From positions 1 to 39,776 of the forward strand of contig JAUIJD010000040.1 in the NCBI GenBank assembly GCA_030431475.1: a stretch of DNA of 39,776 bases. The letters run 5' to 3'. The position numbers were made by a program, and so were the translations under genes. Positions 1 to 39,776 of this stretch are shown here, in pieces. The notes under the pieces were generated by a model. It saw only the letters and a program-made list of their open reading frames with translations, was not told where the DNA came from and ran no database searches. Numbering within the stretch: position 1 is the stretch's first letter; the number at the start of each line of letters is the position of its first letter. This DNA is from Verrucomicrobiia bacterium. GTDB taxonomy: Bacteria; Verrucomicrobiota; Verrucomicrobiia; Verrucomicrobiales; Akkermansiaceae.

Positions 1-76
1 ATTTGAAATCCAGTTCTCCTTCACCCAACGGGTGAACCAGTGATTGGCTCGCTCTCCCATTCAAACGCCGCAAACA

Positions 77-92
77 TAGGCACTTGCGCCTA
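77..92 (-). terminator. weak candidate terminator after GH127 gene
   Basis: The 123 bases before the GH127 stop codon hold no gene. A 5-bp inverted repeat (TAGGC / GCCTA, 6-base loop) followed on the minus strand by TGTTT is the only terminator-like element. The stem is short and the T-tract poor, so this is a weak call. A second perfect 7-bp inverted repeat lies at 20-36 but has no T-tract on either strand. Confidence 0.25.
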
Positions 93-123
93 CCATCCTC
101 AATCCCAACTGCGGATTAGAGGA

Positions 124-2190
124 TCAATGGCGGTGGCGTCCCAGCCACGGGAAACTGGTGATGCGAAGCGTGGTGGCACCGTAGGGGATGAGGGTGATCT
201 CCTCTTCCTCGGCATCCTCAGGCGTCACCGCCGGACTATGGGGGGGCAGGGCGGCGCTGTGGCGGTTCATGGTCCAGTAGGGCAGACGGATGCCACGAGT
301 GGTCATCCGCACCGGGGCATCCTCCGGGGTCCACGGATTGTTCGGGACCTCGTCGGAGAAGCTGACCTTGATGTGCTTTCCGGGGTGTTCGACGACCTCC
401 GCGGGCAGCCCGTAGTTCCACGCGGCGGCGGGGTGCACCTCAAGATGACCGCGGCCGGGGCCGGTGGGGGCCACGCCTCCGGGGCGGTCGCCCGCGATCC
501 TGCGGGGCTCTCCCTTCACTGCCATGGCGTACACCAGCGGGCCGCGTTCGATGGCCCGGCTGTTGGCGAACCAGCGGCTGGTCCGGAGCGGCATCCGCAG
601 TCGCAGCCGGATCTCGTCGCCATCCTTCCACTCCCGCTCGAGGCGGTGCATGGTGCCCGGCTCGGGGGTCCCGTCGTCTTCGCCGTTGATCGCGAGTTCG
701 GCCCGCGGCGCCCAGGCCGGAACCCGCAGGTGAAGCGGAAAGGTGACGGGACCGTCGGTCTTCACGGAAATGACCACCGTTTCCCGGAAGGGATAGTCGC
801 CGGTCTGGCTGAGGGTGACGGTGCGGTCACCGGCGACCTCGGCGGTGACGGTCGACGGGGCGTAGGCGACGGCCGCGAGCCCTTCGTCCTTTGACGCCAT
901 CCACAGGTGCTGGGCGAACTTCGGCCAGCCTTGGTGCAGATTGCAGGTGCAGCACGGGTAGCCCTGGAGCAGCCCGAAGACGTTGCGATCTCCTCCGTCA
1001 TTCAGGAAGTCACGGTCACCGAGGTCGATGAGCACCTGGTTGGTCTGCTGGAAGTACTGTCGGGTGTGGTGGTCGTCGCTGCACTGCGTCGGCAGCGCGT
1101 TGAAGGCGATCCGTTCGAGCCGGTCGCCGTGAGCCGGGTTGCCGGTGATCTCGAACATCTTCTCCAGCGAGAACATCATCTCGACCGCCGAACAGAGCTC
1201 CGAACCGCGGTCGGGGGCGTCCCCGTGCATGCCCTCGTCGCCGCCGTAGAGGCCGTGCGGCTGGCCGTGGAAGGTTCGGATGTCGGCGAAGGCGTTCTCG
1301 GTGGCATCGAGGTGGCGCTGCGCCCGGTCCTGCTGCCAGCGGATGGTCGGTGTCTTCATCATCTGCGCGAGGTTCACGCAGTGCAGGGCGGGGCGGTTCT
1401 GGTCGGCCCGGACCTGGACGTGGTTCTGCGGGCCGGGCGAGAACCAGTCGCTCACCGGCACGGTCTGTTGGTGGATGAGATCGCCGAGCTCGAGCAGGAA
1501 CTTGTCGCCGGTGATGTTGTAGAGCCAGAGGACGACCATCAGGTTGTCACCACCACGCTGGGCGGCCCACCACGAGCCGCTGTCCGGATTGTTCGGATCG
1601 TGGAGCGGGCGCTGCGGCAGCTCTTTGAGTTGATATCTGAAATAGCGGGTCAGGCAATCGATCACGCGCTCGTCGCCGGTGGCCATGTAGTGCTGCTGGA
1701 GGATCTTGAGCATCACCATCCGCGGCCACCAGTCGTCGGGCTTGTGGACCTGCGCGCCCTGCGGGGCGGGGCGGGTGCGATCCTCGTCCCTGGTTTCGTA
1801 GGGCCCGATCTGGCCGTTGTCGCGCTGGTTCGCGAGGGTCCACTCGATCCATGGCTTCGTCTTCTCGAGAAGCGTGTCGTTCTCCAGAAGACGGGCGAGC
1901 GGATAGAGGCCGTCGATCCAGTAGGGGCCGCGCTCCCAGGTGTCGCCGTCGCCGCCGAGCCACGCGTTCCGCTCGCCGCAGACCTCCGGGTACCACTCGT
2001 CGAGGTGCCCGCTCATGCCGGCGGCCATGCGTTCGAGTTCGTCTCGCAGCCAGCCTTCGGGGCGGATGCTGCCGAGGGGGAGCTCGGTGTAGGGCTTGTC
2101 GGCGAGCGGAGCGCGATTGAAGACGGGGCCGGGGGATTGCGCGGCAACGGTCAGCGTGGTGGCGGCGAGCAGGGAGACGGTGCGTTTCAT
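124..2190 (-). CDS. secreted GH127/DUF1680-type beta-L-arabinofuranosidase
   Basis: 688-aa predicted periplasmic or secreted glycoside hydrolase of the GH127/GH146 (DUF1680) superfamily, whose characterised members release beta-L-arabinofuranose. The ATG at 2190 gives the signal peptide MKRTVSLLAATTLTVAAQ; the frame is open 12 codons further but that extension lies inside the upstream gene. The cysteine/zinc site of the family is visible: Glu331 and Cys333 in SELC, and Cys413-Cys414 in YPCCTC; Glu319 in GGDEG is a candidate acid/base. The helical barrel occupies roughly residues 40-430 and beta-sandwich domains follow. Its ATG overlaps the stop of the upstream sulfatase (ATGA), so it is the last gene of a translationally coupled four-gene operon. 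The substrate is inferred; related DUF1680 proteins are largely uncharacterised. Confidence 0.88.
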   Translation of the reverse strand: MKRTVSLLAATTLTVAAQSPGPVFNRAPLADKPYTELPLGSIRPEGWLRDELERMAAGMSGHLDEWYPEVCGERNAWLGGDGDTWERGPYWIDGLYPLARLLENDTLLEKTKPWIEWTLANQRDNGQIGPYETRDEDRTRPAPQGAQVHKPDDWWPRMVMLKILQQHYMATGDERVIDCLTRYFRYQLKELPQRPLHDPNNPDSGSWWAAQRGGDNLMVVLWLYNITGDKFLLELGDLIHQQTVPVSDWFSPGPQNHVQVRADQNRPALHCVNLAQMMKTPTIRWQQDRAQRHLDATENAFADIRTFHGQPHGLYGGDEGMHGDAPDRGSELCSAVEMMFSLEKMFEITGNPAHGDRLERIAFNALPTQCSDDHHTRQYFQQTNQVLIDLGDRDFLNDGGDRNVFGLLQGYPCCTCNLHQGWPKFAQHLWMASKDEGLAAVAYAPSTVTAEVAGDRTVTLSQTGDYPFRETVVISVKTDGPVTFPLHLRVPAWAPRAELAINGEDDGTPEPGTMHRLEREWKDGDEIRLRLRMPLRTSRWFANSRAIERGPLVYAMAVKGEPRRIAGDRPGGVAPTGPGRGHLEVHPAAAWNYGLPAEVVEHPGKHIKVSFSDEVPNNPWTPEDAPVRMTTRGIRLPYWTMNRHSAALPPHSPAVTPEDAEEEEITLIPYGATTLRITSFPWLGRHRH

Positions 2191-3560
2191 GGTTCTTCGG
2201 GAAGTTTCCACTCGGGAGGTGGCCATTCGGCGGGTTTCGGGAGTAGGGACTTCGTGGCGGGCCCTTTCATCGAGGAAAATCGCGCGCTCTGCGCCCGGAG
2301 GTGAGCCATCTGATCGGGGTGCTCCGTCGCGAGGTCGCGTCGCTCGCGCGGATCTTCCGCGAGGTTGAAGAGCTCGTCACCCTTGAGCTTCCAGCGGCCG
2401 GAGACGACGGTTTCGGCGTCCAGGATCAGGGTGCGGTCGGGGGGCGCGGCCTGGCCCTTGAGCATCGGGAGCAGATCGATGCCGTCGACCTCCCCCGGGG
2501 CCGCGACGCCGGCAGCGGCCGCGAAGGTGGGCAGCAGGTCGATGTAGGCGGTGGGCTCGGAGTAGCGGCGTCCGCCCTCGAGCTTCGACGGCCAGCGCAG
2601 CAGGGCGACCACCCGGGTGCCGCCCTCCCAGGTGGTGAACTTGGTACCGCGCAGCGGTTCGTTGCTGCCTCCGTGACGCGGGTCCGCGCCGTTGTCGCTG
2701 TGGAAGACGAGGAGGGTGTTGGCAGCCTTGCCGGAAGCGGCGAGCGCATCGGTCACGCGGCCGATGTTCCGATCCATCGCCCTGGTCATGGCGGCGAAGG
2801 TCTGCCGGACGGTGTTGCCCTTGCCGCGCTCGCCGTAGTCGGGAGCGCGTTCGCGCTTCGCCAGGTCCTTGTCGGTATTCGGCGCGCGCGGTCCATCGGG
2901 ATCGAAATCGAGCGCCGCGAGGTCGGCAGCGGTCGCCTGGATGGGAGAGTGCGGGGCATTGAAGCAGAGCAGGAGATAGAAGGGGCCGTCGGTTTGCTGG
3001 ATGAAGCGGGCGGCTTCCCTCCCCAGAAGATCCGTGGAGTAGCCCTCTTCCCGTACCGCGTCATGATCGCGGTGCCAGTCGAGCTGGCCGAAGCGGTGGC
3101 GGCTGAAGTAATCGATCGCCCCGTTGTAGTGGCCGTAGAAGGTGGTGAACCCGTGGCGGAGGGGGTGGAACTTGTCCGAGGCGAGACCGAGGTGCCACTT
3201 TCCGAGCAGGGCCCGATCGTCGTATCCGGCCTCCGCGAGCATCTCCGGCACGGTGGTTTCCCGGGGCGGCAGGCCGTGGCGCGAGGCGGGATTGCAGACA
3301 CCCTTCCAGATGCCGAAGCGGAACGGATAGCGGCCGGTGAGGGCCCCGGCGCGGGTGGGCGAGCAGATGGGCGTGACGTAGAAGCGGTCGAGGACCACCG
3401 ACTCACCCGCCAGCCGGTCGAGGTGCGGCGTGGGGATCCCGCTGTCGTGAAAGCCGACATCGTTCCAGCCGAGGTCGTCGGCGATGATATGCACGATGTT
3501 CGGCGGTTCCGCCGCCGCGGGAGGCGCCGCCAGGATCGCGCAAAGGAGAAGGACTTTCAT
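2187..3560 (-). CDS. secreted S1 family sulfatase (arylsulfatase B-like)
   Basis: 457-aa formylglycine-dependent sulfatase (Pfam PF00884 type) predicted to remove sulfate esters from a glycan outside the cytoplasm. The ATG at 3560 starts a clear signal peptide ending PPAAA before EPPNIV. The metal-binding ADD is at residues 27-29 and the active-site signature CSPTR at 66-70, where Cys66 would be oxidised to formylglycine; GKWHLG and HSDNGAD follow. Length is normal for the family. Both ends overlap neighbours by ATGA: the start overlaps the preceding sulfatase's stop and the stop overlaps the GH127 start. The overall pattern resembles N-acetylgalactosamine-4-sulfatase/arylsulfatase B relatives, but the sulfated sugar cannot be read from sequence alone. 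Confidence 0.92.
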   Translation of the reverse strand: MKVLLLCAILAAPPAAAEPPNIVHIIADDLGWNDVGFHDSGIPTPHLDRLAGESVVLDRFYVTPICSPTRAGALTGRYPFRFGIWKGVCNPASRHGLPPRETTVPEMLAEAGYDDRALLGKWHLGLASDKFHPLRHGFTTFYGHYNGAIDYFSRHRFGQLDWHRDHDAVREEGYSTDLLGREAARFIQQTDGPFYLLLCFNAPHSPIQATAADLAALDFDPDGPRAPNTDKDLAKRERAPDYGERGKGNTVRQTFAAMTRAMDRNIGRVTDALAASGKAANTLLVFHSDNGADPRHGGSNEPLRGTKFTTWEGGTRVVALLRWPSKLEGGRRYSEPTAYIDLLPTFAAAAGVAAPGEVDGIDLLPMLKGQAAPPDRTLILDAETVVSGRWKLKGDELFNLAEDPRERRDLATEHPDQMAHLRAQSARFSSMKGPATKSLLPKPAEWPPPEWKLPEEP

Positions 3561-4942
3561 CGCTGGCCGGCCTTGGGAAAGTGCTCGGGGCTCCAGGTCT
3601 CGCGTCGATCGAGCGGACGGGGCTTCCCGAAGATCTCCCCGCCATCCCCCTGGGCTTCCCTCCACCTGGAAAGTGCTTCCTTCATCGCTTCGAGGCGCCC
3701 GGCGTGGGCCGGGTCGTCGGCGAGGTTGTGTCTTTCCCAGCGATCTTCGGCGACGTGATAGAGCTCCCACTCCGGGCTGCGGTAGTAGTCGTCGAGGATG
3801 GCCTTGGCGGTCTCATCGTTCGAGGCCAGCTCGGCCCACTCCCCCCAGTAGGCGCCGGCGCCATCCTTGCGCAGGAGGTCGGAGTGCGAGGTGAAGGCGA
3901 GGTCGGGGCGCAGGTTGTGGATGAGCTTCCAGCCGCCTTCGCGTATCGCACGAGAGGGATAGACGTTCATGTCCCGGTCGCCGGAATGAGTGGTGAAAAT
4001 CCGGTCGCGGTGCGTGTCGGCATCGCCGGTGAGCACGGGGAGAAAACTCCGGCCGTCGAGGTCGTCGGGGACATTGCCGCCGCCGGCCTCGACCAGCGTG
4101 GGCAGCAGGTCGATCCAGCTCACCATCGCGTTCGTGGAGCGTCCGCCCTCGATCATCCCGGGCCACGCCGCGACCATCGGGACACGGGTGCCGTAGTCGT
4201 AGAGCGTCCACTTTCCGAAGGGCCACTGAGCGCCATGGTCGCTGGTGTGAAGAAACAGGACATCGTCGCCGAGGTGCTTGGCGGCAAGTTGCCGGAGTTC
4301 GCCCAGCAGCCGGTCGAGATCCCTGATCTCCTGATAGTAGCGGGCACGGTGGGAGCGGGTGGCGGGGGTGTCGAGGTGATGGGGCGGCAGATCGACCTTG
4401 GCGGGATCGAAGCGGGTGCCCTTCGGCCACGGCACATGGGGATTGCTGGTGCCGACGAAGAGGCAGAGAGGTTTGTCGGAGTCGCGGCCGGCAAGGAACC
4501 CGCCGACGGTGCGGGCGAGCACCTGGGGGGTGGCCTTCGGATCGACGTGATCGAAACCGTGGCGCGTCACCGGGCGGCCCTTGCCGTGGGCGACCTTGCC
4601 GAAGGCGGCGGTCTCGTAGCCGGCGCGCTGGATGGACTCGACGAGGCTGGCGATGCCGGGGCGCGGTTGGCTGTGGTTGTCTTCCGCGCCGTTTCGGGCG
4701 GGCATGAGACCGGTGAGCATCGCCGCGCGGCTGGGCGCGCAGCTCGGGGAGGCGACGTAGGCGTGGTGGAAGACGATGCCGTCCGCCGCGAGCTGCTCGA
4801 GGTTGGGGGTCGGGATGTTGGCGTTGCCGTAGAGTGACGAATCGGCCTGCGAATGATCGTCGGAGAGATAGACGAGGAGATGAGGCTTCGCTGCCGCGAC
4901 CGAGAGGCTGGCCAGGAAGAGGAGGGAACGGATCATCTTCAT
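3557..4942 (-). CDS. secreted S1 sulfatase, N-sulfoglucosamine sulfohydrolase-like
   Basis: 461-aa sulfatase with signal peptide MKMIRSLLFLASLSVAAA. The chosen ATG at 4942 shares one base with the TGA of the upstream sulfatase (TGATG); a second in-frame ATG two codons later is possible. The metal-ligand pair is SDD (27-29) and the formylglycine motif is CAPSR (68-72). Later motifs are FGKVAHG and HTSDHGAQ. The compact early spacing and the HGAQWPFGKW segment resemble the heparan N-sulfatase (SGSH) branch of S1, which in environmental bacteria includes many enzymes of unknown O-sulfate specificity. Second gene of operon B. Confidence 0.92.
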   Translation of the reverse strand: MKMIRSLLFLASLSVAAAKPHLLVYLSDDHSQADSSLYGNANIPTPNLEQLAADGIVFHHAYVASPSCAPSRAAMLTGLMPARNGAEDNHSQPRPGIASLVESIQRAGYETAAFGKVAHGKGRPVTRHGFDHVDPKATPQVLARTVGGFLAGRDSDKPLCLFVGTSNPHVPWPKGTRFDPAKVDLPPHHLDTPATRSHRARYYQEIRDLDRLLGELRQLAAKHLGDDVLFLHTSDHGAQWPFGKWTLYDYGTRVPMVAAWPGMIEGGRSTNAMVSWIDLLPTLVEAGGGNVPDDLDGRSFLPVLTGDADTHRDRIFTTHSGDRDMNVYPSRAIREGGWKLIHNLRPDLAFTSHSDLLRKDGAGAYWGEWAELASNDETAKAILDDYYRSPEWELYHVAEDRWERHNLADDPAHAGRLEAMKEALSRWREAQGDGGEIFGKPRPLDRRETWSPEHFPKAGQR

Positions 4943-6534
4943 CAGCGGTTGGCTTTCATGCTCTCCATGACCTTGTTCCAGGGCTCGACGCCGACGCGCC
5001 TGGCCCAGTCTTCCCAGAGTGTGCGGAGCGCGGCGGCTTTCCCGGGTTCCTTGTCGGCGAGGTTCTTGGTTTCCGAACGGTCCTCGGCGAGATGATAGAG
5101 TTGCCAGTCCCGGCCGCGGCTGGCGACGAGCTTCCAGTCGCCTTCCAGCACCGCGCGGTTTCCTTCGTGTTCCCAGAACAGCGTCCGGGGCCCGATCCCC
5201 CCTCCGCGGATCACGGGCGCCAGCGACTTGCCTTCCACGCTTCCGGCCTCGGCATCGCCGAGTTCGGCGAAGGTCGGGAGGATGTCGATGATATGGGAGG
5301 TCTGGTGGGTGATGCTTCCGGGCATCGGGCGGGTCTCCACCTCCGGGCCGGCCCAGATGATGGCCGGCGAGGCGATGCCGCCTTCGTGGACTTCGCGCTT
5401 GTAGCGCTTGAAGGGGGTGTTGGCGACGTTGGCCCACCCCTGGCCCAGCGACGACGTCCACCCGCCCTTTCGACCCCACTCCTCGTAGTTCGAGGGGTTC
5501 GCCTTGTGGCCGTCGATGCCGAACATTCCCGTCTCCTTGGTCGAGCCGTTGTCGGAGATGAAGACGATCAGCGTGTGGTCGAGCACGTCGCGCTCGCGAA
5601 GGTGATCGACGAGGCGGCCGATGTTCTGGTCAAGCCGGTCGATGATCGCGCAGTAGAGCGCGAACTTCAGATCGAGCTCGTCCTTCACTTCGTCGCTGAA
5701 GCCGTCCCACTCGGGTGAGTCGCGCCGGGTGATCCGGGTATCGTCGGGAACCAGCCCGGCGGCCTTGAGTGCCTTGAGTCGCTGTTGGCGGAAGGGAGCC
5801 CAGCCCTTCTCCTTGAAGCGTCCACGGTACTTGGCGGTGCCCTCGGGTTTCGCGTGGAGGGGGAAGTGAGGGGCGTTGTGGGCGACGTATCCGAAGAAAG
5901 GCTGGTCGGGATGGTTCTCCAGATGCTCGTCGATGAAGTGGATGGCGTAGTCGGTGTAGATGTCGGTGGTGTAGAACTCGCGGTCCGGATGGAGGGGGTT
6001 GTGCGGAGCCTCACCGGCCGGGAGGATGATCTTGTCGTCCAGATAGATGTCGGTGCGAGGGATGACGGTGTAGTAGGAGTCGACGTATCCGCGGGAGCCG
6101 AAGAAGCGATCGAAGCCGCGGGCATCCGGCGATCCGGAGTCGTTCCAGCCGAGGTGCCACTTCCCGGACATGAACGTGTGGTAGCCCGCCTCGCCGAGGA
6201 CCTCGGGAAGGGTGGGGACCCCGGCTCTCAGGCCGGTCGAATAGGAAGGGAAGTCCGTCTTTCCCAGCATGTGGCCGACTCCGGCCTGATGGGCGTAGAC
6301 GCCGGTGAGCAGGGCGGCCCGCGACGGGCAGCAGCGTCCGGTGTTGTGGAACCGCGAGAACCGGAGTCCTTCGTTGGCGAGCTGATCAAGCCGTGGGGTG
6401 TCGATTCCCGAGCCGTAGCAGCCGAGGTCGGAGTAGCCCATGTCATCGGCAAGGATGAGGATCAGGTTGGGCGGCTTCGCGATCGCGGATGGGGCGATGA
6501 GCGCGCCGAGGAAGAGCAGGAGCGGGAGTTTCAC
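4942..6534 (-). CDS. secreted S1 family arylsulfatase, first gene of operon B
   Basis: 530-aa arylsulfatase. I chose the GTG at 6534 because it begins directly at the signal peptide (MKLPLLLFLGALIAPSAIA); a TTG at 6558 would add eight residues and weaken it. The metal site LADD (28-31) and signature CCPSR (68-72, Cys68 the formylglycine precursor) are intact, followed by SGKWHLG and ISDNGS. The family is the common arylsulfatase A-type group. It opens operon B: its stop overlaps the next sulfatase start by one base, and its own start lies 88 nt downstream of the preceding 219-aa gene. That gap carries one of the shared AACR-N14-GAAAT boxes, so a promoter there is likely. Confidence 0.92.
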   Translation of the reverse strand: MKLPLLLFLGALIAPSAIAKPPNLILILADDMGYSDLGCYGSGIDTPRLDQLANEGLRFSRFHNTGRCCPSRAALLTGVYAHQAGVGHMLGKTDFPSYSTGLRAGVPTLPEVLGEAGYHTFMSGKWHLGWNDSGSPDARGFDRFFGSRGYVDSYYTVIPRTDIYLDDKIILPAGEAPHNPLHPDREFYTTDIYTDYAIHFIDEHLENHPDQPFFGYVAHNAPHFPLHAKPEGTAKYRGRFKEKGWAPFRQQRLKALKAAGLVPDDTRITRRDSPEWDGFSDEVKDELDLKFALYCAIIDRLDQNIGRLVDHLRERDVLDHTLIVFISDNGSTKETGMFGIDGHKANPSNYEEWGRKGGWTSSLGQGWANVANTPFKRYKREVHEGGIASPAIIWAGPEVETRPMPGSITHQTSHIIDILPTFAELGDAEAGSVEGKSLAPVIRGGGIGPRTLFWEHEGNRAVLEGDWKLVASRGRDWQLYHLAEDRSETKNLADKEPGKAAALRTLWEDWARRVGVEPWNKVMESMKANR

Positions 6535-6587
6535 GGTGAAGCCGGGATGGGGGAGCAATGAGGCACTACGCCGCGCTCCAACATTCC

Positions 6588-6610
6588 ATTTCGCACCCGC
6601 TCGGGGTGTT
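6588..6610 (-). promoter_or_regulatory. shared AACA-N14-GAAAT box upstream of operon B
   Basis: On the minus strand AACA (6610-6607) is followed after 14 bases by GAAAT (6592-6588), 54 nt before the GTG of the first operon B sulfatase. It is the same two-part element found before six other transcription units here, except that the fourth base is A rather than G. The spacing resembles a promoter with ECF-like -35 and -10 elements; this reading is inference. Confidence 0.5.
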
Positions 6611-6622
6611 GCCGCCCCGCAA

Positions 6623-7282
6623 CTACAGGAAGTCCCGGATCGTATGCATCCTGACCCGGCCCTTGCCCGCGCCGTTGTAGAGGAACACCAATCCCCGGGT
6701 CTTCTCCCTCAGGGGCCAGTTGCTCGAGAAGAAGGGACGCCACTTTTCCCGGGGGCGGATGTAGAGGCTGGCATGGCAGAGTTCGGGTCCCTTGTCCGCC
6801 TTGGGTTTGATCACGACCTCGTCGGCGGGTTTCAATCCGAACTTCACGCCGCCGACTTCCCCGGCGATCTCCTGTCGTGCCAGATTGAGGAAGTAGATCT
6901 CGCCGTCCCCGAAGTGCTTCGGGCCGTCCTTGAGGCTGACGACGTGGAAGCCGTCCTCGTTGCGCTTGCCCTTTCGCAACAGGATCAGGATCTGGCGGCC
7001 GGTGCCGGTGGACTCCGCTTCTCCCCAGGTTTCGAAGCCGCGCTCGCCATCGGCTCCCTGCATCCGGCGGCCGAAACGCCACGTGGCCTGGCTCGGAACG
7101 GACACGGGGTCGGAGAGGCGGTTCGACGGCGGATCGACCTCGACGACGCTGTCGCCGACCTGAAGCTCGATCGGACCGGCGTCCTTGACGCGGGGAAAGG
7201 CAAGCAAGCGGAGGTCGGTCTGCTGCGCCTGCTGGGCCGGGGCCGAGGCAGTGAGGAGGAGAAGGAACGCGAGAGTCTTCAT
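6623..7282 (-). CDS. hypothetical secreted protein, partner of the giant pseudopilin
   Basis: 219-aa protein of unknown function. The ATG at 7282 yields a signal peptide (MKTLAFLLLLTASAPAQ) with cleavage near AQQAQQ; the open frame upstream lies inside the neighbouring gene and lacks signal features. No catalytic motif is recognised; the body alternates short beta-strand-like stretches with charged turns. It starts 11 nt after the stop of the 1214-aa PilX-like protein and is surely cotranscribed with it, so the two probably work together in an envelope or export function. No strong terminator separates it from operon B, so readthrough into the sulfatases is possible. Confidence 0.8.
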   Translation of the reverse strand: MKTLAFLLLLTASAPAQQAQQTDLRLLAFPRVKDAGPIELQVGDSVVEVDPPSNRLSDPVSVPSQATWRFGRRMQGADGERGFETWGEAESTGTGRQILILLRKGKRNEDGFHVVSLKDGPKHFGDGEIYFLNLARQEIAGEVGGVKFGLKPADEVVIKPKADKGPELCHASLYIRPREKWRPFFSSNWPLREKTRGLVFLYNGAGKGRVRMHTIRDFL

Positions 7283-7293
7283 GGGTGGACGGA

Positions 7294-10200
7294 TCAGATC
7301 TCGGAGGCCTGCAGGTAGCGGAAGCTGACGATCCGGAAGCTGCGGCCGAACCGTTCGTTGACGTCGGACGTCAGTTCGGACTGCTTGAGATGGGGAGCGT
7401 CCGACGGATCCGCATACTCGGGGAAGCGCTGGACCACCGCTTCGCACCAGGCGCGCGCCTCGACATCGCCCGAGGCATCCAGCGAGTCGCCGTAGGTGCG
7501 GATCACGAAGGTGTCGCCCCGCGGGGTGAGCTGCGCGGACAGTCCACGGAGGAGGTCCGCCTGGTCGACGTAGGCCGCGCTGCCGTAGGCGACCGGTCCT
7601 TCAAGCGCCTCGGGGAATTCGGGACTCATGTCGGCGGTCTCCTGGTCGCCAAGGGTTCGGCGGTCGCTTCGATGACCGGCGTTGATCGGAACGTCCGGGT
7701 TGTCCAGCGCGGCCTGCAGCGCACCCTTGACCGCGAGGTCCTTGTTCGAGGCATCGAGCCGGCGGTTGACGAACTCGGACAGCGAGAGGAACGGGCCGCG
7801 CTTGCGGACCTCGTCCACCATGGCTTCGGCGAGCGCGTCGATTTCGTCGTCTCCGAGTTCCCGCCATCCGGTCCACTGGTCCGGCTCGGAAGGGTCGTCG
7901 GTCGAGCCGGTCCATGGTGCTCCATTGGGCAGCGTGAACGAGGAGACGGGAGCACCCTCGGCGACGCCGGTGTCCGGCTCCGATCCCGAAAGCGCGGACT
8001 CCGCTTCGAGGAAGGCGACGGGCTTCCCGCGCAGGCTGGAGAAGACGGCCCGCCAGGCATCGACGGAGGTGGAGTTGACGTTGAACGGGCCCTCGACGAG
8101 GAGGTGGGAGGAAAGTCGGTCGATTCCGTCGAAGTTGGCCTCGCCGCGGTCGAAGTAGGAGGACAGGGTCGACTCGCTGAGGTCGGCGACGTGGGGGAGG
8201 AAGCGGGAATTCAGCAAGCTCCCCTCGCCGAAGAAGAACTCGGAAGCGACCTGCTGGGCGGTTCCGCGGCGATCGCGTCCGAAGGCCTGGGAGCGGGAGT
8301 CCGTGACCGATGAGAAGAAGTATTCGTCCCACAGCGCCTTGTTCGCGAGGTAGGAGTGATCGGCGAAATGTTCACGCGTGGGCCGGCGGGTGTCCTCGGT
8401 GTAGTAGGCGAGCCACGTTCCAAAGGCGGCGTCCGGGGCGAGGTGCGGGTGGGCGTAGGAGTTGCCGATGGCCTGCACGGTGTGCGGAAGCAGTCCTCCC
8501 TGCCCGCTTGCCGTGGTTTCCTGGAAGTTGTTGGAGGTTTGCGACGCCCCCGGACCGAGGTAGGCGTCGGCGAGACTGTAGCCTCCGAGTTGGGCATGGC
8601 TCAGCGCGGCGATCGAGATCGGAGGCGCGACCGGCACCTCCTGTTGGACGATGTGGGTGGCCCCGGACTCGGCGGTGTAGCCGCCGCCGAAGTAGCCGTT
8701 GTTCGAGCGGTCGATGCTGACATTCGCCTCGAAGGCGGAGTTCACGTCCTCGACCCACCAGTTCCAGCCGTGCTGGTAGAGGCCGTCCCGGTCGTCGCGG
8801 TCGATCATCACCCGTCCGGTGACCGGACTCGAGTGAAGGAAGGGGCGGGAAGGAAACCGCCGGCCCGCGTAGGCGCCGAAGTTGTCATCTTCGGCGGTTT
8901 CGCAGCCCGCCGCGAGGTTCACGAGAAGGAACGGAACCGGACCGGACAGGATCTCACGACCCGCCTTCGCCTCGTATTCGATCGAGCTGCTGCCGTCGGG
9001 CATGCCGAGCTCCATCACCCGCCGGTTGAAATCGCTCTTCGCGCCGGACATGCGGCTGATGAGCTGGAAATGCCGTGCCATCCAGTTCTTCGCACCACCC
9101 GCGCTCGACTGTCGATTGAAGAACTGGAGGGCGCTGCCGTTGGCGAGATCGACGGTCTCGATCGGTTCGATCCGGAACGAGATGCGATCGCCCGAGCTGA
9201 AGGTGAGGGCGCCATCGTTCCCTCCGTTGGGAGGCTCGATGTGCTGGGCGTTCTGGCTGCGGTCCGAGCGCTTGAGCTGGATGAAGGTCTCGGGGTTCCA
9301 GCCCGGCTGCACCTCGAGTTCGTTCTTGTAGGTGTCCGAGTTCCGAAGCTCGTCGAGGCTGTGGTTGGCCAGTGAGAAGACCCGGACCTGTCCCGGCTCG
9401 AAGACCACGGGACGGCTGCCGGAGAAGAAGACCGTGAAGCCGGTGTCCCGGTCGCCGGTGGCGGCGCCGTTCGACAGCCATGCGAGGGAGGTCGGGGTGC
9501 TGGAGGTGTAACCGTCGCCCTCCTTGGTCCAGCGGATGGCCATGGGCAGGTTGAAGAAGCGGAACTGGGTGGCGGTCGAAGCCCCCAGGTTCATGGCGAG
9601 CGGGACGTTGTAGGGATTCCAGAGGGTGATGGCAGGGCTGATCCCGATGTTGAGCTTGTGGGTGTCCCGGTTGCCGGGGTTGTTGCGTTTCTCCTGCGAC
9701 GTCCGGGGCTCGGCGATCATGCTCAGGAGGAACTGCACCTTGATGGGGACGGGGAGGCGGTAGAGGTTGGTGTAGCCGCGGAGGAACTCCTCTCCTCCGC
9801 GATTGAAGTCGAGGTTCTTGATCTGCATGCCCCGGCGAAGCTCCCGGGAAGAGAAGGCGACCTCGTCGCGGTAGAGCTGGTAATAGGCCGCGAGGTCCTG
9901 AATCGGGACCCGGTCGTCGTTGCGGCCGAAGCGGTAGAGCATGAACGAGTCGTCGGTTTCCCGCTGATCGATGGGACGGCTCAAGAGCCCGCTGAGGTCG
10001 CGCTTGAGTCCTCCCTCACGGACGTCGCAGAGCAGGCCGATTGAGTGGGGCGTGAGGTCGTGGAAGGACTGCCTGGCGAGCGTGCCGTCGACCTCGTCGA
10101 GAAGCCCGAGGGTTTCGCGCGTGCTGGCGAGGGAAAGGGCGCCCGATGGATCCAGCTCGGAAAAGGCGTCGACAACCTGGATGCCCGCGTTGCCCGGCGC

Positions 10201-10938
10201 CTGATGGCGGGCGAGGCGAGTGGCGGTGGAGTCCGGTGGCGTGACCTCGTAGGAATCGTCCAGCAGCCGGGCCTTCAAGCTCTCGTCGCCGACCCACCAC
10301 GCCATCCGTCCTTCGCGTCGGCCGGAAGCCGTGATGTTCTGCACGCCCGCGACCACGTGATCGGTCGTCGCGGCGCTGCCAAGGGTTCCTTCGCCGACCA
10401 GCTTGATGCTCGTTTCGGTGCCTTCCGGCGCCGGCGTCCCATCAAGCGGCGCGTTCGAGGACGACTCCAGGGAGCGGCGCAGTTCGGGGTCGGTCGAGAC
10501 CAGCCACCCGCGGAAGTGATCCCGTCGCCCGTCCTCGTAGCTGGGATGCATGCCTTCGTTCAGGCGCCCCGGGATGGTGGCATGATCGCTCGGCTCGTCG
10601 TTGCCGCTCGGTTCTCCGTCGCCGGCCTTCCAGGAGTCCCAGACGCCGGTCCAGCGGCCGTGGCGGGCCTTCGCGTCGGCGATGTCCCCGGGGGCGGTGA
10701 TCCGCTGGTCGGGACCGGCGTGCTTCTGGAGCTCACCCAGTGCGATCGTCAGGGCGAGGCGGGCATTGGCGCGGGCCTCGGCGATCGCCTCGGTCCGGTT
10801 GCTGCTGCGCAGGCTGACCGACGACAATCCCAGGAGGCCGACGGCGAGAAGTGCCAGCAGCACCATCAGGGAAATGGTGATGATCAGGGCGAAGCCGGGC
10901 CGGTATCGCCGGAAGGCGGATCGGTTTGGGATTTTCAT
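7294..10938 (-). CDS. giant PilX/pseudopilin-like protein (Verru_Chthon cassette A-like)
   Basis: 1214-aa envelope protein. The ATG at 10938 gives a short basic leader followed by PGFALIITISLMVLLALL (residues 14-31), which looks like a prepilin peptidase site (G15|F16) plus a hydrophobic N-terminal helix. As in PilX/GspK-type minor pilins, position +5 of the mature protein is not Glu. The very long remainder has no recognised enzyme motif. The layout matches proteins common in Verrucomicrobia and annotated as Verru_Chthon cassette protein A or PilX N-terminal proteins; the other cassette members (B-D) are not visible here. It shares an operon with the 219-aa secreted protein downstream. Its upstream region carries a copy of the shared promoter-like box. 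Function unknown. Confidence 0.85.
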   Translation of the reverse strand: MKIPNRSAFRRYRPGFALIITISLMVLLALLAVGLLGLSSVSLRSSNRTEAIAEARANARLALTIALGELQKHAGPDQRITAPGDIADAKARHGRWTGVWDSWKAGDGEPSGNDEPSDHATIPGRLNEGMHPSYEDGRRDHFRGWLVSTDPELRRSLESSSNAPLDGTPAPEGTETSIKLVGEGTLGSAATTDHVVAGVQNITASGRREGRMAWWVGDESLKARLLDDSYEVTPPDSTATRLARHQAPGNAGIQVVDAFSELDPSGALSLASTRETLGLLDEVDGTLARQSFHDLTPHSIGLLCDVREGGLKRDLSGLLSRPIDQRETDDSFMLYRFGRNDDRVPIQDLAAYYQLYRDEVAFSSRELRRGMQIKNLDFNRGGEEFLRGYTNLYRLPVPIKVQFLLSMIAEPRTSQEKRNNPGNRDTHKLNIGISPAITLWNPYNVPLAMNLGASTATQFRFFNLPMAIRWTKEGDGYTSSTPTSLAWLSNGAATGDRDTGFTVFFSGSRPVVFEPGQVRVFSLANHSLDELRNSDTYKNELEVQPGWNPETFIQLKRSDRSQNAQHIEPPNGGNDGALTFSSGDRISFRIEPIETVDLANGSALQFFNRQSSAGGAKNWMARHFQLISRMSGAKSDFNRRVMELGMPDGSSSIEYEAKAGREILSGPVPFLLVNLAAGCETAEDDNFGAYAGRRFPSRPFLHSSPVTGRVMIDRDDRDGLYQHGWNWWVEDVNSAFEANVSIDRSNNGYFGGGYTAESGATHIVQQEVPVAPPISIAALSHAQLGGYSLADAYLGPGASQTSNNFQETTASGQGGLLPHTVQAIGNSYAHPHLAPDAAFGTWLAYYTEDTRRPTREHFADHSYLANKALWDEYFFSSVTDSRSQAFGRDRRGTAQQVASEFFFGEGSLLNSRFLPHVADLSESTLSSYFDRGEANFDGIDRLSSHLLVEGPFNVNSTSVDAWRAVFSSLRGKPVAFLEAESALSGSEPDTGVAEGAPVSSFTLPNGAPWTGSTDDPSEPDQWTGWRELGDDEIDALAEAMVDEVRKRGPFLSLSEFVNRRLDASNKDLAVKGALQAALDNPDVPINAGHRSDRRTLGDQETADMSPEFPEALEGPVAYGSAAYVDQADLLRGLSAQLTPRGDTFVIRTYGDSLDASGDVEARAWCEAVVQRFPEYADPSDAPHLKQSELTSDVNERFGRSFRIVSFRYLQASEI

Positions 10939-10995
10939 GAAGTGGGGTTTTGGGCGACCCCCCGGGCATGGCCCGACCAAGGTCGTTACCATGTA

Positions 10996-11018
10996 ATTTC
11001 ACATGGGTCGAAAACGTT
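10996..11018 (-). promoter_or_regulatory. shared AACG-N14-GAAAT box upstream of the pseudopilin gene
   Basis: AACG (11018-11015), 14 bases, then GAAAT (11000-10996) on the minus strand, 58 nt before the ATG. The first half sits in the near-palindrome GAAACGTTTTCG, and the same AACGTTTTCGA stretch recurs in the box before the plus-strand ECF sigma gene. Apart from this box and the terminator at 11201-11235, the 329-base region 10939-11267 holds nothing I can identify. Confidence 0.55.
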
Positions 11019-11200
11019 TCCAAGGAATTGCCCAACGTGCTGTGAGCTCAGATTCGTCCGGCAGGGTGAAGACGGCAGGCTCCCGTGCGGAGCTTCGTGC
11101 TGGATTTCAACCAAGTCACGAACAGCGCGTCGCGGCGACTGCCAGGGTTCGGCTCGAAACTGATAACCAGAGTCATTCACGATCCGGATCCGCTCCGTGC

Positions 11201-11235
11201 GAAAAGTCCCCGGCCCTTCGGAAAGGGCCGGGGAC
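11201..11235 (-). terminator. rho-independent terminator of the 1749-aa surface protein gene
   Basis: A perfect 13-bp inverted repeat (arms 11206-11218 and 11223-11235, GTCCCCGGCCCTT and its complement) with a 4-base loop. On the minus strand it is followed directly by TTTTC (11205-11201). It begins 33 nt after the TAG stop, so it ends that transcript and insulates the pseudopilin gene. Confidence 0.9.
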
Positions 11236-11267
11236 CGGGAACGGCGGTGCCGCCGCTTGATGACGAA

Positions 11268-14200
11268 TCAGGACTCCGTGACCTCGACCCGCACGAACAC
11301 GCGCGGCGCGGTGTCGGGGGCGACGGTGACGGTGACTTCGACGGTCTCGTAGTCGGGATCGGCGTCCGGGGTCGTGGTTCCCGGAGTGAGTGTCACCGTC
11401 ACGCCACCTTCCGCGACGCCGCTGTCGGTCCAGGTCGACAGATCGGCCGACCACTCGTAGTTGACCGCCGAACCGGTGGCATCGACCGGGCGCAGGTGGG
11501 TGAAGGTGAAGGTGCCGGGTCCGGTCTGGGTGAGAGCGGACAGCGGCGAGCCCAGTCCTTCGGCGACGGTGGGATCGCTGTTGTAGAAGTACCACTCGAA
11601 GCCGTTGACCACGCCGTCGTTGTCGTCGTCGTCGCCGAAGCCACCGGTGAGTCCCGGGAAGTCGGCGGCCCAGGTGATGTAGGCGGATGCGGCTCCGGCG
11701 GCGGTCAGGGTGACCGAGTCCGCCGTGCCATCGGTGCCCGGGTCGCCCACGGCATCCCGCAGGTCGTCCTGATACTCGATGGTGAACTGATTGACGCCGA
11801 TGGTCACCGTGGAGCCGTTGGTCAGTCCGGCGAACTCACCGGTGAGCGTCGAGGTCGTCACGCCGATGTCGTCGAAGTAGTCGACGATGACGATCTTGGT
11901 GCCGAGCGGCAGGACGACCGGCGCGCCGGCGAGGTCGGTGCCTGCGAGGGTCACGCCGGTTCCGATGTCCACCGGGAAGTCGGCATCGAGAAGGTCGGCC
12001 GAGGGGACGCTCGAATCGATCTCGATCTCGAAGGTCGAGGTGTCCTCGAAGGTGACACCGCCGCCGACGTTGAGCGTGCCGACGCTGGCCCCGGGAGCGA
12101 GGAACCCGCCGCCGCTGACGGTCACCCCACTTTCGGTGCTGCCCGTGCCGCCGAGCGTGGTGGCGGTGTCGACGGTATAGCCGCCGCCTCCGGTATGGGT
12201 GCCGTTGAGCAGGGTGGTGCTGCTTCCGTCGAGGAAGGTTGTGCCGGTGTAGGTGTTGGCGCCGGCGAGGGTGACCGTGCCGGCATCAAAGCTGGCGGCG
12301 ACCGACAGATTTCCGGTTCCGACGACGTCCGCGGTGACGAGGAAGTCGCCGTTGTCTTCTCCTTCCATGGCGTCGAAAACGACGTTGATCGGCTCGCCGC
12401 TTCCATCCATGTCGATGGTCCCGCTGACGGTGAAGCTGATGCCGTCACCACTGTAGTTGCCGATGCCGCGGAGACCGCCCACCGGAACGATGGTGCCGGA
12501 GAGTTCGAAGGGATTGTCGCCTCCGAGCCGGAACCCACCGCCGTAGATCTCGACGTCATTCGGGATGTTCAGTCCGGGCACCGAGGTGCGGAGCTGGGCG
12601 CCGCGGGACTCGATCAGACCGCTGCCGACGTGGGCGGCGTCGCTGATCACGACGATACCCCTCTGGTTGCCGACGGCCAGGGTGTCATTGATGGTGGAGG
12701 AGGCGCCGGATCCGAGGATGAAGTTCCCGGTGAAGGTGTTCGGCGGTCCGTCGAAGACCACGGTGCCGTCATTGGTGGCGGCGGAGACGTTGCCGTCGCC
12801 ACTGATCTGCGTGGAATGCGTGATCACGGATGCGGGATCCGCCGGGTGGAGATCGAAGGTGCCGGGGGCGTTGACGACGACCGGGGCATCGACCGAGCCG
12901 ATGATGGACAGATCGCCGAGCTGGCCGCCGATGCGCAGCGTGCCGTCGTTGATGGTGATGGTGCCGGTCGAGGTGCCGGTGCCACGCAGGACCGTGCGTG
13001 CGGTGCCGTTCTTGGTGATGCCGCCGGTGCCGCTGATGTCGGAATCGATCGTATGATCGACCAGTCCCGAGAAGATCAGGTCATTCCCCTGGAGGTCGAG
13101 AGTCGTACCGTCGTCGGCATTGAGAGCGCCGACCGTAACCCCGCCCGTCGAGTCGGTGAGCTGCAGGGTCATGGTGCCGCTCAGGGTACCGTCGTCATCG
13201 CCGTAGTCGCCGTCGTTGACGATGATGGTGCCGGCCGGATCGACGATGGTGGCGGCCTCGGAGATGGTCCGGAAGGCCGTGTAGCCGTAGATGGCATTCT
13301 GGTCGCCGGCGGTGACCTGGTCGGCGTCGGTCACGTCGTCGCCGCGACCTTCGGTGAAGTCGTCATCGACATACACCACGGTGGGGACGGTGGTGGCGAT
13401 CAGGATGGTGCCGGTGGTCGAGCCCGCCGAGGTCTGGTCGTCGATGGAAACATCGAGGATGGCGAAAGGCTCGGTGCCGGGGATGAACTCAAGGTCGGCC
13501 AGGGCCGTGTTGAGCGAAGCGATCCCGACGGGGCCGGTCCAGACGCCGTTCGAGTAGGTCTCGCCGTTGCCGCTGTCGGCCGAGAGCGAGCCCTCGACGC
13601 CGTCGGCGGTCCAGTTGCGGATCGTCACCGTTGCGGTGAGGGTCTCGGGGGCCCCGGCGGTGGCGCTGATGGTGCCGTCGGTGGCGTTCCAGAACCGGCA
13701 GGAGGTGATTGCCGCGGTGCCGTCGGCGAGGCTGACGTAGCTATCCGTGAGAAACGGGCCGGCCGTGGTGGAAAGGCCGCCACGTTGGCCGACGACATCA
13801 TCGATCTCACCGAAGCTGATATCGGGATTGCCGTTCCAGTTCTCGATTCCTCCGCGGTTGGCCAGCGCCTCGGTCGTTGGAGCATCGCCGTTCAGGGAGT
13901 ACTCGATGGCATCGAGTGAGAACCGGAGTGCCAGGGAAACCCGCTGATCTGCCAGTAGGGCGCCGCTGGAGAGGGGGACGCAAACGGCGTTGCCGATCCA
14001 GTCGGGGTTGTTGAGCCCGCCGGGGCTGGCGGCGCCGTTGGTGTTCATCTTCGAGATGAAGTAAAGGGCTCCGTCGATGAGATAGATGCCGCTGCCGTTC
14101 GAGGTGCCGCCGATGTCCCAGACGTGGCGGTAGTTGCCACCGCCGACGACATCCGCCGTGCGGGGGGTGAAGACCAGATCGAGAGAGAAACCGGCCGCAT

Positions 14201-16517
14201 CGTCCGGATCCGGAGAGATCGCGAAACCGCTTTGGGTGCCGTCGCCGCTGGCGGAAGTGTTCCCACTACCTTCTCCAAGGCCAGTGAACCCGGCGCCGAA
14301 GACCGCGCTGTCGAACTCTCCGCGGTAGGAGAAGGCGGCCTCAGTCGCTCCGCCCAGGATTACCGAGGAGCCTCCGGCCTCATCCGAAACGAGGATGTCG
14401 TCGAGTGCGACCGGCGTGCCGGCGTCGATCACCGTCTGGTTGATCGCCAGCCCATCGACGGGAGCCGAGTTCCCGTCGAGGATGGTGGTGGAGGCGGAAT
14501 CGTCCACGCCGATCGCGGCACCCAGGCCGCTGACACTGTCGATGGTGACGGTGAAGGATTCCGCACCCTCGAGAAGCCCGTCATCCGTGACGGAGAGGTC
14601 GAGGTCCGCGCTGGGTTGTCCGTCGAGGACGTCGATGGACGCCACGCCGGTGAAGTCGCTGCCGTCCTGGGCGATGCCGCTGTAGGAAAGGTTCACCGTG
14701 ATATTGCCGCCACTCGGGGGCGGGACGGAGTTGAGGGTGAAGCCGGCGATGCCGCCTTCGGTCACCTCGGTCGCGTCGGCGGCGATCTCGATGACCGGAT
14801 CGTTGAGCGGCGTGAGGACGACGTCAAAGCCGTCGCCGCCCAGGTAGGTGATCTGGAAAAGCTGGGCGCCGGCCACGAAGGTGGAACCTTCGGGCAGGCC
14901 GCTGAAGGTGCCGGTGACCGCCTCGGTCGTGCCATCGAGAATGGTGATGGGGGAGGCCGTCGGGGCGACGATGTCGCTGCCGGTGGTGTCGAGAACGGCG
15001 TCACCATTGATGACGTCGCTGAGGTTCAACGAGCCGGTGAAGGTGAGGGTGTCGTGGTCACCGACGCCGTCGATCTCGATGGCGAAGGTCGCGCCGGATG
15101 CCTCGTGGATCGAAAGATTGTCGAGGCCGATGGAGAAGCCGCCTTTTCCGGGGTCGATCGACGCGCCGGGCGAGACGGTCACATCGCTCTCGGTCGCGCC
15201 GCCGTCGCCGGCGAGGGTGCCGGAGAGGACCTCGTAGAGGGAAGGAATGGCCGCGCCGGTGTGGTTGCCGTTCACCTGCAGGACGCCGCCATCGATGGTG
15301 GTGTTTCCGGTGTAGGTGTTGTCATTGGTCAGGGTCAGGGTGTGACCGTCGATCTTGATCAGCCGGCCGTCGCCGGTGATGAGGTTGTCCCACGTGCGGT
15401 CGGTGACGCCGCCGCGGTCGAGGATGAGACCCGGGCTGTTGAGGGTGATGTCCCCGGTGGTCATGGTGGCGGCGACGCCGCCCGTCTCCCCGAGGTGGAG
15501 TTCGCCTTCGTTCACCACCAGGCCGCCGGTGTGGTCCAGGGGGGCCCGGAATCGAAGGACGCCGAGACCGGATTTGGTGAGCGTGTAGCTGCCGCCATTC
15601 TCGACCACGGTGCCTTCCATCTGGAAGCTGGCATTGGCGTTGTCGCCGACGTTGATCACCGAGTCGGTTTCGAGGGTGATGGTGTTGGTGGCGGCATTGC
15701 CGACCTGAAGATTGTTTCCGACTTCACTGAGGTAGTTGAGGTCGCCGAGGAGGGTCATGTCGGGATCGGCGCCAATCGTCCTTCCACCGCCGGCGGTATT
15801 GCCGATGGTCATGCCGTCGGCGAGGATCCAGTCCACCCCCGGGTCGCCGCCGGCTCCGTTGTGGTTGAAGTTCACGCGGCCCTCGGTGAGGTAGAAGGTG
15901 CCGGTGATCTTGTTGTTCTGCTCGATCGTCAGGGTGCCGCTGCCGGTCTTCGCCACACTGGCGGAGCCGCCGGCGCCAGTGCCGGCGGCATTGGCCTGGA
16001 AGAACACCTCGGTGCCGGAGAGAATCAACTCGCCCGTGCCGTTGTGGACGATGTCGAGGCCCTTGCCGGCCTGGGAGAAGGTGGCACCGTCGAGGATGCG
16101 GGAGTTTCCCTGGTTGCTACCCGCCTGCTCACCGATGCGGATGTTGCCCTCGGCCCCGGCGTCGATGAAGATCCCGCAGTCGGTTCCGGCAAAGCGCAAT
16201 TGGCGCCCGGCGCCGTTATTGGCTTCCATGGCGATCATCATGTCGGCGTCGACGTTCTCGTTGATCGTGATCTTGTTGACGATGCGGTCGGCGCCGAGAT
16301 TGCTGCGGTCCGTCTGGGCCGCGCCACTTTGGTAGAAGACGACTTCTTGGGTGGCGTCGAAGGCGGGATGCACGTCGCTGACCCAGTTGGCGGGCTGGCC
16401 CCAGGCGATGTTTCCGGCCTGGCCGCCGTCCCAGATGTCGGTGGCAGCATGAAGAGACAGGGTGGCGGGGAGACTGGCGCTGACGGCAACGCTGAGAACA
16501 GGAAGGTTCTTTTTCAT
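11268..16517 (-). CDS. giant autotransporter-associated beta-strand-repeat surface protein
   Basis: 1749-aa predicted exported surface protein. The ATG at 16517 opens a signal peptide (MKKNLPVLSVAVSASLPA, cleavage near LHAA). Residues about 20-575 and 1110-1590 are glycine-, threonine- and asparagine-rich repeats of the autotransporter-associated type, with recurring NTYTG(N/T)T and (L/T)xGDGG cores. A Calx-beta domain lies at about 578-690, a LamG-like module at about 725-950 and a short beta-helix-like stretch at about 1050-1110. The C-terminus (about 1605-1749) has an acidic calcium-loop-like segment GDDDDNDGVVNGFEW and then a WSADLSTW domain. No C-terminal autotransporter barrel and no PEP-CTERM tail are present, so the mode of surface retention is unclear. 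A strong terminator follows. A role in adhesion or glycan capture is plausible but unproven. Confidence 0.88.
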   Translation of the reverse strand: MKKNLPVLSVAVSASLPATLSLHAATDIWDGGQAGNIAWGQPANWVSDVHPAFDATQEVVFYQSGAAQTDRSNLGADRIVNKITINENVDADMMIAMEANNGAGRQLRFAGTDCGIFIDAGAEGNIRIGEQAGSNQGNSRILDGATFSQAGKGLDIVHNGTGELILSGTEVFFQANAAGTGAGGSASVAKTGSGTLTIEQNNKITGTFYLTEGRVNFNHNGAGGDPGVDWILADGMTIGNTAGGGRTIGADPDMTLLGDLNYLSEVGNNLQVGNAATNTITLETDSVINVGDNANASFQMEGTVVENGGSYTLTKSGLGVLRFRAPLDHTGGLVVNEGELHLGETGGVAATMTTGDITLNSPGLILDRGGVTDRTWDNLITGDGRLIKIDGHTLTLTNDNTYTGNTTIDGGVLQVNGNHTGAAIPSLYEVLSGTLAGDGGATESDVTVSPGASIDPGKGGFSIGLDNLSIHEASGATFAIEIDGVGDHDTLTFTGSLNLSDVINGDAVLDTTGSDIVAPTASPITILDGTTEAVTGTFSGLPEGSTFVAGAQLFQITYLGGDGFDVVLTPLNDPVIEIAADATEVTEGGIAGFTLNSVPPPSGGNITVNLSYSGIAQDGSDFTGVASIDVLDGQPSADLDLSVTDDGLLEGAESFTVTIDSVSGLGAAIGVDDSASTTILDGNSAPVDGLAINQTVIDAGTPVALDDILVSDEAGGSSVILGGATEAAFSYRGEFDSAVFGAGFTGLGEGSGNTSASGDGTQSGFAISPDPDDAAGFSLDLVFTPRTADVVGGGNYRHVWDIGGTSNGSGIYLIDGALYFISKMNTNGAASPGGLNNPDWIGNAVCVPLSSGALLADQRVSLALRFSLDAIEYSLNGDAPTTEALANRGGIENWNGNPDISFGEIDDVVGQRGGLSTTAGPFLTDSYVSLADGTAAITSCRFWNATDGTISATAGAPETLTATVTIRNWTADGVEGSLSADSGNGETYSNGVWTGPVGIASLNTALADLEFIPGTEPFAILDVSIDDQTSAGSTTGTILIATTVPTVVYVDDDFTEGRGDDVTDADQVTAGDQNAIYGYTAFRTISEAATIVDPAGTIIVNDGDYGDDDGTLSGTMTLQLTDSTGGVTVGALNADDGTTLDLQGNDLIFSGLVDHTIDSDISGTGGITKNGTARTVLRGTGTSTGTITINDGTLRIGGQLGDLSIIGSVDAPVVVNAPGTFDLHPADPASVITHSTQISGDGNVSAATNDGTVVFDGPPNTFTGNFILGSGASSTINDTLAVGNQRGIVVISDAAHVGSGLIESRGAQLRTSVPGLNIPNDVEIYGGGFRLGGDNPFELSGTIVPVGGLRGIGNYSGDGISFTVSGTIDMDGSGEPINVVFDAMEGEDNGDFLVTADVVGTGNLSVAASFDAGTVTLAGANTYTGTTFLDGSSTTLLNGTHTGGGGYTVDTATTLGGTGSTESGVTVSGGGFLAPGASVGTLNVGGGVTFEDTSTFEIEIDSSVPSADLLDADFPVDIGTGVTLAGTDLAGAPVVLPLGTKIVIVDYFDDIGVTTSTLTGEFAGLTNGSTVTIGVNQFTIEYQDDLRDAVGDPGTDGTADSVTLTAAGAASAYITWAADFPGLTGGFGDDDDNDGVVNGFEWYFYNSDPTVAEGLGSPLSALTQTGPGTFTFTHLRPVDATGSAVNYEWSADLSTWTDSGVAEGGVTVTLTPGTTTPDADPDYETVEVTVTVAPDTAPRVFVRVEVTES

Positions 16518-17028
16518 GGGGTTTTTGATGTCTGGAGGGTTTTCCGACGGATGGATGACCCGGAGCGTGTCGCGCGGACGACTTCGAGGGCATCGTGTAT
16601 CATTCGGGTATTTCCCGAGGTGCCGAAGGCGTTCGGAAAAAATGGCATTTCTTTCCGCAGTGTTGGGGGGAGGCGAGGCTCGAGCCGGGGCGATCACTCC
16701 GAACGACGCCCCGACGGGGCTCTCCGCGCCGTCCTTGAGCCGGAGCCGATGGGGCGGAGACGGATCCCGCTTGAGCGGCGTCCGACGCCGTCGCCGTCTC
16801 GAACGAAATCTAGTGCATTGTCTGCATTGGAATGATGGATGACTCCGCCGAAAGCTGGAGCGCCGGGTTCACCCGGCTGGTGCCCAGGGCTTCTCCATCA
16901 GCCGCCCGATGCCAACGACGACAAGCAATGCAAGGGTCACGACCCCCCCATGGAAGTGGCCGCAGGCTTCAGCCGGGTAACCCCGGCGCTCCTTTCCGGC
17001 GATCCATCCACTCGACTTTGACGAAACA
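16518..17028 (-). other. 511-base intergenic region, promoter and leader of the 1749-aa protein gene
   Basis: No convincing gene. The only recognised element is the AACG-N15-GAAAT box (16633-16610). The frame of the downstream gene stays open to 16697, but the extension is low-complexity Arg/Pro and lacks a signal peptide. Short GC-rich inverted repeats (for example GCCCC/GGGGC near 16710) have no T-tract, so no terminator for the upstream PhoD gene could be assigned. Confidence 0.5.
16610..16633 (-). promoter_or_regulatory. shared AACG-N15-GAAAT box upstream of the 1749-aa protein gene
   Basis: On the minus strand AACG (16633-16630) and GAAAT (16614-16610) are separated by 15 bases, one more than in most copies, 93 nt before the ATG. 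The context CGAACGCC...CGGGAAATA closely matches the PEP-CTERM gene box (AGAACGC...GGGGAAATA). Confidence 0.5.
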
Positions 17029-20000
17029 CTAAGGCGCCAGCTCGATCAGGTTCGCCCGGAGGAACTGCCGACTCTCGGCCAATGGCCAGGCAGCGGTGGG
17101 CGAGAGGATCACCGTGGGGGTGCCGGATGGGGGATTCAATGCGCCGGCACTTCGCCGGGTCTCTTCCTCGGTGAGAGGCGTCCACGCCCCTTGCAGCGTT
17201 TCCGATTGCTCCAGTCGCCATGAGTGGGTCGGGAGCAGGGGTTCGGGGAGTTCGAAGCGTGGTTCGAAGCCGGGATCGAGGGGGATGATGACGCCGGCCG
17301 GAGCACGCGTGGGCAGGCGGGGATCGTACTGCAGCAGGTACTCCGTGTGGTTGTCGAAGATGTCTCCGTCGGGATTCGCCGTGTCGCCCGAAATCTCCAC
17401 ATCCAGGAGCTCCGCTGGCGTGAAGTGGAGCTCCCGCCAGTCTTCGTAGGTGGGGAAGACCCGAACCGTGACGGTGGCATTCAACGGGCTTCCGCCGTCG
17501 TCGGCGGTGAGCGTGTAGGTCGTGTCGCTGGTCGGCGATGCCGACACGGTGCCGATGCCGTTGAAGGCGAGCAGGGTGACATCGCCGACTCCCTGGTCGA
17601 TCTCGATCGAGGTCGCACCCGGGCAGTCCCAGTGGAGGTCGATGCGGTCTCCGGCGAGGATGAAGCGCTCGGAGGCGGTGAAGGACTCGATCGACACGCC
17701 CGGGATGGCGCTCGGGGTTTGGCCGGTCAGCTCAACCCAGGTGTCCGTTTCCGGGGATCCGTAGCGGACGGTGTAGGTGCCTCCGGGGGTGAACACGTGG
17801 GGACGGAACGCCGGCGTCCAGCTCCGAATCGAATACACCAGCGAATCGTCCGACTCGTCGATGATCTCGAAGACGGGATGGACGAAGGAAGGATCCTCGA
17901 CGCGCGGCAGGTAGGCGACGGCGTCGCGTCCGTAGTTGTCGGTCTGGCGCACGGTCACCGGCCAGTCGTCGAACTGGGAGGGCTCCGGCGAGGAGAAGTC
18001 GGCGTCGATGCGGTAGGCCTCGATGGTGACGTCGCGGGTCCGCTTGTTGAAACGGACGATGCCGAAGCCGGAGGACTTGTCGGCGAGGAGATCGACGCTG
18101 CCGAACGTGTTGCCGCCCCAAACGACCGGGTTGCCGATGGCGACGATGGTCTGCGGTGATCCGTGATCGGAGGTGTAGCGACCGAGATAGGGGACGCCGT
18201 TGAAGGTCGGGTTTTCGTCGAAGGCATCCTGCGGGTAATCGGGAAACCCCGCGACCTTGGTCGATGCGGTGGCGGCATCGTTGGCGGGATCCCATTTCCG
18301 GGGGAAGCCGACCGCGGTGGCCGGGCTGGAGTAGGCGAGAAACGCATCCTCGTGGGCATCGACCCCGATGTGCGAGAGGGTCGGCAGGTGGTTGTCGCCG
18401 GCGATCATGACGGGGAAGGCTTTTCGCAGCAGCCGGACCGCCTCGTTGCGGGCGGGGTTCGGCCAGCCGTTCGCGTCCTGATCCGCCACGATGGGCGCGA
18501 ACTCGGCCCCGCCGCCGGCGTGGGTGTGGCTTTGTTCGAAGACGGTCTGGCAGAGGGTTGCCTTGAAATCGGCACCCGCCCAGTCGCGCGCCCAGTCGCG
18601 GATGAAGTCGTGCTGGCGCTCGCTGAGCAGCTCGGCGTCGTTGATGGTCGGAAACTCCGCGCCGCCAACCTCATTGGGCCCGGTCTTGAACTTGCGGTCC
18701 TCGAGGATGGCGAAGGAGACGCGGCCGTAGAGGAAGTCGGTGTAGTACACCTCGATCCCGCGATCGACGGTGGTGAAGTCGTAGGGGTCGGGCAGGTGGG
18801 CGGCCTGCACGCGCTGGGTGGCATTGACGAAGTCGCGCTCCATCAGGTAGCCGCCGTTGGCGAGGCCGCCCTGCAGCGCCTGGCCGCCGGAGCCCCACAG
18901 GTTGGCCATCCAGTTGTCGTGGTCATCGACGATCGCGATCGAGGGGCGGTCGGCCATGACGTCGCGGAAGGTCCAGCCGAACATGAACCACTTGCGCAGC
19001 ATGTCGAGGCGGGCCCGCTCGAAGGGCGCCTCGATCTTCGGCGTGTAGGCGTAGTCGTTTTCGTAGAACTGGTCGCCGGAGAAGAAAAGGACGTCGGGGT
19101 CGGTCCGGACGATGCCCTCCACGATTTCCTGGTTGGGAAAGTTCAGGTCGCGCATGCAGGCCAGCGCGGCGATGGAGACGGATTCTTGATCCACGGGATC
19201 GGCACGGACGAGGCCCTCGCGGTGGACGTCGCTGCCGGTGTCGCCGAACAGGTAGGTGACCCGGATCGGGATGTCGGTGGTGTGGGGCCAGTTGTCGATC
19301 CGGAACAGGGCGAGGTCGGTGGTCTGCTCGATCGGAGCGGTATCGACCTGGGTCCAGCCCGAGCCGGTGTCGATCTCCAGCCGCGCGGTGCGGTTCTCGT
19401 CGATCCCGAGGGGCGCGAACTGGGCCGAGAGTTTCAGCGTCCCCTTGCTCAGCGTGTACTGGGTCCAGAGGATGGGGCCCCAGTGCTGGTCGTCCGATCC
19501 GGCGAGGTCGGTGCCGGTGTGGCTCCAGTTCCGGAAGGCGGTCACCGGCGAGCCCCAGGGGGCGGAGTTGTTGTTGATGGACGGGTGGTCGGAAAGGAGC
19601 AGCAGGTTGCCGACGATCTCGCTCGAGGGGATGGACTTCGAAACGCTGGCGAGCACGGCCGAGTTCGTCGGGTCGAGTTGCTCGAGCGTGACGTCGTGGT
19701 TGGGCCCGTTGGGAGTCAGCACCAGGCGCAGTTTCTGCCATGCCCCGAGGGGGAAGTCGGCGGCGACGCTTTGGTCATCGAGGACGAGGGTGCCGTCGGT
19801 ATCGAGCCCGGCATGGAAGCCGAAGGACTGGATGATGTTGTGCCGGTAGTCGGTCTTGATGGCGCCCTTGGCGGCGAAACGGAAACCGGCGAGTCCGTCG
19901 AAGCTCGCATCGAGGCGGGCGAGCTCGACGGTCATGTCGAGCGAGCTGGTCGGCTGGAGTTGTCGGGAGAGGAGATCGATCCGGCGGTTGTTGCCGGCGG

Positions 20001-21714
20001 TCACGCACTCGATCCGGTCGCCATTGCGCCGCCAGTCGAACATCGGGCTGGCGAAATACTCGGGTCCGAGCCACGGGCGGACCAGCGTGCCCGGAGCCGC
20101 CGTGCCCTCGACCAGCTTCCGCAGGACCGCTACGGTGCCGCCGCTGTCGTTCTTGAAGGTCGCGGTGAAGGTGACGTTGCCGAAGGACCCATCGACGGCG
20201 TAGGTCGCGGTGCCGGCGGTGGGGTCGCCGGTTTCGGAGACGAAGCCGACCGGCTTGTCGGCGGTGATCTCCACCGACCCGGACGCGGTGGCGAGCAGCG
20301 AGGACCAGCTCAGGACCACGTTCTCCGTGCCCATGATGGTGAGCTTGTCGGTGGCCAGCGTGGACGTTTCATCGAGGCCGGGGTTGAGGGCGGCGAAGTC
20401 GTTCCAGTAGAGGGCCCGCGTGCGGGTGCCGGCGAAGGCCTTGGTCGGCGTGTCGTCGAAATCCCACGGATCCGAGACGGTGTTGCCGGCAAGCTCGCCA
20501 CCGAGGCCGCCGGCACTCAGATACACTTCGCCGAAGCCGAGCTTGTTGTTGCCGGCCCAGTTGTTGAATTCGCCGGTCAGCGTGAAGGAACCGACCACGG
20601 TGCCGGATCCCGACGTTACCCCGATCTGAAGAAGTCCGGCCTGATCCCACGCGACGGCGAGCTCGTAGGCGGCTCCGGCGGTGAGCGGACCGGAGATCGC
20701 CTGCACGCAGGCTTCACCCGAGCTGGATCCGTTCGGACGCAGGCTGAGATCGTTCAGCGAGTCGGGCTCGTTGTTGTCGCCTGAGTTGTGCTTGGTGCAG
20801 TAGGTCGGCACTCCGTCCACCAGGATGATGGCGAAGCCGTTGGCCGTGCCGCCGTATTCGAAGAGCACGGTCGATCCGGCGAGGTCGGCGGCCGTCGGCG
20901 TCAGTTCCAGACGGACCGTGTGCCCATCGGCCACCGTGGCGCCGGGGGCGTCGAAGGTATTGCCGTCGGTGCTCGAGTCGTAGGTCGCCGAACCGGGGTC
21001 GAGCCGGACGAGTTCGTCGGAGCCATCGACGATCGCGGCGTGATCATTCCAGTAGAGTGCCCGGCAGATGTTTCCGAGGAAGGCGAAGCGGTTGCAGAGA
21101 TCGACGTCGAAGGGGGCGCCGAAATCGCTGGCCTCGTTGTTTCCGGAAAGTCCGCCGGTGGATCCGTTGTTGGTCTGGAGGCCCACCGACAGCGATTCGT
21201 TGCCGGACCAGTCGGCCGGAGTTCCGGTAAGCGTGAAGGCGTCCGGCGTGAGGGTGGTGCCGTCGTAGAGGGCGAGGTTCAGGTTGCCGGCATGGTCCCA
21301 GGTGGCGGCGAAGCTGTATTCGCTTCCCGCGGTCAGGGCGCCTCCGGATGACTGGACGGCAATCGCTGGAAGGGTCGTGTCGTTGAGGGAGGCGGGCAGG
21401 GCGGCGTCGTTGGTGCCCTGCTTGCCGATGAAGGTCGGAACGCCATCGACCAGGTAAAGGCCCGAACCGTTCGAGGTTCCGCCGATTTCCATCAGCAGCA
21501 CCGTGCCGCTGAGGTCGGCGACGTCGGGGGTGAAGGTGAGGTTGAAGGCGAAGCCATCCGCGAGCGTCGGCACCCCGATGCCGGAGACGCCACCCGCGGT
21601 CGCGCCGTCATCCACGGCGACTCCGTCGTAGTCGGCGGTGACCGGGTCGAGCTCGACGAGAATCGCGGCGTGGAGTGTCGCGCACGAGAGCAGGGACGGG
21701 AGCAGGGTTTTCAT
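17029..21714 (-). CDS. giant secreted PhoD-type phosphatase with tandem LamG-like modules
   Basis: 1561-aa exported protein starting at the ATG at 21714 (signal peptide MKTLLPSLLSCATLHA). Two tandem LamG-like modules occupy about 17-222 and 235-438; each has a GGT(S/A)NG...LVDGVPT core and ends in RALYWND. A beta-rich middle section precedes a metallophosphatase of the PhoD/alkaline phosphatase D family at about 850-1240. Its metal-site motifs are visible: SGDQFYEND (about 880), VDDHDNW (about 930) and AGDNHLPTLSH (about 1105). An Ig-like segment and a C-terminal WRLEQSETLQGAW domain follow. Known PhoD enzymes are calcium-dependent secreted phosphodiesterases; phosphate scavenging or teichoic/phospho-glycan cleavage would fit, but the substrate is unknown. 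Single-gene unit with its own box upstream. Confidence 0.88.
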   Translation of the reverse strand: MKTLLPSLLSCATLHAAILVELDPVTADYDGVAVDDGATAGGVSGIGVPTLADGFAFNLTFTPDVADLSGTVLLMEIGGTSNGSGLYLVDGVPTFIGKQGTNDAALPASLNDTTLPAIAVQSSGGALTAGSEYSFAATWDHAGNLNLALYDGTTLTPDAFTLTGTPADWSGNESLSVGLQTNNGSTGGLSGNNEASDFGAPFDVDLCNRFAFLGNICRALYWNDHAAIVDGSDELVRLDPGSATYDSSTDGNTFDAPGATVADGHTVRLELTPTAADLAGSTVLFEYGGTANGFAIILVDGVPTYCTKHNSGDNNEPDSLNDLSLRPNGSSSGEACVQAISGPLTAGAAYELAVAWDQAGLLQIGVTSGSGTVVGSFTLTGEFNNWAGNNKLGFGEVYLSAGGLGGELAGNTVSDPWDFDDTPTKAFAGTRTRALYWNDFAALNPGLDETSTLATDKLTIMGTENVVLSWSSLLATASGSVEITADKPVGFVSETGDPTAGTATYAVDGSFGNVTFTATFKNDSGGTVAVLRKLVEGTAAPGTLVRPWLGPEYFASPMFDWRRNGDRIECVTAGNNRRIDLLSRQLQPTSSLDMTVELARLDASFDGLAGFRFAAKGAIKTDYRHNIIQSFGFHAGLDTDGTLVLDDQSVAADFPLGAWQKLRLVLTPNGPNHDVTLEQLDPTNSAVLASVSKSIPSSEIVGNLLLLSDHPSINNNSAPWGSPVTAFRNWSHTGTDLAGSDDQHWGPILWTQYTLSKGTLKLSAQFAPLGIDENRTARLEIDTGSGWTQVDTAPIEQTTDLALFRIDNWPHTTDIPIRVTYLFGDTGSDVHREGLVRADPVDQESVSIAALACMRDLNFPNQEIVEGIVRTDPDVLFFSGDQFYENDYAYTPKIEAPFERARLDMLRKWFMFGWTFRDVMADRPSIAIVDDHDNWMANLWGSGGQALQGGLANGGYLMERDFVNATQRVQAAHLPDPYDFTTVDRGIEVYYTDFLYGRVSFAILEDRKFKTGPNEVGGAEFPTINDAELLSERQHDFIRDWARDWAGADFKATLCQTVFEQSHTHAGGGAEFAPIVADQDANGWPNPARNEAVRLLRKAFPVMIAGDNHLPTLSHIGVDAHEDAFLAYSSPATAVGFPRKWDPANDAATASTKVAGFPDYPQDAFDENPTFNGVPYLGRYTSDHGSPQTIVAIGNPVVWGGNTFGSVDLLADKSSGFGIVRFNKRTRDVTIEAYRIDADFSSPEPSQFDDWPVTVRQTDNYGRDAVAYLPRVEDPSFVHPVFEIIDESDDSLVYSIRSWTPAFRPHVFTPGGTYTVRYGSPETDTWVELTGQTPSAIPGVSIESFTASERFILAGDRIDLHWDCPGATSIEIDQGVGDVTLLAFNGIGTVSASPTSDTTYTLTADDGGSPLNATVTVRVFPTYEDWRELHFTPAELLDVEISGDTANPDGDIFDNHTEYLLQYDPRLPTRAPAGVIIPLDPGFEPRFELPEPLLPTHSWRLEQSETLQGAWTPLTEEETRRSAGALNPPSGTPTVILSPTAAWPLAESRQFLRANLIELAP
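20401..21666 (-). repeat. tandem LamG-like module duplication within the PhoD protein gene
   Basis: Two consecutive modules of about 205 residues (codons about 17-222 and 235-438) align over their whole length. Shared landmarks are a (V/R)LDP start, LTFTPDVADLSG versus LELTPTAADLAG, IGGTSNG versus YGGTANG, LVDGVPT, TLTG(T/E)...W(S/A)GN and a final RALYWND. The residues have diverged, so the duplication is old. A third copy lies in the adjacent 1749-aa protein. Confidence 0.75.
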
Positions 21715-21797
21715 GGCGTCGTGGGAGGGTGGTGGCGGCGGAGAGACTTCAGCGCAGCTCTACCATCAGGCACGGCAGACCTGTCGCCAAATAGAAC

Positions 21798-21820
21798 ATC
21801 TCGTGAGAGCGGACGGCGTT
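21798..21820 (-). promoter_or_regulatory. shared AACG-N14-GAGAT box upstream of the PhoD protein gene
   Basis: AACG (21820-21817), 14 bases, then GAGAT (21802-21798) on the minus strand, 84 nt before the ATG. The second half differs by one base from the GAAAT of other copies. It sits just beyond the terminator of the PEP-CTERM gene, as expected for a fresh promoter. Confidence 0.45.
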
Positions 21821-21831
21821 CTTCCGGTACA

Positions 21832-21870
21832 CAACAAAGCCCCGGCGGTTCAGACGCGACCGACCGGGGC
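21832..21870 (-). terminator. rho-independent terminator of the PEP-CTERM gene
   Basis: On the minus strand GCCCCGGTCGGT pairs with ACCGCCGGGGC (arms 21870-21859 and 21849-21839, one bulged base), followed by TTTGTTG (21838-21832). It begins 18 nt after the PEP-CTERM gene stop and lies upstream of the PhoD gene's own promoter-like box. Confidence 0.8.
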
Positions 21871-21888
21871 GTCGAAGTTGGTCGGCGC

Positions 21889-22671
21889 TCATCGACGCCG
21901 ACGCAGAAGCCCGAGGAAACCGAGTCCACCGAGCAGCGCGATGCTCGGTTCCGGGACGGTGACGACGACATTGTCAATCACGCCGAAGAAGTTGGTCGCG
22001 TCATTGCCGTTGTCGAAGCCTTCCAGCAGCAGCCCCGAGGCGCTCAGTCCGCCATTGGCGAAGTTGGCGGTATTGACCGCGACGGACTGGTTTCCGGAAA
22101 TGCTGGCGAGCGTCTCAAGATTGGTCAGCGTCCAGTTCAGGGTGTAGTCACCCGCGGCGGCGTTCACGGCGACGAAGGTTGCGGAGAAGTTCTGCCAGAC
22201 ATCCTCGCCATAGTTGGTCTCGGTCTGGTCGGTCCCGTCGAGCTTGATCAACTGGTCCCGGTCGTGGCGCATGAACACATCGCGTCCACCGGTTCCTTGG
22301 AGTGCGACGCGGACGCTGTCCGGATCGTTCGCATTGCCCGTCGGGCCTCGGTCGTTGTAGAAATCGAAGCTGATCGTCATGCCCCCGATCAGTTGGGGCG
22401 ACGCGAACATTGCCTGGATGTTGTTGACGTCGGGAGTGCCGCCGCCACCGATCAGGGCCTGGGCGGAAGTGTTGCCGACCGTTTCCGGGTTGGCGCCGAC
22501 GCTGATGGCGTTCAAGGCATTGGTGTAGCTGCCTCCGACGTTGGAGCCGCTGATGGCCGGTAGGTTGCCGATCGTGTCGTCTTCGAAGTCTTCGGAGAAG
22601 ACCACGGTCGCGGCGTGAGTCATCGATATCGTGGCGATCAGAGCGAGGGTTGGGGCAATGGCGGGCTTCAT
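21889..22671 (-). CDS. PEP-CTERM sorting-domain surface protein
   Basis: 260-aa exported protein beginning at the ATG at 22671 with signal peptide MKPAIAPTLALIATISMTHA. The middle is a single beta-sandwich-like domain opening with VFSEDFEDDTIG, a pattern typical of LamG/concanavalin-like surface proteins. The C-terminus is a textbook PEP-CTERM signal: VPEPS, then a hydrophobic helix ALLGGLGFLGLL, then RRRR. Such proteins are recognised by an exosortase; none is encoded here. The ORF is open far upstream (to 23250) only because it runs antiparallel in frame with the preceding gene. It has its own upstream box and a downstream hairpin terminator, so it is monocistronic. Confidence 0.9.
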   Translation of the reverse strand: MKPAIAPTLALIATISMTHAATVVFSEDFEDDTIGNLPAISGSNVGGSYTNALNAISVGANPETVGNTSAQALIGGGGTPDVNNIQAMFASPQLIGGMTISFDFYNDRGPTGNANDPDSVRVALQGTGGRDVFMRHDRDQLIKLDGTDQTETNYGEDVWQNFSATFVAVNAAAGDYTLNWTLTNLETLASISGNQSVAVNTANFANGGLSASGLLLEGFDNGNDATNFFGVIDNVVVTVPEPSIALLGGLGFLGLLRRRR

Positions 22672-22735
22672 GGGGATTTCGGCGTGGGGATGATGTCTTG
22701 GGTCCGGAGGCGGTGAACGCTCCCGGCACCATGAT

Positions 22736-22758
22736 ATTTCCCCCGGGTGGGAAGCGTT
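22736..22758 (-). promoter_or_regulatory. shared AACG-N14-GAAAT box upstream of the PEP-CTERM gene
   Basis: AACG (22758-22755) and GAAAT (22740-22736) with a 14-base spacer, 65 nt before the ATG, inside the 128-base gap after the GH43/GH-A fusion gene. From CAATT to CATGGT it also aligns well with the pseudopilin gene's upstream region, beyond the two core elements. Confidence 0.55.
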
Positions 22759-22799
22759 CTTGGTAATTGCATTTTTCCGAACTGAAGCCGCCGAGGGGG

Positions 22800-24857
22800 C
22801 TACGGACGGGCCGTCAACTTGCGAATCAGGCGGACCTCCGCGTCGTCGTAGGGAGTCCCATCGCGACGGAACACGTCGTGGAACCAGGGATCGGGTTCGG
22901 CGGTGTAGGTGTTCTTCCACGAGTCCCATGGGTAGATCGTCTGCGACTTCCCATCGACCAAGCCCCAGTTGTAGGCGCCGACCCGGTGTTGGTGGAAGAT
23001 CGGCAGGATGCCTTCGAACGTCGATCCGTTGCCGCGGGCCATATACTCGGTGCAGAGGATGGGGCGGTCGTGGGTCTTGAGGCCCTCGACCATCCGACGG
23101 GTGTCCTTCGGCCCATTGTAGCTGTGGAACGAGATCACGTCCGACTGACCGAGCATGAGCTGTTCGAGACCGTCGGGGTTCTCCAGCCAGTTCGGTCCGC
23201 CCCAGACGCCGGCGGTGAGAGGTTGCGCGGGACCGATCTCCCGGACCCATGCGAAGGTGCGGAAGAGCAGCTCGTAGGCGCGTCGCTTCTTGAGGGCTGG
23301 CTTGAGATCCGGCTCCTTGCTGCCGCCGCCGAAGTTGCCACCGTTGGCGTTGTCCGGTTCGTTGAAGAGGTCCCAGACGAGGACCCGCTCGTCGTCCTTG
23401 AAGCGCTTGACCACGGCACGGACGTAGGGCTCGAGCGCGTCCTGCCTGGTGGGGTCATCAAGGATCTCGCGGCCCGGCGACTGGATCCAGCCGGAGTTGT
23501 GGACGCGGGGAGTGGGCTCGGGTTGCTCTCCTGCCTTTGGGTAGGGATTCCACACGCCGTCGAAGATCACGAACATCGTCCGGATGCCGTGCTTGTCGGC
23601 GATTGAAAGGTAGCGGTCCACCCGGTCGAGGAATCCGTCCGGGTCCTGCTGCCAGGCGAGGTCGTGCAGGTAAACCCGCATCGTGTTCATGCCGATGGCG
23701 GCCGCCCAGCCGAGCTCGCGGTCGATCGTTTCGGGGTCGAAGGTGTCGGCCTGCCACATCTCGAGCGGGTTGATCGCCGTCGAGGGAACGAAGTTGGCAC
23801 CGACCGGCCAGACGGTCTTGTCGTACCATGCGTTCGCCTTTTCCACGGACCAGCGGGGCGGGAGGATGGACTTGAGATCGAGCGCCGCGTCGCGATCGCA
23901 GACGAGCTGGTCGCCCTCGATCGTGAGTTCGGCGATCTGCAGGAAGGACTTCTTCTGATGCACGGTGCGTTTCTCCGCCTTCGGCGTGGGATAAGGGCGG
24001 TTGGGCTCGACGTGGTAGAAGATGAAGGCGCGGCCGTCGCGGACGATGACCGAGGGATGGCGGGCCCGGGTCGCGTCCTGGGAACCCGTGCCGGGCTCCT
24101 TGAGGATTCGAGGCTTCTGGGTCCAGGTGACGGCATCGTCGGAGCGGAACACGGCGAGACCGTCGTGCGGGTCGGTGAGCATCCACCAGGCATCGCCGAA
24201 CTCGAAGATGTAGGGCGCCTCCTGATAGCCGAAGCCGCGGTCCTTGGCGTTGATGTCTCCGGGGCACTTGCCGCGCTTGTCCCAGCTCTCGAGGTCCTTG
24301 CTGACCGCCCACTGGATGCCGCCGCCGCCTCCGGTCCGGTGGTAGGCGCGGTACTCGTCACCGATCTTGATCAGCGTGGCGTCGATCGGGTCGGGCTGCT
24401 GGAACGCCGGCACGCCCTTCAGCTTCCAGCCATCGACAGGATCATCGAGCGGGGCGACGTAGTGGCGGATCACGCCCTTGCCTCCCCAGGGTGGCTTGGC
24501 GTTGTCCTTGTAGGTGACGAACATGTGCAGCTCGCCGTTGGTCACGATGACCCCGGGGGCCCAATAGGTGACCGGCATGTCGGGTTCGCCGGGGGCGCCA
24601 TCGAAGGAGCAGTAGCCCCGGAAGGTCCAGTGGACGAGGTCGGGCGAACTGATCACGCCGATGGGCGTGCCGACGTAGGTGCCGGTCTTCCGCTCGGCCC
24701 GGCGGGCGGTGTAGTAGATGAAATACTCGCCGGCCTCATTGTTCCAGACGATCTCCGGATCGCAGGAGCCATGGTAGTGCGGGTCGGCGAACAGGGGCTT
24801 GGGAGGAGCTTCGGCGAGGGCCAGAAAGGGAAGCAGCAGGGCGATCAGGAATCTCAT
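22800..24857 (-). CDS. secreted two-domain glycosidase: GH43-like propeller fused to clan GH-A barrel
   Basis: 685-aa exported enzyme; the ATG at 24857 opens the signal peptide MRFLIALLLPFLALAEA. Residues about 20-360 look like a five-bladed GH43/GH32-type propeller: CDPEIVWN supplies the N-terminal Asp, PIDATLIKIGDEY the middle Asp, and QEAPYIFEFGDAWWML the general-acid Glu. Residues about 365-680 are a TIM-barrel glycosidase of clan GH-A (GH5-like), with acid/base Glu500 in LFNEP and nucleophile Glu604 in CTEYMARG. The barrel is paralogous to the stand-alone enzyme at 37639-38898: both share RWSVEK.NAWYD, MRVYLHDLAW-type motifs and a WFHD(V/L)F...TPYD ending. Substrate not determinable; an arabinan, xylan or galactan side-chain role would fit the neighbours. 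No promoter-like box was found in the 162-base upstream gap. Confidence 0.87.
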   Translation of the reverse strand: MRFLIALLLPFLALAEAPPKPLFADPHYHGSCDPEIVWNNEAGEYFIYYTARRAERKTGTYVGTPIGVISSPDLVHWTFRGYCSFDGAPGEPDMPVTYWAPGVIVTNGELHMFVTYKDNAKPPWGGKGVIRHYVAPLDDPVDGWKLKGVPAFQQPDPIDATLIKIGDEYRAYHRTGGGGGIQWAVSKDLESWDKRGKCPGDINAKDRGFGYQEAPYIFEFGDAWWMLTDPHDGLAVFRSDDAVTWTQKPRILKEPGTGSQDATRARHPSVIVRDGRAFIFYHVEPNRPYPTPKAEKRTVHQKKSFLQIAELTIEGDQLVCDRDAALDLKSILPPRWSVEKANAWYDKTVWPVGANFVPSTAINPLEMWQADTFDPETIDRELGWAAAIGMNTMRVYLHDLAWQQDPDGFLDRVDRYLSIADKHGIRTMFVIFDGVWNPYPKAGEQPEPTPRVHNSGWIQSPGREILDDPTRQDALEPYVRAVVKRFKDDERVLVWDLFNEPDNANGGNFGGGSKEPDLKPALKKRRAYELLFRTFAWVREIGPAQPLTAGVWGGPNWLENPDGLEQLMLGQSDVISFHSYNGPKDTRRMVEGLKTHDRPILCTEYMARGNGSTFEGILPIFHQHRVGAYNWGLVDGKSQTIYPWDSWKNTYTAEPDPWFHDVFRRDGTPYDDAEVRLIRKLTARP

Positions 24858-25019
24858 GAGGAAGGGCGGGGCGCTATCCGGAGATGTGCCGAAACCGCGA
24901 GGTGTTGCCGCTTTCCCGGGGGAGCAGATCGGCGGCGGATGGGAGCAGCGAGGCCCGGTCGGCGCCGACGAAGGCCCTGCCCCCGGGCGGGGGGGAAGGG
25001 TCATTCAAGGTGAGATGGT

Positions 25020-28000
25020 CTAAGGACGAGTGGCGACGAACCTTCCGAAGAGCCTGCCGTCGACCGCATTGGTGGCAGGGACGACGATGGAGACGTCGTC
25101 GGCACCCGCGGCATTCTCGCTGACGCCGACCGTGACGCCGTCGCCGTCCGGTCCGCTGTCGGTTGCGCCGACCGCGACGTCGTTCCAGTTCACGAGATCC
25201 GTCGACCAGCGGAAGGTCTGGGTGGTGATGCCTTCGGAGTCGTCCTCGCGGGCGAAGCTGAAGGTGAAGTTCCCCCCGCTTTCGCCGCCCTGCGGGAGGA
25301 TGGCGAAGTTCGCCACCATCGGGTCGCCGCCGAGCACGAAGTTGAGGCCGTTGGCGATGCCGTCGCCGTTGGCGTCCTCGTCGAAGCCGGTCGGTCCGCT
25401 GGTGATGTTGGTCGAGGCCCAGTTGTCGTAGGCGTCGCCGCCGCCGGCGGTGTAGCTGAGTTCGACGTTGAGGCCGTTCTGAACGACCGCCCACGAGCCC
25501 GTCCCGGTGAAGGCGGAGGCGTCGACGGTGATGTTGGCGCCGTCAAAGCCGGTGATCGCGTTGGTCGCCTGCATGATCACCAGGGTCGCGTTGGTCTCGG
25601 CAAAGTCCGCGGGGACGAGGGAGCCGAGGCGGATCTCCAGTCCGCCGGGCGAAAGTCCCGAAAGGTCGAGGTCGTCGGCGACCAGCAGGTCGTAGTCGGT
25701 CCCGGCAACCGCGCCGAGGTCGTCGCCGCCGTTCCAGTCGAGGATCTCCACCTCGAAGCTGGATCCGTCGTTGAAGGTCACGGTGTTGGTCACCGTGGCG
25801 GTGCCGACCGTGGTCTGGTCCACGTTGTCGGGATCGGCGGAGTCCGGGGTGCCGTCATTGTCCTGGTCGCCGTCGATGCCGGCTCCGAAGGATCCGGAAA
25901 GGTCGATGGCCATGCCGCAGGCCCCATCGAGGAGAAGCGTGCCGGCGGCGCCGACGGCGAGGTCGGCGGAGTTGTTGGCGAACCCGTCGTCGAGACCAAA
26001 GGTCCCCGCGTTCACCGTGATCTCGGTGGAAACCGCGTTGAACGTGCCGCCTCGCTGAAGGACCTGGGTGCCGTCGCCTTCCTTGACGAAGTCGATGAAG
26101 TCGTTGGTGTCCCGGATGTTGCGACTGTAGTTGTAGTATTCACCCGCGGGAACATCGAGCGTGACGACCGCGATGTCGGCGCCGTCGTTGTCCAGCGACT
26201 TGGTGTCTCCGCCGCCGCCGCCGACATCACTCAGGCCGGCGATGGTGATGCTGTGGCCGTTCAGGTCCACGATGCCCTTGGTGCCGTTGTTGACGATCGT
26301 CAGAGCGGCGGAGGAGGGGAGCGCATCGTCGGCACCGAGGACGATCACACCGGTCTGGAGCTCGGTGTCGCCGGTGTAGGCCTGGACGCTGTTCAGCGTG
26401 ATCAGGTCCGTGTTCCCGGCGTTGAATCGGTAGCCATGATTGCCGGTGAGCGTGCCCGGATCCCAGGTGCCGGGAGCGGGTTGGGTCGTGAGATCGAGGT
26501 TGAGGCCGAGCACGCTGTCGCGATCTCCGGAGATGCGGGCACTCAGCCCGGTGAAATCGCTCCACGGATTGGCTCCGAGGACGTCGATCCGCAGCTCGCC
26601 GCCGGTCATGGTGAAGCGGTTGAGGTCGGTAAGCGCCGGGTCGAGGCCGAAGGTTTCGGGACGCGGGGCATCCATGCGTCCGGCTTCGAGGGTGGTCGTG
26701 CCGGCGTAGTCGTTCGTCTCCGCGAGGAACTGGTCGCCCTCGCCGCGCTTGACGATGTTGAAGTCGTTGTTCGCGCCCCCGTTCTCCCCGAGCATGCCGT
26801 CGAAGGTGTAGGCTGCCCCTTCCTCGACATCGAAGATCAGGTCGGCGTTGGCCCCGGAGTTGACCACCGTCGCCTGGTCGGTGAACGACGCGAGGCCCCC
26901 GGTCACCAGCGAGGCGCCACCGAGGTCGATCTGGTTGTCGTTCAGGGTCAGGGCGGAGCCTGCCGGGAGGGAGCCACCCGGGAAGACGATGTCGCCACCA
27001 TAGATCACCGTCGGCCCGGTGTAGTCGACCGTGCCGCTGAGAGTCAGGGTGTTGGCGCCGATCTTGGTCACCCCGATGGGGCCGGTGAGGTTGCCGGGGT
27101 AGTCGAAGTTGCCGGACGAAGTATCGAAGGCCAGCCCGGAGCCGACCTCGAACACGGCATCGGCGAGGATGCTGTCGAAGTCCGCAACCGAGAGCGAGCC
27201 GGTGTCGCCGCCGAGGGCGGCGTCCGCCTCCACGGTGGTGAGCGTGAGGTCCGGGATCGCGTCGAGGTCGTCGACGACCAGTGCGCCCTGGCTCACCTGC
27301 GTCGCACCGAGGTAGGAGTTCGAGGTGTTGGTGAGCTTGAGCACGCCGTCGCCCGTCTTCTGGAATCCGCCGTCGCCGCTGAGCGTGCCGCTGAGGACGC
27401 CGTTGACCGGGGCGGCGCCGTTCTCCGAGCGGAAGCCGTAGTTGGTGCCGCTGGTCGGCAGGACGACCGGATTGACCAACGTCGTGGTGTGAGTGGATTC
27501 GGCGCTGCCGAGCTGCAGGTTGAGGGCGCCGGAATCCGGGATGAAGTCGACGTCGCCGAAGGTAAGGGTCGCGCCGGCTCCGCCGATGTCGATGGTGCGG
27601 TCCGCTCCCAGGGCGCCGAACCCTCCGCCGGCGAGCCATTGCACTTCGCCGAATCCCGGGCCGATATCCCAGGTGAAGTCGGCTGGATTGCCGCCATCAA
27701 GGTCAGCGCCGATGTTGAGGAAGGGATTGGCCCCGTTGAAGATCACGGTCGTGTCGAGCGACAGCGAATCGGAGCTGAGGATGTTGACGCTGGCTCCGGT
27801 GAGGGTGGTCGTGCCGGTGTATTCGTTGAACCCGGAGAGGTCGACGTTGGCACCGTTTGATACGGTGATCGCCCCGTCCCCGAGAATGTCGCCCTCGAGG
27901 ACCTGGTCGGCCTGGATGTCGAGCACGCTGTTCACCCCGACGAGATCGATCAGGTTCGCGGGGTCACCGAGCGGGCCGAGGGCGGTCAGCGTGGATCCAT

Positions 28001-28859
28001 CGAGGACTGTCAGCCCGCCGCTCCACGAGTTGGCGGCGTTGCTGATCCGCAGGACGCTGCCGCCGCCGCCGGCGACATCGACGATCATTTCGCCGGTCCC
28101 GCTGATGATGCCGTTGAGGATGTACTTGCCGTTGTTGTTGGTGAAACGGCGGTCGAAGGTGATCGCTCCGGAGACCAGCTCCCAGTCGTTGCCGTAGGGG
28201 GCGAAGCCGCCGTTGTTGCGCTCGTGGAGGAAGGTGCTGCCGTCGACGAGGCGAACCAGGCCGAACTCGCCGATGCTGTCGGCGTTGCCCTTGAGGGTGA
28301 TCGTGTCCTGGACGTCGAGGGTGGCGCCGCTCACGCCCCAGGTGGCGCCGCCAGGCTTCTCGCCGGTGTCGAGGATGGCGTTGCCGAGGCCCTCGGAGTC
28401 CACGATCACGAGGGTGTCGCCACTGCTCATGAAGAGGGCGGTGTCGTTGGCGTTGTTGTTGTTGACGAAGTCGAGCGTGCGTCCCCCGAGATCCCAGGTG
28501 GCGCCACCCGCCTTCACGGTCGGACCTTCGCCGTCGATGTCGGCGGTGAGTGTGATCGCGCCGGTCCCGGTCGGGGTGTCGATCAGGAGGTCACCGACGA
28601 CGACTCCGCCGGAGGCGATGCTGAGGTTGCTGCCCCCCGCGCCGAAGCGTGCGGCGGTGGCTCCGGTGTTGTCCCAGGGGGTGTTGCCGGGCGAGGCGCC
28701 GTCCCACCAGTTCGAAGAAGTGGTGTCCCAGGCGCCGTTGCCGCCGTCGGCGGTCTGGTTGGCATCGGGGTCCCAGATCAGCTGGGCGTGGGCGGTGAAT
28801 GTGAATCCGGCAAGGAGAACGGCGCCGGAGGTGATCGGATTCAGGTTCTTGGGTTTCAT
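25020..28859 (-). CDS. large autotransporter-associated beta-strand-repeat surface protein
   Basis: 1279-aa exported protein from the ATG at 28859 (signal peptide MKPKNLNPITSGAVLLAGFTFTAHA). It opens with the typical WDPDANQTADGGNGAWDTT segment. Residues about 60-1000 are tandem autotransporter-associated strand repeats with NxYTG(T/D)T cores and (G/A)LxVxD-type strands, expected to form a long beta-helix. The last 110 residues contain a calcium-loop-like EDANGDGIANGLN, a FRWSTDLVNWND domain and an LFGRFVATRP end. This architecture matches the C-termini of the 1749-aa and, less closely, the 1561-aa proteins here. There is no PEP-CTERM tail or outer-membrane barrel. Probably surface-exposed; adhesive, structural or glycan-binding roles are all possible. 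Its upstream gap (346 bases) lacks the shared box. Confidence 0.88.
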   Translation of the reverse strand: MKPKNLNPITSGAVLLAGFTFTAHAQLIWDPDANQTADGGNGAWDTTSSNWWDGASPGNTPWDNTGATAARFGAGGSNLSIASGGVVVGDLLIDTPTGTGAITLTADIDGEGPTVKAGGATWDLGGRTLDFVNNNNANDTALFMSSGDTLVIVDSEGLGNAILDTGEKPGGATWGVSGATLDVQDTITLKGNADSIGEFGLVRLVDGSTFLHERNNGGFAPYGNDWELVSGAITFDRRFTNNNGKYILNGIISGTGEMIVDVAGGGGSVLRISNAANSWSGGLTVLDGSTLTALGPLGDPANLIDLVGVNSVLDIQADQVLEGDILGDGAITVSNGANVDLSGFNEYTGTTTLTGASVNILSSDSLSLDTTVIFNGANPFLNIGADLDGGNPADFTWDIGPGFGEVQWLAGGGFGALGADRTIDIGGAGATLTFGDVDFIPDSGALNLQLGSAESTHTTTLVNPVVLPTSGTNYGFRSENGAAPVNGVLSGTLSGDGGFQKTGDGVLKLTNTSNSYLGATQVSQGALVVDDLDAIPDLTLTTVEADAALGGDTGSLSVADFDSILADAVFEVGSGLAFDTSSGNFDYPGNLTGPIGVTKIGANTLTLSGTVDYTGPTVIYGGDIVFPGGSLPAGSALTLNDNQIDLGGASLVTGGLASFTDQATVVNSGANADLIFDVEEGAAYTFDGMLGENGGANNDFNIVKRGEGDQFLAETNDYAGTTTLEAGRMDAPRPETFGLDPALTDLNRFTMTGGELRIDVLGANPWSDFTGLSARISGDRDSVLGLNLDLTTQPAPGTWDPGTLTGNHGYRFNAGNTDLITLNSVQAYTGDTELQTGVIVLGADDALPSSAALTIVNNGTKGIVDLNGHSITIAGLSDVGGGGGDTKSLDNDGADIAVVTLDVPAGEYYNYSRNIRDTNDFIDFVKEGDGTQVLQRGGTFNAVSTEITVNAGTFGLDDGFANNSADLAVGAAGTLLLDGACGMAIDLSGSFGAGIDGDQDNDGTPDSADPDNVDQTTVGTATVTNTVTFNDGSSFEVEILDWNGGDDLGAVAGTDYDLLVADDLDLSGLSPGGLEIRLGSLVPADFAETNATLVIMQATNAITGFDGANITVDASAFTGTGSWAVVQNGLNVELSYTAGGGDAYDNWASTNITSGPTGFDEDANGDGIANGLNFVLGGDPMVANFAILPQGGESGGNFTFSFAREDDSEGITTQTFRWSTDLVNWNDVAVGATDSGPDGDGVTVGVSENAAGADDVSIVVPATNAVDGRLFGRFVATRP

Positions 28860-29205
28860 GGGTTGGAGTTCTTTTCTGTTGAGCTGGGGAGCTTGGGTTC
28901 GGAGATGAGTTGGCTGCAGTCTCCTCGGTCCGGGGCGCTGAGTCCGGCAAGGACGAGGGAGCTCCGCGAAGGCGCGCTACCGATGGCGGCGTCCCGGTGG
29001 GGCTGCTCCGGTTGGCTTGTTCCCGATGCGGTATCGGTCCCTCCTGCGATGAAGATGAGCGAAGCGGGGACGACGATCGCCACCATCCGCTCCATGAGGG
29101 TGACGGCGGTTGGCCTCAAACGAAGGTTGGGGCTTCTCACGGACACTCATAGCGCCCCCCCCGAACGGGTAACACGAAAGTGCCGAGCGGCGACGCCGGG
29201 AAGAC
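28860..29205 (-). other. 346-base intergenic region between FecR/LamG and 1279-aa protein genes
   Basis: Mostly unassigned. A minus-strand open frame of up to 96 codons (29146 GTG to 28856) overlaps the downstream ATG by ATGA and encodes one hydrophobic stretch (MVAIVVPASLIFIAGG). It has no recognised homology or convincing ribosome site, so I do not call it a gene. No terminator with a T-tract and no AACR-N14-GAAAT box were found here, so the promoter of the 1279-aa protein gene is unknown. Confidence 0.4.
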
Positions 29206-30792
29206 CTACTTCAACCGGTTCGTCCGGATGATTCCCAGGATCTGGGACGGCTGGAGAACGGTGTCGGTGACAAACAACTCATCGACGTCTCCCTCGAAGT
29301 AGAAGGGTTCGCGTCCGGGCCAGAAGCCGAGGTAGCGGCCGACCACCAGCGGCTCGGCGTCATTCGAGTTGACCGAGGTGTCGATGCGGTTCTGGCGGCG
29401 GTAGCTGTTGCGCTCGAGAGCACCGTCCACATAGATCCGGACATAAGTGGCAGCATCGGGACGCTCTCCGCCGAGGAACACCGCCGTGATGTGATGCCAG
29501 GTGCCGTCGCGGATATCGGTCGAGCCGATCACGAAGCCGTCGCCGAACTCGACGCGGATGGCCCCGAGGTCGCCCCGCTCGAGGTCGGCGTTCCAGGCAA
29601 TCTGCCATTTCCTGGAGCTCTTGTGGCTTCCCCAGCTGACGATGCCGTTCGGCGTGTCGCGCGGGGCGCCGGGCTGGACCCGGACCCAGAAGGCAACCGT
29701 GCGGGCCTTCGAACCGCCGACACCCGGAAAGTCGGAGATGGCGTACTGGGCGCTGCCGTTGAAGCGCAGGGCCTTGCCGAAGCGACCGTCGATGAGGTTG
29801 GGCTGTTCGACGACGCCGTGGCGGCGGAACGCGAGTTCGAAGCTCCCTTCGTCGGAGTGGTGGCGGGCGTTGTTCCAGTCGTCGAAACTCCAGTGGATCT
29901 GCTCCGAGCGGGAGGTGTCCGGACTTTCCGTCGGGGTCGGGCGATCGGGCTTCCGATAGTCGATGACCTCGATGCCGCCCTCGGTGAGCCGCGCTGCCTG
30001 TTGCGTTTCCAGCCACCGGGTTTCCCGGATCTCGCCGTCTCCGAAGTTCGATACTTCGACGAGCCCCTCGACGACGTGGACCTGGGTGCTGCGACCTGCA
30101 TCGACGTCGACCGAGAAGCGGGTGCCGTGGTCCCGGATCAGAGACGTGGGGGTGTCGATGATGAAACCTTGGGCTTCGGTCGGCACGAAGATGGTGGCCT
30201 CGCCGTCCTCGAGGCGGGTGCGGTAAGGGCTCTCGAGATCGAGAAGGGCGGGTCCGGTGACTTCCACGACAGCCCCGGAGTGAAACGTGATCTGGGCCCG
30301 GCCCTCGAGCAGATGGAGCGGGCCGCTGGTGATCTGGTCGTGGAGAGCGAGGAGATCGAAGCTCGCCTTGAAACGGGCATCCCAGAGGCCGGTGATGGAA
30401 GCGATGGGTTTCGCCAGGAGCGAATCATCGGCGGCAGCGGGAACCTGCGGGGAATCGGCGACCTCACTGTCGGCCGGGCCGCGTAAGCCGTCGTAGAATG
30501 TCCACGCGAGGAAGCCGCAAAGGAGGACGGCGGCGGCAATCGCCAGACCCCGCCAGGTGGCGGGCGTGCGTTTCGAAGCGGGGAGCACGGGGGCGGTGCT
30601 GTCCACCGGGAACTCACAGGCAACGGCGGCCTCGAAGCTCATCCGCTCGAGATAGGCGTGACGGGCCACGGGGTCGTCACGGAGGAGTTGGTCGAGGCGC
30701 ATCATCCGTTCGCTGGAGATGTCCTGGTTGGCCACCTCCTCGAGCAGTTCCTCCAACTCGGCGTCGGGCTTGGGCTGGAGAGGGTCGTTCAC
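29206..30792 (-). CDS. FecR/LamG transmembrane protein, partner of the adjacent ECF sigma factor
   Basis: 528-aa protein. I chose the GTG at 30792 because it overlaps the TGA that would end the full-length sigma reading frame (GTGA). The N-terminal 70 residues are helical and acidic (ELEELLEEV, LDQLLRDDP), as in Planctomycetes/Verrucomicrobia FecR proteins. One membrane helix lies at about 80-100 (LAIAAAVLLCGFLAW). A FecR-like domain follows at about 150-265 (GRAQITFHSGAVVEVTGPA, IRDHGTRFSVDV) and a LamG/concanavalin-like domain at about 300-520. The family is normally encoded after an ECF sigma gene and is thought to signal across the membrane, possibly as an anti-sigma or sensor with the LamG domain sensing glycans; that role is inference. 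The C-terminal LRTNRLK-type end suggests it is complete. Confidence 0.87.
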   Translation of the reverse strand: MNDPLQPKPDAELEELLEEVANQDISSERMMRLDQLLRDDPVARHAYLERMSFEAAVACEFPVDSTAPVLPASKRTPATWRGLAIAAAVLLCGFLAWTFYDGLRGPADSEVADSPQVPAAADDSLLAKPIASITGLWDARFKASFDLLALHDQITSGPLHLLEGRAQITFHSGAVVEVTGPALLDLESPYRTRLEDGEATIFVPTEAQGFIIDTPTSLIRDHGTRFSVDVDAGRSTQVHVVEGLVEVSNFGDGEIRETRWLETQQAARLTEGGIEVIDYRKPDRPTPTESPDTSRSEQIHWSFDDWNNARHHSDEGSFELAFRRHGVVEQPNLIDGRFGKALRFNGSAQYAISDFPGVGGSKARTVAFWVRVQPGAPRDTPNGIVSWGSHKSSRKWQIAWNADLERGDLGAIRVEFGDGFVIGSTDIRDGTWHHITAVFLGGERPDAATYVRIYVDGALERNSYRRQNRIDTSVNSNDAEPLVVGRYLGFWPGREPFYFEGDVDELFVTDTVLQPSQILGIIRTNRLK

Positions 30793-30857
30793 GGCGCGGC
30801 TTGGATGAGACGGCGTTCGATGCACTGACGGAGCTGGCGGCGGATCCGGTACATCGC
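30789..30857 (-). other. severed C-terminal tail of the ECF sigma gene (after in-frame TAG)
   Basis: Immediately after the TAG at 30860-30858 the same frame stays open for 22 codons. It encodes AMYRIRRQL, then an Arg-rich helix, then LIQAAP, before a TGA at 30791-30789. This is the expected end of sigma region 4.2 and matches the position of GVLFRLRVALRRCVEREL in the plus-strand ECF sigma of this window. The TGA overlaps the GTG of the FecR gene (GTGA), the usual junction for such pairs. So the TAG interrupts an otherwise intact gene. Confidence 0.85.
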
Positions 30858-31322
30858 CTACTTCACGGCGGCCGGCGTCTTGCCGAGGCGGCCGGCGAGG
30901 TCGCGGATCGGCTGGCCCTGCTGATAGTGCGCCTGGATCAGGGAGGTGTCGCCTTCGGGGAGGCGGGTCAGGCAGCGCTTCAGAGCGCTGCGGCGCTCAT
31001 CGTGTTCATCGAGCACGAACTCGGCTTCCTCGGCGAGCAGGTCGAGCAGCTCGTCGCTGAAGCAGGTCATCGCCGAGCGCTTGCGCTTCTTCAGGTAGGC
31101 CATGGTCTGCCAGTAGGCGATCCGCATCGCCCACGCTTTGAAATTGGTGCCTTTCTGGAAGTCGCCGATCTTTCGCCACATCACCAGAGAACTCTCCTGG
31201 GCGATGTCCTGCGCGGCGACCCGGTCGGGATGAAGACTCACGATGTACGCGTAGATGGCCGCCTGGTGGCGGGTGAGGAGATTGACGAATTCCGCTTCGT
31301 CGATGGACTTGCGACTGGCCAT
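30858..31322 (-). CDS. ECF sigma-70 factor truncated by in-frame amber codon
   Basis: 154-aa extracytoplasmic-function sigma factor of the Rhodopirellula/Verrucomicrobium type (TIGR02989-like). Region 2 spans about 15-85, with DIAQESSLVMWRKIGDF and a GTNFKAWAMRIAYWQ core helix; region 4 starts near residue 110 (LTRLPEGDTSLIQAHY). The ORF stops at TAG right after KTPAAVK, inside the helix-turn-helix, so the product would lack most of the helix that reads the -35 element. A full-length version would be about 177 aa, ending at 30789. Explanations are sequencing error, recent pseudogenisation or amber readthrough. The start ATG at 31322 is well placed, and the partner FecR/LamG gene follows. Confidence 0.85.
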   Translation of the reverse strand: MASRKSIDEAEFVNLLTRHQAAIYAYIVSLHPDRVAAQDIAQESSLVMWRKIGDFQKGTNFKAWAMRIAYWQTMAYLKKRKRSAMTCFSDELLDLLAEEAEFVLDEHDERRSALKRCLTRLPEGDTSLIQAHYQQGQPIRDLAGRLGKTPAAVK

Positions 31323-31330
31323 CGTGAACC

Positions 31331-31358
31331 CACATAGCCGGGTTTGGGGGGTGGTTCC
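31331..31358 (-). promoter_or_regulatory. possible ECF-type promoter of the interrupted sigma gene
   Basis: In the 70-base gap before the sigma ATG, the minus strand has GGAACC (31358-31353), a classic ECF -35 core. After 14 bases beyond AACC comes GCTAT. The spacing equals that of the shared box but the second half does not match GAAAT. An uninterrupted A8 run (31359-31366) lies just upstream. Suggestive of autoregulation only. Confidence 0.25.
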
Positions 31359-31392
31359 AAAAAAAATTCGAAGATCGGGCGCTTGGGGCAGC

Positions 31393-34300
31393 TCAGCCGT
31401 TGGTGTTCATCGGCTCCGTCGCCGGCGGCGTTTCTTCGGTCAAAGTCTCGGGGTCGCGGATGAGCAGGGTGGCGAGGTCGTGGATGCCCCGGTTCTGCCA
31501 GGCGAAGTAGGGAACCGCGGTGAACTCGACCGGAGCGTCTCCGTCGAGGAGTCGGCCGCGTCCCCGCAGCATCGTGACACCGTCGAGAAGGTTGGCCTCG
31601 ACGGCTTCGACCGGAGCATCGTCGGGCAGGACGAATCGGCGAACCGGAAACTCATGATCGACGCCTTCGAGGCAGTAGAGGAGAGGGCCGCGCATCAGGG
31701 CGACCCGCCCTCGATTCGCGGGGATGCGGTCATCGGTAACGACCCGCCGGATGGATGGCGGAAGATCGAGCGTGAGGCGATCTCCCGCGGTGACGTCGAG
31801 AGAGATGTAGCCGAGTGGGTCGATGGCGACCTGGATCCTCCGGCCATTGACCGAAACGGCCGGGCCCGATGGAGCCCCATCATCGTCGTAGCGGTAGGGC
31901 CCGAGTGGCACCGGACCATCGGACCGCAGCCAGAACGGGACGCGGAGTCGCAGCGTGAGGTCGTTTCCGGGAATCTCGAGGACCTGGATCTCGCATCGTC
32001 CCTTCCAGGGCAATTCGTTCCGCTGCCTGAGACGGACGGTGCCCCTTCCGAGCGGGGTCTTCAGTTCGCCGCCGACGTACTGGTTCACCGTGATGGCCCT
32101 GCCGTCGGTGGCGTAGATCCAGCGTCCCAGGCCGCCGAGAAACCCCGGCACCTTCGCCGGGCAGCAGAAGAGGTAGTGGGTGCGCAGACCGTGATGCGGG
32201 TTGTTTCGCTTCTCGGTGCCGAGGTTGAGCTTGTTGGAATAGAAGAACTTGCCGCCGTCGAGGCTGATGCCCGAGAGGGCGGAGTTGTAGCTCTCGAGTT
32301 CGACGAGGTCGGCGTGGCGGGCGTGCCCGGTGAGCAGGTTGAGGCGATGGTGCCACTGGCCCTGGGCGATGTTGGCGCAGGTTTCCGAGTAGGTGGCGAG
32401 GAGAGGGAGATCGTCGTCGTGCCCGTGTTGCTCGGCCCGGCTGCCGTTGCCGGTGCCGCCGTGGAGATACATCTTGTGGCCGGTGATGTTCTTCCACAGG
32501 GAGTCCAGTGCTCCTCCGAGGTCCCCGGCGCCGGTGGCGCGCACCACGTCGGTGGCGCCCGCGTAGATGTAGGCGGTGCGGACGGCGTGCCCATAGGCCT
32601 TGCGCTGCTCGTGGAGCGGCTTGCGGTTCTCGCCCTTGCCGAGGTCCGGGGGGCGGGAGAAGACGACGTGGCGGCTGAAGCGCTCGGCGAGTGAGAGATA
32701 CGCCGGGTCGTGGGTCACTTCGTAGAGCTTCATCAACCCGATCTCGATCTGCGGGTGGTCGGCGTAGCCGCGGATCCGGTCGATGCCCTCACCGAAAACC
32801 TCGTCGATGTGGTCGGCGAATCGCACGGCACCGTCGAGAAAGCGGCGATCGCCGGTGGCGCGGTGCCAGGCGACGGCGGCTTCGAAAAAGTGGCCGGCGC
32901 AGTAGAGCTGGGAATAGGCGTAGGGCCAGCGCTCGGCGAGGGAAGTCCAGCGGTCTTCGGGGCCGAAGCCGAAGGTCCGGATCTTGTGGCGGTTCGACTT
33001 CGTGTCGGCGGGCGCCCGGGGGTCGGCGCTCGGAAGCATGTACTGCGTGTGCAGGTAGCCGTTTTCGTCCTGTGCGGCGAGAATGTCGCCGATGTAGCCC
33101 TCGACGCGCTTCCGCAGCTCCGGCGCGGGGCGGAAGGCCAGCGAGTACGCCGTGGCCTCGATGAGCTTGTAAACATCGGAGTCGGGCGCGTTGTAGAGTC
33201 TCAGGCGACCATCCTTGCGACCCGCGACGATGCGGAAATTGTCGATCTTTCCCTGTTCCTCAGCCGTGTCGAAGAGGCCGGGGAGGGTGCGCTCTTGGAG
33301 GCGTTCGAGCCGAGGGTTCCAGAAAGAATCGTCGATGCGCACCCGGTGGAAGGGGATCTCACGCAGCCGGGAGCGGGGATAGACGGACGAGGTCGCAGGG
33401 TCGGCGAAGACCGGCCCGGGATGGTTGATCTCGGTCGCGCCCCGGTCGGCACCGGGGAACTCGCCACGGACCAGTTTGGCATTCTGGTCGGACTGGTGGA
33501 GGGGTTGGCGGTCGGGGGTCGGGTTCGCCGGGACGCTGTCGCCGGTCTGTTCCTTCCACCGGTCGAGCAGGGAGCGCATCGTGGCGAGGGTTTCGGCGTG
33601 GCCGGGCTCCCCGGCGAGATTCTTGAACTGGTGCGGGTCGTCGCGGACGTTGAAGAGCATCTCGGCAGGCTGCGGGGCCTGGGTGAGCAGTGCCTGGGCG
33701 TCCGTGAGCTTTCCGGCCTCGGCCTGCTCCCAGAGCTCGCGGACGGCGGCGAAGCGGAAGGACGACGATTCGCCGGCGACGTTGTGGCGCTCCGGCCAGG
33801 CGTTCCAGATGTAGAGGTGGTCGCCGGTGCGGACCATGCGGGCGTGGTTCTGATAGACGTGCCAGTTGCGTTCGGCGAAGGCGACGGTGCGGGTCACGGC
33901 CTCCGGATCCCCGAGCACTTTCGCGAAGCTGGCGCCCTGGATGCTCGGCGGCTTCTCGACACCGGCGAGTTCGAGGAGGGTCGCGGACAGATCGATGGCC
34001 GAGACGATGGACTCGCTGCGGCCGGTGGCCACGTTCGGACCGCTGACGAGCAGCGGCGTCTGGATGCCGCTCTCGTAGAGGTAGGTCTTGCAGCGGGGGA
34101 AGGGGCGGCCGTTGTCGGAGCAGTAGATCACATAAGTGCTGTCGGCGATGCCCTGGCGCTCGAGTTCGGCTTGGAGCACTCCGAGAAAGTGGTCGGTGCG
34201 GCTGACCTCGTGGTAGTAGCCGGCGAGCTCTTGGCGCGTGCCGGGGCCGTCGGCCAGCATCGGCGGGACCGGCAGCGCGGCGGCATCGTATTCCGGCGCC

Positions 34301-34818
34301 TTGTCGTTGACCTGAAAGCCGCGATGGGCGTCGTGCGAGGCGAACCAGCAGAAGAAGGGCCTGTCCTTCGGGCGCTCCCGCAGGTGCTTGACCCATTTCT
34401 CACTGCCGGCCGGATGGCTGTCGGATGAGACCTCGAAGCCGAGCTGCTTCGGCTTCGCCATGTGGTTCTTGCCTGAGAGCACGGTATGGTAGCCGGCGTC
34501 GCGGAGGCATTGGACGAAGGTCGTCTGGCCGGCCGGGAGCGAGGTGTGGAGCTCCGGGGCTCCGGTGTTGTGGGGATAGCGGCCGGTGATGATGGAACAG
34601 CGGCTCGGCGAGCAGGAGGAGATGGTCAGGTAGGCATTGTCGAAGACCAGACCCCGCGAGGCCATCCGGTCAAGGTTCGGCGTCCTGACGAACTCGTTGC
34701 CGTAGGGCCCGAGATCATCCGGCGAGATGTCGTCGGTGATGACGAAGATGAAGTTCGGTCGCTTTTCGGCTCCGACGAGCGGAGCGATGATCAGGGTAAG
34801 GAGAAGGAGGAATCGCAT
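31393..34818 (-). CDS. secreted sulfatase-GH127 fusion enzyme
   Basis: 1141-aa exported bifunctional enzyme in one uninterrupted frame from the ATG at 34818 (signal peptide MRFLLLLTLIIAPLVGA). Residues about 20-430 are an S1 sulfatase of the SGSH-like branch: TDD metal pair (28-30), CSPSR (69-73, formylglycine Cys69), SGKNHMA and YCSDNGRPFP. A linker of about 60 residues leads to a GH127 beta-L-arabinofuranosidase domain (about 490-1110). Its catalytic set is complete: Glu796 in AEQHG, exactly 16 residues before Glu812 in SETC, with Cys814 and the Cys885-Cys886 pair in LFCCPAK; this matches the HypBA1 order of acid/base Glu and Cys3-Glu zinc site. Last gene of operon A, 8 nt after the preceding sulfatase. 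Both domains look active, suggesting desulfation coupled to arabinofuranose release. Confidence 0.9.
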   Translation of the reverse strand: MRFLLLLTLIIAPLVGAEKRPNFIFVITDDISPDDLGPYGNEFVRTPNLDRMASRGLVFDNAYLTISSCSPSRCSIITGRYPHNTGAPELHTSLPAGQTTFVQCLRDAGYHTVLSGKNHMAKPKQLGFEVSSDSHPAGSEKWVKHLRERPKDRPFFCWFASHDAHRGFQVNDKAPEYDAAALPVPPMLADGPGTRQELAGYYHEVSRTDHFLGVLQAELERQGIADSTYVIYCSDNGRPFPRCKTYLYESGIQTPLLVSGPNVATGRSESIVSAIDLSATLLELAGVEKPPSIQGASFAKVLGDPEAVTRTVAFAERNWHVYQNHARMVRTGDHLYIWNAWPERHNVAGESSSFRFAAVRELWEQAEAGKLTDAQALLTQAPQPAEMLFNVRDDPHQFKNLAGEPGHAETLATMRSLLDRWKEQTGDSVPANPTPDRQPLHQSDQNAKLVRGEFPGADRGATEINHPGPVFADPATSSVYPRSRLREIPFHRVRIDDSFWNPRLERLQERTLPGLFDTAEEQGKIDNFRIVAGRKDGRLRLYNAPDSDVYKLIEATAYSLAFRPAPELRKRVEGYIGDILAAQDENGYLHTQYMLPSADPRAPADTKSNRHKIRTFGFGPEDRWTSLAERWPYAYSQLYCAGHFFEAAVAWHRATGDRRFLDGAVRFADHIDEVFGEGIDRIRGYADHPQIEIGLMKLYEVTHDPAYLSLAERFSRHVVFSRPPDLGKGENRKPLHEQRKAYGHAVRTAYIYAGATDVVRATGAGDLGGALDSLWKNITGHKMYLHGGTGNGSRAEQHGHDDDLPLLATYSETCANIAQGQWHHRLNLLTGHARHADLVELESYNSALSGISLDGGKFFYSNKLNLGTEKRNNPHHGLRTHYLFCCPAKVPGFLGGLGRWIYATDGRAITVNQYVGGELKTPLGRGTVRLRQRNELPWKGRCEIQVLEIPGNDLTLRLRVPFWLRSDGPVPLGPYRYDDDGAPSGPAVSVNGRRIQVAIDPLGYISLDVTAGDRLTLDLPPSIRRVVTDDRIPANRGRVALMRGPLLYCLEGVDHEFPVRRFVLPDDAPVEAVEANLLDGVTMLRGRGRLLDGDAPVEFTAVPYFAWQNRGIHDLATLLIRDPETLTEETPPATEPMNTNG

Positions 34819-34826
34819 GGCCGGGG

Positions 34827-36221
34827 TCAGGGTTGTCCGTGGAGGTGCTTGCCTTCGCGCGACGCCTTCAAGGCTTTCGGCGTGTCGACTGGTGCCCCCG
34901 GATCCTGCTGATTCTCGAGCCACGCATCGAGGGCCGCCGACAGTCGCTGAAGGTCACCGGATCGAGTGGGATCCGAGGCGAGATTGCGCAGGTTGTGGCG
35001 GTCGCCCGACAGCTCGTAGAGCTCCTCTTTCGGGCGGGTCATGTAGCGGGCGGCGAGTTTGCAGACCTTCGGCTGGTTCAGCGGGTTCGCGCCCAGCCAA
35101 CTCGCCCAGTAGTCGTTGTGCTCCCTGCCGGGTCCCATCACGTGTTTCTCCACATATAGGGCGTCCGGCTTGAGGTTGCGGATGTAGCGGTGGGTGCCGT
35201 CGGTGATCGAACGGATCGGGTAGGCCGGGCCTTCAGGCAGGTTGTTGTGCAGGGAGTAGGCAAACTCGCGATGACGGTCGCGCTCTCCGCGGAGGACGCC
35301 GGCAAACGAGCGGCCGTCGAAACGCTCCGGGTCGGGCTTGCCGCCGGCGAGATCGATCAGGGTCGGGGTGACATCGGCATACTGGACAAGCGCCGGCGTC
35401 CGTTGTCCGACGGGTGTCTTTTCCGGCCAACGGGCGATGAGGGCGGTGTGGACGCCGGACTCCCAGTTGGTCCACTTGCAGCCGGGAAACTGGGCACCCT
35501 GTTCGGAACTGAAGAGGACCAAGGTGTCGTCGGCGCGGCCTGTCTTCTCCAGCACGTCGAGGATTTCACCAACCTGGGAATCCATGTAGGTGATCTCGGC
35601 GAGATAGCGGGAAAAGTTCTCGCGGGTGGCGGCGGTGTCGGCGAGGTAGGGGGGCAGCTTGAGTCGTCGCGGCGGGTAGGCCGAGGTGTCGCCCATGACC
35701 CACGGCACGTGCGGCTCGACCAGCGCGACGACCAGGCAGAAGGGCGGGTCGGCGGCCATGTAGTCGCGGATCCCGGCGAGGTCGTGCGGCCGAGTCGGGT
35801 TGCGGACGCAGTTGTCGTCGAATCCGGGAACCTGGTCGAAGGGAAAGGCCTTCTGCGGCACCACGTGGCTCTTGCCGGCGAGTCCGACGCGGTAGCCGAG
35901 TGGCTTCAGGAAGTGGGGTAGGCTCTTCGTGTCCGGACGGCTCGCCGAGTGGTTCCAGGCGGCGCCGTTGCGCAGGGGAAACTGTCCGCTGTAGAGCTCC
36001 GAGCGGCAGGGCTGGCACATCGCCATCGAGACGTAGGCCTTGTCGAAGACGAGGCTTTCCTTCGCGAGTCGGTCGAGGTTCGGAGTCTTCGCATTCTCGC
36101 CGCCGTAGAGCGGCAGGTCGGTGACCGTGCAGTCGTCGGCGAGGATGATGAGGAAGTTCGGCTTCGCGGCGGCGGAGACGAGCGTGGTGCAGAGCAGGAC
36201 GAGGAGGGTGAGGGGGTTCAT
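34827..36221 (-). CDS. secreted S1 sulfatase with CQPCR signature (SGSH-like)
   Basis: 464-aa sulfatase; the ATG at 36221 starts the signal peptide MNPLTLLVLLCTTLVSAAA. Metal ligands ADD are at 28-30 and the formylglycine motif CQPCR at 69-73. The first Cys is the modification site; the fourth position being Cys is less usual. GKSHV follows. At the late metal site, where most S1 enzymes have SDNG or SDHG, this protein has SEQGAQFPG (Glu240-Gln241). The QFP..KW context resembles a branch of SGSH-like sulfatases in environmental bacteria, so this is probably a lineage feature, not decay. Third gene of operon A: 11 nt after the preceding sulfatase and 8 nt before the fusion enzyme. Confidence 0.9.
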   Translation of the reverse strand: MNPLTLLVLLCTTLVSAAAKPNFLIILADDCTVTDLPLYGGENAKTPNLDRLAKESLVFDKAYVSMAMCQPCRSELYSGQFPLRNGAAWNHSASRPDTKSLPHFLKPLGYRVGLAGKSHVVPQKAFPFDQVPGFDDNCVRNPTRPHDLAGIRDYMAADPPFCLVVALVEPHVPWVMGDTSAYPPRRLKLPPYLADTAATRENFSRYLAEITYMDSQVGEILDVLEKTGRADDTLVLFSSEQGAQFPGCKWTNWESGVHTALIARWPEKTPVGQRTPALVQYADVTPTLIDLAGGKPDPERFDGRSFAGVLRGERDRHREFAYSLHNNLPEGPAYPIRSITDGTHRYIRNLKPDALYVEKHVMGPGREHNDYWASWLGANPLNQPKVCKLAARYMTRPKEELYELSGDRHNLRNLASDPTRSGDLQRLSAALDAWLENQQDPGAPVDTPKALKASREGKHLHGQP

Positions 36222-36232
36222 GGATCGACGTG

Positions 36233-37624
36233 TCAGTAGTGAGCCTTCATTCGCTGCCACCATTCGAGAAGGCGCTTCTTCATGTCGGAGGCCCGGTCGG
36301 GGTGCTCGGTGGCGAGGTTGTGTTTCTCGCCGGGGTCCTTGATCAGGTGATGGAGCCGGAGCGATGAGCCGTTGGGATTGCAGAGCAGCTTCCAGTCGCC
36401 GTCGCGCATCACCAGCGACGGGCTGCGGTGTTCCTTCTTGCCGGGCTGGATCGAGCCGAAGACGCCGTATTCCCAGAAGATCGGTTCGGCGCGCCCGCCC
36501 GGCTTTCCGAGAAGCACCGACGAGCGGTCTTCTCCGTCGTAGGTCTTGCCATCCGGTGGCGGAATGCCGGCGAGCTTCGCCAGGGTCGGTTGCAGGTCGA
36601 AGGCGGCGACGATGCTCTGGTCGTCGGTCGTTCCGGATTCAATGCGGCCCGGCCAGCGGACGAGGAAGGGCATGCGGATGCCACCTTCGTAGAGGGACCA
36701 TTTCCGGCCGAAGAAGGGGCCGGTGAAGCCGGGCGGCTCGAGCCCCTGCTCGTAGTAGCGGGGCCAGTCGGTCGGTCCGTTGTCGGAGGTAAAGACGACG
36801 ATCGTCTGCCGGTCGAGGCTCTCCTGTTCAAGGTGGTCGAGCAGGCGGCCGATCTGGCGGTCCATCTCGGTGAGCACGGCGAGAAACTTCCGCTCTTCCG
36901 GGTTGTCGGTCACGGCGGCGAACTTCGCGGTGGCCTCTCGGGTCGGGAAGAACCCGTCGTGGACGTCGTTCGGAAACCACTCGAGGTAGAACGGTCGATC
37001 CTTGTGCCGCGAGATGAAGTCGATCGCCTTGTCGGTGTAGATCCGCGAGGTCTCGCGCTTCGGCGCCTTGTCGATCTTGCCGCGGCCGATCCGGATGCTG
37101 GCATCACCGGCGGCCGACTCGGGAAAGATCAGGCGGTCGCCGAGTCCCTCGAAGGAGACGTAGCTTTCATCGAAGCCGTATTCGGTCGGCAGCGGGGCGT
37201 CATCGACATCCCTTCCGCCGCCGAGGTGCCATTTTCCGAAGTGCGCGGTCGCGTAGCCGGCATCCTTGAAGACCTGTGCGGTATGGATGGCTTCGGGGTC
37301 CAGCCAGTTGGCCATCTGCCGGTTCTTCTGGGCCTTGCGCGAGGCGAGGAAGGAATGGATGCGCCAGCGTTGCTGATACTGGCCGGTCGCGAGTGCGGTG
37401 CGGGAGGCCGAGCAGATGGGGGAGTTGACGTAGAAGTTCGTCAACTTCAGTCCGTCGGTGGCGAGTGAGTCGATGTGGGGTGTCTCGACCAGCGGGTTTC
37501 CGAAACAGGAGGGATCGGCGTAGCCCATGTCGTCGATGAACAGAACGAGCACATTGGGTTTTCGCCCGGCCAGACCCGGGAGGGCGAGCAAGGGCAGGAG
37601 CAGGAGAAGTCGAAGGAAGGCCAT
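36233..37624 (-). CDS. secreted S1 sulfatase with CSASR signature
   Basis: 463-aa sulfatase with signal peptide MAFLRLLLLLPLLALPGLAG from the ATG at 37624. The IDD metal pair is at 30-32. The active-site signature reads CSASR (71-75): Ala replaces the usual Pro, a variant still within the (C/S)x(P/A)xR sulfatase pattern. HFGKWHLGGG and TSDNGPTDW are conserved, and the C-terminal region (RDGDWKLLCNP, HLIKDPGEKHNL) is typical of the arylsulfatase A/GalNAc-6-sulfatase group. Second gene of operon A, starting 14 nt after the glycosidase stop. Substrate unknown. Confidence 0.92.
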   Translation of the reverse strand: MAFLRLLLLLPLLALPGLAGRKPNVLVLFIDDMGYADPSCFGNPLVETPHIDSLATDGLKLTNFYVNSPICSASRTALATGQYQQRWRIHSFLASRKAQKNRQMANWLDPEAIHTAQVFKDAGYATAHFGKWHLGGGRDVDDAPLPTEYGFDESYVSFEGLGDRLIFPESAAGDASIRIGRGKIDKAPKRETSRIYTDKAIDFISRHKDRPFYLEWFPNDVHDGFFPTREATAKFAAVTDNPEERKFLAVLTEMDRQIGRLLDHLEQESLDRQTIVVFTSDNGPTDWPRYYEQGLEPPGFTGPFFGRKWSLYEGGIRMPFLVRWPGRIESGTTDDQSIVAAFDLQPTLAKLAGIPPPDGKTYDGEDRSSVLLGKPGGRAEPIFWEYGVFGSIQPGKKEHRSPSLVMRDGDWKLLCNPNGSSLRLHHLIKDPGEKHNLATEHPDRASDMKKRLLEWWQRMKAHY

Positions 37625-37638
37625 GGGTTGGATCGAGG

Positions 37639-38898
37639 CTACTCTCGGACGGGGCCGGGTGTTTCACGAGGTGCGGCTTGCGTCTGCTTCCGGCCGGTCA
37701 GTTGGCGGAAGATCTCGATCTCCCCTTCGTCGTACGGCGTGTGGTCGGGGCGGAAGAGATCGTGGAACCAGACCTCGGGCTCGGGAAGGGGATCGCCGGG
37801 ACGGACGACCTTGCCGGCCTTGCGCTCCTGCGTCACGTTCCGCGGCTTTCCCCGGGCGTTGCGCCGGCTGTCCCAGTTCCAGATGGTGGCCGATTTGCCG
37901 GAGACAAAGCCCCAGTTGACGGCACCGGCGTCGAGTTCCTTCATCACCGGGAGGCAGGTCTCCACGGTGCTGCCCTTGTCGCGGGCGAGCCATTCGGTGA
38001 CCATCACGGGTCGTCCGTCCTTCTGGTATTCCAGAATCTCCTTCCGCAGGCGGGGAGCGCCGCCGCCGTAGCTGTGAATCGAGTGGAGGTCGCTGTTCGC
38101 GCGGTTGATGGCGATGTTCCTCTTTCCCACCGATCCGGAGGAGTTGGACATCACGGGCTGCGACGGGGCGACTTCGCGCGCCCAGACCCAGGAGTCATGC
38201 ACCAGGCGCTTCGAGTGATCGCCGATGCCGCCCTTCGGGTTGGTTCCTTCCATCGGTTCGCCGTCCGAGTTCCCGCGGCCGGGTTCGTTGTAGAGCTCCC
38301 ACATCAGCACGCGGGGGTCGTCCTTGAAACGGCGCATGGTATTCTGGACGTAGCCCTTGAGCCGGGCGGCCTCCTCCGGTGTCGCTTTTCCGTTCCCGTA
38401 ACGCACCGCAAGGGCGCGGCCCGGCGAGTTGACCCAGCCGGAATTGTGGTAGGCCATCACCGGCAGCGGTTGCTTGCCGAGGCGCGGTCGCGGGAAATGG
38501 CAGTCGTCGAAGAACACGAACCACGGCCGGATGTCGTGCTCCTTGCAGGCGTCGAGGAAACGATCCATCCGCTGGTAGAGCCCCTGCTCGTCATCGGCCC
38601 ACACGAGGTCGTGGAGGTAGACGCGGAGGGTATTCATGCCGACCGACTCGGCGAGCGCCAGCTCCTTGCGGATGGTCGGCAGGTCGAAGGTGGAGGCCTG
38701 CCACATCTCGATCTGGTTGATCGCGGTGGCCGGGTAGTAGTTGCAGCCGACGAGCCACGGTTGCCGGTCATACCAGGCGTTGATCTTCTCCACTGACCAG
38801 CGGCCGGGCACCGGGTCCGGGAGGTCGGCATCCGCGGCTTCGAGAGGCGGCAGAAGGCAGAGGGCGCCGATGAGGGCGAAGGAGGGGGCGGATTTCAT
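37639..38898 (-). CDS. secreted clan GH-A (GH5-like) glycosidase, first gene of operon A
   Basis: 419-aa exported TIM-barrel glycosidase from the ATG at 38898 (signal peptide MKSAPSFALIGALCLLPPLEA). Catalytic residues are visible: acid/base Glu205 in WELYNEPG and nucleophile Glu302 in VTEWLARD, with MNTLRVYLHDLVW at the early strands. It is a paralog of the C-terminal domain of the fusion enzyme at 22800-24857 but has no GH43-like propeller. Being first in a four-gene operon with three sulfatase domains and a GH127 domain, it is probably the backbone- or branch-cleaving member of this glycan pathway. Upstream lies a shared AACG-N14-GAAAT box, and the plus-strand ECF sigma gene diverges from the same intergenic region. 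Confidence 0.87.
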   Translation of the reverse strand: MKSAPSFALIGALCLLPPLEAADADLPDPVPGRWSVEKINAWYDRQPWLVGCNYYPATAINQIEMWQASTFDLPTIRKELALAESVGMNTLRVYLHDLVWADDEQGLYQRMDRFLDACKEHDIRPWFVFFDDCHFPRPRLGKQPLPVMAYHNSGWVNSPGRALAVRYGNGKATPEEAARLKGYVQNTMRRFKDDPRVLMWELYNEPGRGNSDGEPMEGTNPKGGIGDHSKRLVHDSWVWAREVAPSQPVMSNSSGSVGKRNIAINRANSDLHSIHSYGGGAPRLRKEILEYQKDGRPVMVTEWLARDKGSTVETCLPVMKELDAGAVNWGFVSGKSATIWNWDSRRNARGKPRNVTQERKAGKVVRPGDPLPEPEVWFHDLFRPDHTPYDEGEIEIFRQLTGRKQTQAAPRETPGPVRE

Positions 38899-38930
38899 GA
38901 TGGGCGCGGGAGCCGACGGGTCATGAAGGG

Positions 38931-38953
38931 ATTTCGTGGATGGGGAATCCGTT
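38931..38953 (-). promoter_or_regulatory. shared AACG-N14-GAAAT box upstream of operon A
   Basis: AACG (38953-38950), 14 bases, then GAAAT (38935-38931) on the minus strand, 33 nt before the ATG of the first operon A gene. It is an exact match to both core elements. It lies back-to-back with the copy serving the plus-strand ECF sigma gene in the same 160-base divergent region. Confidence 0.6.
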
Positions 38954-39025
38954 GCGGGATGGTCGTGGCAGCGGTCCCGGATCTGGCGTAGAAGTCGCTC
39001 CAAGGCGGAATCCAGTTCTTCAGCG

Positions 39026-39047
39026 AACGTTTTCGATCCGCAGAAAT
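39026..39047 (+). promoter_or_regulatory. shared AACG-N13-GAAAT box upstream of the plus-strand ECF sigma gene
   Basis: AACG (39026-39029), 13 bases, then GAAAT (39043-39047), 12 bases before the GTG start chosen for the sigma gene. The stretch AACGTTTTCGA is identical to that in the pseudopilin gene box. If it is a promoter, the transcript would be nearly leaderless; if not, it could be an operator. Autoregulation by this sigma factor is an inference. Confidence 0.45.
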
Positions 39048-39058
39048 ATCCTCACGTC

Positions 39059-39631
39059 GTGCTCGAGCCTCTTCCGCATCCTTCCAGCGATTCTTCCGGT
39101 GATCCGGAAGGGTCGGGGGAGTTCGTCTGCCGGTTGATCGAGCTTCAGCCGGAGCTGCGGGCCTTCATCGGGCACCTGATGCCCTTTGCCGAGGTTCGGA
39201 AGGATATCCTCCAGGAAGTGAACCTGCTGGTTTGGGAGAAACGGGACAGCTTCCAGCCGGGCACGAATCTCCGGGCATGGGTCTTCCGGTTCGCGAGGAA
39301 TGTGACGATGAACCACCAGAAGCGGGCGCGTCGGGAGAAGGAGGTGATGTTCGCGCCGGAGACGATCGCGGCGCTGGCGGCGGACTTCGAGCGCGCCGAC
39401 CCGTCGCTTGATGCGCGGATGCCGGCACTTCGGCGGTGCCTCGAGAAGGTCCCCGATGACGAGCGGCGCCTGCTCCTGCAACGCTACGGTCGCCACGGGG
39501 CGGTGCAGGAAGCCGCGGAGGCGGCGGGCTGCACGGCGGCCTCGCTGCGCGGGGTGCTTTTCCGGTTGCGGGTCGCGTTGAGGCGCTGTGTCGAGCGGGA
39601 GTTGAACCGTGAAGGAAGGGGGCCGGCATGA
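39059..39631 (+). CDS. ECF sigma-70 factor, intact, divergent from operon A
   Basis: 190-aa extracytoplasmic-function sigma factor. Region 2 lies at about 30-90 (ILQEVNLLVWEKRDSF, GTNLRAWVFRFARNV) and region 4 at about 125-180 (LEKVPDDERRLLLQRYG, then a helix-turn-helix ending ASLRGVLFRLRVAL). The start is uncertain: the frame opens at 38936, but that start would run through the promoter-like box, so I prefer the GTG at 39059, the last good start before conserved sequence. It overlaps the next gene by ATGA. The pair mirrors the interrupted sigma/FecR pair at 29206-31322. It is the best candidate in the window for the factor reading the shared boxes, though this is untested. Confidence 0.85.
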   Translation: MLEPLPHPSSDSSGDPEGSGEFVCRLIELQPELRAFIGHLMPFAEVRKDILQEVNLLVWEKRDSFQPGTNLRAWVFRFARNVTMNHQKRARREKEVMFAPETIAALAADFERADPSLDARMPALRRCLEKVPDDERRLLLQRYGRHGAVQEAAEAAGCTAASLRGVLFRLRVALRRCVERELNREGRGPA

Positions 39632-39776
39632 AGCGCATGGAATTCGAGCAGCTCGCGCAGCGGGTGCTGGAAGGCCTCGGAACGGCCGAGGAAGTCGGCC
39701 GGCTCGAGGTCGAGCTTCAGCGCGATGGCGAGTTGCGACGCGTCTATCGGGAGACCTTCCTGATGGATGAGATGCT
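39628..39776 (+). CDS. FecR-like sigma partner protein, N-terminal fragment (runs off window)
   Basis: Starts at the ATG at 39628, overlapping the sigma stop (ATGA), and stays open to the window edge, giving 49 full codons. The visible part is an acidic helical segment (EFEQLAQRVLEGLG, EVGRLEVELQRDGELRR, ETFLMDEM). It corresponds to the N-terminal region of the FecR/LamG protein at 29206-30792, which has ELEELLEEV and a similar LDQLL...YLERM pattern. Likely a membrane-bound FecR-type sigma regulator; the membrane helix and periplasmic domains lie beyond the window. Confidence 0.7.
   Translation, partial: MKRMEFEQLAQRVLEGLGTAEEVGRLEVELQRDGELRRVYRETFLMDEM

Follow-up and report, generated by a model that had tools for sequence, protein, structure and literature searches.

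A two-part box, AAC(G/A) followed after 13–15 bases by GA(A/G)AT, lies upstream of seven transcription units in the window, the whole 39,776-nt stretch of verrucomicrobial DNA analyzed in this study. This observation is confirmed, and it depends both on the spacing of 13–15 bases and on the upstream position. From the sequence, we consider it probable that the box acts as the −35/−10 promoter for a TIGR02989-type ECF sigma, most likely the product of the gene at 39059–39631, and that this sigma drives its own gene and partner together with six other units of the cluster. If a shared box is read by a sigma encoded in the cluster, one sensor might be enough to activate a whole sugar-degrading and cell-surface program.

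The box in the window

What was computed directly comprises the box sites, how they depend on position and spacer length, the related boxes beside orthologous sigma genes, and the gene neighborhood. An exact scan of both strands of the window for AACR-N13-15-GARAT returned the seven upstream sites of the original prediction, each at its predicted position, and one intragenic match absent from that list (12569–12547, AACA-N14-GAGAT, within the 1749-aa gene). From the lowest coordinate upward, the spacers were 14, 14, 15, 14, 14, 14, and 13 bases, in agreement with the claim that five of the seven are exactly 14. The boxes, each identified by the exact scan and the unit-upstream test described below, are as follows.

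39026..39047, plus strand: box of the sigma gene, AACG-N13-GAAAT, a putative autoregulatory promoter (also indicated by the boxes of clade orthologs)
38931..38953, minus strand: box of operon A, AACG-N14-GAAAT, divergent from the sigma promoter
22736..22758, minus strand: box of the PEP-CTERM gene, AACG-N14-GAAAT
21798..21820, minus strand: box of the PhoD-domain protein, AACG-N14-GAGAT
16610..16633, minus strand: box of the 1749-aa autotransporter-repeat protein, AACG-N15-GAAAT
10996..11018, minus strand: box of the Verru_Chthon A-like (pseudopilin-type) gene, AACG-N14-GAAAT
6588..6610, minus strand: box of operon B, AACA-N14-GAAAT

Apart from the sigma gene, the units that carry the box are listed below with the evidence for each assignment.

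31393..38898, minus strand: operon A, encoding a GH5-like protein, two sulfatases, and a sulfatase-GH127 fusion (Pfam, gene calls)
21889..22671, minus strand: PEP-CTERM-type protein, 260 aa (weak, sub-cutoff matches to NCBIfam PEP-CTERM models only; C-terminus VPEPS...RRRR)
17029..21714, minus strand: 1561-aa protein with a PhoD-like phosphatase domain (Pfam)
11268..16517, minus strand: 1749-aa PATR/autotransporter-repeat protein (Pfam, on a longer 1809-aa frame; TIGR02601)
7294..10938, minus strand: 1214-aa protein with an N-terminus like Verru_Chthon cassette protein A (NCBIfam 28.5 bits, far below the cutoff of 332.3)
124..6534, minus strand: operon B, encoding three sulfatases and a GH127 protein (Pfam, gene calls)

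Four window units, whose genes start at 24857, 28859, 30792, and 31322, have no box. The window contains 41 copies of GAAAT (22 on the plus strand, 19 on the minus strand), and since six of these belong to boxes, 35 lie elsewhere; none of the 35 has AACR at a spacing of 13–15. The original prediction had put such occurrences without AACR at about two dozen, so the absence stands and the number was too low.

Dependence on spacing and upstream position

The sample was 619 kb of the organism's own genome, window included, with 455 genes called by a simple codon-usage gene caller trained on the fetched DNA; the caller missed the sigma gene at 39059, which was added by hand before the counts. For the relatives described below, it was retrained on their own DNA in all but one analysis. 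With spacers of 13–15, seven matches were found ≤ 300 nt upstream of called genes on the same strand, all of them in the window. Under the same criterion, the 23 other spacers between 4 and 29 together gave 12 upstream matches, only one in the window. The box was present in 7 of the 11 upstream regions of window transcription units and in none of 295 from 579 kb elsewhere in the genome (Fisher p = 7e-12, a value that is optimistic because the pattern was derived from the window). In an unguided, composition-corrected scan for dyads of two 4-mers, the top dyad of the window set was AACG-N14..16-AAAT; when 300 sets of 11 upstream regions were drawn at random, none reached its score. Uncorrected maximum dyad coverage, which was 5 of 11 in the window and at least 5 in 50 of 150 random sets, was rejected as an unguided test; raw coverage is uninformative in a GC-rich genome and was therefore replaced by the corrected version.

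A genome-wide comparison of intragenic and intergenic matches, proposed as a check on the original prediction, bore it out only in part. AACG-N13-15-GAAAT has 63 sites in the genome, and 40 of them are intragenic, so the bare pattern by itself cannot name regulon members beyond this contig. Outside the window there are 58 sites, 40 intragenic and 8 upstream of genes, and whole-genome pattern counts were accordingly rejected as a definition of the regulon. The proteins behind the eight upstream sites match DUF1287, NUDIX, DUF2383, ferritin-like, multicopper oxidase/cytochrome c, and (below cutoff) integrase, with two lacking a match, and no glycan or surface theme common to the eight was found.

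The sigma gene at 39059 and its partner

The plus-strand box at 39026..39047 is followed by two overlapping genes.

39059..39631, plus strand: ECF sigma factor of the TIGR02989 (Sig-70_gvs1) family, 190 aa (Pfam Sigma70_r2, TIGR02989 score, tree)
39628..39774, plus strand: FecR/LamG-type partner, a putative anti-sigma, first 49 codons (translation; N-terminus like that of relatives' partners)

TIGR02989 comprises sigma factors of the Rhodopirellula/Verrucomicrobium family, and the window sigma passes its curated cutoff (129.6 bits against 124.55, residues 21–178 covered), as do the sigma factors of Haloferula luteola locus C46 and Luteolibacter marinus. Pfam found region 2 in the window sigma and did not report region 4, which was below cutoff in the H. 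luteola C46 ortholog. The likely start codon is a GTG 11 nt after the box, so the transcript would have almost no leader. The partner gene overlaps the sigma stop codon by ATGA and is truncated by the contig end. Its N-terminus and the ATGA overlap resemble those of complete partners in relatives; the two complete partners tested have FecR and LamG domains, with a hydrophobic segment recognizable in them by eye.

In the proposed model, AAC(G) would be the −35 element and GAAAT the −10 element, with GAGAT as a variant and GACAT or CAAAT as its forms in relatives. We infer that the sigma encoded at 39059 binds these elements and that transcription starts from them, at its own gene with the downstream FecR-LamG-type partner, which may serve as anti-sigma and sensor, and at six further targets: two sulfatase/glycosidase operons and the genes for the PEP-CTERM-type, PhoD-domain, autotransporter-repeat, and pseudopilin-like proteins. 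The LamG domain, placed outside the membrane, would sense a (sulfated) glycan, the presumed ligand, and the FecR-like protein, as the predicted anti-sigma, would release the sigma. Once freed, the sigma would amplify itself and switch on the degradation and surface genes.

Boxes at related sigma genes

The 39059 sigma belongs to a clade with tree support of 100/98. The exact pattern of the original prediction was found just upstream of 2 of the 5 other clade members, but of only 1 among 52 sigma homologs outside the clade. When the second half was widened to [AG]A[ACG]AT, the counts were 4 of 5 and the same 1 of 52, with a shuffle rate of 0.005; this widening was made after the loci had been read, and the −10 variants of the relatives were likewise recognized afterwards. 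At the orthologous locus of L. marinus, AACGTTTC...GACAT precedes the sigma gene, a divergent gene for an exported-looking protein, and a sulfatase gene. In the whole L. marinus genome, AACGTTN{11,13}GAMAT has five matches, three at the sigma locus and two intragenic, whereas the seven matches in H. luteola and four in strain E54 show no such clustering at a sigma. The original prediction had taken the boxes for ECF promoters of a single regulon that the 39059 sigma might control, and this reading gains support from the clade counts and the three L. marinus units, all from relatives that did not define the pattern.

At H. luteola C3, AACG-N13-CAAAT is common to a third sigma gene and its divergent PEP-CTERM-like neighbor. 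H. luteola C13 and C46 each have one box before a sigma gene; the other matches in the DNA read there are intragenic, except for one intergenic C13 site 23 kb away with no called gene after it. In L. pohnpeiensis, AACG-N14-AACAT lies at the sigma gene, with no clear second box. At H. luteola C16, two AACG-N14-GACAT boxes were found, one before a gene with a sulfatase domain and one before a PEP-CTERM gene. The 20 kb read there contained no homologous sigma, so the regulon is not necessarily confined to one locus.

Sigma-profile matches numbered 9 to 36 per genome in 18 genomes of the genus, and 21 in the organism's own genome. In the upstream regions of 57 further sigma homologs, AAC[CG]-Nn-GNNAT peaked at n = 14 with 13 sequences, whereas each of the remaining spacings between 6 and 25 gave 0–3; this pattern was selected once these regions had been read, and orthologs were counted separately. 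Two-block Gibbs sampling of the same 57 regions varied with the settings. One setting gave AAAcCTTT...CATC, resting mainly on one ortholog group, and wider settings gave AACGT preceded by an A-rich tract (score 121; four shuffled sets scored 28–37). The AAC part was recovered both times and the −10 part was not general, so we claim no −10 consensus for the family. For another sigma clade, a strict promoter pattern, AACCTTTC-N9-11-GACATC, has one site each in 6 of the 18 genomes of the genus and none in 12, and four of the six sites lie at that clade's sigma. This pattern shows autoregulation only, and a multi-unit regulon is thus not general.

A broader and tentative possibility, which we regard as somewhat doubtful, is that pairs of TIGR02989 sigma and FecR-LamG protein are private glycan switches, each of a verrucomicrobial genome's numerous paralogous pairs reading its own promoter, without cross-talk, for the sulfatase, glycosidase, and surface genes around it. 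The AAC and the spacer of ~14 nt would be constant while the −10 letters differ (GAAAT, GACAT, CAAAT). If each pair reads its own slightly different promoter, the sigma and the −10 element would have diverged together.

Alternative explanations

It is unlikely that the box is an ECF promoter whose cognate sigma is another family member, such as that at 30858–31322 or an unlinked paralog. Candidates are available, given the 21 sigma-profile matches in the genome and a second TIGR02989 sigma and FecR-LamG gene after operon A. However, the second window sigma gene is preceded by AACC-N14-GCTAT and its region 4.2 is interrupted by an in-frame TAG, none of the 12 own-genome sigma upstream regions read (of 20 others) has the original pattern within 150 nt, and the related boxes adjoin members of the 39059-sigma clade.

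We think it quite improbable that the box is a conventional transcription factor site or some other shared element not contacted by a sigma. The computational nature of the evidence, the four window units lacking the box, and the unusual closeness of the sigma start codon to it would fit such a site, but the box is by eye neither a palindrome nor a direct repeat, AAC is the half that stays constant, other ECF sigma genes are preceded by the same layout with a 14-nt spacer, and the second half differs between sigma loci. Chance combined with selective reading of a short degenerate pattern in a 40-kb window is a very improbable source, even though the pattern was picked after the window was seen, AACR-N14-GARAT has 145 sites genome-wide, and the raw dyad coverage was not unusual, as it is disfavored by the corrected unguided scan, by the empty upstream regions elsewhere in the sample, and by the recurrence in L. 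marinus and also H. luteola.

Comparison with known systems

In PMC8103513, AAC at −35, autoregulation, and cotranscription of the anti-sigma are recorded as ECF hallmarks, and the usual −10 core is CGT, a hallmark that was based on a limited group of ECFs and has been dropped from the defining features. An established way to find ECF promoters is to inspect the sequence upstream of the sigma genes (PMC3817407). The window resembles autoregulated ECF/anti-sigma operons in its AAC −35, its near-constant spacer, the box before the sigma gene, and the putative FecR-type partner gene overlapping the sigma stop (PMC8103513, PMC3817407). It differs from the general ECF paradigm in having GAAAT/GACAT/CAAAT at −10 rather than CGT, a box at six other cluster units, and, in relatives, a partner with a LamG (lectin-like) domain. 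Before the 39059 sigma gene, the AAC −35 and the constant spacing to the −10 are present, whereas a CGT-type core is not, its place being taken by GAAAT/GAGAT in the window, GACAT in L. marinus, and CAAAT in H. luteola C3.

RsgI proteins, the anti-sigma partners of SigI, sense carbohydrates. The SigI systems of cellulolytic clostridia (PMC6056542) belong to another sigma family and another phylum; in the window, the sensor candidate is a FecR-LamG protein, and sulfatases and surface proteins are the predicted targets. FecI/FecR cell-surface signaling likewise pairs an ECF sigma with a FecR-domain partner; in contrast to it, no TonB-dependent receptor was found by Pfam among the window proteins scanned. 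The relatives' partner also ends in LamG, and the window sigma probably regulates its own gene, in contrast to FecI-like ECFs, which PMC8103513 lists as exceptions to autoregulation. The PEP-CTERM sigma-54/PrsR regulon similarly has a shared DNA element upstream of exported PEP-CTERM genes, but that element, reported from Proteobacteria alone (PMC1569441), combines a sigma-54 −24/−12 site with an activator site, and the window box is of the ECF type.

A search of the open-licence literature found no promoter or regulon described for the TIGR02989 sigma family, and for one clade of it a predicted promoter and target set are now given. The appetite of Verrucomicrobiota for sulfated glycans is well known. 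With a predicted promoter, sigma, sensor-like partner, and targets in one cluster, how this phylum regulates polysaccharide degradation becomes directly testable, also in Luteolibacter marinus and Haloferula luteola.

A two-part box precedes seven transcription units

An exact scan of the window bore out the seven AACR-N13-15-GARAT sites of the original prediction, together with the 14-nt spacer in five of the seven, and returned an extra match inside the 1749-aa gene that had not been listed. The window is the complete contig C82 of a source genome of 4.73 Mb in 109 contigs. The distances from the box to each gene start were taken from the exact-scan positions and our own gene calls, except that the sigma start was placed by hand.

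Distance from the box to the start of the downstream gene in the window.
Operon B: 53 nt
Verru_Chthon A-like gene: 57 nt
1749-aa gene: 92 nt
PhoD-domain gene: 83 nt
PEP-CTERM-type gene: 64 nt
Operon A: 32 nt
Window sigma gene (39059): 11 nt

Operons A and B encode sulfatases, GH127 and one GH5-like enzyme. The box was absent from four transcription units of the window, and the gene starting at 24857 is preceded at most by AACA-N14-CACAT. The 346 nt upstream of the 1279-aa PATR gene (28860-29205) are without a box; by eye, one frame there resembles a degenerate prepilin N-terminus (TLMERMVAIVVPASLIF).

The box is meaningful in the window

In a 619-kb sample of the source genome that included the window, the 300 nt preceding called genes held seven matches with spacers of 13-15 nt, all seven in the window; the remaining 23 spacers between 4 and 29 nt gave 12 in total. 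The box lay upstream of 7 of 11 transcription units in the window, versus 0 of 295 in the remaining sample. Because the pattern had been picked on the window, an unguided, composition-corrected scan over all 4-mer/4-mer dyads was also performed. The best window dyad was AACG-N14..16-AAAT, and no random set of 11 upstream regions, out of 300 drawn, equalled its score; the maximum raw coverage in the window, 5/11 without the composition correction, is ordinary and was reached by 50 of 150 random sets.

The intergenic-versus-intragenic comparison suggested in the original prediction favored the pattern within the window but not elsewhere. All 63 genomic sites of the strict form, AACG-N13-15-GAAAT rather than AACR/GARAT, were classified: the five in the window are all upstream of genes, whereas the 58 outside comprise 40 intragenic, 8 upstream and 10 other intergenic sites. 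Therefore, the box is meaningful locally, but the pattern by itself does not predict sites across the genome. Around one AACG-N13-GAAAT match, the end of contig C33 (L124) and the start of contig C108 (L157) are nearly identical, which suggests a repeat that broke the assembly.

The sigma gene and its partner

The protein encoded at 39059-39631 scores above the TIGR02989 cutoff. Its stop codon overlaps the start of a frame open to the contig end, of which 49 residues are readable; these are similar to the N-terminal sequences of proteins encoded after the sigma gene in relatives where the same overlap occurs, and both of the relatives' partner proteins that were scanned have FecR and LamG domains. 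The likely start is a GTG so close to the box that the leader would have a few bases at most under the proposed use of the element. This suggests near-leaderless translation, unlike that of two Haloferula luteola orthologs, on contigs C13 and C46, whose likely ATG codons are 35 and 43 nt past the box, respectively. A second sigma-partner pair was found in the window:

30858-31322, minus strand, second TIGR02989 sigma gene, directly after operon A
29206-30792, minus strand, FecR-LamG gene after the second sigma, frame open

Region 4.2 of the second sigma gene is interrupted by an in-frame TAG, reflecting either a decaying gene or an assembly error, and the upstream sequence of this gene differs from that of the window sigma.

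Boxes at related sigma genes

By sigma gene, the nearest named relatives are Luteolibacter marinus, L. pohnpeiensis and H. luteola (Verrucomicrobiota). A tree built from 58 sigma proteins places the window sigma in a clade of six (support 100/98), together with three sequences from H. luteola, one from L. marinus and one from L. pohnpeiensis. The exact pattern occurred within 150 nt upstream of two of these five (H. luteola C46 and C13), versus 1 of 52 non-clade sigma genes. When the second half was relaxed to [AG]A[ACG]AT, a form chosen only once the clade loci had been seen, the counts were four of five versus the same 1 of 52, and shuffles of the six clade upstreams gave 0.005. The fifth member, on H. 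luteola C3, has AACG-N13-CAAAT upstream, as does the divergent PEP-CTERM-like gene beside it. Among the 20 other sigma matches in the source genome, 12 upstreams were checked.

On H. luteola C46, the box, sigma, FecR-LamG gene and a sulfatase fragment lie in one row. At the L. pohnpeiensis locus, no clear second box was found. The orthologous L. marinus locus has three:

AACG-N14-GACAT before the sigma gene
AACG-N14-GACAT before a divergent gene whose 576-aa product looks exported
AACG-N15-GACAT before a sulfatase gene

The pattern AACGTTN{11,13}GAMAT matched five times in the 6.2-Mb L. marinus genome, at these three sites and at two intragenic ones, and reading on for 20 kb to one side of the locus revealed no more boxes outside genes. 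The same pattern gave seven matches in H. luteola and four in strain E54, with no comparable clustering at a sigma. Compared with the L. marinus sulfatase, the second gene of operon A shows 37% identity; compared with the H. luteola C46 fragment, it shows 51% across 140 residues.

H. luteola C16 carries two AACG-N14-GACAT boxes (L192:8387-8409 and 11818-11840), one lying 6 nt before the called start of a sulfatase-domain gene and the other 62 nt before that of a PEP-CTERM gene. No homologous sigma was found within the 20 kb read, and these genes are possibly unlinked regulon members. On H. luteola C13, an AACG-N14-GAAAT outside genes (L193:14163-14185), 23 kb from the sigma, is followed by no called gene; the gene calls may have missed one there.

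The pattern AAC[CG]-Nn-GNNAT was counted upstream of 57 further homologous sigma genes; it was defined after these upstreams had been read, and orthologs were counted separately. It peaked at n = 14 with 13 sequences, against 0-3 at each other spacing from 6 to 25 and five on the reverse strand at n = 14. Unguided motif sampling across the family recovered AAC and no stable -10. An A-rich, GGAAAA-like tract, possibly an UP-like element, often precedes the AAC. In another sigma ortholog group (L006, L009-L012, L016), a AACCTTTC-like -35 is conserved together with a GACAT-like element just before the start codon; the strict AACCTTTC-N9-11-GACATC occurs at the sigma of this group in four genomes, as the sole copy in each.

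Proposed regulation

According to two papers (PMC8103513, PMC3817407), hallmarks of autoregulated ECF promoters include an AAC -35, a near-constant spacer and a site just before the ECF sigma-anti-sigma operon. The window box is alike in AAC, spacing and position, but its -10 differs from the usual CGT. We consider it probable that the box is an ECF promoter, with the 39059 sigma as its likeliest cognate, driving its own operon and the six other units of the cluster. This sigma would bind GAAAT as its -10 element, and the FecR-LamG-type protein would hold it until the LamG domain meets a ligand, probably a sulfated glycan or glycan fragment.

In the open-licence literature searched, we found no described promoter for TIGR02989 sigmas or Luteolibacter sigma factors. 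An autoregulated ECF regulon is of a known kind, and this member is new as far as that literature shows. The most interesting part is the tentative idea, based on three loci and rather doubtful at present, that each sigma locus may be coupled to its own -10 variant.
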